Assembly: GCA_009779845.1 (NCBI GenBank)
Contig: WRBE01000010.1
Location: forward strand, 1 to 56,543
Length of the DNA stretch: 56,543 nt
Reading direction: 5' to 3'
From: Oscillospiraceae bacterium
GTDB lineage: Bacteria; Bacillota; Clostridia; Oscillospirales; Oscillospiraceae
This document shows positions 1-56,543 of the stretch, piece after piece. Under the pieces are notes generated by a model. That model made no database searches. It saw nothing but the letters and a program-made list of their open reading frames with translations, and had not been told where the DNA came from. Each line of letters begins with the position of its first letter. Position 1 is the first letter of the stretch. The translations under genes and the position numbers were made by a program.

Positions 1-31
1 ACAAATATTAATAAATGGGAGGCGATACCCA

Positions 32-1084
32 ATGGAACAGACCACCTCTTTCTGCCACCTCTGCGGCGCACTTTTGAAACGCAGGACACGGCGGTGTTCT
101 AGCTGTGGCTCGGCTGTCAACCGTTCTACAACAACACCGGAGCCGAAATCTGCGCCACAAGTTGCCCGACCAAGCTCCGGCGATGCCGCACTTTCTGAAA
201 AACTACAGCCTTTGCAGGTGAAAAAGAACTGGTTCCAACTCGCTGGGGCAGTGATTATTATCCCTATGATTGTTGTCGTCTTTTACTTTCTCGCAATGGA
301 CTCCGATCTTAGTATCCTGTTCGGCATACTTGGCGCAGCAGCGGGCGGCACCTGCTTCTACAAAGGCACCTTGTACACCCGGAAAAAGAAAGAGCTCATC
401 AGCACTTATGTGATTCAAGGCATGTTGGCGGATAACTTTGAACTTGTCCGATATGCCCCCAAAGAGACGTTTACAGAGGGACAACTACGCACATCTCAAC
501 TGCGGGGTTGGAATACGCACAAAGGAAATGATTGGTTCCAAGCAACATATAAAGGCGTCACATTCACCTTTTCAGATGTGGGAATTTATCGTCAAGGCCG
601 CCACAGATACACGGTTCTCAAAGGGCAATGGCTCATCCTCCGCTTACACAAAGAAATTTCCGCTCCACTGATTATTTCTGAACTGGAGAAACGAGGTGCG
701 CTGGGCAGACGTGCCAGAGTACAAATAGAGCAAAAACCGTTTGGTGATATATTTACTGTTCTGACAGAGTCACCTGCTGTCATTTCCCAAGTGCTCACCC
801 CAGGCTTTATGGAATTTCTCTTAACAATGCGCCATTCAATTTCCTATGTCGAAACCCATTTGTTTTTTGGCGGCGAACAGGCACACATTGGCCTAAACAC
901 AAGAGAAGATTTATTTGAACCCTGTAACAACGTGCAAGACATCCCAGCACTCCGTGAGCGGGTACAGACAGAGATTGACCTCATCAAGCGAATTATAGAC
1001 GGCTTTCTATTAACCGAAGGACTATTCCAAAACCAACCACAGCAAGACCCCACCCCTTACCCTAACGCTCTTGACCCTATATAG
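32..1084 (+). CDS. Zinc-ribbon, two-TM DUF3137-like membrane protein
   Basis: A 350-residue protein of unknown function. The N-terminus carries two CxxC pairs (CHLC near residue 8 and CSSC near 22), a zinc-ribbon. A low-complexity linker leads to two hydrophobic segments at about residues 70-110. The large C-terminal part resembles the DUF3137 family, whose members are membrane-tethered and uncharacterised; this assignment is from memory of the family pattern and is moderate. The start is set by GGGAGG about 10 bases upstream of the ATG. It is the only rightward gene before 24.6 kb and seems monocistronic. Its last codons overlap the start of an interspersed repeat. Confidence 0.6.
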   Translation: MEQTTSFCHLCGALLKRRTRRCSSCGSAVNRSTTTPEPKSAPQVARPSSGDAALSEKLQPLQVKKNWFQLAGAVIIIPMIVVVFYFLAMDSDLSILFGILGAAAGGTCFYKGTLYTRKKKELISTYVIQGMLADNFELVRYAPKETFTEGQLRTSQLRGWNTHKGNDWFQATYKGVTFTFSDVGIYRQGRHRYTVLKGQWLILRLHKEISAPLIISELEKRGALGRRARVQIEQKPFGDIFTVLTESPAVISQVLTPGFMEFLLTMRHSISYVETHLFFGGEQAHIGLNTREDLFEPCNNVQDIPALRERVQTEIDLIKRIIDGFLLTEGLFQNQPQQDPTPYPNALDPI

Positions 1085-1425
1085 AGTTCATGAGCGCATT
1101 TCAATAGAACATCAATCCGACAACACCACCGCCCTTGACCATTGGGGTTGAGAGTACTATTACATCTGGCTAGAGGGTACCGGCACCAGTACAGAGTATA
1201 AGGTGCGAAACCGTCGTCACTCTGCCCTTGACCTTGGCGGGTACATAGGGGCGCAGCCCCTGTGTTGATTTTTTGTTTCTTTTTGTTCAACGACAAAAAG
1301 AAAGCCCGTCCGGCAGGACAAATGCCCTCGGCACCCGCCGAGATAGAATCGGCGGCAACGCCGAACAAAAAGAAAAGATCAAGGACACAGGACACGCAGG
1401 GGCACGCCCCCTACAGGAGATAAAC
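1069..1425 (+). repeat. Interspersed non-coding repeat, copy A
   Basis: This 3' flank of the first gene matches, in reverse complement, the block at about 11,420-11,775. The best-kept part (about 1,090-1,215) includes TTTCAATAGAACATCAATCC, TTGAGAGTACTATTACATCT and CACCAGTACAGAGTATAAGG with only scattered changes. The rest holds shared GC-rich modules such as GGGTACATAGGGGCGCAGCC, CCCGTCCGGCAGGACA and CGCAGGG(G/A)CACG. No open frame is conserved between copies. It may be a non-autonomous element or a structured RNA. The remaining stretch to 1,510 shows no gene. Confidence 0.75.
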
Positions 1426-1510
1426 ACAACCCACCCGGCAAGACAAAAAACAAAGAACCCGACCAAAATAACAGTCGAGTTCTCCTATCAAAGCCAAAAC
1501 CAAACAAAAC

Positions 1511-2578
1511 TTAAATCTTCACCCGCCAACCATAAGGATCCACCAGCGCACCGCACTGAATCCCAGTCACCGTCTCATAAATCCTCTGGCTCAAGGGGCC
1601 GGTTTTGTTGTCGTTAATCACAAGCACATCCTCCCGATACCCCAGCTTACCCACAGGCGAGATAACTGCCGCTGTTCCGGTGCCGAATACCTCTTCTAAC
1701 AACCCTTGACGGTTGGCATCTACCAACTCGTCAATAGAAACCAGCCGCTCTTCCACGGACAGGCCCCAACTACGGCATAGGGTGATAACGCTGTCCCGGG
1801 TGATACCGGGCAAGATACTGCCGGTGAGGGCGGGGGTGACAACCTTGCCACCGATTTTGAAGAAGATGTTCATCGCGCCCACCTCTTCCACATACTTCCG
1901 CTCAAGCCCATCGAGCCAAAGAACTTGGGCATAGCCCGCCTGTTTGGCGTTTGCTTGGGCGACCATGCTGGCGGCATAGTTCCCACCGGCTTTGGCAAAC
2001 CCCATCCCGCCCCGGACGGCACGGACATATTCCTCTTCCACCCAGATGCTGACGGGCGCTTGCTCATCCTTTCCATAATAAGGGCCAGAGGGGGCCATGA
2101 TAATGCAAAATAAAAATGTCTCCGATGGGGTCAGCCCGATAAACGGGTCTGTCCCGATGATAAAGGGCCGGATATACAAAGACGTGCCGGGTTCACCGGG
2201 TATCCAATCGGCGTCTAATTCCACCAAAGTACGGACGGCTTGGACGAAATCCTCCACCGGGATTTCCGGCATACAGAGCCGCTTGTTGGTCATATTCGTC
2301 CGCTCTCCGTTTTTCTCCGGGCGGAAGAGATAGATGTCATCGTCTTTACCCCGATAGGCTTTCATCCCCTCGAACATCTCTTGCCCATAGTGAAAAACCG
2401 TGGTGGCAGGCGACAGCGTCAGGTCGTGAAACGGCTCAATTTTGGGGTCATGCCAGCCTTGGTCAGGGCTGTACTTCATGAGGAACATGTGGTCGGTAAA
2501 AGCTTTGCCGATCCCGATTAAGGGATTGTTCGGCTTCTGCTTCGGGGTGGTGGTTCTGGTGATGTTGATGTTTAGCAT
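1511..2578 (-). CDS. ilvE: Branched-chain amino acid aminotransferase
   Basis: PLP-dependent fold type IV aminotransferase, 355 residues, catalysing the last step of leucine, isoleucine and valine synthesis or the first step of their breakdown, with 2-oxoglutarate/glutamate as amino partner. The PLP lysine is K196 in FAKAGGNYAAS, and EEVGAMN (about 230-236) and GTGTAAV (about 300) are phosphate-binding stretches of the class. Length fits the type II BCAT group. The start is supported by GGAGGG five bases upstream. It lies alone behind a terminator for the upstream gene; no other ilv or leu gene is present. Confidence 0.93.
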   Translation of the reverse strand: MLNINITRTTTPKQKPNNPLIGIGKAFTDHMFLMKYSPDQGWHDPKIEPFHDLTLSPATTVFHYGQEMFEGMKAYRGKDDDIYLFRPEKNGERTNMTNKRLCMPEIPVEDFVQAVRTLVELDADWIPGEPGTSLYIRPFIIGTDPFIGLTPSETFLFCIIMAPSGPYYGKDEQAPVSIWVEEEYVRAVRGGMGFAKAGGNYAASMVAQANAKQAGYAQVLWLDGLERKYVEEVGAMNIFFKIGGKVVTPALTGSILPGITRDSVITLCRSWGLSVEERLVSIDELVDANRQGLLEEVFGTGTAAVISPVGKLGYREDVLVINDNKTGPLSQRIYETVTGIQCGALVDPYGWRVKI

Positions 2579-2600
2579 AAGGGCCCTCCTGATGGTGATA

Positions 2601-2633
2601 TTAAAACAAAGGCAACCCGTTGCGTGGGCTGCC
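2601..2633 (-). terminator. Leftward terminator after the DUF1275 gene
   Basis: Inverted repeat GGCAaCCC (2611-2618) with GGGcTGCC (2626-2633), followed on the minus strand by a U-rich TTTGTTTTAA. It lies between the DUF1275 stop and ilvE. It could act as a readthrough control for ilvE, but no leader peptide rich in branched-chain codons is visible. Confidence 0.6.
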
Positions 2634-2656
2634 TCTTGAGAAGCGTGCTCAAGACA

Positions 2657-3520
2657 TTAGCCAGAAGCGCCTTGTAGGTTTTTTGCTTTTTTTGCAGTGA
2701 CCTTTGATTTTGCTTTGGGTGTTGGGCAGAAGAAATATGGGATCAAGCAAATTACAATGAAACCAATAATCCGTGCAACATTGCTGGCCACAAGGATAAC
2801 ATAACCGCGCTCATAGCCTAGCCCAAGGGTACGGTAAAAACGGCTGTGGTCGGCGAATTCGCGGTAGTAGCCTAACCCAAGATGGATATCAAGCCCAAGG
2901 TTGTAATCAAGCCGGGCTAGTGTGGCATAGACAAATGCGCCAAAGGCAAACAGAAACGTACAGACGAAGAAAATCCAGAATGTGGAAACTTCTTTTTTAT
3001 TCTTCTTCATGAAGGCACCCGCAAAGTGTAAGCCAAAAAAGCGTACATTACCCGTTGCCATGGCGTTGTTTATTTCTAAGTGGTACATTTTTCTGAAAAA
3101 CCCAAGTGCCGCACCGGAGGCAAAGCCCAAAACGAAAAATGAAACGAATGGAGGTGCAACGTATTGTAGCACTAAGGGATAGAATAGCACCGGCAGAATA
3201 AATACGGTCCAGTTATAATAGAACTGTGTGGATTTGTTTTTGAAGCTGTTTTGCGTATAGAGCGCAAAGATTATCCCCACCACGAACCCGAAGAACAGGC
3301 CCAAATTCTCAAGGAAATAAACCCAATACCCCGCTGCGGCATTGAGCCCCAACCAGACCACATTGCCGGTTTGCGCCGTAATCATAGCACCCAAGTCTGC
3401 CGTATTGAGGGCATATCCATTTAGATAACCCATGATGAACAAAGATGCACCAGTCAAAAAAGCAACGCGAAACGTGGCTTTTTTGTCTAAGCTGTCTGCT
3501 GTTAACATGTTCTCACTCAT
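2657..3520 (-). CDS. DUF1275 (YoaK-type) integral membrane protein
   Basis: A 287-residue polytopic membrane protein with about six hydrophobic segments. It shows the two family signatures AQTGNVVWLG (about 49-58) and MATGNVRFFG (about 154-163), which are internal repeats of the DUF1275/YoaK family. Function is unknown in the family; a transporter-like role is often assumed. It lies 110 bp downstream of the carbonic anhydrase gene in the same direction, which could link it to bicarbonate or small-anion movement (inference only). The first ATG has its SD directly abutting; the alternative ATG four codons later (3508) has a more distant SD, so the start is uncertain. Confidence 0.8.
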   Translation of the reverse strand: MSENMLTADSLDKKATFRVAFLTGASLFIMGYLNGYALNTADLGAMITAQTGNVVWLGLNAAAGYWVYFLENLGLFFGFVVGIIFALYTQNSFKNKSTQFYYNWTVFILPVLFYPLVLQYVAPPFVSFFVLGFASGAALGFFRKMYHLEINNAMATGNVRFFGLHFAGAFMKKNKKEVSTFWIFFVCTFLFAFGAFVYATLARLDYNLGLDIHLGLGYYREFADHSRFYRTLGLGYERGYVILVASNVARIIGFIVICLIPYFFCPTPKAKSKVTAKKAKNLQGASG

Positions 3521-3572
3521 CCTTCAATTATGATTTTAGTTTTATAGTCAAATCACTTGAAATAGTAGAATA

Positions 3573-3602
3573 GGCCGCAAGACAGATAAACGCCCTGCGG
3601 CC
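3573..3602 (-). terminator. Weak hairpin after carbonic anhydrase gene
   Basis: GGCCGCA (3573-3579) pairs with TGCGGCC (3596-3602). The minus-strand 3' side is only modestly U-rich, so it may be a partial terminator or a processing stem between the carbonic anhydrase and DUF1275 genes. Confidence 0.35.
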
Positions 3603-3630
3603 CAAACCGTATGTAAGCTTTCTTTTATTC

Positions 3631-4206
3631 TTATAGCCAAGTGACAACGCCTGTGGCTACATCGTACTCTGCGCCATAGACAGGGACACCGGATTCTTTG
3701 ATGGCAGGATTGGTTTTCAAGGCATCCACTTGCGCCTGCACATTCAGGCCGACTGCATTCTCTACAGTGTCAGCGGGCTTGACAACAGTTGCGATATCGT
3801 CCAAAATCCCTTGCAACTCGCCGGGCAAACCGGAGGTTCCCATGTGGGCGTTGGCAACAGCGCCGCATTGGGTATGTCCGACAACCACAATGATTTGAGA
3901 CTTCAAAACAGCAGCTGCAAATTGGAAAGAGCCGATGGCTTCTCTGTCAGCAAAGTTGCCTGCGTTTCTGACAACGAAAATGTTACCAATGCCTTGGTCA
4001 AAGTAGATTTCAGGAGCGCAACGACTGTCAGCGCAAGTCAGGATAGAAGCAAACGGGCTCTGTTGTGTTGCTGTTTTCCCAAGGGACTCGTCATAATTTG
4101 CAGCCACAAGATTGCTTGCGACAAATCTTGCGTTCCCTTCTTTGAGAAGCTTCAGTGCTTCTTCCGGGTTTGTTACCTTTACGGCTGGATCTTGATACTT
4201 GCTCAT
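3631..4206 (-). CDS. Beta-class carbonic anhydrase
   Basis: A 191-residue zinc enzyme interconverting CO2 and bicarbonate in the cytoplasm. Zinc ligands are C58, H111 and C114 in TCADSR and GHTQCGAV; the catalytic D60-R62 dyad is present. Length is typical for the short bacterial beta class. The start has AGGAGG about eight bases upstream, and a TTGACA-N17-TAGTAT promoter lies 75 bp before it. Bicarbonate supply could serve carboxylations in fermentative metabolism. Confidence 0.95.
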   Translation of the reverse strand: MSKYQDPAVKVTNPEEALKLLKEGNARFVASNLVAANYDESLGKTATQQSPFASILTCADSRCAPEIYFDQGIGNIFVVRNAGNFADREAIGSFQFAAAVLKSQIIVVVGHTQCGAVANAHMGTSGLPGELQGILDDIATVVKPADTVENAVGLNVQAQVDALKTNPAIKESGVPVYGAEYDVATGVVTWL

Positions 4207-4278
4207 TTGTGATTCCTCCTAAAATTTATAGTGCCTTTTTGTGCTTAATGCCGAAACTAATGGCACTTTCCTTCCGCC

Positions 4279-4307
4279 ATACTAGCAGATGTTTGAATGC
4301 TTGTCAA
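4279..4307 (-). promoter_or_regulatory. Sigma-A promoter of the carbonic anhydrase gene
   Basis: On the minus strand TTGACA (4302-4307), 17-base spacer, TAGTAT (4279-4284). It leaves a leader of about 65 nt before the ATG. Confidence 0.7.
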
Positions 4308-4329
4308 TCTTTTTTTATCATACATCGTA

Positions 4330-4369
4330 TCGCCCAACCACTTGAAAAATGCCTCAAGTGGTTGGGCGA
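4330..4369 (-). terminator. 16-bp perfect hairpin
   Basis: TCGCCCAACCACTTGA (4330-4345) pairs perfectly with TCAAGTGGTTGGGCGA (4354-4369) around an 8-base loop. It sits just after the stop of the leftward DUF5808 gene, so it most likely ends that operon, though no long U run follows. Confidence 0.6.
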
Positions 4370-4398
4370 CGATATCTTATTTTTCTGGATAGAGCAAA

Positions 4399-5757
4399 CT
4401 ATCGCAACAGCGGCTCAAACACGGGGTCGAAATTAAACACCAGCACTTGCCCATCCGAGGTCGTCAGTACGATGAAAGGGGGCTGGTCTGTATGGAACAG
4501 GGCATAGGCCGAACCGATGCCATCGAACGAAAATGTACCTGCCCGCAAAGTTCCAATTGCTGTTCCGAAGGTACGGCTGCCGTGGGGCAGGGCATCTACT
4601 ATCTCTGCCTCAAAATCCGTGCCCAAATCAAAGGTTCTAGAGCGAATTTGAGTGGCGGTGACCTCTGTGCCTTCTACGTGATAGGTGATAGGGGTAAATT
4701 CTTGCGCCACAGACCACACGCCGATGAGGGGCATGGCCAGTAAGAGCAAACCACTAAGCAACATGAGGCAAAGCCCCAGCGGACGACCTAAATTCATCCC
4801 CATGCTCATGCCCACCCGGTCTTTGATGAGCAGTCGCCGGTCGTTCCTGTTGTGGTAGAAAAAGCCCCAGAGCCAATAGGCGTCATCGTCTACAGCCAAA
4901 GTGTACCCTGCCATTTTGGTAAATTTCTCTTGTGTTCGCCGCACAGCAAACTCTGCCCGGAAGCTATAGGCCGCCACCACAATGGCGAGAGTGAGTACCA
5001 CCGCCGGAAACCAAAATGCCAACATAATCGTTTGAAACCCAACCGCAAGGGCCGTGAGGGCCAGTAGCCACGCGCACAACGCCATACACCGCAGGTACTC
5101 CCGCCGCCGCACTCGGGTGAGGATTACGTTTAAGTCACTATCCGTCCCTACCACTTCAGCACCTTGGCGCCGGATGGCCTCGCCAAGAATAAGCAGGAGC
5201 GGGACGAAGAGGACAGTAATCAGGTACCCTGCGGCTTGCCCCCACTCCACAGTGCCGGTTAACATCTCGTGAATCAAAGGTATGAGTGGGATTGCCGCAA
5301 TGAGGCAGGGCAGGATAAAGAATAAGCGAGGCAAGGGGCGGCGTTTCTCTTCCATCGCCCGAAAATCCGCAACGGCGGGCACGGTATGGGCCGACTCTGC
5401 CCAGTTGCTCTGCCGCTTGATTGCGGCCAAGGCCCGGTTGGCCCGGACGAAGATGACAAAGTCACCGGTGATAAATAGAAGCAGTAATGTCAGCATAATC
5501 AAAAGCTGAATTGACATAAAGGGCACGAGTAAAATAGGCAACCCTAAAATCCCGGCAACCACAGTCAGAATCCGAATCCGCCTGAGGTAGGTAATACCTA
5601 CCGCCGTTACTGACGGCTCATCGTGGCGTGCATAAGGTATTGTGACACCTAACATAATGTTTTTCTTCGGCAACCGCAAATTAGCGGCGAACATGTAAGT
5701 GGGGATCATCGTACCGTAGAACACCAGTCCCATTATAAAGCGCATTATCATATCCAT
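4399..5757 (-). CDS. DUF5808-type multipass membrane protein
   Basis: A 452-residue membrane protein of unknown function with about eight hydrophobic segments. After the third pair of helices it has DDDAYWLWGFFYHNRND and GMSMGMNLGRP (about residues 285-320), the pattern of the DUF5808 family, and it ends in an extracytoplasmic or PH-like beta region (about 360-452). It lies four bases after a GntR/YtrA-type regulator; this pairing is common in Firmicutes and suggests a regulator-controlled membrane stress or envelope function (inference). Confidence 0.7.
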   Translation of the reverse strand: MDMIMRFIMGLVFYGTMIPTYMFAANLRLPKKNIMLGVTIPYARHDEPSVTAVGITYLRRIRILTVVAGILGLPILLVPFMSIQLLIMLTLLLLFITGDFVIFVRANRALAAIKRQSNWAESAHTVPAVADFRAMEEKRRPLPRLFFILPCLIAAIPLIPLIHEMLTGTVEWGQAAGYLITVLFVPLLLILGEAIRRQGAEVVGTDSDLNVILTRVRRREYLRCMALCAWLLALTALAVGFQTIMLAFWFPAVVLTLAIVVAAYSFRAEFAVRRTQEKFTKMAGYTLAVDDDAYWLWGFFYHNRNDRRLLIKDRVGMSMGMNLGRPLGLCLMLLSGLLLLAMPLIGVWSVAQEFTPITYHVEGTEVTATQIRSRTFDLGTDFEAEIVDALPHGSRTFGTAIGTLRAGTFSFDGIGSAYALFHTDQPPFIVLTTSDGQVLVFNFDPVFEPLLR

Positions 5758-5761
5758 GTTG

Positions 5762-6130
5762 TCATGCTCCTTCCAGGTATAGTTTTTGTATGAGGGCTAT
5801 CACGGTATCCGCTGTCACTCCAGCAACCCGTGCCTCTGCCACAATCAGGCGCAGAGAACCCTCTAGTCGTTCTAAGGCGGCAGAGCCATCTGACCGGGGG
5901 GCCACCCAAGCCCCATTGCGGCGGTCAGAGGCGATGTAACCCTCTTGCTTGAGGATTTGGTACGCTTTGGAAACGGTCATCATGTTGATGCCAAGTTCTT
6001 GCGCCAAAGCGCGGATGGTGGGTAACTTCTCTCCAGGCGTGAGGGTCCCGGAGGCGATACCCAATACGATTTGGTTCCTGAGCTGCTGATAAATTGGAAT
6101 GTCGGACGTAAAATCCAGAGAGAGTAACAT
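5762..6130 (-). CDS. GntR family (YtrA-type) transcription regulator
   Basis: A 122-residue regulator with an N-terminal winged helix (IYQQLRNQIVLGIASGTL to MMTVSKAYQILKQEGYI, about residues 10-70) and a short tail without a large effector domain, as in the YtrA subfamily. The start at 6130 is chosen for AGGAGGT six bases upstream; the frame is open further up but lacks an SD. It probably represses its own operon with the downstream membrane protein: its promoter carries a tandem ATAATGCAA repeat between the -35 and -10 boxes. Confidence 0.85.
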   Translation of the reverse strand: MLLSLDFTSDIPIYQQLRNQIVLGIASGTLTPGEKLPTIRALAQELGINMMTVSKAYQILKQEGYIASDRRNGAWVAPRSDGSAALERLEGSLRLIVAEARVAGVTADTVIALIQKLYLEGA

Positions 6131-6155
6131 ATCGCAGACCTCCTTTGCATGATTT

Positions 6156-6184
6156 ATTATAATGCAAATAATGCAATATGTCAA
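6156..6184 (-). promoter_or_regulatory. Consensus promoter with repeated operator-like motif
   Basis: Minus strand TTGACA (6179-6184), 17-base spacer, TATAAT (6156-6161), a perfect sigma-A consensus. Between the boxes the plus strand reads ATAATGCAA twice in tandem, a likely site for the GntR regulator encoded just downstream. Confidence 0.8.
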
Positions 6185-6193
6185 GAGGGAAAA

Positions 6194-6223
6194 TAAAAAA
6201 ACCCTCTCCGTGAAAGGAGAGGG
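6194..6223 (-). terminator. Terminator of the glycolytic operon
   Basis: CCCTCTCC (6202-6209) and GGAGAGGG (6216-6223) form an 8-bp stem followed on the minus strand by TTTTTTT. It lies right after the eno stop. Confidence 0.9.
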
Positions 6224-6238
6224 CTGTCAGCACTTACG

Positions 6239-7570
<1,332 letters not shown>

Positions 7571-7613
7571 TTATGATTTGTAGTGGCAGGCGCAAGGCCC
7601 GCCGCTGTGAACC

Positions 7614-9128
7614 CTAGATGAGCAAGCTGTTTCCGGTCATTTCCGGGGGCTTTTCCAAGCCCATTAAGGCAAGCATGGTGGGTGCGATATCCGACAGCCG
7701 ACCAGACCCCAGCTTGACATCCGCCCCCACAACGGTAAAGGGCACTTTATTGGTGGTATGGGCCGTAGCGGGAGAGCCGTCCGGCTCTTTCATATACTCC
7801 GCATTCCCGTGGTCGGAGGTGACAACGGCGACACCACCCATATCCGTGGTGGCTTTGACCACTTCGGCCACGCACTGGTCTACAGTTTCTACAGCGGTCA
7901 CGGCGGCTTGGAAGTCGCCGGTATGTCCCACCATATCGCAGTTGGCGAAGTTTAAGATGATCACATCATACTTGCCGCTTTTGATCCGCTCAATGCAGGT
8001 ACTTGCCACCTCTTCAGCACTCATTTTCGGGCAGAGGTCGTACGTGGCGAACTCTTTGGGGCTGGGAATCAGCGCCCGATCCTCGCCCTGATACGGCTCT
8101 TCCACGCCGCCGTTGAAGAAGAAGGTCACATGGGCGTACTTCTCCGTCTCGGCGATACGCAATTGGGTGAGGCCACGGCTTGCGATATAAGCCCCGAAAG
8201 TACCGGTCAGTTTTTGCGGCGGGTAGGCCACAGTGACGTTCGGCATTTCTTCATCGTACTGGGTCATACACACATATTGGACAGGGAAATAACCGTTTTT
8301 GCGGACAAACCCATCAAAGGCGGGGTCTACGAAGGCTCTGGTAATCTCTCGTGCCCGGTCGGGGCGGTAGTTGAAGAAGATAATGCTATCGCCGGACTTA
8401 ACCAGCCCGTCTTTGTCCACCACCACGGGGCGGACAAACTCATCGGTGACGTCATTGGCATAGCTCTCCTCCACTGCGGCCACAGGGTCTGTGTTTTGGA
8501 TGCCTTCGCCGCACACGAGGGCGTTGTACGCTTCCTCCACCCGTTCCCATCGTTTGTCTCGATCCATAGCGTAGTAGCGGCCGGTGACGGTGGCGATGTT
8601 CCCCACGCCAATCTGGTTACACTTATCCCGGCAAGCCGCTAGGTACCCTGCACCGCTTTTCGGGGCCACGTCCCGCCCGTCTAAGAAGGCGTGGATATAC
8701 ACCTTGTCTAAGCCCTCTGCTTTCGCCATTTCCAGCAGGGCGTAGAGGTGGTTGATATGACTGTGGACCCCCCCGTCAGAGAGCAGACCGAAAAAGTGCA
8801 AGGCCCCGCCGTTGGCCTTAGCGGCAGTCATGGCGGATTTGAGGGCTGCGTTGTCAAATAGGCTACCGTCCCGAATGGCAGCGGTAATTTTGGGCAGGTC
8901 TTGATAGACCACCCGGCCTGCGCCCATGTTCACATGGCCCACCTCACTATTGCCCATCTGTCCGTCAGGCAGACCCACATCCTCACCGGAGGCTTCCAGC
9001 GTAGTGGTGGGGTATGTCTGGAACAGCCGGTCTAGGTACGGCGTTTTGGCGGCGTGGATGGCACTGACCGCACCGTTGTCGGTGAGGCCGTAGCCGTCCA
9101 TGATAATCAAAGTAGTTGGAATTTTCAA
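7614..9128 (-). CDS. gpmI: Cofactor-independent phosphoglycerate mutase
   Basis: A 504-residue, Mn-dependent enzyme of the alkaline phosphatase superfamily converting 3-phosphoglycerate to 2-phosphoglycerate. The metal-binding MDGYG is at residues 10-14, and the phosphoserine is S61 in MGNSEVGH. C-terminal VTSDHGNAEYM holds further metal ligands. Mn-dependent iPGM is known in spore formers as a pH-sensitive control point during sporulation. It sits 20 bp downstream of tpiA and 73 bp upstream of eno. Confidence 0.98.
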   Translation of the reverse strand: MKIPTTLIIMDGYGLTDNGAVSAIHAAKTPYLDRLFQTYPTTTLEASGEDVGLPDGQMGNSEVGHVNMGAGRVVYQDLPKITAAIRDGSLFDNAALKSAMTAAKANGGALHFFGLLSDGGVHSHINHLYALLEMAKAEGLDKVYIHAFLDGRDVAPKSGAGYLAACRDKCNQIGVGNIATVTGRYYAMDRDKRWERVEEAYNALVCGEGIQNTDPVAAVEESYANDVTDEFVRPVVVDKDGLVKSGDSIIFFNYRPDRAREITRAFVDPAFDGFVRKNGYFPVQYVCMTQYDEEMPNVTVAYPPQKLTGTFGAYIASRGLTQLRIAETEKYAHVTFFFNGGVEEPYQGEDRALIPSPKEFATYDLCPKMSAEEVASTCIERIKSGKYDVIILNFANCDMVGHTGDFQAAVTAVETVDQCVAEVVKATTDMGGVAVVTSDHGNAEYMKEPDGSPATAHTTNKVPFTVVGADVKLGSGRLSDIAPTMLALMGLEKPPEMTGNSLLI

Positions 9129-9147
9129 GTTACGCTCCTTATTTTAC

Positions 9148-9921
9148 CTAATCTTGGTTTGCGGCGTGGATGATTTGTGCAAACTCTTCCGGTTTTAAGG
9201 AAGCACCGCCCACCAAGCCGCCGTCAATGTCGGGTTGGGCCAGCAGTTCCATGGCGTTCTTGCCGTTCATGCTGCCGCCGTATTGGATGGTAACACTACG
9301 GGCGACCCGAGCACCGTACAATTTACGGATAACGGCACGGATGTGGGTGCAAACCTCACCCGCTTGCTCGGCGGTGGCGGTCTTACCGGTACCGATGGCC
9401 CAGACAGGCTCGTAAGCGATGATGACTTTGCGCATTTGCTCGGCAGGGATACCGGACAGGATGGTTTTGACTTGCAGGGTAATCAGCTCTAAGGTGATGC
9501 CCATTTCCCGCTGTTCTAAGGTCTCACCCACACAGGCAATGGGGATGAGTTTGTTGGCCAAAGCCGCTTTGGTCTTGGCGTTTATCATCTCATCGGTCTC
9601 GCCGTGGTATTGACGGCGCTCAGAGTGGCCCACGATGACATACTTGGTGCCCACATCCGCCAGTTGTGCGCCGGACACTTCGCCGGTGTATGCGCCGGAA
9701 GCGGCCGCAGAGAGGTCTTGGGCGCCCACGCCTACCTTATTATCTTTAAACGCACGAAGGGCGGCGGGGATCATGACACCGGGAACACAAATGCCCACGT
9801 CACACCACTTTGGCTTGTGGACGAATGGTTTCAACTCTGCGGCAAAGGCTTTGAGCTCACTAGGAAGCTTGTTCATTTTCCAGTTGCCTGCGATTACGGT
9901 TTTTCTGTATTTTCTGTTCAT
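9148..9921 (-). CDS. tpiA: Triosephosphate isomerase
   Basis: A 257-residue TIM barrel interconverting dihydroxyacetone phosphate and glyceraldehyde 3-phosphate. Catalytic residues are K15 (GNWKMN), H99 (GHSERR) and E171 (AYEPVWAIGTGK); the phosphate loops QYGGS and GGLVGGAS follow near the C-terminus. It starts 16 bp after the pgk stop, so it is clearly co-transcribed. Confidence 0.98.
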   Translation of the reverse strand: MNRKYRKTVIAGNWKMNKLPSELKAFAAELKPFVHKPKWCDVGICVPGVMIPAALRAFKDNKVGVGAQDLSAAASGAYTGEVSGAQLADVGTKYVIVGHSERRQYHGETDEMINAKTKAALANKLIPIACVGETLEQREMGITLELITLQVKTILSGIPAEQMRKVIIAYEPVWAIGTGKTATAEQAGEVCTHIRAVIRKLYGARVARSVTIQYGGSMNGKNAMELLAQPDIDGGLVGGASLKPEEFAQIIHAANQD

Positions 9922-9937
9922 CTGTATGATTTCTCCT

Positions 9938-11131
9938 TTATTTGTCTTCTAAACATGCCACACCGGGCAAGACTTTACCTTCTAAGAACTCCAAAGATGC
10001 ACCACCGCCGGTGGAGACGTGAGTCATTTGGTCAGCCACACCGAACTGGAGGACAGCCGCCGCACTGTCACCGCCGCCGATGATGGTCACTGCGTCACTT
10101 TTGGCCAATGCTTCTGCCACGGCTTTGGTGCCTGCGGCAAAGGCGGGGAACTCAAACACACCCATGGGGCCGTTCCAGACCACGGTGCCGGCATTTGCAA
10201 TCTCTTTGGTGAATAGTTCAATGCTATCTTTGCCGATATCAAGACCCATCAGGTCATCAGGGATATCAAATGCAGAGCAGGGGACAGGGGTGGCATCTGC
10301 CGCGAACTCAGCCGCCGCTAAGGCATCCGAAGGAATCAGCAATTTCACGCCTTTTTTCTCGGCTAAGGTCATCATCTCACGGGCGTAGTCTAGCTTTTCG
10401 TCCTCACAGAGACTTTTGCCTACCTTGCCGCCTTGGGCCTTGTTAAAGGTATAGCTCATACCGCCGCCAATAATCAACACATCGGCTTTTTCCAGCAGAT
10501 TCTGGATAACGCCCAATTTGTCGGACACTTTCGCCCCGCCTAAGATGGCGACGAAGGGCCGCTTGGGATTCGATAGACTGTCGCCTAGCATCTCTAACTC
10601 TCTGGCTACCAAGAAACCGCTGACCGCTGGAAGGAAATCCGCCACGCCGGCAGTAGAGGCATGGGCACGGTGGACGGTGCCAAAGGCATCTGACACGAAC
10701 ACGTCCGCCATATCGGCCAACGCCTTTGCAAATGCAGGATCGTTTTTCGTCTCTTCTTTATGGTAGCGGAGGTTTTCCAATAACATAATCTCACCGCCGC
10801 GAAGCTCGGATGCTAGCATCTTAGCATCGTCCCCGATGACATCTTTTGCCATTTTTACAGGTACACTAAGCAGCTCGGACAACCGCCGTGCCACTGGGGC
10901 AAGGCTCAACTCCGGCAGCCATTCACCCTTGGGGCGTCCTAAGTGAGAACAACAGATAAGGGCCGCACCTTGGTCTAACAAGTAGCGGATCGTGGGCAGA
11001 CTGGCGACGATGCGCTTATCGTCTGTAATCTCTCCAGTTTGTTTGTCCAGCGGGACGTTAAAATCGCAACGGAGCAGAACTTTTTTCCCGGACATGTCCA
11101 TGTCACGGATGGTCTTTTTGTTATATTGCAT
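9938..11131 (-). CDS. pgk: Phosphoglycerate kinase
   Basis: A 397-residue kinase making ATP from 1,3-bisphosphoglycerate. The N-terminal signature [13 protein letters not shown] (about 15-27), the hinge, and the C-terminal nucleotide loop [11 protein letters not shown] are present. It is the first gene of the operon. No gapA precedes it; that gene must lie elsewhere. SD GGGAGG lies about seven bases before the ATG. Confidence 0.98.
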
Positions 11132-11153
11132 GAGTGGCCTCCCTTTTGTAGTG

Positions 11154-11178
11154 GGAATTGGGTCATATTGCCAATTCC
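11154..11178 (-). promoter_or_regulatory. 5' leader hairpin before pgk
   Basis: GGAATTGG (11154-11161) pairs with CCAATTCC (11171-11178), an 8-bp stem a little upstream of the pgk SD. It may stabilise the message; no riboswitch class is recognised. Confidence 0.4.
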
Positions 11179-11221
11179 TTGGATATTATGTGGGCATAAG
11201 ATTCCATTTTTTGCGTTTCCC

Positions 11222-11250
11222 ATTGTATACTGTCTTGGGAAATTTTGCAA
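11222..11250 (-). promoter_or_regulatory. Probable promoter of pgk-tpiA-gpmI-eno
   Basis: Minus strand TTGCAA (11245-11250), 17-base spacer, TACAAT (11222-11227). It gives a leader of about 85 nt containing the hairpin described at 11,154. Confidence 0.55.
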
Positions 11251-11419
11251 TCCCTATTTTGAAAAAAGATAAAAAAATAAAAGGTTGCCTAGCTATGATT
11301 TCTTCTTCGGCTTTTGTGGGGGCCGTGTCCCTGTGCATCCCGGCCCTTATCTCTATGCCCTTCGTAGGGGTGCCGTCCTCGGCGGCCCATGTCTTTGCCC
11401 TTTTCTTGGTTTGACGTAT

Positions 11420-11775
11420 CACGTTTGCGCCTTGTAGGGGACGTGTCCCTGCGCGTCCCGGTCTTTGACCTTTTCTGTTCGGCGTGTCCGCCGAGGGTTT
11501 CTTGGCACAAGCCAAGAGCTTGTTATGTCCTGCCGGACGGGCCTTCTTTGCGGTTTCGCAAAGAAGCAAAGGAAACACAGGGGCTGCGCCCCTATGTACC
11601 CGCTAAGGGCAAGGGCTAAAATGACGACAGTTTTGCACCTTATACTCTGTACTGGTGCCGATACCCTCTAGCCAGATGTAATAGTACTCTCAACCCTAAT
11701 GGTCAAGGGCAATGATGCCGCCGGATTGATGTTCTATTGAAATACGCTCATGAATGGATGGCATAGGGTCAAGAT
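11420..11775 (-). repeat. Interspersed non-coding repeat, copy B
   Basis: Inverted counterpart of the block at 1,069-1,425. The match includes TTTCAATAGAACATCAATCC, TTGAGAGTACTATTACATCT and CACCAGTACAGAGTATAAGG. It lies in an 800-bp gap between glgP and pgk. The rest of the gap, 11,290-11,420, repeats related modules of the form GTAGGGG-n-TGTCCCTGCGC-TCCCGG. I see no credible gene in 11,251-11,867. Confidence 0.75.
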
Positions 11776-11867
11776 CAAAGGGCTGTGCCATCTGGCTTTT
11801 TTGTGTTTGGGTGCATGTTCTTCTCTCTTCGGCTGTATTTCGGGCCCCACTGTGGGTGGGAATAGAA

Positions 11868-11898
11868 GTGCAGTATGGGTGCTGTACCCATACTGCAC
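11868..11898 (-). terminator. 13-bp perfect hairpin after glgP
   Basis: GTGCAGTATGGGT (11868-11880) pairs with ACCCATACTGCAC (11886-11898) across a 5-base loop, 45 bp after the glgP stop. The following minus-strand bases CTTCTATTCC are only moderately U-rich. It is the probable end of the glycogen operon. Confidence 0.6.
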
Positions 11899-11942
11899 GA
11901 AAAGGCAGTGGAACCTCATGCGCCATATATGCCCTTGGCCTT

Positions 11943-14375
11943 TTAACGTTCTGGCGTAATGCCCCAAATTTCTTCTGCGTACTTCCGAATTACCTCGTCC
12001 GCTGCAAATCGGCCGGCGTAGGCGATGTTCATGGCAGCCATGTGGGCCCAGCGGTCGTGGTTGCGGTAGAGGGTTTCCGCTTGCTTTTGCGCTTCCGTAT
12101 AGGCATCAAAGTCCAGCATAACAAAAAAGTCGTCGTGGTGGGTGGTCAGTGAGTCATAGATGTGGGGGAACTGGGCATGGCCCGCTTCATTGGGATATTT
12201 GTTGATAAAATCATAGACAATGCGTTGCAGGCGGGGATGGCCGCTTAGAAATGCACGGCTGTTATAGCTCTGCTCCCGTTTAAGGGCCAGCACGTCCGGC
12301 ACTTGCAGACCAAAGGGGATGAAGCTCCCTGCGCCTACGGCTTCAAAAATCTCGATATTGGCTCCGTCATAGGTGCCGATGGTCACAGCACCGTTCATCA
12401 TGAACTTCATGTTACCGGTGCCGGAGGCCTCCATCCCCGCCGTGGAAATCTGCTCACTCAAATCCGCCGCTGGGAAAATGCGCTCTGCCAGAGAGACCCG
12501 GTAGTTTTCTAAGAATACAACCTTGAGCAAACCTCGCACCCGTGGGTCGTTATTCACCTGCTCGGCTACGGTGGCGATGAGTTTGATGACCTCTTTTGCG
12601 AAGTGATAGCTGGGTGCGGCTTTCCCCGCTAGGATAAACGTGCGGGGGGCGATGTCTAGGTTGGGGTTATCCAACAGGGCATAATACTGATCTAAGATAT
12701 GCAAAATCAACAGCAACTGCCGTTTATAGGCGTGGATGCGCTTGATTTGCACATCGAAAATCGAGTCCGGGTCAATCAGGGTGCCGTTGGACTCCCCAAT
12801 AAGCTCTGCCAGGTGTACCTTGTTGGCCCGTTTGATTTTCATGAGCCGGTCTAAAAAGGCAGGGTCGTTCACTGCACCCTCTGTGTCCAGTTTGGCGAGG
12901 GCGAGGGGTTCGTGTATCCATGTGGGCCCGATGGTGTCAGTAATCAGGTCGGCAAGAGACGGATTGGCTTTGAGCACCCAACGCCGATGAGCGATGCCGT
13001 TGGTTTTGTTGGTAAACCGCTCTGGGTAGAGTTCGTAGAAATTGCGGAACAATTCGCTTTTCAAAATCTCACTATGAACCCTTGCCACGCCGTTAATCTT
13101 ATGGCTGCCCACAATGGCCAAGTACGCCATGGAAATCTCGCCGTTTGACACGATGGCCATTTGGGAGATTTTCTCCAAGTCCCCATCCAGTCGTTGCCAA
13201 AGCAGATGGCAAAACCGCTCGTTAATCTCCCGCACGATCATGTAAACCCGGGGCAGAAGTTTGGAGAACACATCCTCCGGCCAACGCTCCAGTGCTTCCG
13301 GTAGGATGGTGTGGTTGGTGTAGGAGATGGTTTTCACGGTAATATCCCACGCCTCGTCCCAGCCCAGACCCTCTTCGTCCATGAGAATCCGCATGAGTTC
13401 CGGGACGGCTAAGGCCGGATGGGTGTCGTTAATGTGGATGCCGGTGTAGTCTGCAAATGTCCGAATATCGCCGTAATGCTTTTTATGGTGGCTGACAATA
13501 CTCTGAATCCCAGCGGACACAAAGAAATATTGCTGTTTGAGCCGGAGCAGTCGGTTTTGATAGTTGGAATCGTCGGGGTAGAGCACCTCAGAGATGGCCT
13601 CGGCGGAATATTTCCGGCCCACGGCGTTTAGGTAGTCGCCGCTGGAGAACAGGCCGTAGTCAAACTGCTCGGTAGACTGTGCGCTCCAAAGCCGGAGGGT
13701 ATTCACAACACCGCCGTCATGGCCGGGGATGGGCACGTCGTAAGGCATGGCGATGACTGGTTCAAAGTTCTCGTGGTAAAACAGGTGCCGGCCGGTGGTG
13801 CGCTCTTCCCGGATATCGCCGAAAAACTTGACCAAGACTGCCTTGTCCGGCTTTTTCATCTCCCACACGGCCTCATTGCGGAGCCAGTTGTCCGGCAGCT
13901 CCACTTGATAGCCGTCTACAATCTTCTGCTCGAACAACCCATACTTATACCGAATACTACACCCGTGACCGGGCAGACCCAGAAAGGCCAACGAATCCAA
14001 GAAACAAGCCGCCAGCCGCCCAAGGCCGCCGTTGCCGAGGCCGGGGTCGAGTTCCACGCCATAGACCTCTTCCGGGTCAAAGCCCAGTTCTTCTAAGGCC
14101 GCAGTACAGACATCTCCCAACCCCAGAGATAGGATATTGCTCTCCAGCATTTTTCCCAAGAGAAATTCCAGCGAGAAGTAATAGACCTGTTTTTTCTGTT
14201 CCCGCTCATAGGTGCGGTTTGTTTGCACCCAGCGTTTCATAATCTGGTCTCGGATTAGATACGCCAAGGCGATATAGCAGTCCTCTGCCGTGGCTTCTTC
14301 TACGTCTACGCCCCTTGCCACCTCTAATTTTTCACGGAACAGCAAGGAAAATACGTGTTTGTCTTGTAGGTTCAT
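11943..14375 (-). CDS. glgP: Glycogen/starch phosphorylase
   Basis: An 810-residue GT35 phosphorylase releasing glucose-1-phosphate from glycogen chains. The PLP-lysine segment EASGTGNMKFMMNGA lies near residue 650, and DPGLGNGGLGRLAACFLDS (about 105) is the conserved N-terminal loop. Length matches bacterial GlgP. Last gene of the glg operon, directly abutting the amylase gene (no intervening base). With the branching enzyme and amylase it lets the cell both build and mobilise the store. Confidence 0.97.
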   Translation of the reverse strand: MNLQDKHVFSLLFREKLEVARGVDVEEATAEDCYIALAYLIRDQIMKRWVQTNRTYEREQKKQVYYFSLEFLLGKMLESNILSLGLGDVCTAALEELGFDPEEVYGVELDPGLGNGGLGRLAACFLDSLAFLGLPGHGCSIRYKYGLFEQKIVDGYQVELPDNWLRNEAVWEMKKPDKAVLVKFFGDIREERTTGRHLFYHENFEPVIAMPYDVPIPGHDGGVVNTLRLWSAQSTEQFDYGLFSSGDYLNAVGRKYSAEAISEVLYPDDSNYQNRLLRLKQQYFFVSAGIQSIVSHHKKHYGDIRTFADYTGIHINDTHPALAVPELMRILMDEEGLGWDEAWDITVKTISYTNHTILPEALERWPEDVFSKLLPRVYMIVREINERFCHLLWQRLDGDLEKISQMAIVSNGEISMAYLAIVGSHKINGVARVHSEILKSELFRNFYELYPERFTNKTNGIAHRRWVLKANPSLADLITDTIGPTWIHEPLALAKLDTEGAVNDPAFLDRLMKIKRANKVHLAELIGESNGTLIDPDSIFDVQIKRIHAYKRQLLLILHILDQYYALLDNPNLDIAPRTFILAGKAAPSYHFAKEVIKLIATVAEQVNNDPRVRGLLKVVFLENYRVSLAERIFPAADLSEQISTAGMEASGTGNMKFMMNGAVTIGTYDGANIEIFEAVGAGSFIPFGLQVPDVLALKREQSYNSRAFLSGHPRLQRIVYDFINKYPNEAGHAQFPHIYDSLTTHHDDFFVMLDFDAYTEAQKQAETLYRNHDRWAHMAAMNIAYAGRFAADEVIRKYAEEIWGITPER

Positions 14376-16127
14376 TTAGCAATCCCTCCCGGAATGGATA
14401 ATCAGTTGATTGTTCTTGTATATGGTCGCTTCGCAAGTGTTGTGATTCACTGTGACGCACAGTGCCTCGTCACCTGTGCCGCGGGTGAAGGCGAATACGC
14501 CGCCGTGGGCTTTTTGGAGCGCATAGGCACCCCTTGCGAGAACAGGGTGTTCTCGCCGGAGACCTCCCAACTTGCGGTAGTAGGTCAGTAGGTTTTGGTC
14601 CTCCTTGCCCCACGGATAACAGCGGCGGCAGAAGGGGTCGGCACCGCCTTCCATCCCGGCCTCATCCCCGTAATAGATACAAGGAGTACCGGGCAGGGTG
14701 TACTGGAGTGTGGCGGCTAATTTCAGGCGCGCTTTTGCCAATTGCATCTGGTCTGCTGTGAGCCGAAAGTGCTCCATCTCGTCCCTTGTGTGGGGGATGT
14801 TTTCTCCGCCGAGCACGGTTAAAATACGCATGGTGTCGTGGGTGCCGAGAATGTTCATCAGTTTATGGAGTACAGGGGCTGGATAGTTTTGCACGAGGGT
14901 AGCCATGCGAGCGGCCAGCCCCTCGGCGTTTCCTTCCCGCACGAAGGAGATGATGGCGTTTTTCAGCGGGTAGTTCATCACACTGTCCAGTTGTCCGCCT
15001 TGGAAGTACCGCCGTCTGTAGCCATAGGCGATTTTGTTTGATGCGTCCTCCCAGACTTCGCCGATAATCAGGGCTTCCGGGTCTTCTCGCTTCATGGCTT
15101 GACAGAGGGGGTCTAAGAAGATGTCCGGCAACTCGTCCACCACGTCTAACCGCCAGCCGGACACGCCGTGCTTGGCCCAGTGAGCGATGACACCATCGGG
15201 GCCTGTGATAAAGTCTCGGTAACTCTCGCTGGATTTGTTGATGGCGGGTAGCAGTTCAATGCCCCACCACGCCTCATAGTCGTCCGGCCATTCTTTGAAG
15301 TGGAACCAGTGGTGATAAGGCGAATCCAAGCTCTGATACGCCCCTACCTCTGGGTAGCGGCCGTAGCGGTTAAAATAGCGGCTGTCTATGCCCACATGAC
15401 TAAACACACCGTCTAAAATAACCCGGATACCATGGGCTTTCGCCCTTTGGCAGAGCGTTTCTAACGCCTCATCCCCGCCGAAGGCATCATCGACTTTTTT
15501 ATAATCACCGGTATCGTATTTGTGGTTCGAGGCCGCTTCAAACACAGGGCTGAGATAGATACAAGTAACCCCCAACTCCACCAGATAGGGCAGTTTCTCA
15601 ACAACCCCGTACAAATCGCCACCGAAGAAGTCGTTGTTGTGCATGATGCCCTCTGCGTCCGGCTTGTAGTACGGTGTGCCGCCCCAATCGTCCCGTACCA
15701 CAGCACCGGGCCGGGGAGTACACTTGCCGCTTTTGTAAAAGCGGTCTACGAACACATGGTAGAATAGGCCCCCCTCTATCCAGTCCGGCCCAGTCTCGGC
15801 AGGGGTATAGACGGTAATTTGATACTCTCCGTCAGAGAGTTGCCCCGGCACCGTGATTTCCTGCCCGCTCCCGGCCTCTACTCGGAAATGATACCAGTAA
15901 ATCCCGGCGGTATCTAGGGGCAAGGTGGTCTCATACACATCAAAACTACCCATCACGCCGGTCTGTTCCATGGGGGTTAGGTGAGGCTCTGCCCCCTCCC
16001 GCCGCCAGTGGACGTGGGCGGTCTTTGTGCCTCGCTGACAGCGGAGCCGTAGAGTGAGGGTCTCACCTTGCGGAATCCCGCCCATGGGGGTGCGAAAGTG
16101 TGGGTCGAACTCGTCAAACAATACCAT
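14376..16127 (-). CDS. GH13 alpha-amylase family enzyme (cyclomaltodextrinase/neopullulanase type)
   Basis: A 583-residue cytoplasmic GH13 glycosidase, no signal peptide. An N-terminal beta-sandwich (about 1-120) precedes the barrel; conserved regions are DGVFSHVG, GWRLDVVDE (nucleophile D), IIGEVWE (acid/base E) and LGTHDTMR (third D). The N-terminal domain and length point to the neopullulanase/maltogenic amylase group; in this operon it probably trims or debranches oligosaccharides released by GlgP. The start at 16127 is preferred: GAAGGG is well spaced and it avoids overlapping glgA, unlike ATGs up to 16157. Confidence 0.85.
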   Translation of the reverse strand: MVLFDEFDPHFRTPMGGIPQGETLTLRLRCQRGTKTAHVHWRREGAEPHLTPMEQTGVMGSFDVYETTLPLDTAGIYWYHFRVEAGSGQEITVPGQLSDGEYQITVYTPAETGPDWIEGGLFYHVFVDRFYKSGKCTPRPGAVVRDDWGGTPYYKPDAEGIMHNNDFFGGDLYGVVEKLPYLVELGVTCIYLSPVFEAASNHKYDTGDYKKVDDAFGGDEALETLCQRAKAHGIRVILDGVFSHVGIDSRYFNRYGRYPEVGAYQSLDSPYHHWFHFKEWPDDYEAWWGIELLPAINKSSESYRDFITGPDGVIAHWAKHGVSGWRLDVVDELPDIFLDPLCQAMKREDPEALIIGEVWEDASNKIAYGYRRRYFQGGQLDSVMNYPLKNAIISFVREGNAEGLAARMATLVQNYPAPVLHKLMNILGTHDTMRILTVLGGENIPHTRDEMEHFRLTADQMQLAKARLKLAATLQYTLPGTPCIYYGDEAGMEGGADPFCRRCYPWGKEDQNLLTYYRKLGGLRREHPVLARGAYALQKAHGGVFAFTRGTGDEALCVTVNHNTCEATIYKNNQLIIHSGRDC

Positions 16128-16131
16128 TCGT

Positions 16132-17580
16132 TCACAGCCCTTCATACAGTGCGACATATGCTCTGGCGGACACGTCCCAGCCGAAGTCGCTCTGCATGGC
16201 TTGCCCCATGAGATTTTCCCAGTCGGCGGGGTGGTTTTGGTAGAGGTCTAAGGCTTCCCGAATGGTGTCTAATAGCAGCATGGCATCATATTCTTCAAAC
16301 ACGAACCCGTTCCCGTCCCCTGTGCGGCAGTCGGTGATGGTGTCGCCTAATCCCCCGGTTTTGCGGACAATGGGGATGGCACCATAGCGACAGGCAATCA
16401 TCTGGGTCAGACCGCAAGGCTCACTGCGGGACGGCATGAGCATCACATCGGCCCCGGCATAGATCAGCCCCGCCAACTCCGGGTGATAGGCGATGTTGAC
16501 CCCCACTTGCCGGGGGTGGGCGATGGCCTGTTCTTCAAAGAAGAGTTCGTATTGCGTCTCCCCGGTGCCGAGGAGTAAAAACTGCACGTCCAGCTGCAAC
16601 AGATCGTCCATGATATAGGTAATCAAGTCAATCCCCTTGTGGGACACCAAGCGGGACACGAGACAGAGGAGCATTTTATCGCTTTCTTGCGGTAATCCGA
16701 ATACCTCTTGCAACTTTTTTTTGTTCACCGCCTTGCCGGCCAGACTTTTGGCGGTGTAATTTTTTGCAAGCAACGTGTCCGTCTCCGGGTTATAGGTTTT
16801 CGTGTCGATGCCGTTGATGATGCCGCTGAGTTTATAGGCGTTCTCTCGGATAATCGGCTCTAACCCGAACCCGCCGCCATGCTGGATTTCTTCGGCGTAG
16901 GAGGGGCTGACGGTGGTAATCTTGTCCGCCGTGACAATGGCACCTTTCATCAGATTGATGCAGTTGTCGTACTCCACCAAACCCGCATCGCTTGCGGGCA
17001 GGTCAAACACATCGGTCAAAATATCCGGGGCGAATTTGCCTTGATACTCCAGATTATGGATGGTAAACACCGTCCGCAGGGCCGGATGTTGTTCTGTAAA
17101 CTTAGCCTTTAAGTAAATCGGCACCAGTGCCGTCTGCCAGTCATGGGCGTGAATCACATCGGGGACAAACTCGGTAAATTCCATCACCGCAAATACGGCT
17201 TTGGAGAAATAGGCAAACCGCTCTCCATCGTCAAAATGGCCATAGGCTTTCTCCCGATCGAAGTAACGGCGGTTGTCCACGAAATAGTAGGTGATACCGT
17301 CTTGCACCATCTCAAACACACCGCAATACTCCTGCCGCCAAGCTAGGGTCACGGTGGTCTCCCCCAGAAATGTCATGTTGGGTTCATTCCGCTCCCGAAA
17401 CGCGCCATATAGCGGCAGTACCATGCGGATATCATAGTCCGGTTGCGCCTCATGCAGGGCCGCCGTGAGTGCCCCCGCCACTTGGCCCATACCTCCGGTG
17501 GCCAGAAACGGTACGGCTTCTGATACAGCAAACAGGATGTTTCGCCCTTGTTTTTTCTTGGTCACGATTGCTTTTACCAT
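16132..17580 (-). CDS. glgA: Glycogen synthase (ADP-glucose)
   Basis: A 482-residue GT5 synthase extending alpha-1,4-glucan from ADP-glucose. The N-terminal sugar-nucleotide loop is FLATGGMGQVAGAL (about 25-38), where the usual KxGGL lysine is replaced by alanine. HAHDWQTAL (about 145) and the C-terminal PSRSEPCGLTQMIACRYG (about 390-407) are typical, the latter with the catalytic glutamate. It lies between glgD and the amylase with gaps of 15 and 4 bp. The lysine change is odd but the rest of the enzyme looks intact. Confidence 0.94.
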   Translation of the reverse strand: MVKAIVTKKKQGRNILFAVSEAVPFLATGGMGQVAGALTAALHEAQPDYDIRMVLPLYGAFRERNEPNMTFLGETTVTLAWRQEYCGVFEMVQDGITYYFVDNRRYFDREKAYGHFDDGERFAYFSKAVFAVMEFTEFVPDVIHAHDWQTALVPIYLKAKFTEQHPALRTVFTIHNLEYQGKFAPDILTDVFDLPASDAGLVEYDNCINLMKGAIVTADKITTVSPSYAEEIQHGGGFGLEPIIRENAYKLSGIINGIDTKTYNPETDTLLAKNYTAKSLAGKAVNKKKLQEVFGLPQESDKMLLCLVSRLVSHKGIDLITYIMDDLLQLDVQFLLLGTGETQYELFFEEQAIAHPRQVGVNIAYHPELAGLIYAGADVMLMPSRSEPCGLTQMIACRYGAIPIVRKTGGLGDTITDCRTGDGNGFVFEEYDAMLLLDTIREALDLYQNHPADWENLMGQAMQSDFGWDVSARAYVALYEGL

Positions 17581-17595
17581 AGTGTCCTTCCCCCT

Positions 17596-18714
17596 CTAAA
17601 TAATCCGTTCCGGCTCAATATAAACCGGGTAGGTGTCCGATCCCAGCATGTTGCGACTTTCCGAGATATAGCCCCCTCGGTCTACAATCATCCAATTCAG
17701 CTTTGCATGCCGCTCTACCACAGTACGGTCTTTGAGCACACAGTTCTCCACCACGGCACCGGGCCGGATGCGGACGTTTCTGCAAATAACGCTGTTGATG
17801 ACCGTGCCCTCAATCTGGCACCCATCGGCGATGATAGAGTTTTCAATATGCGCCCGCTTGCCGTACTTGGTGGGCAGCGAGTCCCGGCGGCTGGTGAAAA
17901 TCCGGCGGCCGCCGTAGTGGAACAGCTCATTCCGCTTTTCTGTGTCTAACATCTCCATATTATGCCGGAAAAAGGTCTCTACTGAGCTGATTTGGGCCGT
18001 ATAGCCTCGGAACTCATACCCCCGCACCCGCAGTCGCCAGAGCTGGGGGGCCAAAATCTCCTTGGAAAATCGGAGCATCCCACAGTTTTTCTCTCGGCCC
18101 ATTAACTGGAGGAATACCCGCTTATCCATAATGTATGCCCCTAACGAGACATTTTGCACCTCGTCTTTCGCGCCGGAGGCACCGCTGATGCCGGTAATAC
18201 GCCCGTCCTCGTCAATGTCATAAGCCACGGCGTAACCCCGGCTGTCGGGCTGTACTTGTTTTTTTACATAAATGGCCATTACATCCGCCCCCGACAGGCG
18301 GTGGGCATCCATGGCGGGCCGGTAGTCGAGGTTACAAACCACAGACGAGTCCACCAACACCACATACTCACCGGAAATTTTGGCCACAGCCTGTACCGCA
18401 CGGTGGAGCGGGCCGTCGATTTCATTGTTGACACTCTGTCGGGCATCGCTCAAATAAGGCGGGAAAAAGGTAAGACCTCCGCTTTTCCGGGCCAAATCCC
18501 ATTCTTTCCCCATCCCGATATGGGCGATGAGGGACTGGTAATGGCTGTTTAGCACCATGCCAATGTGGTTGATGCCGGAATTGACCATGTTGGAGAGCAT
18601 AAAGTCCACCAACCGATACCGCCCGGCAAACTGGGCGGCGGATAGAGTCCGCTTTGTACTGCCGTCACTGACGAAATCGGGATGCGGGTCAGATAAACTA
18701 AGTCCGATATACAT
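17596..18714 (-). CDS. glgD: GlgD, regulatory ADP-glucose pyrophosphorylase subunit
   Basis: A 372-residue GlgC paralogue typical of Firmicutes, where GlgC and GlgD form a heterotetramer. Its N-terminus (MYIGLSLSDPHPDF) lacks the GGxGxRL nucleotide loop of GlgC, as expected of the non-catalytic partner, while the C-terminal left-handed beta-helix repeats (IENSIIADGCQI, INSVICRNVRI) are kept. The start at 18714 follows AGGGGG at good distance and sits 4 bp after the glgC stop; the upstream in-frame ATG would overlap glgC. Confidence 0.92.
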   Translation of the reverse strand: MYIGLSLSDPHPDFVSDGSTKRTLSAAQFAGRYRLVDFMLSNMVNSGINHIGMVLNSHYQSLIAHIGMGKEWDLARKSGGLTFFPPYLSDARQSVNNEIDGPLHRAVQAVAKISGEYVVLVDSSVVCNLDYRPAMDAHRLSGADVMAIYVKKQVQPDSRGYAVAYDIDEDGRITGISGASGAKDEVQNVSLGAYIMDKRVFLQLMGREKNCGMLRFSKEILAPQLWRLRVRGYEFRGYTAQISSVETFFRHNMEMLDTEKRNELFHYGGRRIFTSRRDSLPTKYGKRAHIENSIIADGCQIEGTVINSVICRNVRIRPGAVVENCVLKDRTVVERHAKLNWMIVDRGGYISESRNMLGSDTYPVYIEPERII

Positions 18715-18718
18715 GTGT

Positions 18719-19882
18719 TCAACCCCCTTTGCTTTCTGCTGTTGCGCCGTGTACCAACAGGGTCGGCCCACCGCCGTTGGGCGAGCGTTCCGTACCCACG
18801 GTTTGACCGGTTGCGACCACGGTGTTTTCCCCTAAGATGGCGTATTCCACTGTGGCGTTTTTCCGAATGCGGACGTTTCCCATGATGACGCTGTTTTTCA
18901 CCACAGCCCCTTCCTCTACCACCACACCGGCGGAGAGGACACTGTGTTCCACGGTGCCGTAAATCTCGCACCCCTCTGTAATCAAGGTGTTTTGAATACT
19001 GCCGGTGGGGGCGATATAGTGGGGCGGCTGGCCGCCGGATTTCGACAAGATTTGCCAATTTTCAAACCCTAGGTGCATATCGTCTAACAAGTCCATGTTG
19101 GCCTGCCACAGGCTCTCTTCCGTGCCCACATCTTTCCAATAGCCGTCAAACCGGTAGGCGAACATGCCGCAACCGTCGGCTAACATGTTGGGCAAGATGT
19201 CCCCACCGAAATCGTTTTCCGAGTTGGGGTCTGCATCATCTTGGGCCAGATATTTGCGGAGCACGTTCCAATTGAAGATGTACACGCCCATAGAGGCCAG
19301 ATTATTCTTCGGCACCTCCGGTTTTTCCTCGAATTCTACCACCCGGTCATGGGGGTCGGTGTTTAAGATACCGAAGCGGGACGCATCTTTCATGGGTACC
19401 TCAATAACGGCAATGGTGCAATCCGCCCCGATTTGCTTGTGGTGGTCGAGCATTTTGGAGTAATCCATCTTATACACATGATCCGCCGCCAGCACCAACA
19501 GATATTCCGGCTGGTAAGCATCGATGAAATCCACATTCTGATACACCGCATTGGCCGTGCCGCTGTACCACGCCGTGCTACCCGGTTTCGAGTGGGGCGG
19601 CAAGATGGACACACCGCCCACCAAGAGGTCTAAGTCCCAATCCTGTCCCCTGCCGATATAGCTGTGCAACAGCAACGGCTGGTACTGGGTCATGACCCCC
19701 ACCGTGTCAATCCCAGAGCGGACACAGTTGGTCAGGGGAAAATCAATAATCCGATACTTCCCGCCAAAGGTGACGGCAGGTTTTGCGATCGCCTCCGTCA
19801 ACGACCCCAGCCGAGAACCCCGCCCCCCAGCCAAGAGCATGGCGATGCACTCTTTGCCATAGTACATGTCTGACTTGCTCAT
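18719..19882 (-). CDS. glgC: Glucose-1-phosphate adenylyltransferase
   Basis: A 387-residue catalytic subunit making ADP-glucose from glucose-1-phosphate and ATP, the committed step. The nucleotide loop [14 protein letters not shown] is at about 16-29, with [15 protein letters not shown] next; [11 protein letters not shown] (about 132) and VEFEEKP (about 175) bind substrate. A C-terminal beta-helix follows. It lies directly ahead of glgD and 94 bp after glgB. Confidence 0.96.
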
Positions 19883-19976
19883 AACAATCTCACACCTTTC
19901 TGATAGAATGCTTGCGTTTTATCGTTGCTCGTTCAAATTGGGCCGGCAGTATACATGAATCATGCATTCGTAACGT

Positions 19977-21884
19977 CTATTGATTTTGATTGTTCTCATC
20001 ATGAGCCCCCTCCAACACAAAACAGAGGGTCGCCAGCGGCGGAATGGTCAGATTGAGGCCCTGTTCAAAACCATGCATCCCTATACCCTCGGTGTGTACC
20101 GTGCCGTTTTGGTGGCCTTGACCGCCGTATTCAATATAGTCAGAGTTTAACACCTCTGTATAAACCCCCGCCTCCGGCACGCCGATGCGGTAGTCTGTCC
20201 TTGTGACCGGGGCAAAGTTGCAGAGCACGACAACACACCGGCCCCGTTTATCCCGGCGCAGGAATACGATGATGTTCTGTTCATTGTCCGAGTCACTAAT
20301 CCACTGGAACCCGTCCCAAGAATAATCAATCTCCCACAGGGCAGGGGTGTCTAAGTAGAATCGGTTGAGGGTCTGGATGTAGGTTTTCAACTTGGCGTGC
20401 ATGGGGTAGTCGAGCAAAAACCAGTCTAAGGGCGTTTCATAGTCCCACTCTTTGAACTGGCCGAACTCGGCCCCCATGAAGGTGAGCTTTTTCCCCGGAT
20501 GGGCCATCATATACCCCAAAAACGCCCGAAGCCCCGCAAATTTGGTCTCATAATCACCGGGCATTTTGTCTAACAGTGAGTGCTTTCCGTGTACCACCTC
20601 ATCATGGGACAGGGGCAGGATAAAATTCTCGCTAAAGGCGTAGTGGAACGAGAAGGTGATTTTATTGTGAATCTCTTTCCGGTACAAGGGGTCTACACTG
20701 ACGTATTCCAACATATCGTTCATCCAGCCCATGTTCCACTTGTAGTTAAACCCAAGCCCCCCATCGTGGTCGGGCTTGGTGACCATGGGCCATGCCGTGG
20801 CCTCTTCCGCAATCATCATGGCGTAGGGCTGTGCGTTGAACACGGCTTTGTTTAGCTTGCGTAGGAAAGAAATGGCCTCCAAATTCTCACTGCCGCCCCG
20901 GTGGTTGGGGAACCACTGCCCCGGCTTTCTGCCGTAGCTGAGATATAGCATGGAACTGACCGCATCCACCCGCAAACCGTCAGCGCGGAATTTTTCTAAC
21001 CAGTATACGGCGTTGGATACCAGAAACGACTGCACTTCCGTCCGGCCATAGTCAAAGCACCGGGTGCCCCACTCGTCATGCTCCATCCGATCTTTGCCGT
21101 GACATTCGTACAGCGGCCCACCGTCAAATTCGTAGAGACCGTGGGCGTCCTTGGGAAAATGAGACGGTACCCAGTCTAAAATCACACCGATGTCCGCCTG
21201 ATGGCACAGGTCAATGAACCGCATCAAGTCCTGCGGCGACCCATGCCGCGAGGTGGGCGCATAAAATCCGCAAATCTGATACCCCCACGAGCCGCCAAAG
21301 GGATGCTCCATCACGGGCATGAGTTCCACATGAGTATAGTGCATTTCTTTGATGTAAGGGATGAGCCGCTGGGCAATTTCAGTATAGTTCAGCAATTCTC
21401 CATTGTCCCCCTGTTGCCAAGAACCGAGGTGGAGTTCATAGATATTCATCGGCTTGTCGTACAGGTCGTCTTTTTTTGCCTGCCAAACCGCATCGCCCCA
21501 AGTATAGTCCTCTAAATCACAGACGATAGAGGCGGTTTTCTCGTTAGTTTCGGCGAAAAAAGCGTAGGGATCGGACTTCAACAATACGTCTCCGCCCTCG
21601 GTGACAATCCGAAACTTATACCGCTGGCCGGGTGCGATGCCGTTTCCAATCAACACCTCCCAAACACCACCATCGGAGATGCGGTTGAGCGGGGTTTGCT
21701 CCGGGGCCCAATCGTTCATGTCCCCCACGAGATAGACCGCAGCCGCAGCCGGTGCCCATGTCCGAAATGCTGCCGCACCCCGTACCGGGTCCAGGTGGCA
21801 CCCAAGAAATTCATAGGCCCGATAGTTGGTGCCTTGATGGAACAGGTAGATGGGAAGGTCACTGGGTAGTCGCAGTTCACGCAT
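19977..21884 (-). CDS. glgB: 1,4-alpha-glucan branching enzyme
   Basis: A 635-residue GH13_8/CBM48 enzyme adding alpha-1,6 branches to glycogen. CBM48 spans about 35-115. Barrel motifs are ELMPVMEHPFGGSWGYQ, GLRVDAVSSMLY (nucleophile D), MMIAEEATAWP (acid/base E) and LPLSHDEVVHGK (third D). First gene of the leftward glg operon, with a sigma-A type promoter about 45-70 bp upstream. Confidence 0.96.
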   Translation of the reverse strand: MRELRLPSDLPIYLFHQGTNYRAYEFLGCHLDPVRGAAAFRTWAPAAAAVYLVGDMNDWAPEQTPLNRISDGGVWEVLIGNGIAPGQRYKFRIVTEGGDVLLKSDPYAFFAETNEKTASIVCDLEDYTWGDAVWQAKKDDLYDKPMNIYELHLGSWQQGDNGELLNYTEIAQRLIPYIKEMHYTHVELMPVMEHPFGGSWGYQICGFYAPTSRHGSPQDLMRFIDLCHQADIGVILDWVPSHFPKDAHGLYEFDGGPLYECHGKDRMEHDEWGTRCFDYGRTEVQSFLVSNAVYWLEKFRADGLRVDAVSSMLYLSYGRKPGQWFPNHRGGSENLEAISFLRKLNKAVFNAQPYAMMIAEEATAWPMVTKPDHDGGLGFNYKWNMGWMNDMLEYVSVDPLYRKEIHNKITFSFHYAFSENFILPLSHDEVVHGKHSLLDKMPGDYETKFAGLRAFLGYMMAHPGKKLTFMGAEFGQFKEWDYETPLDWFLLDYPMHAKLKTYIQTLNRFYLDTPALWEIDYSWDGFQWISDSDNEQNIIVFLRRDKRGRCVVVLCNFAPVTRTDYRIGVPEAGVYTEVLNSDYIEYGGQGHQNGTVHTEGIGMHGFEQGLNLTIPPLATLCFVLEGAHDENNQNQ

Positions 21885-21925
21885 GTCATTGCCCCCTCAT
21901 ATCACAGTGTCACCGAACTTGTCTA

Positions 21926-21954
21926 ATTTTACCATGTTTTGGGTGAGGGTGCAA
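21926..21954 (-). promoter_or_regulatory. Promoter of the glycogen operon
   Basis: Minus strand TTGCAC (21949-21954), 17-base spacer, TAAAAT (21926-21931), followed after about 25 nt by GAGGGGG and the glgB start. Confidence 0.65.
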
Positions 21955-22063
21955 GGGGAATTATGGTAAAAAACCGATGATTGTTTTATGAATTGGCAGC
22001 ATGTACGCCATGTAGGGGCGACTATCAATCGCCCGGCCCTTCGCCCCTGCGCATTCCATACCC

Positions 22064-22110
22064 ATAAAAAACCCACCGCCGCATTCCCGGTATCGGGATG
22101 CGGCGGTGGG
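22064..22110 (-). terminator. Strong terminator after the SLH gene
   Basis: A 17-18 bp stem, CCCACCGCCGCAT on the left with ATGCGGCGGTGGG on the right and one bulge, followed on the minus strand by TTTTTTATGGG. It ends the 22,125-23,963 transcript. Confidence 0.92.
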
Positions 22111-22124
22111 TTCTCATTCTGCAA

Positions 22125-23963
22125 TTAATCCAGCATCGGAACAAAGCGCATGAGGATCGTAGCCGCCTGTGCCCGTGTAGCCGTGCCTGTCGGTATAAGC
22201 TGGCCGCCTGTGCCTTGGATGAGTTCGTTGTATACAGCCCAAGCCACGGCATCCTCCGCCCAAGAGCCGACACGGTCTGTATCCGGAAACGCAAGCGCAA
22301 AATCATCCGGGATGTTCACATCTATGTCCGCAAACTGTGCAAAGCGATATATCATGGTGGCAAATTCTTGCCGTGATACTGCGTTTTGCGGTCGGAATCT
22401 TGTTTCGCTTACCCCTTGAACAATGCCGTTTGAGTGTGCCCAAGCGATATAGGGTGCGTACCATCTGCCCTCGGCTACGTCATCAAACGGAGCTGCTGCC
22501 GGGTCACTGGTATCGGCAACCCTGTCGTGGTACATCCGAAACAGTGTGGTGACGACCATGGCCCGGCTAAAATCCATGGTCGGTGCGAATGTGGTTGCCG
22601 CTGTGCCTTGCATGATGCCGTTTTCGTGTACGAATACGACAGCGGGGTGATACCATCTGCCTGCTGCTACATCGGCAAACGGGAATGGGTCAGGGTCGGT
22701 GCCGTTACCGGAACCACCGTTGCCATTGCCACTTCCGTTGCCGGGTAGGTTTTCAATGCCCGGGCAGGGGCCCGGATCAAATACTGTGCCGCTGCCTCTG
22801 GTACGGAAGGCAATGTCGTTATTGTTGAGCGGATGGTTATGTATCGTTGCGCTGGTTGTGTTGATATTTGTAATTTCTGGATTTACCGGCGGGGGAAATG
22901 CCCCTTGGCCTGCAAAGTTATGAGCGAACACCACATCGGCCCCGATCGTAATGTTACGATAGTCTCTGGACTCTAGTGTGGATGAGGACAAACTACTGGT
23001 TTGGCGAACGCTCGTGTAGATTGCACCGCCCCAGCGAACCGCCCGATTACCGGTGAGGAAACCTGCATTGATGGTCAACTGGTGGTTCTGAATATTGATG
23101 CCACCGCCGTCAGTGGCCGCAATGTTATTGCGAATGATTCCATTGTTGATGACAACTTGGGCTGACGAGACAAATCCAACGCCGGGTCTGCGTTCGAACG
23201 TACCAATTCCGCCACCGCTAGTGCTTACCGCTACGTTGCCGATGATTTGTCCGCCATTCATGGTAAAGTAGCTTGGATTGCCATTCAGCGCAATGCCACC
23301 GCCACTAGGTGCTGTATTATTAGCGATCACACCGCCGTTCATGACAAAGGTAGCGTGGCTGACGATACGAACCCCGCCGCCATATAACGTGGAAACGTTG
23401 TTTCGAATCTCGCTGCCATCCTCCATGGTAAAGTAGCTGGTGCCACCGACTGGACCGCTGCCGAAGATGTTTACACCGGATCCGAAGCGGTAGCGGGAGT
23501 TTTCAATGATAGCGCCTGCTCTCATGACAAGCGTTCCGTTTGAACTAACGCCGCCGCTGTGATGTGTAATGGTGCCTGGTGTGCGCTCTCCACTGAGTAC
23601 AATATTTTCCAAAGTCAAACTACTGCGGTACCCTCGGTGATCAGGGCCGGAGACCTCAAAATGCCGCCGATTTTCTAGTTCTTGATAAATTGTCCGGCGT
23701 GCACCAGCACTGGTGAGCACAATATTACGTCCCTGGCGGATATCAAGCCGCAACGTATTCGTGATCACGATGTCATTTGTCAACGCAATGGTCACTTGCG
23801 TCTCATCGGTGGGCGCATTTTGGATCGCCGCTCTGAGTTCGGCTTCTGTACTGACTTGCACTGCGTTTTCTGCACTGTCGGTGATAGCAAAGGCAACACC
23901 GGGTGTGCTGAACAGTAGTGCCAGCACCAAGACTAGGGCTAAGATTTTTTTTGCTTTTTGCAT
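22125..23963 (-). CDS. Secreted SLH-anchored beta-helix surface protein
   Basis: A 612-residue exported protein. Residues 1-26 are a signal peptide (MQKAKKI, a hydrophobic run, AFA cut site). Residues about 40-390 are Ala/Gly/Asn-rich repeats of the type GGGI/V-x-NGG-x-I-x-NN-x-A, the pattern of a right-handed parallel beta-helix. A Gly/Asn linker leads to three SLH modules (about 435-612; WYHPAVVFVHENGIMQG, WYAPYIAWAHSNGIVQG, WAEDAVAWAVYNELIQG) that bind secondary cell-wall polymer. It may be an adhesin or polysaccharide-acting protein; no catalytic residues are assignable. SD AGGAGG precedes the ATG. Confidence 0.85.
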   Translation of the reverse strand: MQKAKKILALVLVLALLFSTPGVAFAITDSAENAVQVSTEAELRAAIQNAPTDETQVTIALTNDIVITNTLRLDIRQGRNIVLTSAGARRTIYQELENRRHFEVSGPDHRGYRSSLTLENIVLSGERTPGTITHHSGGVSSNGTLVMRAGAIIENSRYRFGSGVNIFGSGPVGGTSYFTMEDGSEIRNNVSTLYGGGVRIVSHATFVMNGGVIANNTAPSGGGIALNGNPSYFTMNGGQIIGNVAVSTSGGGIGTFERRPGVGFVSSAQVVINNGIIRNNIAATDGGGINIQNHQLTINAGFLTGNRAVRWGGAIYTSVRQTSSLSSSTLESRDYRNITIGADVVFAHNFAGQGAFPPPVNPEITNINTTSATIHNHPLNNNDIAFRTRGSGTVFDPGPCPGIENLPGNGSGNGNGGSGNGTDPDPFPFADVAAGRWYHPAVVFVHENGIMQGTAATTFAPTMDFSRAMVVTTLFRMYHDRVADTSDPAAAPFDDVAEGRWYAPYIAWAHSNGIVQGVSETRFRPQNAVSRQEFATMIYRFAQFADIDVNIPDDFALAFPDTDRVGSWAEDAVAWAVYNELIQGTGGQLIPTGTATRAQAATILMRFVPMLD

Positions 23964-24022
23964 TGTTGTTTCGTGCCTCCTGATAGGGATTTCATAAGTC
24001 TTCTAAATAACATTACTTGTTT

Positions 24023-24051
24023 ATTAAACCATGTTTTTATGAATTTGTCAA
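24023..24051 (-). promoter_or_regulatory. Promoter of the SLH gene
   Basis: Minus strand TTGACA (24046-24051), 17-base spacer, TTTAAT (24023-24028), about 55 nt ahead of the start codon. Confidence 0.7.
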
Positions 24052-24214
24052 GTAATTATTGGATAAGCGTCAAATACCGTCCTCGCTTCGCCTTTTCCAA
24101 CATAGTCACTCTTTCTTTCCATTTCAAATTTGGCCTCCGCAAAATAAGGGCGATGCTGTTTCCGCATCTCCCTTATAGGTTTTGAAGCGTATTACATTCG
24201 ATTTGTATAAGCCC

Positions 24215-24514
24215 CTAAAAAAACACCCCTCGTTTTTTCCCTCTGCTGTCCCGCCCTGCATGACGGCGGGGTTCGCCCTCCATATCCACCAAGATAATAT
24301 CCTCCCCGATTTTACTGATTTGCGCCCATGGGATGACGAAGTCATCTTCCCTGCCGAACAACCCAAAAAACCGGGCGGGGCCAGGTACCAATAGGGCCGT
24401 GACCTGCCCCTCGGGCAAGGATATGACTGCATCGTAGACAAACCCCAGCCGGTGACCCGTGTTGAGGTTGATGATTTCTTTGTACCGCAGTTCTGCCACC
24501 GTTGTTTGCATCAT
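24215..24514 (-). CDS. YlmC/YmxH family PRC-barrel protein
   Basis: A 99-residue single PRC-barrel protein. The core is ELRYKEIINLNTGHRLGFVYDAVISLPEGQV, then ALLVPGP and IPWAQISKIGEDIILVD. The YlmC/YmxH group is nearly restricted to endospore formers and is often annotated as sporulation-linked, though its role is not settled. It is divergent from the MFS gene, with about 100 bp between the two starts. The basic tail SRGKKRGVFF is poorly conserved in the family. Confidence 0.82.
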   Translation of the reverse strand: MMQTTVAELRYKEIINLNTGHRLGFVYDAVISLPEGQVTALLVPGPARFFGLFGREDDFVIPWAQISKIGEDIILVDMEGEPRRHAGRDSRGKKRGVFF

Positions 24515-24618
24515 GGAATCACCTCTTCCCTTTTGGTACAGGATATTCCACAGATAGATTGTACTATGTCCCCCTTTGTGTTACCATAAGTGAAGTGTCT
24601 CAAGAACAGGAGAATCCC

Positions 24619-25791
24619 ATGACAGACAAGAAACGCAACTATTTGATATTAGGCATCGTCTACCTCACCTTCATCGCACTGGGCATACAAGAGGTCGCTG
24701 GGGTGGCTTGGCCCGCCATCCGCTATGACTTGGGCCTGCCCCTAGAGTGGGCGGGGGCCATGATGATCGTAAACTCGACCCTGTTCGCCCTGACCAGCAG
24801 CCAACTGGGGCGGATATCCAAGCGGCTGGGACTAGAGCGTATTACACTATTAGGCACGGTGTGTATGGCACTGGGTCTCACGGGCATTGCCTTGGCCCCG
24901 TCTTTCCCTTTTATTATCGGTGCTACGACCTTTCTTGGAGTGGGTGCCGGGTTCGTTGACCCCAGTGTGAACTCGTATATGGCCCGCTCGTTTTCCACCA
25001 AACTCAACAACTGGCTCCACTGTTTTTGGGGCATGGGTGCCATGATTGGCCCCATTATCATGACCCGGATGATTCACGTCTCCGGCTGGCGGCCGGGGTA
25101 TATTGCGGTGGCCGCATTCTTAGGCGTGACGGCCTTGGTGCTTCTTGTTAGCATTCTGCGCGGCGTTTGGAACAACACAGGTACCCTCGATCAAGCGGAA
25201 CAGTCGAGCATAGACAACGAGGCCCATTATCTCACCAAAAAGCGATATTTGTTCACCGCCGTGTTCTTTTTCTTCCTCTTCGGCACGTTAGAGCATTCTA
25301 TGGGCTTCTGGATCACCAGCGTCTTGATTGAGTCCCGCGGCATGTACATCGGCATTGCGGGTCTGTATCCGGCGGTCTATTTCGGCTTTATTATGGTGGG
25401 CCGAATTCTGTTCGGATTTGTGGCGGAAAAGATGCAGGATGCTGGAATTATTCGCATCGGCTTTTGCGTGGCCGCCGTTGGCGTGTTGATCCTGCTGTTC
25501 ACCGGCCATATTGCAGGGATGGCGTTAACGGGCCTCGGTTTCGCCCCGATTTTCCCCTGTGTCATGCACGCCAACGCCGCTCGTTTCCACCCGGACGTGT
25601 TCACCAAACTGGTGGGCTACCAACTGGCCGCATTAGGGGCTGGGATTGCAATCTTGTCGTCTCTGACCGGACAAGTGTTGTCCCATATTTCTCTAGAGGC
25701 CCTGTTCCCTATCGCCCTTGGCCTCATCGCAATCACATGGGCCATTAATGAGAGTTTGGAACGGGCGTTGGTAAAAACCGCCGGAAAATAG
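24619..25791 (+). CDS. Major facilitator superfamily transporter
   Basis: A 390-residue protein with about 12 hydrophobic helices, MFS topology. LGRISKRLGLERI (about 60-72) is the loop 2-3 motif A variant, and LFGFVAEKM (about 262) the matching loop in the second half. The substrate cannot be told; the sequence resembles the sugar or FsrA-like permeases. The start at 24619 has AGGAG seven bases upstream; the frame is open further upstream without an SD. Its stop lies 14 bp before the sigG promoter. Confidence 0.85.
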   Translation: MTDKKRNYLILGIVYLTFIALGIQEVAGVAWPAIRYDLGLPLEWAGAMMIVNSTLFALTSSQLGRISKRLGLERITLLGTVCMALGLTGIALAPSFPFIIGATTFLGVGAGFVDPSVNSYMARSFSTKLNNWLHCFWGMGAMIGPIIMTRMIHVSGWRPGYIAVAAFLGVTALVLLVSILRGVWNNTGTLDQAEQSSIDNEAHYLTKKRYLFTAVFFFFLFGTLEHSMGFWITSVLIESRGMYIGIAGLYPAVYFGFIMVGRILFGFVAEKMQDAGIIRIGFCVAAVGVLILLFTGHIAGMALTGLGFAPIFPCVMHANAARFHPDVFTKLVGYQLAALGAGIAILSSLTGQVLSHISLEALFPIALGLIAITWAINESLERALVKTAGK

Positions 25792-25804
25792 CGAGAAATT
25801 AGCC

Positions 25805-25834
25805 GTATCAAAGCAAGCCCCCCCGGAGATACTA
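25805..25834 (+). promoter_or_regulatory. sigG: Sigma-F-type promoter of sigG
   Basis: GTATC (25805-25809), 15-base spacer, GGAGATACTA (25825-25834). The -10 box fits the Bacillus sigma-F consensus GGNNANAHTR at every position and the -35 fits GYATA in four of five. sigG (spoIIIG) is a known sigma-F target in the forespore. The expected start near 25,841 gives a leader of about 20 nt. Confidence 0.75.
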
Positions 25835-25857
25835 GGTGTATCAAAGGGGGGCTTTTT
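25815..25857 (+). terminator. Terminator-like hairpin that embeds the sigG promoter and SD
   Basis: AAGCCCCCC (25815-25823) pairs with GGGGGGCTT (25846-25854), followed by TTTTT (25853-25857). It can end MFS readthrough. The sigma-F -10 box lies in the loop and the 3' arm is the sigG Shine-Dalgarno AAAGGGGGG. In a readthrough RNA the SD would be hidden; in RNA started at the sigma-F promoter the left arm is absent and the SD is free. Confidence 0.75.
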
Positions 25858-25859
25858 GT

Positions 25860-26276
25860 ATGCAGGGCAAAGTTGAAATCTGCGGGGTCAATACGGCAAA
25901 GCTGAAAGTGCTCTCTAACGATGAGATTACAGACCTGCTCCGCCGCACCAAAGAGGGCGACTGGGAGGCACGGCAGGCGCTCATTTCCGGCAATCTTCGC
26001 TTGGTTCTCTCGGTGATTCAAAAATTCCTCAACCGAGGCGAGAATGTAGACGACCTGTTCCAAGTGGGTTGTATCGGGCTGATTAAGGCCATTGATAATT
26101 TTGATATTAGTCAAAACGTACGTTTTTCCACGTATGGGGTTCCGATGATTATCACTAGGGGAAAACCGGAGAAAGAAACCCCTTATGATGCGTACAAAAC
26201 AAGGAAAACCAAGGCTTTGCAACTCTCAGTTCTACTATCACAAGACCAAAGAAGCGTGGCGGGAAAACTTTATTGA
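25860..26276 (+). CDS. sigG: sigG 5' part (RNA polymerase sigma-G, interrupted)
   Basis: The forespore-specific sigma-70 family factor, cut by an inserted element. Codons 1-98 (to 26,153) are true SigG: KVEICGVNTAKL near the start, then NLRLVLSVIQKFLNRG, DDLFQVGCIGLIKAIDNFD and RFSTYGVPMII, covering regions 2.1 to mid 2.4. The following 40 codons come from the element, giving a 138-residue hybrid that keeps core-binding region 2 but lacks regions 3 and 4. The start at 25860 has AAAGGGGGG eight bases upstream and matches the known N-terminus. The 3' part is at 51,384-51,860; joined length is 256 residues, as in known sigma-G proteins. Confidence 0.97.
   Translation: MQGKVEICGVNTAKLKVLSNDEITDLLRRTKEGDWEARQALISGNLRLVLSVIQKFLNRGENVDDLFQVGCIGLIKAIDNFDISQNVRFSTYGVPMIITRGKPEKETPYDAYKTRKTKALQLSVLLSQDQRSVAGKLY
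26140..26166 (+). other. attL: left junction of the sigG element
   Basis: The 14-bp core TTCCGATGATTATC (26140-26153) is repeated exactly at 51370-51383. The element-side arm TTATCACTAGGGGAAAAC (26149-26166) is the inverted partner, 16 of 18, of the arm GTTTTCGCCTAGCGATAA at the right end. The centre of the inferred attP falls between 26142 and 26143, giving CC as the probable crossover dinucleotide. Confidence 0.9.
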
Positions 26277-26586
26277 GCAATACCACGCCATCCGTGCCAC
26301 CTCCGCCGCCATGTACAACCGAGAACGACAACCGGGCACCCCCGCTTGGGTATCTGTGGCGGGGATGTTTGCAATCACGAAGTGGTACGACTGGCTCACC
26401 TTCTGCGACATTGTGCCATACATAGCAAAACGAAACCCGGCGCGCGGGCGGGTCAAGACGGTAGATATTACACTGACACGAGAGGTGAACATTCCGGGTG
26501 ATCCGAAGTTTTCTCGGTTTCTGGAAGAGAACGCGTGGCTGGGGAGCCAGGAAAAAACCGTGCGGCGGGTGCCGTGGGATTTTTAG
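26185..26586 (+). CDS. Element left-end hypothetical protein
   Basis: A 133-residue basic protein, rich in Arg, Lys and Trp, that I do not recognise. It begins in a different frame inside the sigG hybrid ORF (overlap 92 bp) and is the first gene inside attL. The SD is weak (GGAG 13 bases before the ATG; a second ATG follows at once). Its place under the sigG sigma-F promoter means that, when the element is integrated, it should be transcribed in the forespore. A recombination directionality factor or other excision trigger is possible but is pure inference from position. Confidence 0.55.
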   Translation: MMRTKQGKPRLCNSQFYYHKTKEAWRENFIEQYHAIRATSAAMYNRERQPGTPAWVSVAGMFAITKWYDWLTFCDIVPYIAKRNPARGRVKTVDITLTREVNIPGDPKFSRFLEENAWLGSQEKTVRRVPWDF

Positions 26587-26622
26587 GGTTGTTCTGTGGG
26601 CATGTAGTAATAGAGTAGCGCA

Positions 26623-26651
26623 TTGAAAAGAGCGGTTTGTTCTGTTATAAT
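26623..26651 (+). promoter_or_regulatory. Sigma-A promoter before the McrB-like remnant
   Basis: TTGAAA (26623-26628), 17-base spacer, TATAAT (26646-26651). Confidence 0.75.
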
Positions 26652-26728
26652 TGTCGCAAAGGTCGAAATGTACGCTTTTATGGGGGTTATGGTAAGGCTT
26701 ATAAAAATTGATTGGGAGGGTTTTTAGA

Positions 26729-27328
26729 ATGAGCGAAAATCACGCAGGGACTTATGTGGGGAAAATTATTAAGGATCCACGCTATCAAGCTGGTTCTTTA
26801 AGCGGAGCATACTACTTCAAAATAGAAGATGGTACAATAATTGACGATGAAAGTATGATTTGTCTGAAGCGTGCGAAGGATTCCAAACAAAAAAAAATTT
26901 TAGATGGCCTTATAGGAAAATCCGTCAGTTTAATGATTATGGAAAATGCACTTAAAAAACCAGATGTATATATGCCCTCAAAAATTCAATGCACTTACTG
27001 GCTTGACCATCCAGAGTGGTTCGGAAAAAACCTTCTCAAAAACTTAGAGCAAGAACCTGACGCTGTGCCAGATACTAGTGCATCCAACCCAAAAGAAAAA
27101 AACCACCAAAACCAAAACATCATCCTCTACGGCGCACCCGGCACAGGAAAAACTTACAACTCCGTACACCGTGCATTGTCCATTATTGATGAGGAGTCGC
27201 TTGAAGAGCTAAATAGTGACCAAGATGTGTTTGAGCTTTACCGCACGCTTAATGTGAAGGTTAAATTTCTTAACTTGGAAAATCCCGACTTTGATTTTGT
27301 GAACCAATTATTCAAAACAGAGGGCTAG
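26729..27328 (+). pseudogene. Truncated McrB-like AAA+ protein
   Basis: A 199-residue remnant. The N-terminal ~110 residues are an unassigned, possibly DNA-binding domain. Then comes NIILYGAPGTGKTYN (about 130-145), the Walker A region characteristic of McrB-type restriction GTPases, but the protein stops about 50 residues later, before Walker B, the signature NTAD loop and the arginine finger. No McrC nuclease gene follows. Start at 26729 from GGGAGGG eight bases upstream. It is probably the leftover of a restriction system cut down by deletion, although its promoter and SD look intact. Confidence 0.65.
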
Positions 27329-27350
27329 GGTTTTGCCCCGCTCTCCGCTC

Positions 27351-27379
27351 TTGACAAGCCGACTGTTTCCGTGTATAAT
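27351..27379 (+). promoter_or_regulatory. Perfect consensus sigma-A promoter
   Basis: TTGACA (27351-27356), 17-base spacer, TATAAT (27374-27379), about 50 bp before the ATPase gene. Confidence 0.88.
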
Positions 27380-27428
27380 TCATCAAATCAAGATTTGTAA
27401 AATCACGCTTTGAAAGTTGGTGTGTTCT

Positions 27429-28844
27429 ATGTTCATAGGCCGTAAGCAAGAACTTGCATTTTTAGAAGACAAGTATACTGCCCCCGGCGGTCAGCTTGTC
27501 GTACTCTATGGGCGGCGGCGTGTCGGGAAGACGGCAATGTTACAGCATTTTTGTGCCAATAAGCCCCATGTGTTCTACTCTTGCCGTGAAATATCGGATA
27601 AAAAACAGCTTGCAGATTATTCCGAGCGCATTCTACAGGCAGGAATCCCGGCGGCACAGTATTTAGACGTTTTCCCCGATTGGGAGAAGGCACTTTCAGC
27701 CGTTTTAGAGTTGCCCGCCACCGGTGCAAAAAAACTGCTGGTTATTGATGAGTTCCCCTATATGTGCAAAGGCAATGCCTCCATCCCCTCCATTTTACAG
27801 ATTCTTTGGGATGAGAAACTCAAAGACCAAAACGTGATGATCATCCTCTGCGGCAGTGCCATGAGCTTTATTGAAAAGAAACTCCTGTCTGAAAAGAACC
27901 CGCTCTATGGCCGGGCGACCGGTGTCTACAAGATGAAAGAGTTGCCCTTTGACGACGCAATCAAGTTCTTTCCCAACTATTCGGATGAGGACAAGATGCT
28001 GGCATACGCCGTGCTGGGCGGCATCCCCCACTATTTGCGGCAGTTTGAGCCTAGCTTATCTCTGAGTGAAAATATCATCAAACATGTGCTGACAAAAGGG
28101 TGTGCGCTGTATAGCGAAGTCGAATTTCTCATTCGGCAAGAGTTGCGGGAACCGGCACTCTACAACACCATCGTCGAAGCCGTGGCACTTGGCAATACAA
28201 AGCTCAATGACATCTACACAAAAACCGGGTTGGAGAAGGCAAAGATCAGCGTTTATCTGCGTAACTTGATGGAGCTTGAGATACTAGAGCGGGAGTTCTC
28301 CGTGACCTCTAGCACGAAAGAGCAGGCCACCTCCACACGGGGCCTGTATCGGATTACAGATAACTTCTTCCGCTTTTGGTTCCATTTTGTCTTTCCGCAT
28401 CTATCTGACTTGGAGACCGGAGATGCCGCCGGGGTGTTTGAGCATGTTGTGCACCCCCAACTGAACCACTTCACATCTCCTGTTTTTGAGATTGTCTGCC
28501 GAGAATATCTCCGTAAGTTGAACCGGAAAAATGCACTCGGCTTTCGTGCCGCAAAACTGGGCAGATGGTGGGGCAAGCTGGGCGGCACACAGACAGAGGT
28601 CGATGTGGTAGCCATAGATGCCGTATCCAAGCACTATGTCTTAGGCGAATGCAAATTCCGAAATGCACCGATGGACACAGGCGATCTGGACGCACTAAAG
28701 GCAAAGGCCGGATTTGTCAAGCAAGGCGCAGCGGTGCAATATGCCCTGTTCTCAAAATCCGGGTTTTCAGAGGGTCTGGCTACTGTAGCCGAGCAGGGTG
28801 AAGGGCTACGTCTCTTCTCGCTTTCAGATATTGTGGTGCCATGA
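27429..28844 (+). CDS. Archaeal-type ATPase with DUF234 C-terminal domain
   Basis: A 471-residue protein. The STAND/AAA-like ATPase (PF01637 type) has Walker A YGRRRVGKTA (27-36), Walker B LLVIDEFPY (about 100-110) and ILCGSAMSF. A winged-helix segment follows (about 240-290), then DUF234 with EVDVVAID and LGECKF (about 395-420), which resembles a PD-(D/E)xK nuclease core. Such proteins are scattered in archaea and anaerobes and are often in defence or mobile contexts; their role is not settled. The ATG at 27429 is preferred over upstream TTG and GTG in the same frame, although its SD is poor. Confidence 0.8.
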   Translation: MFIGRKQELAFLEDKYTAPGGQLVVLYGRRRVGKTAMLQHFCANKPHVFYSCREISDKKQLADYSERILQAGIPAAQYLDVFPDWEKALSAVLELPATGAKKLLVIDEFPYMCKGNASIPSILQILWDEKLKDQNVMIILCGSAMSFIEKKLLSEKNPLYGRATGVYKMKELPFDDAIKFFPNYSDEDKMLAYAVLGGIPHYLRQFEPSLSLSENIIKHVLTKGCALYSEVEFLIRQELREPALYNTIVEAVALGNTKLNDIYTKTGLEKAKISVYLRNLMELEILEREFSVTSSTKEQATSTRGLYRITDNFFRFWFHFVFPHLSDLETGDAAGVFEHVVHPQLNHFTSPVFEIVCREYLRKLNRKNALGFRAAKLGRWWGKLGGTQTEVDVVAIDAVSKHYVLGECKFRNAPMDTGDLDALKAKAGFVKQGAAVQYALFSKSGFSEGLATVAEQGEGLRLFSLSDIVVP

Positions 28845-28860
28845 TGGAAATAGAAAAAGA

Positions 28861-28903
28861 ATGCAGAGACGCTATTTGGGTTTCTGCATCCTTTTGTTTT
28901 TTT
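28861..28903 (+). terminator. Terminator after the ATPase gene
   Basis: ATGCAGA (28861-28867) and TCTGCAT (28883-28889), then CCTTTTGTTTTTTT. On the minus strand it can also serve the converging DUF503 gene. Confidence 0.75.
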
Positions 28904-28907
28904 CGAA

Positions 28908-29183
28908 TTACATTATCTCCACACCCACAAGCTCCGCCTCGGCGTGTTCTTCCATGAAGCGGACGATCTCGTCCAATGACTGCCGTGCATAAGCAAACTC
29001 GCCCGACACAACGACAACCCCAATGGTCAGGGTCTGGTACATACCCTGTGTGTCCACCACAGACACGGCGGCGTTGAAGCGTCGCCGTGTTTTGTCGATC
29101 AGGCTACGGCAGACTTGGCGTTTGTCTTTGAGGGATGTGGCGTGGGGGATGTGAAAGGTTAGCTTTGCGGTTTGTGTGTGCAT
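28908..29183 (-). CDS. DUF503 (YlxP-like) protein
   Basis: A 91-residue protein with the DUF503 pattern: LTFHIPHATSLKDKRQVCRSLIDKTRRRFNAAV in pieces LKDKR and RRRFNAAV, then VDTQ, LTIGVVVVSG and a C-terminal helix. YlxP proteins usually sit beside nusA-infB-rbfA and are linked to ribosome maturation. The start at 29183 has GAGGAGA seven bases upstream. It is the only leftward gene in this part of the element, and is divergent from cas3; in this place it may be a captured chromosomal copy or a small partner of the element. Confidence 0.8.
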   Translation of the reverse strand: MHTQTAKLTFHIPHATSLKDKRQVCRSLIDKTRRRFNAAVSVVDTQGMYQTLTIGVVVVSGEFAYARQSLDEIVRFMEEHAEAELVGVEIM

Positions 29184-29271
29184 GACATTATCTCCTCTAA
29201 CTAAAATATACCAGATTTCTACGCATCCCGCAAGGTTGTTATGCTTTGTAAAATTCAATTCAACAAAATGG

Positions 29272-29300
29272 TTGCTAGTAGCAAAAAACTATGATAAAAT
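29272..29300 (+). promoter_or_regulatory. Promoter of the cas operon with palindromic operator
   Basis: TTGCTA (29272-29277), 17-base spacer, TAAAAT (29295-29300), with an extended TGA before the -10. The -35 is the left half of the perfect palindrome TTGCTAGTAGCAA (29272-29284), a likely repressor site. Confidence 0.65.
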
Positions 29301-29329
29301 ACAAAAAATGACAGATAGGGGGCGATCTA

Positions 29330-31477
29330 TTGTCAGACTATATTGCACGTCGAGCAGAGGACAAGCGAGAGCAGGCGTTGTCCGAACACTTACACGGCAC
29401 GGCCGAACGAGCTGCCGAGTTTGCCTCTGCCTTTGGGGCAAGAGAGTGGGGGTATTTGTGCGGACTGCTCCATGATATTGGAAAGTATAGCGAGGCGTTT
29501 CAAAATAGAGTCCGAGGATCAAATCAGCGTGTAGACCACGCCACAGCAGGCAGTCAAGAGCTTATCCGCAAGGGTGCGCCTTTGGCTGCCTTTTGTGTTG
29601 CGGGACATCACGGAGGCCTGCCGGATGGCGGAGACCCGAAAGATAACGAAGACCAAGCGACTCTTGTTGGACGCTCTAAGCGCAAACTGGAAGACTACTC
29701 TGCTTGGGAAACGGAAATCGCCCCGCCGCCGTTCTCGCAGCAGGAATGTCATGACCCGTTGCAAGATTCGTTTTTCACCCGAATGCTCTATTCCTGTCTT
29801 GTGGATGCAGACTACTTGGACACAGAAGCATTTATGTCCGGCGAGGCAGTTGACCGTACCGGCGGGGAGAGTATGTCTGTGTTGCTAGACAAATTAAACA
29901 ATCACTTCGAGGAAAGAGGATTCCTCAACCCCCAAAGCGACTTAAACCGCAAACGAACACAGGTGTTGCACAATTGTATGGATGCGGCGGCCTCTACACC
30001 TGGCCTTTTCTCGCTGACAGTTCCCACGGGCGGCGGAAAAACGCTCGCTTCTTTGGCCTTTGCACTTAACCATGCCGTACATCATGGGAAAGAACGGGTG
30101 ATCTATGTGATTCCGTATTGCTCTATTATCGACCAAACTGTAGAGGTATTCCGTAACATTTTGGGTGCGGATAATGTGTTAGAGCACCACAGTGGCGCTA
30201 CATACGAGACCGGTGAGAAAGATTATGTCGGCGCAAAAGACAAGATGGTACTGGCCACTGAAAACTGGGACATGCCCATTGTGGTGACAACATCTGTACA
30301 ATTTTTTGAGTCGCTTTACGCAAACCGTTCGTCTCGTTGTCGAAAGTTGCACAACATTGCAAACAGCGTGGTCATTTTTGATGAGGCACAAATGATTCCG
30401 CTCCCCAACTTAAAGCCTTGTGTATTGGCCATTGCCCAATTGGTCGAACACTTCAAGACTACAGCGGTCTTATGTACGGCCACGCAACCCTCACTGGATG
30501 GGTTATTTGAAGAATTGGCACCGCAACTCAAACAGCAAGAGATTTGTGCAGAACCGAAGGAACTTTATATGGCATTACGGCGGGTAAGTTTTCAGCGGGT
30601 AGGAAAACTTACCAACATAGAGTTGGCAGAGCGTCTTTCCGAGCATGAACAGGCTCTGTGTATTGTCAACAGTCGAAAGCAGGCACAAGAAGTATTTCAT
30701 CTACTATCGGGCGAGGGGAACTATCACCTGTCTACACTAATGTACCCGAAGCACCGCAGCGGACTTTTAGAAGAAATCAGAGCAAGGCTCAAAGCGGGTG
30801 AGCCTTGCCGTGTGATCTCCACCTCTCTCATTGAGGCCGGTGTTGATGTGGACTTCCCCGCAGTATACCGGGCAGAGGCGGGCTTGGATTCGATTCTGCA
30901 AGCGGCAGGACGTTGCAACCGAGAGGGCAAACGTCCGGCAAAGGAAAGTATCGTCACTGTATTTGATTCGGAGGCCAAAGCACATCCTATGTTGGACACA
31001 AATATTGATGCCATGAACGAAGCCGCACGAAGCCACCAAGACCTTGGTGCATTTGAGGCCATCAGCACTTATTTTAAAGTGCTACTCCAATTCAGGGGCG
31101 ACGATGCACTGGATTTATATGGGGTGCTAAACGCCTTTCAGAATGGGTTTGATGGGCGGCAACTTCCGTTCCGTACGGTTGCAGAAAACTTTCAAATGAT
31201 TGCAACAACAGCAAAGACTGTCTACATCCCGGAAGGTGATGGAGAGCGATTAGTAGAAAAACTTCGAGCAGGAGAAGTAAGCCGTGGTTTGTTCCGCGCG
31301 TTAGGCCGATATGGCGTGACGGTGTATCCGGAACATTTTGAGGCATTGCGGAGAGCGGGGGATATTGAAGTGCTTCCAGAGTCAGAGGATATGGCGATTT
31401 TATTGAACATGGATTTATATGATAAGCGGACAGGGTTATCGTTTGAGGCGGAGGAGGGGAAGGGATTTATGGTGTAA
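29330..31477 (+). CDS. cas3: Cas3 nuclease-helicase, type I-C
   Basis: A 715-residue effector that degrades target DNA after Cascade recognition. The N-terminal HD nuclease shows LLHDIGKY (H48-D49), VDHATAG (H70) and GHHGGLPDG (H93-H94). The SF2 helicase has VPTGGGKTLAS (about 230-240), VIFDEAQMIP (about 350, DEAQ box), CTATQPS, and STSLIEAGVDVDF with RCNREG (about 500-530). The start is TTG at 29330, with AGGGGGCG upstream; no ATG in frame gives a full HD domain. First gene of the operon cas3-cas5-cas8c-cas7-cas4-cas1-cas2, all in one direction. Confidence 0.96.
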   Translation: MSDYIARRAEDKREQALSEHLHGTAERAAEFASAFGAREWGYLCGLLHDIGKYSEAFQNRVRGSNQRVDHATAGSQELIRKGAPLAAFCVAGHHGGLPDGGDPKDNEDQATLVGRSKRKLEDYSAWETEIAPPPFSQQECHDPLQDSFFTRMLYSCLVDADYLDTEAFMSGEAVDRTGGESMSVLLDKLNNHFEERGFLNPQSDLNRKRTQVLHNCMDAAASTPGLFSLTVPTGGGKTLASLAFALNHAVHHGKERVIYVIPYCSIIDQTVEVFRNILGADNVLEHHSGATYETGEKDYVGAKDKMVLATENWDMPIVVTTSVQFFESLYANRSSRCRKLHNIANSVVIFDEAQMIPLPNLKPCVLAIAQLVEHFKTTAVLCTATQPSLDGLFEELAPQLKQQEICAEPKELYMALRRVSFQRVGKLTNIELAERLSEHEQALCIVNSRKQAQEVFHLLSGEGNYHLSTLMYPKHRSGLLEEIRARLKAGEPCRVISTSLIEAGVDVDFPAVYRAEAGLDSILQAAGRCNREGKRPAKESIVTVFDSEAKAHPMLDTNIDAMNEAARSHQDLGAFEAISTYFKVLLQFRGDDALDLYGVLNAFQNGFDGRQLPFRTVAENFQMIATTAKTVYIPEGDGERLVEKLRAGEVSRGLFRALGRYGVTVYPEHFEALRRAGDIEVLPESEDMAILLNMDLYDKRTGLSFEAEEGKGFMV

Positions 31478-31521
31478 ATGATAAATAAGAGGCACATTCC
31501 CAACCACCAAACAGAAAGGAG

Positions 31522-32181
31522 TTGAACAACATAGCAATTCAATTAGAAGTATGGGGCGCAGATGCCTGTTTTAGTCGTCCGGAGTTTAAGGTTGAGCGGG
31601 TTTCTTACGATTTTATCACGCCATCGGCGGCCCGGGGGATTTTAGAGAGCGTGTTCTGGCATCCCGGGCTTAAGTGGCACATTGATCGGATTCATGTGCT
31701 GAGGCCGATTCAGTTTGCCAATATTCGCCGGAATGAAGTCAGTGCCAAAATATCCGCCCGCAACGTGCAAACGGCAATGAAATCAGGGACACCGGCGTAT
31801 TTGGCCACCACAGAACACATCCAACAGCGGGCCACTACGGCCCTCAAACATGTGCGGTACATCATCGATGCACATTTCTCCATGACGGACAAGGCGGCCC
31901 CCGGTGATAATCCGGGGAAGTTTCAAGACATCATCAAACGGCGGATTCAGCGGGGGCAGTTTTATAGTATGCCCTATTTCGGAACAAGAGAATTCCCGGC
32001 CTTTTTTGCGGCACCAAAGGAAATTCCATCCTGCCCAAAGGAGCTAAAAGGGAAGCACGACTTTGGGTACATGCTCTATGACATGGACTACAGCAACCCG
32101 GAGGATATTCGACCGCAGTTTTTCCGTGCCATTATGCAAGACGGGGTTGTGGACTTGACCGATGTGGAGGTGAGAGGATGA
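31522..32181 (+). CDS. cas5: Cas5c (Cas5d), crRNA-processing Cascade subunit
   Basis: A 219-residue RAMP protein. In type I-C, which lacks Cas6, Cas5 cuts the pre-crRNA and stays on the 5' handle. The family N-terminus is IAIQLEVWGADACFSRPEFKVERVSYD in pieces LEVWG and CFSRPEF, then TPSAARGILESVFW, and RRNEVSAKISARN. AAAGGAG ends directly at the TTG of 31522, too close for normal initiation; the next in-frame near-cognate codon is ATA at 31531, nine bases after the SD, and would give an N-terminus like family members. Either start is unusual. It overlaps cas8c by four bases. Confidence 0.94.
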   Translation: MNNIAIQLEVWGADACFSRPEFKVERVSYDFITPSAARGILESVFWHPGLKWHIDRIHVLRPIQFANIRRNEVSAKISARNVQTAMKSGTPAYLATTEHIQQRATTALKHVRYIIDAHFSMTDKAAPGDNPGKFQDIIKRRIQRGQFYSMPYFGTREFPAFFAAPKEIPSCPKELKGKHDFGYMLYDMDYSNPEDIRPQFFRAIMQDGVVDLTDVEVRG

Positions 32182-33905
32182 TTTTACACGCATTGGTGGA
32201 GCGGTATGAGGATTTGGCCAAACAGGGGAAAATTGCAAAACCCGGCTGGGGCCCGGCGAAGGTGTCGTATGCGTTGTCGCTGTCGCAAGATGGGGAGCTA
32301 TTGGATGTTGTAGGGCTACCGCCAATAGAGACCCAGCAGGGAAAAAGGACAGTATCTCGCCCACAAGAGATGCAGGTGCCGGAGCCTGTCAAGCGTTCTT
32401 CCGGGGTTGCGGCAAACTTTCTCTGTGACACATCCTCATACTTTTTGGGGATGGATAACAAAGGAAAACCGGCACGCACGAAGGAGTGCTTTCAAGCGGC
32501 GAAAAATTTGCATGAAAAGGTGTTAGAGCAAGTTGACAGCCCTGTTGCAACAGCAATCTTGCGGTTCTTTCATTATTGGGCCACAGAGGGATGCGAAACA
32601 CACCCCGCCCTTGTTGAAAAAGCAGAAGATGTGAAAGCCGGCAGTAATCTGATTTTTCGAGTGGATGGCGTATTCGCACAAGATGACCCGGAAATCGCCC
32701 GTGCATGGCAAGCTGTGTATGAGGAAAAAGAAGGCGACACGGCAACTTGTCTTGTTACAGGGGAAGAGGCGCATATTGCACGGCTTCACCCATCTATCAA
32801 AGGTGTGCGGGGAGCACAATCTTCCGGGGCGACGCTGGTTGGGTTTAACTCGGACTCGTTGTGCTCTTACGAGAAGAAACAGGGCGAGAACGCCCCGGTG
32901 GGGGAATATGCCGCATTTGCCTATGGAGCGGCCCTCAATGCCCTATTGGCAGACCGAGAACATACGCAGCTTTTGGGTGACATGACCTTGGTGTTTTGGG
33001 CGAAAGGCGGAGAGTCGGCCTATCAATCTTTCTTTGGCGCCATGCTTGGAAAAAATGAAGATGAGATGACCGACTCCAGCTTAAAAGCGGCAATGACGAG
33101 TTTGGCCAAAGGGGAAACCACAAAATGGGCAGGCGTAGAGATTAACCCTGCAACTCCCTTTTACATTCTGGGGCTTTCGCCCAATGCGGCTCGGCTATCT
33201 GTGCGGTTTTTTCTGCAAAACAGCTTTGGTGCAATTGCCCAGCGAATGAAAGCCCACCAAGAACGACTGGAAATTGCCCGCCCTGCTTACGACAGACATG
33301 AAGAGCTTCCATTTTGGGCATTGATTCGTGAAACGGTGAATCAAAAGTCACGGGACAAAAAAGCGTCTCCGGTTATGGAGGGGGAGTTGGTCAGAGCAGT
33401 TCTGACTGATGGGAAATATTCCGCAACCCTACTCAACGGTGTTATGCTCCGCATTCGGGCAGAAAAGGAAGTCACCAGAGGGCGTGCGGCAATTATCAAA
33501 GCGTATTATTTGAAAAATAAACACAAAGATTGTCCAAGGGAGGTATTGACAGTGGCATTAAATGAAAGCAAGCATACACCATATCTATTGGGACGGGCAT
33601 TTTCAGTTTTAGAGGCAATTCAGCAGTCAGCAAATCCCGGCATCAACACAACAATCAAGGATAAGTATTTCAACTCAGCCTCAGCAACTCCAGCTACAAT
33701 ATTCCCAATCTTGATCAGCTTGACACAACACCATTTACGCAAACTGGAGAAAGGGCTGCATATCCACTATGAAAAAGAGTTGACGGCCATTTTAGGGGAA
33801 ATTGCTGATTTTCCAAAACGCTTGACCCTGCCAGAACAGGGAGCATTCCAACTCGGCTACTACCATCAAACACAAAAACGTTACGAAAAGAAAAAGGAGG
33901 ACTAG
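32178..33905 (+). CDS. cas8c: Cas8c (Csd1), large Cascade subunit
   Basis: A 575-residue large subunit responsible for PAM recognition (TTC-type in known I-C systems) and Cas3 recruitment. The Csd1 family start [27 protein letters not shown] (about 76-88) and the C-terminal [19 protein letters not shown] pattern (about 495-513) are present. It begins at the ATGA overlap with cas5 and ends four bases before cas7. Length is normal, with no break. Confidence 0.95.
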
Positions 33906-33909
33906 AGCT

Positions 33910-34812
33910 ATGCGTGAATCTGCAATCAAAAATCGGTATGAATTTGTAGTGCTGTTCGACGTGGAGAACGGAAACCCCAACGGTGACCCGGACGGGGGCA
34001 ATATGCCACGGATTGATCCGGAAACCGGACAAGGCCTTGTCACGGACGTCTGCTTGAAGCGGAAAATTCGGAATTTTGTAGAGATGGTGAAAGAGGGTGT
34101 GCCGGGGTACGATATCTATATCAAAGACGGCGTTCCGCTCAATACCAGCGACAAACGAGCCTATAAGGAATTAGAAATTGATGAAAAGAACCCTAAGGGA
34201 AAAGATGAAGAAATCCGTGACTTTATGTGCGACAATTTCTATGACATCCGCACATTTGGAGCGGTGATGACGACGTTTGTAAAAGCAAACCTCAACTGCG
34301 GACAAGTGCGTGGCCCGGTTCAATTGGGGTTTGCCCGCTCCATTGATCCCATTTTGCCTCAAGAGATGACCATCACCCGCATTGCGATTACGACAGAAGC
34401 AGATGCAGAGAGAAAGCACACCGAGATGGGACGTAAATACATCGTGCCTTACGGCCTCTATCGTGTCGAGGGATTCGTTTCTGCAAATTTGGCCCGGAAA
34501 ACCACTGGGTTTTCGGAGGGGGATTTAGAACTACTTTGGCAGGCCATTTTCAACATGTTCGAGCATGACCGCTCTGCCGCTCGTGGAAAAATGACGGTAC
34601 GAGAGCTTATTGTGTTCAAACATGATTCTGAGTTGGGCAATGCACCGGCACATAAGTTGTTTGACACTGTAACAGTCAAACGGTGGAATAAGGAGGACAC
34701 AGACCCAGCGCAAGAAGATGAACTAGGTCCGCCCCGAACATTTTCTGATTATAAGGTTGTGGTGGACGAGGCGGCACTGCCGGATGGAATCACATGTATG
34801 AGAATGGGGTAA
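33910..34812 (+). CDS. cas7: Cas7c (Csd2), Cascade backbone
   Basis: A 300-residue RAMP protein that polymerises along the crRNA. The family signature [17 protein letters not shown] spans about 12-28, followed by [14 protein letters not shown], and FGAVMTTF then [14 protein letters not shown] (about 118-150). It starts after GGAGG and its end overlaps the cas4 start by 19 bp. Confidence 0.96.
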
Positions 34813-35474
34813 TTCGTTCAGAAGACTTCCTCATGCTATCCGGCCTACAACACTTTGCATTCTGTCCCCGCCAATGGGCACTCATCCACCTAGAGGGCCA
34901 ATGGGCAGAAAATGTAAAAACGGTGGAGGGCAACCTGCTGCACGAAAAATGTCACAGCGCAGAGCAGAGCGAGCGGCGGGGAGATGCGCTGATTTTGCGG
35001 GACTTGCGGATTTTTTCTAACACACTGGGACTCTCCGGGGCCTGTGATGTTGTGGAATTCTCCCGAGATGAAAACGGGGTCACCTTGCATGGGAGAGAGG
35101 GACGGTGGCATCCGTTCCCCATTGAGTACAAGCGTGGCAAACCAAAAGAACATAGAGCGGACGAGCTACAACTTTGTGCCCAAGCCATGTGTTTAGAAGA
35201 GATGCTATGCTGTACCATTTCCGAGGGAGCACTCTTTTATGGAGAGAGCCGCCGGCGGCAGGGTGTGCAGTTTGATACGGAGCTCCGAGAGCAGGTTGTG
35301 GCAATGACACAGGAAATGCACCAATACGCTCGGCGGGGACATACGCCCCATGTACGCCCACGGAAAGGGTGTCCGTCTTGCTCGTTAAAGGAACTTTGTC
35401 TGCCGAAATTGCTGAAAAAACGTTCGGCCTCTGACTGGGTGAAACAGCGCGTGGAGGAGGTGCAAATGCCGTGA
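34794..35474 (+). CDS. cas4: Cas4, prespacer-processing Fe-S nuclease
   Basis: A 226-residue PD-(D/E)xK exonuclease that trims prespacers and selects PAM-side ends together with Cas1-Cas2. Cluster cysteines are C24 ([11 protein letters not shown]) and C193, C196, C202 ([10 protein letters not shown]). Nuclease residues lie in [17 protein letters not shown] and [11 protein letters not shown] (about 85-125). It overlaps both cas7 (19 bp) and cas1 (4 bp), implying translational coupling. Confidence 0.94.
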
Positions 35475-36499
35475 GACGATTGTTAAATACACTGTTTGTT
35501 GTCAGTGATGACGCATATCTCTCCTTAGAGGGTGAGAATATCGTCGTCCAAAAAGACGATGGGCCCGCTCGATTTCCGCTACATACGCTGGAGAATATTC
35601 TCAGCTTTAGTTACAAAGGTGCGTCCCCTGCACTGATGGGGAAGTGTGCCAAAGATGGGATTGGGCTCTCCTTTTTCACACCCACCGGCCGGTTCCTTGC
35701 TCGTACTTATGGAGAGAGTCGTGGGAATGTGTTGCTCCGCAAAGAGCAGTATCGGCGTTCGGATGATTTACATTCCAGTTGTCTGATTGCAAAACAGTTC
35801 GTAACCGGCAAAGTCTACAATAGCCGTTGGGTGTTAGAGCGGGCCACACGGGATCATCCGCTTCGCTTGGATGTGCAGACGGTGAAGTATGTGTCGGACT
35901 TGTTGGCGCGCACGCTTTCCGATGTTGCGGAATGTGACACACTGGAGCGGTTGCGGGGGCTGGAGGGCGAGAGTGCGGCACGCTACTTTGGCGTGTTAGA
36001 CCAGCTTTTGTTGCAGAACAAGGACGAATTTTCCTTCATCGGTCGTTCCCGCCGCCCACCGCTTGACCGATTCAATGCACTACTCTCTTTTATTTATGCC
36101 CTGTTGGCAAACCAATGTGCAGCGGCGTTGGAGGGTGTGGGCTTGGATAGCTATGTTGGCTTTATGCACCGAGATCGTGCTGGGCGAATCTCATTAGCAT
36201 TGGATTTGATGGAAGAATTTCGCTCTATTTTAGGCGACCGATTGGCGTTGACCCTAATCAACAATCGTACCGTACGCCCGGAGCATTTTGAACTGCGTGA
36301 AAATGGGGCGGTACTCTTAACTGCGGATGGGCGTAAGGCTGTGCTGGCTGCATGGCAGGAGCGGAAACGTGAGGCGTTGACGCATCCGTTTCTGGAAGAG
36401 AAACTCGCGTGGGGCCTTGTACCCCATGTGCAGGCGCTTTTGCTGGCTCGATATTTGCGAGGAGATTTGGATGCGTACCCGCCTTTTCTTTGGAAGTGA
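35471..36499 (+). CDS. cas1: Cas1 integrase
   Basis: A 342-residue spacer integrase. The N-terminal beta domain (LNTLFVVSDDAYLSLEG) leads to the all-helical catalytic domain with LRGLEGESAARYF (E near 168), GFMHRDRAGRISLALDLMEEFR (H and D near 235-250), the metal-binding set of the family. The GTG start overlaps the cas4 stop. With cas4 and cas2 it makes a complete adaptation module, consistent with the long array. Confidence 0.96.
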   Translation: MRRLLNTLFVVSDDAYLSLEGENIVVQKDDGPARFPLHTLENILSFSYKGASPALMGKCAKDGIGLSFFTPTGRFLARTYGESRGNVLLRKEQYRRSDDLHSSCLIAKQFVTGKVYNSRWVLERATRDHPLRLDVQTVKYVSDLLARTLSDVAECDTLERLRGLEGESAARYFGVLDQLLLQNKDEFSFIGRSRRPPLDRFNALLSFIYALLANQCAAALEGVGLDSYVGFMHRDRAGRISLALDLMEEFRSILGDRLALTLINNRTVRPEHFELRENGAVLLTADGRKAVLAAWQERKREALTHPFLEEKLAWGLVPHVQALLLARYLRGDLDAYPPFLWK

Positions 36500-36508
36500 G
36501 GACTGTAT

Positions 36509-36799
36509 ATGCTACTATTGATTACCTATGATGTCAGCACACAAGATGCCGCAGGGAGAAGGCGATTGCGGAAAGTGGCAAAATTGTGTGTGGATTACGG
36601 GCAACGTGTGCAGAACTCGGTGTTTGAGTGTGCCGTGGATGCCACAGAGGCGAGACTTCTGAAAGCAAGGCTTGCCGATTTAATTGACCCGGAACTGGAC
36701 AGCCTTCGGTTTTATGAGTTGGGGAATCGGTATCGGGATAAGATTGAACATGTCGGAGCAAAGGCCGGTTATCAGCCCGAAGGGGTACTTATGGTATAA
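36509..36799 (+). CDS. cas2: Cas2, adaptation subunit
   Basis: A 96-residue ferredoxin-like protein bridging Cas1 dimers. LLLITYDVSTQD carries the conserved D8; RVQNSVFECAVD and LDSLRFYELG follow. Last gene of the operon, 171 bp before the first repeat. Confidence 0.96.
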   Translation: MLLLITYDVSTQDAAGRRRLRKVAKLCVDYGQRVQNSVFECAVDATEARLLKARLADLIDPELDSLRFYELGNRYRDKIEHVGAKAGYQPEGVLMV

Positions 36800-36970
36800 G
36801 TGCGAAGTGGAAGCGAGCAGTATTTTCCTAGGATGTTCGCACCGAGAAAAGGCAGGAATTACAGGATTGGAGGCTGATAGTGAGAATGATTTGAAGCGAA
36901 ACGAAAAAATAGTTGCTATATTTTTAGTAAAAGAGCATGATTTTGCTTATGTTTTTTGTACTGTTCTACT
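36800..36970 (+). promoter_or_regulatory. CRISPR leader
   Basis: A 171-bp stretch, AT-rich in its last 100 bp, between cas2 and the first repeat. Repeat orientation (ending ATTGAAAT, the crRNA 5' handle) and the degenerate repeat at the far end make this the leader, with array promoter and integration signals. No clear -35/-10 pair can be singled out. Confidence 0.8.
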
Positions 36971-39900
36971 GTCGCCCTCCGCACGGAGGGCGTGGATTGA
37001 AATTGTTAGCGGTCGGAAAATGGGCCGAAGACCAGTCGTCGCCCTCCGCACGGAGGGCGTGGATTGAAATACTAATTGGTCAGAAATAATTCCGCTCGCA
37101 TCCGGGTCGCCCTCCGCACGGAGGGCGTGGATTGAAATATTCTCCTTGATCGCTTCTATCGCACCCTCAATCGTCGCCCTCCGCACGGAGGGCGTGGATT
37201 GAAATTTGCTGGGCAACATCGCACAAAACCAGCGACTCTCGTCGCCCTCCGCACGGAGGGCGTGGATTGAAATTCAGCGGGCAAAGTATCAGTTAACACG
37301 ATGAGCAGTCGCCCTCCGCACGGAGGGCGTGGATTGAAATAGCTTGGCGGTAAAAAAGTCATTTACAACCGCTCGTCGCCCTCCGCACGGAGGGCGTGGA
37401 TTGAAATCATAATAGTCTTGTCTAACATTGTCCTAAATAGATGGTCGCCCTCCGCACGGAGGGCGTGGATTGAAATAAATCGTCGATGCCTAGCCCATCA
37501 CTTTCATTCCGTCGCCCTCCGCACGGAGGGCGTGGATTGAAATAGGAGGCCGTTTTGGATCATGCGATGAAGTACGGGTCGCCCTCCGCACGGAGGGCGT
37601 GGATTGAAATTTCCACTCTACCCAAAAGCCGATACAGCGTATTGGTCGCCCTCCGCACGGAGGGCGTGGATTGAAATTCGTTAACTGCATCACTATCGTC
37701 ATCATTCTCACGTCGCCCTCCGCACGGAGGGCGTGGATTGAAATCAGCGATAAGATGCCAGATCGTAGTGGTGGCCCGTCGCCCTCCGCACGGAGGGCGT
37801 GGATTGAAATCCCATTTACTTCTGCCTGTTCTTGCGCTACCTTGTCGCCCTCCGCACGGAGGGCGTGGATTGAAATCTCTCTTTTATATAACTCTTTAAT
37901 ATATATGTAAAAGTCGCCCTCCGCACGGAGGGCGTGGATTGAAATATCGATTTCCAGCGCAGTAGAGCGTTACGATACCGTCGCCCTCCGCACGGAGGGC
38001 GTGGATTGAAATGAGCAAGGTATGCGATCGGCCACACAACTAGGAGGTCGCCCTCCGCACGGAGGGCGTGGATTGAAATGAGCAAGGTATGCAATCGGCC
38101 ACACAACTAGGAGGTCGCCCTCCGCACGGAGGGCGTGGATTGAAATCAAGTTCGTCTGATGTTTTTCCGCTACCCCTCATGTCGCCCTCCGCACGGAGGG
38201 CGTGGATTGAAATCGGAAATATCAACCGAATCGGGCTACAAAACGCAGTCGCCCTCCGCACGGAGGGCGTGGATTGAAATCACAAGTTTGACGACGAGTA
38301 TTACGAGGTCTGTCGTCGCCCTCCGCACGGAGGGCGTGGATTGAAATCTCTCCAGAATACCGATAACCGACTACCCCTTCCGTCGCCCTCCGCACGGAGG
38401 GCGTGGATTGAAATTTCTATATGTCACCATATAGCTCAGACTATATCAGTCGCCCTCCGCACGGAGGGCGTGGATTGAAATTCCAACATAGACCCCTCTG
38501 ACAGCAAAAGCGAAAGTCGCCCTCCGCACGGAGGGCGTGGATTGAAATGATTACTGTGTTCATTCCCACCCTCCCTTAATGTGTCGCCCTCCGCACGGAG
38601 GGCGTGGATTGAAATCAACTGGTTTCTTCATCGATTTCTAGCGCAGTAGGTCGCCCTCCGCACGGAGGGCGTGGATTGAAATAATGCGATATTTAACAGT
38701 CAACGCCCGGAAGCAAGTCGCCCTCCGCACGGAGGGCGTGGATTGAAATACTAAATAGTATCAATAAAACCTCCCGCTTTTATGGTCGCCCTCCGCACGG
38801 AGGGCGTGGATTGAAATCGACAGGTGAAGTAGCTAGTATTTCTGGATCAACGTCGCCCTCCGCACGGAGGGCGTGGATTGAAATTTGACGGCCTCATGCA
38901 CAATTACCCTCTCCACAAAGTCGCCCTCCGCACGGAGGGCGTGGATTGAAATGCAAGCCATAAAGAGGCATTAAATCACTTGCACGGTCGCCCTCCGCAC
39001 GGAGGGCGTGGATTGAAATGTCTTCTGCAACTCTGGATTGAGCGATTCTATGCCGTCGCCCTCCGCACGGAGGGCGTGGATTGAAATGTTACTATAAATC
39101 TCGTTGGACATATAAAATCTGTGTCGCCCTCCGCACGGAGGGCGTGGATTGAAATTCAATCATGCATCCACTAGCAAATAGTAGCTGACGTCGCCCTCCG
39201 CACGGAGGGCGTGGATTGAAATATTTTGGTGTTAACATTGAGTACATAAAAAGTGTAGTCGCCCTCCGCACGGAGGGCGTGGATTGAAATGCTGTCTCTC
39301 GCCACCGATTTGACGATCTCACTTAGTCGCCCTCCGCACGGAGGGCGTGGATTGAAATCGTGAGGGTGTTATCTCTGATGATACTGGCAAAATGTCGCCC
39401 TCCGCACGGAGGGCGTGGATTGAAATCAAGATGCCTTACTGGCACACGAGGTTAAGTATGGTCGCCCTCCGCACGGAGGGCGTGGATTGAAATTTTCTGC
39501 GGCTCTCCCACGCTCAAACCAATTCCGTCGCCCTCCGCACGGAGGGCGTGGATTGAAATTTCTAGATGGCTCGTTAAAAGTTTGTCGACCTGAGTCGCCC
39601 TCCGCACGGAGGGCGTGGATTGAAATGCAACGTGATTTAAATAATGCCTCGTTATTCATGGGTCGCCCTCCGCACGGAGGGCGTGGATTGAAATCTAACA
39701 ATTGATTTGCCACACCGTCTTCAAACATGTCGCCCTCCGCACGGAGGGCGTGGATTGAAATCACTATCACCGCTAAACACATTGTTGAAGGGTAGTCGCC
39801 CTCCGCACGGAGGGCGTGGATTGAAATCGACATACTAATGTTACTCATCATCGCCAACCTCGTCGCCCTCCGCACGGAGGGCGTGGATTGAAATTGCCTT

Positions 39901-42706
39901 AGTCGTGACCTTTAATCCTGTGTCGCCGGTCGCCCTCCGCACGGAGGGCGTGGATTGAAATGTCAACATTACTATTTTTTGCATCTCATCTACCGGTCGC
40001 CCTCCGCACGGAGGGCGTGGATTGAAATAAACTAGGTGGGTTGCAGAAGTCAGGGATTGTCGGTCGCCCTCCGCACGGAGGGCGTGGATTGAAATTTCCA
40101 AAACAGGCAACATTTCGATGCCCATTTCCGTCGCCCTCCGCACGGAGGGCGTGGATTGAAATTCGTTGGGGAACCGTGGCCGAAACCTTTTCACGGTCGC
40201 CCTCCGCACGGAGGGCGTGGATTGAAATGACCATCGGTCGATGTTTTTGCCGCATGGTTGAGTCGCCCTCCGCACGGAGGGCGTGGATTGAAATACATTG
40301 AGTACATAAAAAGTGTAGTATTTGCAAGGGTCGCCCTCCGCACGGAGGGCGTGGATTGAAATCTCTCATGGCAGAGGCTCCTAGTGTATTACCCCCGTCG
40401 CCCTCCGCACGGAGGGCGTGGATTGAAATCAGCGGTTTGTGTTTGACGTACTCGTTGGGCTACGTCGCCCTCCGCACGGAGGGCGTGGATTGAAATGTCC
40501 GTCATTTTACACAAACTTACTATCCTACTTGTCGCCCTCCGCACGGAGGGCGTGGATTGAAATATATTGCGTTAACAAAAAGTCCTGTATTTGCAAGTCG
40601 CCCTCCGCACGGAGGGCGTGGATTGAAATCATAAATTTGCAGGTGTATTTGTATGCCTTGAGTGGTCGCCCTCCGCACGGAGGGCGTGGATTGAAATGTG
40701 AAAAATGCAAAAAAAATGCAAAACCGCAAAAAGTCGCCCTCCGCACGGAGGGCGTGGATTGAAATCAGTTTGTCGTCTGGTTTACGTTGCCGAGCCGTGT
40801 CGCCCTCCGCACGGAGGGCGTGGATTGAAATGATGGTTTTTCCGCATATAGCGAAAGTTTCGTCTGTCGCCCTCCGCACGGAGGGCGTGGATTGAAATCG
40901 GATCCACTCTCTGTACCTCTCCGGGGCCGCCATGTCGCCCTCCGCACGGAGGGCGTGGATTGAAATATCTAAAACCTTATCGGCATTTTCTACCCCCTCC
41001 AAGTCGCCCTCCGCACGGAGGGCGTGGATTGAAATAAATATAAACCTCGCCAGTAGACACGTAAGCAGAGGTCGCCCTCCGCACGGAGGGCGTGGATTGA
41101 AATCGTCTGCTTTGCTTTTTGGCCCGGTCTATATGGCGTCGCCCTCCGCACGGAGGGCGTGGATTGAAATCGGCCAGATTATATGTCGAGTATTTTAACG
41201 GCAGTGTCGCCCTCCGCACGGAGGGCGTGGATTGAAATGTGAGAGTTCAATACCTCTGTGGTAAGCGCACTGGTCGCCCTCCGCACGGAGGGCGTGGATT
41301 GAAATAATCTTGATCCCAGTCTCAAATTCGGTAGCACATGTCGCCCTCCGCACGGAGGGCGTGGATTGAAATGTTACTATAAATCTCGTTTGACATGTAA
41401 AATCTGGTCGCCCTCCGCACGGAGGGCGTGGATTGAAATACATTGAGTACATAAAAAGTGTAGTATTTGCAAGGGGTCGCCCTCCGCACGGAGGGCGTGG
41501 ATTGAAATTGCTAAAGTATATTTACCGTTGTTTGCGGCTCTGGTCGCCCTCCGCACGGAGGGCGTGGATTGAAATACATTCACACATCGCCAATTGATCT
41601 GCCATTTCCGTCGCCCTCCGCACGGAGGGCGTGGATTGAAATGCGTGCACTGTTGACTAAGTACTGTTCTGCGCTGGTCGCCCTCCGCACGGAGGGCGTG
41701 GATTGAAATCGGGGAGCTTGTCCCCTATCTACACCGTGAGTGGTCGCCCTCCGCACGGAGGGCGTGGATTGAAATTCAGGGTCGCCGTATTTTTCGTTGC
41801 CGAACATCGTCGCCCTCCGCACGGAGGGCGTGGATTGAAATGGCTGTCACGTCTCGTTTACGAGATGTTTTGTCGCGTCGCCCTCCGCACGGAGGGCGTG
41901 GATTGAAATCAGTCCACTAATGCTATGCCTCGGATCGGTGACAGTCGCCCTCCGCACGGAGGGCGTGGATTGAAATCGGACAAAAACAATTGGCGTTATA
42001 TGACCCGGAGAGTCGCCCTCCGCACGGAGGGCGTGGATTGAAATCAAAACAGTCTATTTAGAGCAAGAGTTACCCTTTGTCGCCCTCCGCACGGAGGGCG
42101 TGGATTGAAATACTGTGGCCATACAGACCGGGTCAAAAAGCAAGTGTCGCCCTCCGCACGGAGGGCGTGGATTGAAATAGCTCGGCGGCAAAAAAGTCAT
42201 TTACAATCGCTGTCGCCCTCCGCACGGAGGGCGTGGATTGAAATACGGAGTCGGCTCTAACACCGCAAACGGATACGCGTCGCCCTCCGCACGGAGGGCG
42301 TGGATTGAAATCAATAAATTGTTGTCTAAAATAGTTGGCTGTGCGGTCGCCCTCCGCACGGAGGGCGTGGATTGAAATCCGTTTTCATCCTTTTGCTGAC
42401 GCATATTTTCCGCGTCGCCCTCCGCACGGAGGGCGTGGATTGAAATTCGCCGGGCAAAGTATCAGTTAACACGATGAGCATGTCGCCCTCCGCACGGAGG
42501 GCGTGGATTGAAATTTGGGTTTCTTGGCTAAAATTATTATACTCTTCCGTCGCCCTCCGCACGGAGGGCGTGGATTGAAATTATTTCCATTTCTATTACC
42601 GTCTTAACTATGTAGTGTCGCCCTCCGCACGGAGGGCGTGGATTGAAATATTCAGGGGTATCCGGACGGCACTGTGAAACCGGGGTCGCCCTCCGCACGG
42701 AGGGCG
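36971..42706 (+). CRISPR. Type I-C CRISPR array, 86 repeats and 85 spacers
   Basis: Counted one by one: 85 complete 33-bp repeats and a truncated 86th. The repeat begins GTCGCCCTCCG, has a CA loop, and ends CGGAGGGCGTGGATTGAAAT; the 9-bp stem is CGCCCTCCG/CGGAGGGCG. All full repeats appear identical. Spacers are 33-36 bp (repeat period 66-69). The last repeat (42,685) keeps 22 bases and then diverges. Several spacers are near-copies: 16/17, 5/82, 6/78, 32/66, 50/67, with 34 and 54 related to 50, and 15 overlapping 25. Orientation is left to right, newest spacers near cas2. Confidence 0.98.
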
Positions 42707-42792
42707 ACCCATTAGACTTGCAGCAAGTGCAAGCCTATTCCGTGTCGGCAATGTCTGGCACACGCAGTTTTCCACCTTTTTCCAACATTTTC

Positions 42793-42817
42793 AACTGGTT
42801 AGTATCACTAACCAGTT
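42793..42817. repeat. Inverted repeat between the array and the XRE gene
   Basis: AACTGGTTAGT (42793-42803) and ACTAACCAGTT (42807-42817) form a perfect 11-bp inverted repeat with a 3-base loop. No U run follows on either strand, so it is either a regulator site or a weak terminator for the converging transcripts. Confidence 0.5.
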
Positions 42818-42844
42818 CACTATCTTCAGTGCAGAATCCACCTA

Positions 42845-43516
42845 CTACCGCTCACCGGCACCTTCCCTCCGTTCAAGCAACCGCTCCCGATACCCCGTAT
42901 AAATCCGCTCTGTCGCCACTCTTGTTGCATCGCTGAACACTTCCATTGCTCGGTAGCGGCGTGAGGCGGCAATCGTTGCCCGAGACACTGCTTGCAGTCC
43001 ATACTTTCGGAGCTGCTCATTTGTGTGCAGGGCGACTTGAAGAACTTCATCGCTCGGAATATCCTCCCACTCTTCTTCCTCAAAAAAGCGGCTCTCCAGA
43101 TAGTCTCTGAGCATCAACTGCATCTCAAAAACAAACTTGTCAAAGCTCGCTTCCTCCATGAGGTATGAGAGAATTTTCGTCAATGCGAGGCAAGCACCCA
43201 TCTCATCATAATTCGCCCAAAGTTGCAATTTCTCAATCACTTCATCGGAGAGCCCCAAGCTCTCCGTCAGTGCCATGTTTTCTCTGACTTTGCTATCCGT
43301 GTCGCCGTACAAATACTCCAACGGCACTTTGAAAAACTCCGCTATCTTTTTGAAACTGAAACAATCGGGAATCGTCTTGCCGTCTTTCCAGTGCGACACG
43401 GCCTGTCGGGTCACGCCAACATAGTCTGCGATCTCTTGCTGGCTGACTCTCGTTTCGTCAATCAACAGCCGTAGTCGTCTGGGAAATGGGGAAAGGTAAG
43501 AATTTTTGTCGTTCAT
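42845..43516 (-). CDS. XRE family transcription regulator
   Basis: A 223-residue protein. An N-terminal Cro/C1-type helix-turn-helix (RLRLLIDETRVSQQEIADYVGVTRQAVSHWKDG in pieces SQQEIADYVGV and RQAVSHWKDGK, about 14-50) is followed by a helical C-terminal domain of unknown role. Its promoter overlaps that of the mob operon, so it probably represses mobilisation and itself. SD GGAGGG is about 12 bases before the ATG. Confidence 0.85.
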   Translation of the reverse strand: MNDKNSYLSPFPRRLRLLIDETRVSQQEIADYVGVTRQAVSHWKDGKTIPDCFSFKKIAEFFKVPLEYLYGDTDSKVRENMALTESLGLSDEVIEKLQLWANYDEMGACLALTKILSYLMEEASFDKFVFEMQLMLRDYLESRFFEEEEWEDIPSDEVLQVALHTNEQLRKYGLQAVSRATIAASRRYRAMEVFSDATRVATERIYTGYRERLLERREGAGER

Positions 43517-43576
43517 GTCGTGTTATGCCCTCCGAGTTAATGTTGATTGCACATTTCTAATTTGCGTCAAAATCAC

Positions 43577-43637
43577 TTGCCAAAGCATTGCGAGTGTGAT
43601 ATATTCTGATTATAGTAAAATAAATTGCACAAGTCAA
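43577..43637. promoter_or_regulatory. Overlapping divergent promoters, XRE gene and mob operon
   Basis: Rightward: TTGCCA (43577-43582), N17, TATATT (43600-43605), start near 43,612. Leftward: TTGACT (43632-43637 on the minus strand), N17, TATAAT (43609-43614), start near 43,602. The two polymerase sites overlap, so the promoters should compete. Confidence 0.6.
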
Positions 43638-43639
43638 TA

Positions 43640-43890
43640 CAAAGGTTGAATCGATTGACAAGCACCTTGACAACCAAATATCGCACAAGCCGCCACAATC
43701 GGTGAGTCCCGAACGAGATAGCCGGTTAGCAAACGTGTCGTTGAAAAAAGTCCTCGGGAAAGCAGAGGGCCGCCAAACAAGGTCGCATCACAGGAACCGG
43801 CTTGAGAGATAACTGACACCCCAAGAAGGCAAGGCGAAGCTGCCGCATGATTGGCCGGTGGAAGGAATGCCTACGGCACAAAAATCCAAC
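43640..43890 (+). other. Non-coding mob leader, candidate oriT
   Basis: About 250 bp without a gene between the mob promoter and mobC, rich in short repeats (TTGACAAGCACC then TTGACAACC; CCGGTTAGC then AACCGGC). Origins of transfer usually lie just upstream of the accessory and relaxase genes, so this is the likeliest oriT. The nick site cannot be read directly. Confidence 0.4.
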
Positions 43891-43901
43891 ACAAAGGAGA
43901 G

Positions 43902-44255
43902 ATGATTATTCAAAATCTAAAACGTAGCATCAATCTCGGCTTCCGTGTGACGGAAGAGGAAAAGGCTCTGATCTATCGGCGCATGGAGGAGGTGGGCATT
44001 CGTAACCTGCGGGCGTATCTGTTAAAGATGGCACTCAATGGCATGTTGGTCACGCTTGACCTCAAAGATGTTCGGGAGTGCAATCGGCTACTCCGCAACC
44101 TGACCAACAACGTCAACCAGATTGCAAAGCGGGTCAACGGCGGCGGAAACGTCCATTCTGCGGATCTCGCGAAAGTCCAAAGCACCCTTAGTGCGGTGTG
44201 GAATCAGCAAGACAAGATTATCCGCAGTCTAACGAAAGTATTGGAGGTGGCGTAG
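43902..44255 (+). CDS. MobC-like mobilisation accessory protein
   Basis: A 117-residue protein with an N-terminal ribbon-helix-helix-like region (NLGFRVTEEEKALIYRRM) and the MobC motif LLRNLTNNVNQIAKRVNGG (about 65-83). Such proteins bind oriT and help the relaxase open it. The ATG at 43902 follows AAAGGAG by only two bases; an ATT three or six bases on would be better spaced. Its stop overlaps the next gene by one base. Confidence 0.85.
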   Translation: MIIQNLKRSINLGFRVTEEEKALIYRRMEEVGIRNLRAYLLKMALNGMLVTLDLKDVRECNRLLRNLTNNVNQIAKRVNGGGNVHSADLAKVQSTLSAVWNQQDKIIRSLTKVLEVA

Positions 44256-45298
44256 TGGCGAAGTTGAAGATTATCACGATGGAAGATGTGCAAGCCGAGC
44301 CCGCTGAGTTCCTTTGGGAGCCGTATATCCCGCTTGGTAAGATCAGCATCGTCCAAGGCGACCCCGGTGACGGAAAAACCACTTTGCTCCTAGCCATCGC
44401 CGCCGCTGTGACGAGAGGTTTGCCTCTGCCCGGCGGCATACAGACTGCCCCTGTCCGTGTTATCTTCCGAACAGCGGAGGATGGGCTGGCGGACACCATC
44501 AAGCTTCGCTTGGAGCAATTGGGTGCGGACTGTGGGCGCATTCATGTGGTAGATGAAAAAGAGAAGTCGCTTTCTCTATCGGATGAACGGATTGAGGAAG
44601 CCATTATCAAAATGGATGCGAAGTTATTTATCCTCGACCCATTGCAAGCATATCTCAGCGGTGCGGGTATGCACAGTGCAAACGGCATCCGTCCACTGAT
44701 GAAAGCCCTCGGTACAGTTGCAGACCGGACAGGCTGTGCCATCGTCATCATTGGTCACCTCAACAAGAAAGGCGGCAAGGCACAGTATCGTGGTTTAGGC
44801 AGCATCGACATCTACGCCGCCGCTCGGAGTGTGCTGACGGTGGGTAGGCTGACGGACAGTGTTCGGGCCGTGGTACAGGGAAAATCCAACCTCGCCCCGC
44901 CCGGCACACCGCAGGCATTCAGTTTCGACCCTGCAACCGGCTTTGTGTGGCACGGAGATTGTGATACGACTTTAGACGAACTGTTGGCAGAGCGGAAGCT
45001 CTCGCCCAAGCCAGAAAACCAGTTGGACAAGGCCAAGCGGTTTCTTGAGACTACGCTTTCCAAGGGTGCCGCTCCTGCTACGGAGCTTGTGGAACTGGCA
45101 AAGGAGCAAGGCATATCTACCAAGACCCTCAACCGTGCAAAGGAAGCACTGGGTGTCATCTCCGTCAAGCAGGGCGGGAAATGGCTTTGGCAGATTCCAA
45201 TTACGGTGGACTATAAAGTGGGCCAAGGTGGTCAAGATGGCCAACCTACCCCTATGGCCGCCTTGACCATCTTGCCCTCTGTGGGAGCCTCTGCGTAA
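44255..45298 (+). CDS. RepA-like AAA_25 ATPase/helicase
   Basis: A 347-residue RecA-fold ATPase of the hexameric RepA type. Walker A is QGDPGDGKTT (34-43), Walker B LFILDPLQAYL (about 125-135), then IIGHLNKKGG and GSIDIYAAARSV. The C-terminal winged helix is about 260-320. Elements of this class often carry it between mobC and the relaxase, suggesting a replicative step of the excised circle. GTG start with GGAGG seven bases upstream; its stop overlaps the relaxase ATG by one base. Confidence 0.85.
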   Translation: MAKLKIITMEDVQAEPAEFLWEPYIPLGKISIVQGDPGDGKTTLLLAIAAAVTRGLPLPGGIQTAPVRVIFRTAEDGLADTIKLRLEQLGADCGRIHVVDEKEKSLSLSDERIEEAIIKMDAKLFILDPLQAYLSGAGMHSANGIRPLMKALGTVADRTGCAIVIIGHLNKKGGKAQYRGLGSIDIYAAARSVLTVGRLTDSVRAVVQGKSNLAPPGTPQAFSFDPATGFVWHGDCDTTLDELLAERKLSPKPENQLDKAKRFLETTLSKGAAPATELVELAKEQGISTKTLNRAKEALGVISVKQGGKWLWQIPITVDYKVGQGGQDGQPTPMAALTILPSVGASA

Positions 45299-46419
45299 TG
45301 GCAACAACATGGATGAAAGCCCTGCATCGAGGTAGTGGTATCTCCGCCGCTCTCGGTCGCTCGGTGGACTATATCAGAAATTCCGAAAAGACCGAGGACG
45401 GTGAGTTGGTATATGGGTACGAGTGTGACCCCTATACGGTGCAGTCAGAATTTCTGCTTTCCAAAAAGTTGTATGAGCAGAGAACGGGACGAGACCAAGG
45501 TCAGCGTGATGTAATCGCCTACCACATCCGTATGAGTTTCAAGCCCGGCGAAGTCACAGCAGAGCAGGCGTTGGAACTTGGTCGGGAGCTCGCCATGCGA
45601 TGGACAAAGGGCAAGCATCAATTCATCGTGGCAACGCATACCAACACGAAGAGTCCTCATGTCCACATCATCTACAATTCTGTCAACCTAGACTGCACCG
45701 GAAAATATCAAGACTTCAAACGGTCAGCCATTGTCCTCCGCCGTGTGAGTGATCAGATTTGTTTGGAGCATGGGCTGTCGGTCATTAAAAAGCCGGGGCT
45801 GTCCAAGGGTTATAATCGCAAAGGATATCTTGCGAACAAGCCCAATATGCTCATTGACATCCAAGCCAAACTGCAACAGGGTTACGGGGCCGGGTTTGAG
45901 CATTGGGCAAGGATTCAGAATCTGAAAACCTCTGCCAAGACGCTCATCTTTTTGCAGGAGCGTGGGCTGGCCGATTACGACAAGCTGGTGGACGCAACAC
46001 GCTCTGCAACGCAGAGGTTCAACACCATGTCCGGCCGTGTCAGCGAGATCAAAGCCAGACAGAAGGACATCGCCGAATTGCAAAAGCACATCGGCGCTTA
46101 TCGCAAGACGAGAGAGGTCTATGTCCAGTATCGTCAGGCAAAGAACAAGCGGAAATTCTATGCTGAGAACGAATCCGCCCTCGTCAGACACAAGGCCGCA
46201 AAGGAGTATTTCAACGGCCTAAATCTCAAGAAACTACCCGCTATGAAATCACTTCAACAGAAGTACGCCATTCTTGAAGCTGAGAAGAGAAAACTCTACT
46301 CCGGCTACAAACCGGCACGAGAAGAAATGATCGCACTCCTAACGGCGCAGCAGATCGTAGATACGCTACTAGGGAAAGTGCCGCAGCGGACAATGACACT
46401 CAACCGTGGCGCACGGTAA
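45298..46419 (+). CDS. MobP/MobA-type relaxase (PF03432 family)
   Basis: A 373-residue relaxase that nicks oriT and stays on the 5' end. The histidine metal site is H114, H121 and H123 in VATHTNTKSPHVHIIYNSVN; Y25 in SVDYIRNSEKT is the probable catalytic tyrosine. A helical, basic C-terminal part (about 220-350) follows. The protein is shorter than some relatives (450-500), so it may lack a distal domain, but the catalytic part is complete. Confidence 0.9.
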   Translation: MATTWMKALHRGSGISAALGRSVDYIRNSEKTEDGELVYGYECDPYTVQSEFLLSKKLYEQRTGRDQGQRDVIAYHIRMSFKPGEVTAEQALELGRELAMRWTKGKHQFIVATHTNTKSPHVHIIYNSVNLDCTGKYQDFKRSAIVLRRVSDQICLEHGLSVIKKPGLSKGYNRKGYLANKPNMLIDIQAKLQQGYGAGFEHWARIQNLKTSAKTLIFLQERGLADYDKLVDATRSATQRFNTMSGRVSEIKARQKDIAELQKHIGAYRKTREVYVQYRQAKNKRKFYAENESALVRHKAAKEYFNGLNLKKLPAMKSLQQKYAILEAEKRKLYSGYKPAREEMIALLTAQQIVDTLLGKVPQRTMTLNRGAR

Positions 46420-46451
46420 TCGCTCGAAGCAGACGCCAACGGCGGCTTAAC

Positions 46452-46474
46452 AAAAAAGCAAAACTTGCTTTTTT
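46452..46474 (+). terminator. Terminator after the relaxase
   Basis: AAAAAAGCAA (46452-46461) pairs with TTGCTTTTTT (46465-46474). Bidirectional in form. A second imperfect hairpin (GGTGC-n-GCATTT with AAATGC-n-GCACC) lies at about 46,482-46,513. Confidence 0.7.
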
Positions 46475-46634
46475 GACTTGGGCGGTGCAGAGCATTTCTC
46501 GAAAATGCACGCACCACCCCCTGCTTGCAAGGTCGTAAAACCAAAAAGAAAGGAACGTGATAGGTTGCAATCTCTTGACTGATCCCGCCCATCTATGGGC
46601 AGAATCTAACGAAACAACAGAGGGGGCTTGTCTA

Positions 46635-46793
46635 TTGCACATTACGCTTACCACAAGCATAAATGGAATCCCGGTCAATCAAATCTCGAAGAAAGAACGT
46701 AGCTATACCTCAACCGTCATCAGCCAAGTGATCAGCGATGTAAACAGGCGATTGGAAAATTTTTCAACCAATGATAACAGTGCAAAATCGTAG
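46635..46793 (+). CDS. Small hypothetical protein
   Basis: A possible 52-residue protein starting at TTG (46635) with AGGGGG eight bases upstream; the frame is also open from 46,557 without a clear SD. Sequence contains ITLTTSINGIPVNQISKKE and a polar C-terminus. It ends just before the recombinase promoter. No family recognised; small genes here are common in related mobile elements. Confidence 0.35.
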   Translation: MHITLTTSINGIPVNQISKKERSYTSTVISQVISDVNRRLENFSTNDNSAKS

Positions 46794-46794
46794 G

Positions 46795-46823
46795 TTGAAA
46801 TTTCATCCCACAGATGTTATACT
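46795..46823 (+). promoter_or_regulatory. Strong vegetative promoter of the recombinase gene
   Basis: TTGAAA (46795-46800), 17-base spacer, TATACT (46818-46823) with extended TGT. GGTTGAAA over the -35 pairs with TTTCAACC at 46,762-46,769, a possible operator. The transcript begins near a perfect 8-bp hairpin CTTCCCGC/GCGGGAAG (46,831-46,851). Confidence 0.75.
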
Positions 46824-46876
46824 AATCTCACTTCCCGCCTCTTGCGGGAAGGATACATAGAGCAAGGAGCATGACC

Positions 46877-48271
46877 ATGCAAAACAAAACACACGCCGCC
46901 ATTTATATTCGTGTTTCTACTGACCACCAGCGGGAAGAAGGATACTCCATTGATGCACAAAAAGAGATGCTGGAAGCCCATTGTGTATCAAAAGGAATTA
47001 AACACTATGAATACTATATCGACGGCGGATTTACAGGCTCGAACATTGAGCGACCTGAAATGCAGCGTCTTATCCGTGACGTGAAGTGCGGCAAAGTATC
47101 TCACGTTGTTGTTTATAAATTAGACCGCTTATCTCGAAGCCAGAAAGACACCCTGTATCTCATTGAAGATGTATTCAACCCCAACGGTGTGGATTTTATC
47201 TCTATGCAGGAGAGCATGGACACCTCTACCCCGCTGGGTCGCCTTATGCTCGGCATCCTGTCTGCGTTCGCCCAGCTTGAGCGTGAAAATATCATGGAGC
47301 GCACCCGCATGGGGATGCGGAAGCGGGTAGAGTCCGGCCTGTGGCCCGGCGGCGGCAACACACCGTATGGCTATGATTACGACAAAGAGCAAGGCATCTT
47401 AGTCCCCAACGCCGATGCAGAGAAAGTGCGGAAAATCTACGAACTCTATCTGGCGGGCCACTCCACCGGTAAGATTGCGGATATGTTGGGTTTTAAGTAT
47501 GACCGTCTGGTGTATCAGATTCTCAGCCGAAAATCCAACGCCGGATATATCCAATACAATGGTGAGGAATACCGCGGCCGCCATGAACCGATTGTCAGCT
47601 TGGAAACATACGAAGAAGCCATGCAGTATAGGAAAGAGCGTTCCGTCAAGAAGGTGTCCGAGTCAAAACATCTGTTCACGGGACTGCTCTATTGCGGCAA
47701 GTGCGGTGCGAAAATGCGCTACCAGAAGTGGGGCAAAACAGATTCCAAAATCATCTGTTACTCACAGGACAACAAGCCACATCTCGTGAAAGACCCAAAC
47801 TGCGACAACCAGCGGCTATGGGCAAGCGTTATGGAAGATGTAGTTGTGCGTGACTTGCTGGGGTTCTCTTTCGCCCTGTCCCAAAAGGAAAGCAAAGAGA
47901 TTTCCAATATGAGCCTGCTGGATATGCTACATGACCAATACAACCACGCCACGGTAAAGCTCCGGCGGCTATATGACCTCTATAGCAGCGGCGGGGATGA
48001 AGTGCTGTTGCAGTCCATTGATGATGCAAAGAAAGAGATGGCAAAAATCCAAACCCAAATTGAGAGCGAGACAGAAAAAAGCAAAAGCCAAGACCGGATG
48101 CGAAGGATGCACAAAGAAGTTTCCAGCCTTACCGATGCGTGGGCATATATGACCACCAAGGAAAAAAAGTGCGTGGCAAACGCCTGTATCAATAAAATCA
48201 CACTTCTCGACGGTGCGATTCACTTGGATTATAATCTGGATGCTGAAACCGACAGCAGTACAGTAGCATAG
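46877..48271 (+). CDS. Large serine recombinase
   Basis: A 464-residue site-specific integrase/excisionase of the SpoIVCA/TnpX group. The resolvase domain starts AAIYIRVSTDHQ (nucleophile S14), with YKLDRLSRSQKDT and ILSAFAQLERENIMERTRMG (about 75-150). The recombinase domain has PYGYDYDKEQGILVPN. A zinc ribbon, LLYCGKCGAKMRY with two later cysteines, is at about 270-320, then a coiled coil (about 355-415). Start at 46877 has AAGGAG seven bases upstream; the ATG at 46871 abuts the SD. It is the only recombinase in the element, so the natural agent for the sigG att sites, though it sits 3.1 kb from the right end. Confidence 0.93.
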   Translation: MQNKTHAAIYIRVSTDHQREEGYSIDAQKEMLEAHCVSKGIKHYEYYIDGGFTGSNIERPEMQRLIRDVKCGKVSHVVVYKLDRLSRSQKDTLYLIEDVFNPNGVDFISMQESMDTSTPLGRLMLGILSAFAQLERENIMERTRMGMRKRVESGLWPGGGNTPYGYDYDKEQGILVPNADAEKVRKIYELYLAGHSTGKIADMLGFKYDRLVYQILSRKSNAGYIQYNGEEYRGRHEPIVSLETYEEAMQYRKERSVKKVSESKHLFTGLLYCGKCGAKMRYQKWGKTDSKIICYSQDNKPHLVKDPNCDNQRLWASVMEDVVVRDLLGFSFALSQKESKEISNMSLLDMLHDQYNHATVKLRRLYDLYSSGGDEVLLQSIDDAKKEMAKIQTQIESETEKSKSQDRMRRMHKEVSSLTDAWAYMTTKEKKCVANACINKITLLDGAIHLDYNLDAETDSSTVA

Positions 48272-48279
48272 AAACTGAA

Positions 48280-48323
48280 CCCTCCTTAATATGACAGTGT
48301 GTCATATTAAGGAGGGGTTTTTT
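48280..48323 (+). terminator. Terminator after the recombinase
   Basis: A perfect 17-bp stem, CCCTCCTTAATATGACA (48280-48296) and its partner (48300-48316), 3-base loop, then TTTTTT. Confidence 0.95.
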
Positions 48324-48396
48324 GTGTGCTCTCTGACCACCTGCCCTGTATGCTCGTCTAAAACAGTGGTGTCCTCCTTTATTATTGCGCATACAG

Positions 48397-48936
48397 TTAG
48401 TCGCTAACGATGCCCTCAGCTTCTAGCCGCAGTTTGTAGAAAACCTGCAGCCATTCCGGCTGTTTCTCAACTTCGGACATAAGTTTCTCTAAACGTCTTT
48501 TCCCGACTCGTTTATCCAGTACAGCAAAAAGACGAACCATAGCATCAGGAGACGCAATGCTTTTATCAATGCTATTGTTGTGATAGGCATAAAAGGCATT
48601 ATAAAAGTAGTGGGTTCCAACTTGACTTGTCGCAACAAGATTTGCCTGCTCATGACGCTCTTGATACATATGAGACCTTATTTTTTCTTCCCTTTCCCAG
48701 ACAAATTCGTGCCACGCATTATAGTACTTTTCGCTGAAGTTAAAGTAGTCACACTGAAATATTTCTTTCCCATCAAGACGAATTGCTGCCCGCCCGGTTT
48801 GATCATGTGCACCTCGATAGTTCGTTTTGAAATATTGTATTCGCCCTTTGAGAGAATCGCAAATGTTCTCTTGCTCCAGTACTTTTCGCATCGCACTCCA
48901 CGAAATGCCGGGGCGCGGATGATTTTTTCTTCCCAT
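48397..48936 (-). CDS. SF0329-like protein of unknown function
   Basis: A 179-residue protein. ICDSLKGRIQYFKTNYRGAHD, GRAAIRLDGKEIF and a C-terminal LDKRVGKRRLEKL resemble the conserved SF0329 family of Shigella and many Firmicutes, which has no known role; the match is from memory. AGGAGAAG precedes the ATG. It is convergent with the recombinase gene across the strong terminator. Confidence 0.6.
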   Translation of the reverse strand: MGRKNHPRPGISWSAMRKVLEQENICDSLKGRIQYFKTNYRGAHDQTGRAAIRLDGKEIFQCDYFNFSEKYYNAWHEFVWEREEKIRSHMYQERHEQANLVATSQVGTHYFYNAFYAYHNNSIDKSIASPDAMVRLFAVLDKRVGKRRLEKLMSEVEKQPEWLQVFYKLRLEAEGIVSD

Positions 48937-49025
48937 GACTTCTCCTATCTTAAGTATAAAGCACTACCGCCTACGCTGACGGCACAGCCTTTCGCTACCC
49001 AATCAGTCTAACACAAACATCCACC

Positions 49026-51176
49026 CTACACCTGCTTCATACTCAACCCAATCCGCTTCTTCTCCGGCTCTACTTGCAGCACCACCGCCTGCACCACATC
49101 CCCCACCGCGACCACCTCAGAGGGGTGGCGTACAAAGCGGTCTGCGAGTTCTGAGATGTGAACCAAGCCGTCTTGATGCACGCCGATGTCTACAAACGCA
49201 CCGAAGTCAATCACATTCCGCACCGTGCCGGAGAGGGTCATGCCGGGGGTGAGGTCTTCCATGTGTAACACGTCCTGCCGCATGAGCGGGGGTGGCAGCT
49301 CATCTCTGGGGTCACGGCCCGGTTTTAAGAGGTTGGCCACAATGTCAGTCAGGGTCGGCACACCCACCCCACACGCTTGGGCGGCCTCGGCTGTGCCGAT
49401 TGCTTGCAGGCGGCACTGCAACTCACCTAAGTTGCCGGATTTCACGTCTTCCGGCGTGTAGCCCAGCAGGGCGAGCAATGCCTTTGCCGCTTTATATGAT
49501 TCCGGGTGGACAGAGGTGTTGTCCAAGATTTGCTTGGATTCCGACACCCGCAAAAATCCGGCACACTGTTCATACGCTTTCGGGCCCAGCTTTGGCACTT
49601 TGCGGAGGGTTTTTCTGTCCGGGAACGCACCATGTTCTTCCCGATAGGCGACAATGTTTTTTGCCGTGGTTGCGGTCAGTCCCGACACTTGCGTGAGCAG
49701 GGGGACGGACGCAATGTTCAAGTCAACGCCAACTTGGTTCACGCAGTCCTCCACCACGGCTTCTAATGCTTGATCCAACCGTGCCCCCGGCATGTCGTGT
49801 TGGTACTGCCCGACACCGATACTCTTGGGGTCAATTTTCACCAATTCTGCCAAGGGGTCTAACAATCTCCGTGCAATGGACACGGCAGAGCGGAGGGTTA
49901 GGTCTAGCTCGGGAAACTCGTCTGCCGCCAACTTGGAAGCGGAATAGACCGAAGCCCCGGCCTCGTTTACCACCATATAGCTGACCTTGCCGCCCATGTC
50001 ACGGATTACGTCCGCCACAAACGCCTCCGCCTCACCGGAGGCCGTACCGTTGCCGATTGCAATACAACTGACACCATGGCGTGTGATTAGTTTACGCAGG
50101 ATGTCCGCCGCTTTTTCTGTTTGGTTGAGCGGCGGGGTGGGGTAAATCACGTCCGTATCAAGCACACGCCCGGTTTCGTCTACCACCGCCAGCTTACAGC
50201 CGGTACGATACGCCGGGTCAAGCCCCAATGTCACCCGGCCTTTCACCGGCGGCTGCATGAGGAGCGGTTTGAGATTGAGTGCAAACATCGAAATAGCTTG
50301 CTCGTCTGCCCGGTCGGTAAGCTGACTACGCATCTCCCGCTCCACTGACGGAAAGAGTAAGCGTTTGAACGAATCTTCCGCCGCCTCTGCCACTAAGTCG
50401 GATGTAATGCTGCCCGGCCATACAAAGGCTTTGTGTAACATAGCGAGGGCTTCGGCCTCATCCACTTCGATAGAAACTTTGAGCAACTTCTCCCGCTCGC
50501 CCCGGTTTATCGCCAATATTTGGTGGCTGGAAAGCGATTTATACGCCGCATCAAAGGCATAGTACAACCGATAGACAGAGTCTTCTTCCGGGCTTACCGC
50601 ACGGACAGCAACCCGACCAGTTCCGGCAACCAGCTCCCGCAGGGCTTGCCGCACACCGGCATCATCGGACATGTCCTCTGCGATAATGTCTTTTGCACCG
50701 GAGATGGCATCTTCTGTAGTCAGCACCCCTTGTGCTTCGTTGATGTATGGACGTGCAAGGTCAGAGATGGAACCGCTCTCCAACTCTTGCTCGAAAATCA
50801 GATGTGCCAACGGTTCCAGCCCCCGCTCTCTGGCTATAGTGGCACGAGTGCGCCGCTTGGGGCGATAGGGGCGGTAGAGGTCTTCCACCGCTGTCAGTGT
50901 TTCGGCGTTTTTAATGTCGGCTTCCAGTTCCGGTGTCAGCTTGCCAAGCTCTGTGATGACGGCGAGGACTTCTTGTTTCCTTGCTTCCAAGTTACGCAAA
51001 TAGGCCAGCCGCTCTGCGATTTGACGCAGAACTTGGTCGTCTAGTGTTCCGTGCTGCTCTTTCCGATACCGAGCAATGAACGGAATGGTACAGCCCCCAT
51101 CTAAGAGTTCTATGATGTTTTGAGCGAACAAGAGCTTGATGTCAAACTCTTGGCTCAGTACTTCGGCAAAATTCAT
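49026..51176 (-). CDS. tex: Tex-family RNA-binding S1 protein
   Basis: A 716-residue Tex/YdcI protein, normally a chromosomal factor acting on RNA polymerase and transcript release. Domains in order: N-terminal HTH (FAEVLSQEFDIK), TVEDLYRPYRPKRRTRATIARERGLEPLA core in pieces DLYRPYRPKRRTRA, YqgF-like nuclease fold (GLDPAYRTGCKLAVVD), helix-hairpin-helix (TAKNIVAYREEHG) and S1 (LSGTVRNVIDFGAFVDIGVHQDGLVHISEL). Full length. Start at 51176 from GGAGGG and because the promoter lies inside the longer open frame. It lies inside the element, just within attR, which is unusual for this gene. Confidence 0.95.
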   Translation of the reverse strand: MNFAEVLSQEFDIKLLFAQNIIELLDGGCTIPFIARYRKEQHGTLDDQVLRQIAERLAYLRNLEARKQEVLAVITELGKLTPELEADIKNAETLTAVEDLYRPYRPKRRTRATIARERGLEPLAHLIFEQELESGSISDLARPYINEAQGVLTTEDAISGAKDIIAEDMSDDAGVRQALRELVAGTGRVAVRAVSPEEDSVYRLYYAFDAAYKSLSSHQILAINRGEREKLLKVSIEVDEAEALAMLHKAFVWPGSITSDLVAEAAEDSFKRLLFPSVEREMRSQLTDRADEQAISMFALNLKPLLMQPPVKGRVTLGLDPAYRTGCKLAVVDETGRVLDTDVIYPTPPLNQTEKAADILRKLITRHGVSCIAIGNGTASGEAEAFVADVIRDMGGKVSYMVVNEAGASVYSASKLAADEFPELDLTLRSAVSIARRLLDPLAELVKIDPKSIGVGQYQHDMPGARLDQALEAVVEDCVNQVGVDLNIASVPLLTQVSGLTATTAKNIVAYREEHGAFPDRKTLRKVPKLGPKAYEQCAGFLRVSESKQILDNTSVHPESYKAAKALLALLGYTPEDVKSGNLGELQCRLQAIGTAEAAQACGVGVPTLTDIVANLLKPGRDPRDELPPPLMRQDVLHMEDLTPGMTLSGTVRNVIDFGAFVDIGVHQDGLVHISELADRFVRHPSEVVAVGDVVQAVVLQVEPEKKRIGLSMKQV

Positions 51177-51207
51177 GATTGCTTGCCCTCCATATCTTTC
51201 AAACGCT

Positions 51208-51236
51208 ATCATACGCATTCCTTTCGAGATTGTCAA
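51208..51236 (-). promoter_or_regulatory. Promoter of tex
   Basis: Minus strand TTGACA (51231-51236), 17-base spacer, TATGAT (51208-51213). It lies inside the element, so tex expression moves with it. Bases 51,237-51,348 show nothing definite apart from a weak rightward TTGTAA-N17-TATTTT. Confidence 0.85.
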
Positions 51237-51348
51237 CGATTCCCTTTTGAAGCTGGCTAAAATTGATTTCCTCGTCTGCATAGAAATTCCCTCTTGCAAT
51301 TTCCCGCAATCCATTGTAAAATCAAGGAAAGCTCTATATTTTAACCAT

Positions 51349-51383
51349 GTTTTCGCCTAGCGATAACCATTCCGATGATTATC
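51349..51383 (+). other. attR: right junction of the sigG element
   Basis: The element arm GTTTTCGCCTAGCGATAA (51349-51366) followed by CCA and the core TTCCGATGATTATC (51370-51383). Joined to the left-end arm it forms attP: 18-bp arms matching at 16 of 18 positions around CCATTCCGATGA. Confidence 0.9.
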
Positions 51384-51860
51384 GGCGAAATTCGGCGGTA
51401 TCTCCGGGACAACAGCCCCATTCGGGTCAGCCGCAGTATGCGGGATTTGGCGTATAAAGTCCTGCAAGTCAAAGAACGGCTGATGGGCGAAAAACAAAAA
51501 GAACCCACCATCGACGAGATTGCCAAAGAATTAGACATTCGGCGAGAAGAGGTCGTCACCGCCTTAGACGCTATTATGGATCCTGTCAGCCTTCACGAAC
51601 CGGTCTACACCGACGGCGGGGATGACATCTGCGTCATGGATCAAGTGGGGGACACGAAAAATACCGATGAATCCTGGATTGAGCAGATTGCCTTAAACGA
51701 GGCCATCGCCCGCCTTACAGACCGGGAAAAACACATTTTGGCCCTGCGGTTTTATGACGGGAAAACCCAGATGGAGGTTGCCGGAGAGGTTGGGATCAGC
51801 CAAGCGCAAGTCTCTCGGCTGGAAAAGAATGCCATTGGGCAGATTAAGAAAAATTTGTAG
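51384..51860 (+). CDS. sigG: sigG 3' part (RNA polymerase sigma-G, interrupted)
   Basis: The remaining 158 codons of sigma-G, in frame with the 5' part across the core. GEIRRYLRDNSPIRVSRSMRD completes region 2.4 and opens region 3, with KEPTIDEIAKELDI next; region 4 has LTDREKHILALRFYDGKTQMEVAGEVGISQAQVSRLEK, here DREKHILALRF and SQAQVSRLEK, the -35 recognition helix. The sequence shows no decay. The first ATG (51375) in frame lacks an SD and the fragment lacks its native promoter, so it is silent until the element leaves. Confidence 0.97.
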   Translation, partial: GEIRRYLRDNSPIRVSRSMRDLAYKVLQVKERLMGEKQKEPTIDEIAKELDIRREEVVTALDAIMDPVSLHEPVYTDGGDDICVMDQVGDTKNTDESWIEQIALNEAIARLTDREKHILALRFYDGKTQMEVAGEVGISQAQVSRLEKNAIGQIKKNL

Positions 51861-51885
51861 GTTTTGGGGGCCGGCGAATGCGCCC

Positions 51886-52623
51886 CTACACCCCCCCAAA
51901 CTCCATCCGCACCTCAAACCGGAGCTTTCCGACTTCATCCATCCCCCGGACATGCCGGACATCTTCCGCTTTGCCGCAGTAGAGGGTGAGGGTTTCGCCG
52001 GGGAATCCCTCTTGCACATAGTTCATCTCCACCTGCGATATATATTGATCCCCGTACCGCTCATAATGCAGGGCATCACAGGCCATGTCGGCGTATTTGG
52101 TGTTGTTGACATGGCCGTTGATATCTGTGTCGCTGTAATAGATGGGTCGGATGAGGGCAAGCTCCATCTCCGGGGGTGCTTTGATTTTTGCGGGAATAAT
52201 ATCCTTGACAACCGTCGGTCTGGGGCTGTGGGCTAGGCTTGGGATTGTGGCGGGTTTTAGGATTTTCCGCTGAGTGATGTCTGCCAATACCCATGAAATC
52301 ACCGCCTCACCGATGCACTCGCCTCCCACGAAAATATCAAAGTCCCGGAACACCGCCGCTGTTTTTCCCACACCCCGGTGCCATGTGATGATATCCAGCA
52401 CATCCTCGTATCCGATGGGCCGGCTCAGAGTGAGATGCACCCGCACCATCATCCAGGCTGCGTTATGCTCTCTTGCCATCTGCTCGCCGCCGATGCCTAG
52501 GATAATGGCGTGTTCGGTGGACATGTCTTGTAAATACCCCAAAAGCGCAGACAGCTTGCATCGTTTGTGGATGTCAATATCCACAGGCCGAAGGTGGTAT
52601 TTGCGTGCCAATATCTCGTTCAT
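51886..52623 (-). CDS. Acyl-ACP thioesterase
   Basis: A 245-residue double hot-dog thioesterase (FatA/FatB-like, PF01643) releasing fatty acids from acyl carrier protein. The second hot dog holds YYSDTDINGHVNNTKYADMACDAL (about 165-188) with the catalytic N-x-H-x3-x-C-like set, and the first holds HRGVGKTAAVFRDFDIF. GGAGGG precedes the ATG. It is convergent with sigG and separate from fatty-acid synthesis genes. Confidence 0.92.
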   Translation of the reverse strand: MNEILARKYHLRPVDIDIHKRCKLSALLGYLQDMSTEHAIILGIGGEQMAREHNAAWMMVRVHLTLSRPIGYEDVLDIITWHRGVGKTAAVFRDFDIFVGGECIGEAVISWVLADITQRKILKPATIPSLAHSPRPTVVKDIIPAKIKAPPEMELALIRPIYYSDTDINGHVNNTKYADMACDALHYERYGDQYISQVEMNYVQEGFPGETLTLYCGKAEDVRHVRGMDEVGKLRFEVRMEFGGV

Positions 52624-52656
52624 GTACGATACCCTCCCACTATGATTGTTCTCAAA

Positions 52657-52685
52657 AGTATATCACGATTTCCTTTGATCTGCAA
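52657..52685 (-). promoter_or_regulatory. Promoter of the thioesterase gene
   Basis: Minus strand TTGCAG (52680-52685), 17-base spacer, TATACT (52657-52662), about 30 nt before the start. Confidence 0.65.
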
Positions 52686-52754
52686 AAGGGCGGCAAAGCC
52701 GCTAGAGGGGCTTCATACAGTTTCGACTATAGTCGAGTGTTTTCAGAAAATCTG

Positions 52755-52782
52755 TGGGCCCAGCGCAAATGCGCTGGGCCCA
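52755..52782 (-). terminator. Hairpin after the large SLH gene
   Basis: TGGGCCCAGCGCA (52755-52767) and TGCGCTGGGCCCA (52770-52782), a perfect 13-bp stem with a 2-base loop, 18 bp after the stop; GATTTTCTG follows on the minus strand. Confidence 0.7.
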
Positions 52783-52799
52783 TAGATTGTTTTAGATTG

Positions 52800-55700
52800 C
52801 TATTCTGGTAGCATCTCCTGCGGGGTATAGATGTACTTCCAGTTAATGGCACCATCACGGCCTCTGGTCAAATAGTGATAGTTAGCCGCACCCAGCACCG
52901 ACGGGAAAAACCAATCTGTTTCCAGCACGTCTGGGAAGTCACGAATATAATCTTCATTCTCTATGTCCACTGCGTTCAAGGCTGCTCGGCTGTCTACACG
53001 GTCTAAAATCCGGTTGACCGCCGTTGCTACTTCGGCACGGGTGATGCTGGCACCGGGACGGAATCTGTTCTGATCGTCTCCTACCATCCAGCCCTCAGAG
53101 AAGACTGTGTACACATAGTTGTCCGCCCAGCGACTGATTTGGCCTACATCCACGAATGCCATCTCGCCGGCCTCTTCCGCATACTCCACAGTACGAGCCA
53201 ACATGGCCGCCAGTTGCTCCCGAGTAATCGGGGCTGTCGGTAAGAATCTGCCGCGCTCGTCACCCTGCACCAGACCTTCCGTATAGGCCCAGGCTACATA
53301 GTGGTAGAACCAATTCGTCTCGCTCACGTCACTGAACACATCAAAGCTGTCCATATCTTCCGGTAGTGTCCCCGCCTCAAAGTCTTCTATCATTGTCCGG
53401 GCCAGAATGGCTGCCACTTGGGCTCGTGTAATGCTCGTGCGTGGCATGAACTCGCCCGCGGCGTTGCCAAACATGTACGCCGGGTGGAATTCTCGCACTA
53501 CCGGCTCTGTCAGCGCCGCCATGGCTTCCTCCAGCGCAATTCTCGCCTCGGTGATTGCATCACGGGCTGCCGCTGGGTCGGCTTGCGCCAACACACGCTG
53601 GGCTTCTGCTAAGGCTTCTGCAAACGCTGCCCATGTTTCCGGGGTGTAGATTGCTTCATCTCTCTCTTCCGCCTGCTCAATTGCATCTTCCAGCGCGGCA
53701 CGTCTGACTGCATCCAATACATCCAACAAGCTCTCTGTCGCTGTGTCCACTACCAATTGGTCAGGTGCCGTCAAAGCCGTGCGGGCGGCGGCAAGAACCG
53801 CTGCTTGCGATGCCGTTAGCGTGTAGTCTAGTTCCGCAAGCATATGCTCCGCTTCCGCTATCGCTTCTTCCAAGGCAGCTCTGTCTATGGGCACTGTTAC
53901 CGTGATGACAAAGTTTTGTGTGAAATTACTTGTTTCCGTCAGGCCGTTTATAATGGTCGCACGGACAACAACCGTCCCCGGTGCTGTGGTGCGCAACGTG
54001 GTACCGCTGATGGTCGCACCGGTTGTGCCTGCATTGTACACGCTCCAAACAATGGTGCGATTTGTGGCGGTGGACGGAACCGCTGTGCCTGCCAAAGCTA
54101 GGTCTGTACCCACTGTGGCCGTTGTGGGCACACCGATGATGCTGGTCACCGGTCTGAATTCGCTGGTGTCAATCGCATCCCCGATTACAACGATGTGATT
54201 GATTGACGTGTTGCCATTTAGCCGATCCTCCATGGTGAAGTTATGGCCGAATATTCGCAGATAGACCGCCCCCTGATTTGCCACAGTGTCAGGCAGAGCA
54301 AATTCGACATACGTCCGGGTTAAGGGGTTTTCAAATACCTCAAAACTGTTATCGCTGGCCCGCAAGGGCTGGGCCACACTGTCCGGAATCATGATAAACG
54401 GTCCGTTCGGGCCGTTGAGGCTATAGGCCAGTGCAAACTCGTTCGGGCCGCTTCCGGTGGATTTTTGCTGGGTGCTAAACCGGATGTTTTCAAACCCGGT
54501 GGTTTCAAACCGAAGTTGCCAAGCAGTGGCTGTGTCAACGGTGATATCTGTGCCGCCCACGGTGTCCCCCACACTTTGCCAACCACGCTCGGTTGCACCA
54601 TTGTTAAATACAATCGGTGTCCGTTCCTGTGTCCCCATCGAACCGATTGTGCGCTGTACATTATTGTCCCAAGCGGTCAGGTGCGATACATCCATGAAGT
54701 ACCCGCCGGTGGCGTTAAATCGATTCCCCGCTTCCGCTTCAATATTCACGGGCTGGGTTAAGAGCACAAGGACTTCAGGCACTATGGTCGCCACTACAAT
54801 CATGAGCTCTTGCTCGTCATGGCCCACATCGTTTGTGGCTCTCACGGTGAAGGTAAACGTCCCCTCTGTTGTGGGAGTGCCCGTGATTGCGCCGGTGTCT
54901 GTATTCAAAGTCAGGCCACCGGGTAGATTGCCCGCCGTCACTTCCCATGTAATCGGCGTGTCACCTGTCGCAGCCAGTGTTGCGTTGTAAACCCTGCTCA
55001 CTGTGCCGCCAAGTAGTGCTGTGGTAATGATTGTCGGTTGCTCCGGAGCTGGGGCTATCACAATTGTCAACTCTTGCGTGGCAGAATAGCCCGCATCGTT
55101 TGTGGCTCTCACGGTGAAGGTAAACGTGCCCTCTTCTGTTGGGGTGCCGCTGATTGTGCCATTTTCTGCTAAGGTTAGGCCATCAGGCAGGGTACCCGTT
55201 GCCACTTCCCATGTAATCGGGTCGCCGCCGGTCGCTTCCAGTGTTGCGGTGTAGGAAACATCTATTGTGCCATCAGGTAGCGTTGCGGTGGTGATCGTCG
55301 GCGGTGCTGGTACCGGAGTTACCGTAATCGGGAAGTCTTGTGTGAACGGTATGCCCACTTCCGTGCCGTCTGTGATGGTTGCACGGACGATGACTGTACC
55401 CGGTGTTGTCGCATGTAGCGTGGTACCAGCGAGGGTTGCACCGGTGCCGCTTGGGTCGTGTATACTCCACACGATGTCTTGGTTTGTTGCGGTTCCCGGA
55501 GCCACTGTGCCGGTCAGGGTCAGGTCTGTATCCACAATGACTGTTGTCGGTACATTGATAATTTCACGAACCGGTACGAAGATGTCGGCGTCAACCGCAT
55601 CACCGATTACAACAATGTGGTTGATCGACGTGTTGCCATTTCTCCGGTCAGCCAGTAGGTCTTCCCGCAAGTTCTCGTCATTGTTCAGGCTGAAATTGTA

Positions 55701-56543
55701 GCCGAATATCCGCAGATAGACCGCCCCTCGATCTGCCACAGTGTCAGGTAGAACAAATTCGATATACGTATGCGAGTCGGGGTTCTCAAAGACTTCAAAG
55801 GTGTTATCGCTGGCCCGCAAGGGCTGGGCCACACTGCCCGGAATCATGGTAAACGGTCCCATTGGGCCGTTGAGGCTGTAGGCCAGTGCAAACGAATTCG
55901 GGCCGCTTCCAGTGGATTTTTGCTGGGCACTAAACCGGATGTTTTCAAACCCGGTGGTTTCAAACCGAAGCTGCCAGGCGCTGGCTGTGTCAACGGTGAT
56001 ATCATAATCGATATCAGCCGGACCCACACTGCGCCAACCACGGTTTCTAGTGGTATCGTTATGAGGTGCAAGATAGGTTTCACTGTTGTTCCATACAATC
56101 GGCGTTCTCGGCGTTGCGATGGGGTCGGCAACTGCGCCAATTATTTGCTGTATGTTGTTGTCCCAAACGGTCAGGTGCGATACATCCATGAAATACCCGC
56201 CGGTGGCGTTGAATCGGTTCCCCGCTTCCGCTGGAGTGTTCTCCGGCTGGGTCAGGTATACGAGGACTTCATGTGTTACAGCAGGGGCGATCACTAATGT
56301 GAACGTCTCCGTGTCACTACCCGCCGCATTCGTTGCAGTGACCGTAACCGTCACCGTGCCAGACGCTGTCGGGGTGCCGCTGATTGTGCCACCGGTTAGG
56401 GACAAACCTGCAGGAAGACCCGCCGCTGTCCATGTAATCGGTGTGTCGCCGGTCGCTGTCAGCGTCACTGATGTAAACGCCTCGCCTACTACGCCACTGC
56501 CCAAGCTCGTGGTGGTAATCGTCGGCGGTACCGGTGCAGGGGC
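52800..56543 (-). CDS. Giant Ig-like/SLH cell-surface protein, N-terminus outside the window
   Basis: At least 1,247 residues; the frame is open to the window edge (APAPVPPTITTTS before the first listed Leu/Met), so the signal peptide is missing here. In order: Ig-like putative domains with the He_PIG pattern (ITWEVATGTLPDGL, GTISGTPTEEGTFTFTVRATN), two long duplicated modules each with GNRFNATGGYFMDVSHLT and INHIVVIGDA, bacterial Ig-type repeats, a helical FIVAR-like stretch (ERDEAIYTPETWAAFAEAL), then three SLH modules near the C-terminus (AYMFGNAAGEFMPRTSITR, WFYHYVAWAYTEGLVQGD, WADNYVYTVFSEGWMVGD). It is likely a wall-anchored adhesin or a carbohydrate-binding protein. Confidence 0.88.
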   Translation of the reverse strand, partial: APAPVPPTITTTSLGSGVVGEAFTSVTLTATGDTPITWTAAGLPAGLSLTGGTISGTPTASGTVTVTVTATNAAGSDTETFTLVIAPAVTHEVLVYLTQPENTPAEAGNRFNATGGYFMDVSHLTVWDNNIQQIIGAVADPIATPRTPIVWNNSETYLAPHNDTTRNRGWRSVGPADIDYDITVDTASAWQLRFETTGFENIRFSAQQKSTGSGPNSFALAYSLNGPMGPFTMIPGSVAQPLRASDNTFEVFENPDSHTYIEFVLPDTVADRGAVYLRIFGYNFSLNNDENLREDLLADRRNGNTSINHIVVIGDAVDADIFVPVREIINVPTTVIVDTDLTLTGTVAPGTATNQDIVWSIHDPSGTGATLAGTTLHATTPGTVIVRATITDGTEVGIPFTQDFPITVTPVPAPPTITTATLPDGTIDVSYTATLEATGGDPITWEVATGTLPDGLTLAENGTISGTPTEEGTFTFTVRATNDAGYSATQELTIVIAPAPEQPTIITTALLGGTVSRVYNATLAATGDTPITWEVTAGNLPGGLTLNTDTGAITGTPTTEGTFTFTVRATNDVGHDEQELMIVVATIVPEVLVLLTQPVNIEAEAGNRFNATGGYFMDVSHLTAWDNNVQRTIGSMGTQERTPIVFNNGATERGWQSVGDTVGGTDITVDTATAWQLRFETTGFENIRFSTQQKSTGSGPNEFALAYSLNGPNGPFIMIPDSVAQPLRASDNSFEVFENPLTRTYVEFALPDTVANQGAVYLRIFGHNFTMEDRLNGNTSINHIVVIGDAIDTSEFRPVTSIIGVPTTATVGTDLALAGTAVPSTATNRTIVWSVYNAGTTGATISGTTLRTTAPGTVVVRATIINGLTETSNFTQNFVITVTVPIDRAALEEAIAEAEHMLAELDYTLTASQAAVLAAARTALTAPDQLVVDTATESLLDVLDAVRRAALEDAIEQAEERDEAIYTPETWAAFAEALAEAQRVLAQADPAAARDAITEARIALEEAMAALTEPVVREFHPAYMFGNAAGEFMPRTSITRAQVAAILARTMIEDFEAGTLPEDMDSFDVFSDVSETNWFYHYVAWAYTEGLVQGDERGRFLPTAPITREQLAAMLARTVEYAEEAGEMAFVDVGQISRWADNYVYTVFSEGWMVGDDQNRFRPGASITRAEVATAVNRILDRVDSRAALNAVDIENEDYIRDFPDVLETDWFFPSVLGAANYHYLTRGRDGAINWKYIYTPQEMLPE

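What the first reader, a model, noticed from the sequence alone, without database searches (positions are those of the whole stretch)
25860..51860. sigG is split by a 25.2-kb excisable-looking element: a skin-like intervening element in a forespore sigma gene
Seen: SigG codons 1-98 end in TTCCGATGATTATC at 26,140 and codons 99-256 resume in frame after the same 14 bases at 51,370. Joined, region 2.4 reads RFSTYGVPMII then GEIRRYLRDN, the normal sigma-G sequence, and neither half has decayed. Known: sigK in several spore formers is split by skin elements removed by a serine recombinase. I do not recall a described sigG element of this kind, so this may be new.
Basis: partly seen in the sequence, partly recalled or inferred. 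Interest (0 to 1): 0.95.

Follow-up and report, generated by a model that had tools for sequence, protein, structure and literature searches.

The report
Sporulation gene sigG kept in two pieces
In this bacterium the gene for the spore-specific sigma factor SigG is cut in two by a 25-kb insert that carries its own recombinase, and the same cut, with both halves still unspoiled, recurs in eight other genera, so the recombinase is likely a switch that rejoins the gene when the cell makes a spore.

Summary
Confirmed: sigG, the only copy found in this 2.42-Mb genome, is split at a Val-Pro-Met codon run by a 25,230-bp insert with a large serine recombinase (LSR), a mobilisation module and a type I-C CRISPR-Cas locus. 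It belongs to a family. A close LSR occurs in 29 of 394 genomes searched in the order; 28 of these lack an uninterrupted sigG, 26 show both halves, and in the 24 read the cut is at the same codon. In 36 split loci the halves join in frame. Inverted-repeat attachment arms flank a shared CC. Four of seven viral contigs examined carry the matching uncut site beside the same recombinase. In Agathobaculum and Flavonifractor both halves stay under purifying selection (median dN/dS 0.035-0.081), even where inverted or 757 kb apart. A candidate directionality protein lies just upstream of many of the recombinases. Most likely the recombinase alone keeps sigG split in growing cells and a sporulation-time factor would make it join the halves. 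Unlike the published elements I could read about, the target acts in the forespore, the cell that becomes the next generation. Joining was never observed; the window's own copy could be a recent, simply disruptive insertion.

The parts
25860..26153 (+). sigG 5' half, codons 1-98 (functional part inferred to end at CC, 26142-26143)
   Evidence: TIGR02850 positions 2-97, 162.7 bits, no stop
26140..26153 (+). left copy of the 14-bp direct repeat TTCCGATGATTATC
   Evidence: two exact copies in the window
26144..26167 (+). attL, element-side arm
   Evidence: complementary to the attR arm at 19 of 24 positions
27417..28844 (+). ATPase_2/DUF234 protein
28908..29258 (-). DUF503 protein
29330..36799 (+). 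type I-C cas operon: cas3, cas5c, cas8c, cas7, cas4, cas1, cas2
   Evidence: NCBIfam; cas5c, cas8c, cas7 and cas1 over type I-C model cut-offs, cas4 and cas2 over general ones
36968..42718 (+). CRISPR array, repeat GTCGCCCTCCGCACGGAGGGCGTGGATTGAAAT, period about 67
   Evidence: approximate limits
42845..43516 (-). helix-turn-helix regulator
43851..44255 (+). NikA/MobC-like mobilisation protein
44198..45298 (+). AAA_25 ATPase
45298..46419 (+). MobA/VirD2-type relaxase
   Evidence: NCBIfam relaxase models below cut-off
46597..46605 (+). GGGCAGAAT motif upstream of the small ORF (resembles a sigma-F -10 element, consensus recalled)
   Evidence: motif family in 16 of 35 loci, base-shuffled maximum 2
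46635..46793 (+). small ORF (52 aa, TTG start), candidate recombination directionality factor
   Evidence: related small ORFs precede the LSR in 40 of 71 loci; the window's copy is a divergent one; no Pfam or PHROGs match
46795..46823 (+). sigma-A-like promoter TTGAAA-N17-TATACT before the LSR
   Evidence: such a site in 12 of 25 loci, base-shuffled maximum 3; consensus match only
46871..48271 (+). large serine recombinase, 466 aa
   Evidence: Resolvase, Recombinase and Zn_ribbon_recom domains, PHROG integrase 95
48397..48936 (-). SF0329-family protein
49026..51314 (-). Tex protein (Tex_N, YqgF, HhH, S1 domains)
51348..51371 (+). attR, element-side arm
51370..51383 (+). right copy of the 14-bp direct repeat
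51384..51860 (+). sigG 3' half, codons 99-256
   Evidence: TIGR02850 positions 91-253, 269.9 bits, no internal stop

Best explanation
sigG is split at one attachment site by an element whose serine recombinase would keep the gene in two pieces during growth and likely rejoins it when the cell sporulates. Shown: the split, the recombinase, the paired att arms with a CC core, recurrence of the same split in nine genera (this one included), and purifying selection on both halves in two of them. Inferred: the recombinase, from a sigma-A-like promoter, acts alone in growing cells and drives attP x attB to attL x attR, so sigG stays split. Inferred: the small protein encoded just upstream is a recombination directionality factor made during sporulation, which turns the same enzyme to attL x attR, so the halves join at CC and SigG can be made in the forespore. 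In the window joining would excise a 25.2-kb circle; in relatives with inverted halves it would invert the DNA between them and lose nothing. Inferred: after germination the recombinase alone would split the gene again, which would explain how a rearrangement in the spore's own lineage does not erase the element.
For: No other SigG in the genome and half scores as high as whole congeners. LSR in 29 of 394 genomes of the order, 28 of them without an uninterrupted sigG. LSR absent from 9 of 9 uninterrupted Flavonifractor species and from both uninterrupted Agathobaculum species. 36 of 36 split loci join in frame, CC shared in 36 of 36, arms complementary at 15.25 of 24 against 6.74 shuffled. Uncut attP beside the same LSR in four of seven viral loci examined. 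dN/dS medians 0.035-0.081; LSR and sigG distances correlate. SpoVAD in 19 of 20 split genomes. Small ORF and promoter-like motifs. Precedent: in C. difficile skin the LSR is constitutive and enough for integration while a mother-cell factor adds excision (PMC5025042, passages).
Against: Joining was never seen: no attP junction in 25 Agathobaculum assemblies. A near-identical uninterrupted SigG (P0002) fits a recent insertion in this strain. The small ORF was not found by its motif in 31 of 71 loci, and the window's copy is divergent. The window's sigG half lacks the sigma-F-like promoter match seen in Agathobaculum. In G362 joining would put sigG on a 112-kb circle. G407 has the LSR with an uninterrupted sigG plus an extra 5' half. 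G186 lacks a SpoVAD match. In some Agathobaculum the 3' end of sigG is altered at about codon 243. A complete Tex gene lies in the insert.
Confidence: 0.6

Rival explanations
1. The window's insert is an ordinary mobilizable element that uses sigG as its integration site and simply disables sporulation in this strain; no regulated joining takes place here.
For: Mobilisation genes and CRISPR cargo; a near-identical strain is uninterrupted (P0002); three congeners are uninterrupted; no joined DNA seen anywhere (Agathobaculum only).
Against: Halves not decayed; SpoVAD kept; same site and recombinase family held for long in Agathobaculum and Flavonifractor under purifying selection.
Confidence: 0.24
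2. A stochastic on/off switch of sporulation (phase variation) by the recombinase, not tied to development.
For: Three Flavonifractor species have inverted halves, so recombination would flip about 3.7 kb reversibly.
Against: 28 of 29 LSR genomes are in the split state, whereas random switching should leave some assemblies joined; no attP junction in 25 Agathobaculum assemblies.
Confidence: 0.1
3. The halves are made as two separate polypeptides that work together as a two-part sigma factor, without DNA joining.
For: In many relatives the 3' half starts with an in-frame ATG close behind the recombinase gene.
Against: The cut lies inside region 2.4 (my reading). No Shine-Dalgarno-like sequence is evident before the 3' half in the printed junctions, and the reading-frame tail of the 5' half varies. 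The att arms are kept at both ends, which this reading does not need.
Confidence: 0.04
4. Assembly artefact of a fragmented genome.
For: The genome is in 91 contigs.
Against: Same codon, recombinase family and arms in many separate assemblies, among them a single-contig genome and named isolates.
Confidence: 0.02

Closest known systems
skin elements in sigK (B. subtilis, C. difficile; PMC5025042, passages read)
   Same: A sporulation sigma gene split by an element with a large serine recombinase. In C. difficile the recombinase is constitutive from a sigma-A-type promoter and a separate directionality factor gives excision.
   Different: sigK acts in the mother cell, a terminal cell; sigG acts in the forespore (recalled, textbook). 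Here relatives also have inverted or far-apart halves. Excision is shown for skin, not here.
gin in gerE of B. cereus ATCC10987 (PMC5595907, abstract and passages read)
   Same: Non-phage element of similar size (28.6 kb) with serine recombinases, splitting a sporulation gene at a short shared repeat (9 nt there, 14 here).
   Different: gerE works in the mother cell; gin has three recombinase genes and a shown factor, GirX. This insert has one LSR gene and carries CRISPR-Cas and a relaxase.
SP-beta in spsM of B. subtilis (PMC4191935, search listing; mentioned in passages)
   Same: Recombinase plus a small directionality factor rejoin a sporulation gene.
   Different: A prophage; its factor is mother-cell-specific.
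Prophage in comK of Listeria monocytogenes (mentioned in PMC5025042)
   Same: Regulated excision in a cell that is not terminal, the nearest precedent for the forespore problem.
   Different: A competence gene and a prophage, not sporulation.
Phages on viral contigs L238-L241
   Same: Same recombinase family (50-56% identity) and a CC-centred dyad site beside the gene.
   Different: Site uncut, no sigG half in the held DNA; contigs of 63-148 kb. L238 reads CCCATGA where the others read CCGATG.

Membership tests
Sporulation-gene intervening element (skin/gin class) | Sporulation gene split at a short direct repeat, frame restored on joining | tested here: met
Sporulation-gene intervening element (skin/gin class) | Element encodes a serine recombinase | tested here: met
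Sporulation-gene intervening element (skin/gin class) | attL/attR with repeat arms | tested here: met
   (window 19 of 24 complementary)
Sporulation-gene intervening element (skin/gin class) | Directionality factor for excision | tested here: inconclusive
   candidate small ORF in 40 of 71 loci, divergent in the window, function untested
Sporulation-gene intervening element (skin/gin class) | Excision during sporulation restores the gene | not testable with these tools
   needs cells or reads; no joined state in 25 assemblies
Sporulation-gene intervening element (skin/gin class) | Target gene expressed in a terminal cell (mother cell) | tested here: not met
   The target is sigG by TIGR02850, a forespore gene by recalled knowledge; the rule is stated in PMC5025042. 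This is a common property rather than a strict definition.
skin element in the strict sense | Inserted in sigK | tested here: not met
   inserted in sigG
Integrative mobilizable element | Integrase plus relaxase/mobilisation genes | tested here: met
Integrative mobilizable element | No own conjugation machinery | tested here: inconclusive
   No such domain among the insert proteins scanned, but not every small ORF was scanned
Prophage | Phage structural genes | tested here: not met
   10 insert proteins against PHROGs, no structural family; the cas, DUF503, Tex and remaining small ORFs were not given

The most novel reading that the evidence does not exclude
Whole genera (Agathobaculum, part of Flavonifractor) carry the forespore sigma gene permanently in two pieces, sometimes hundreds of kilobases apart or inverted, and a phage-related serine recombinase assembles the gene in every sporulation cycle and takes it apart again after germination: a reversible, germline-borne DNA rearrangement as an obligate step of development.
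Probability: 0.45. Interest if true: 0.97.

Novelty: new variant of a known kind. Interest (0 to 1): 0.92.

Why it matters
[quoted passage not shown] A split sigG breaks that rule and asks how a rearrangement in the spore lineage is undone. It also changes how sporulation capacity should be read from genomes: a sigG model finds only halves in these species, so they could be miscalled non-sporulating. It can be tested directly in named isolates, and it offers a new recombinase/attachment-site set.

Tried and rejected
Chance or artefact: rejected, since the same codon, arms and recombinase family recur in many separate assemblies. Second sigG in this genome: none. Rejoined (attP) state: one 16-letter pattern with up to one mismatch in 25 Agathobaculum genomes gave eight one-mismatch hits in six genomes and no exact hit; all eight have dyad scores of 7-11, so they look like chance matches. 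A first check of those hits used a wrong spacing and printed nothing; it was repeated. Uncut sites near LSRs, mostly ones lacking a nearby sigG half: 29 loci scanned, none convincing. Full-length Agathobaculum-type SigG in the protein database: the nearest is 93% identical on a 1,165-bp contig (P0121), no proof of a joined state because two Agathobaculum species are uninterrupted at this site. Flank synteny with congeners: uninformative; the own MFS and thioesterase neighbours were not found beside sigG in the held loci of three congeners. Two-polypeptide sigma factor: considered and disfavoured (see rivals). Rows dropped before the 36-locus count: G004 (halves overlap at contig ends), G106 (contig end), G177 (extra 3' half beside an uninterrupted sigG), G407 (uninterrupted plus extra 5' half), G292 and G239 (one half only), G160 and G301 (not fetched), and named or viral loci with only one half in the held flank. 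G205 is counted but cut by a contig end, and it was left out of dN/dS and the distance test.

Full report
OBSERVATION. The window is contig C10 of a 2.42-Mb, 91-contig genome (95.4% complete). sigG codons 1-98 and 99-256 lie at 25,860-26,153 and 51,384-51,860, with TTCCGATGATTATC at 26,140 and 51,370 and nowhere else in the window. The joined frame is a 256-aa SigG. The genome search shows no other SigG; the next hit, on C62 (189.6 bits), is presumably SigF (my reading). Half scores add up to 432.6 bits, against 435-440 in the three congeners searched, which are uninterrupted.

THE INSERT. It encodes an ATPase_2/DUF234 protein, DUF503, a type I-C CRISPR-Cas operon with a long array, an HTH regulator, NikA/MobC-like, AAA_25 and relaxase proteins, a 466-aa large serine recombinase (LSR), an SF0329 protein and a Tex protein. 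Ten insert proteins scanned against PHROGs gave no structural phage family. It therefore resembles an integrative mobilizable element. Whether Tex and DUF503 are cargo or host genes that came to lie between the halves was not settled. By sequence the LSR family is related to the solved TP901-1 and A118 phage integrases.

RECURRENCE. Among 59 relatives, four more genomes carried sigG split at this place (G006, G007, G024, G037); seven others showed no SigG-level match, and G004 is broken at contig ends. Junctions were read. A 3'-half query over 157 genomes of the order, 136 with a match, pointed to G119 and G172 (split), G106 (contig end) and an extra 3' half in G177; G160 and G186, weak there, proved split later. 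LSRs of the window, G024, G006 and G037 are 49-57% identical over their length. A search of 394 genomes of the order at E <= 1e-120 found the LSR in 29, from 10 of 169 genera. Of these 29, 28 have no uninterrupted sigG: 26 show both halves, G292 and G239 one; G407 has an uninterrupted sigG plus an extra 5' half beside its LSR. The junction was read in 24 of the 26 (not G160, G301) and is at the same codon. Both halves were found in nine genera, this one included, if G007 is counted, whose recombinase is only 35% identical. In named genome records (80 kept of 496; some are the same genomes) 43 of 80 LSR loci have a sigG half in the held flank: 43 of the first 53 and 0 of the 27 weaker or later ones.

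GENUS-WIDE STATUS. Agathobaculum: 24 of 25 species have a 3'-half match and 22 of 25 have the LSR, in each beside the 3' half; the attR arm was read in 21 of the 22, not in G438. The separate 5' half was located in the 10 species examined for it. The three species without the LSR are G435 and G291, uninterrupted at this site, and G437, with no match. Flavonifractor: 11 of 20 species are split and 9 uninterrupted; the LSR was seen in 11 of 11 split loci and in 0 of 9 uninterrupted species at E <= 1e-80.

ARRANGEMENTS. Uninterrupted Flavonifractor reads MocR(-) sigG(+). Seven split species read MocR(-), 5' half, [Fe-ADH, AOR, ThiF, LSR], 3' half with an insert of about 6.4 kb; G444 has a shorter one. 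Three (G327, G453, G445) read HD(-), 5' half(-), MocR(+), LSR(+), 3' half(+), so recombination between the att sites would invert about 3.7 kb and lose nothing. Fe-ADH and ThiF are; AOR, MocR and HD are labels recalled from sequence. In the single-contig genome G368 the halves are 757 kb apart and inverted; in G362 they are 112 kb apart and direct, so joining would leave sigG on a 112-kb circle. Small inserts of about 2.5 kb occur in L133 and L147; the latter lies in a run that I read as ftsZ-spoIIGA-sigE-sigG (gene names recalled).

ATTACHMENT SITES. For 36 split loci (31 genomes by handle, 5 named records) the halves, joined at codon 96/97, stay in frame with no internal stop. At the proline codon CC is identical on both halves in 36 of 36. 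In several 5' halves the next codon has drifted while the 3' half keeps CCGATG or CCAATG, as expected if crossing over is at CC. The element-side arms are complementary at 15.25 of 24 positions on average, against 6.74 (maximum 8.03 in 2000 trials) for shuffled bases and 12.1 across genomes; 0 of 20,000 re-pairings reached the observed mean, though relatedness makes that test lenient; five uninterrupted controls scored 6-11. Of 80 viral loci, seven were scanned for dyads; four (L238-L241, contigs of 63-148 kb) have the same LSR family and an uncut dyad site about 25-30 nt past the LSR gene, 23 of 24 in L241, in each case the best of 507-1132 CC sites, with no sigG half in the held DNA. L237 carries a sigG 5' half beside its LSR.

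SELECTION. Nei-Gojobori dN/dS medians: Agathobaculum 5' half 0.081 and 3' half 0.051 (9 species, 36 pairs; 5 pairs of the 3' half saturated), Flavonifractor 0.035 and 0.051 (11 species, 55 pairs). Mean pN/pS is 0.145 and 0.110 in Agathobaculum and 0.058 and 0.069 in Flavonifractor, against 0.067-0.18 in uninterrupted sets of three species. LSR and sigG distances correlate (r = 0.80, 0.68, and 0.81 for 29 together), as expected of shared descent. SpoVAD, a sigma-G-regulon gene by recalled knowledge, is found in 19 of 20 split genomes searched (not G186; in pieces in G223, frame-split in G368; G292 shows one half only), in 5 of 5 with an uninterrupted sigG, and not, or only at 26 bits, in two genomes without a SigG-level match.

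REGULATION CLUES. A small ORF with an RY[I/V/L]NG-like motif precedes the LSR in 40 of 71 loci; 35 were measured (41-65 aa), the window's being divergent. No Pfam match for the three tested. GGGCANA[AC]T lies 27-38 nt before it in 16 of 35 loci, the window included. A sigma-A-like promoter precedes the LSR in 12 of 25, the window included. A sigma-F-like promoter precedes the 5' half in 11 of 33, ten of them Agathobaculum, not the window. Related loci are not independent, and these are consensus matches, not proof. In C. difficile skin the LSR has a sigma-A promoter and is enough for integration, while a mother-cell-specific factor adds excision (PMC5025042, passages).

NOVELTY. No paper on a split sigG turned up in nine searches of the PMC open library; subscription papers are not held. 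The gin and C. difficile skin papers were read in passages, the others seen as listings.

LIMITS. Joining was never seen. The window's own insertion is polymorphic: P0002 is an uninterrupted SigG with 253 of 256 identical residues (source not shown). The developmental reading therefore rests on relatives, and for this strain simple disruption stays possible.

Noticed in passing
L105 6606, L107 2129, L223 5468, L325 6459; proteins P0126, P0127: In some Agathobaculum genomes (G350, G415, G291, G425, G436, G438) the SigG match stops at about codon 238-246 and the last residues differ; P0126 and P0127, clusters of 902 and 1088 members, show the like. A second break site in sigG, cause unknown.
   Followed up: partly
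window 29330-42718: A complete type I-C CRISPR-Cas operon with a long array of 67-nt units rides on the insert; spacer targets were not searched.
   Followed up: no
L116 887-2618 (G407): A genome of another family has an uninterrupted sigG plus an extra sigG 5' half, 82% identical to the window's, beside an LSR: transfer or contamination.
   Followed up: no
L133 6889-7446, L045 8910-9467, L240 7346-8086, L241 3481-4080: Proteins starting MTRK... that look alike by eye lie just after the sigG 5' half in two split loci and just after attP in two viral contigs, a hint that these inserts are phage-derived.
   Followed up: partly
window 49026-51314 and 28908-29258: A Tex gene and a DUF503 gene, usually chromosomal (recalled), lie between the sigG halves.
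   Followed up: no
L147 7012-7725: The small insert of L147 carries, besides the LSR, a protein with a microcompartment shell (BMC) domain.
   Followed up: no
proteins P0001, P0022: Two SigG-like proteins of 385 and 325 aa contain a long internal repeat; real duplications or assembly errors on short contigs.
   Followed up: no
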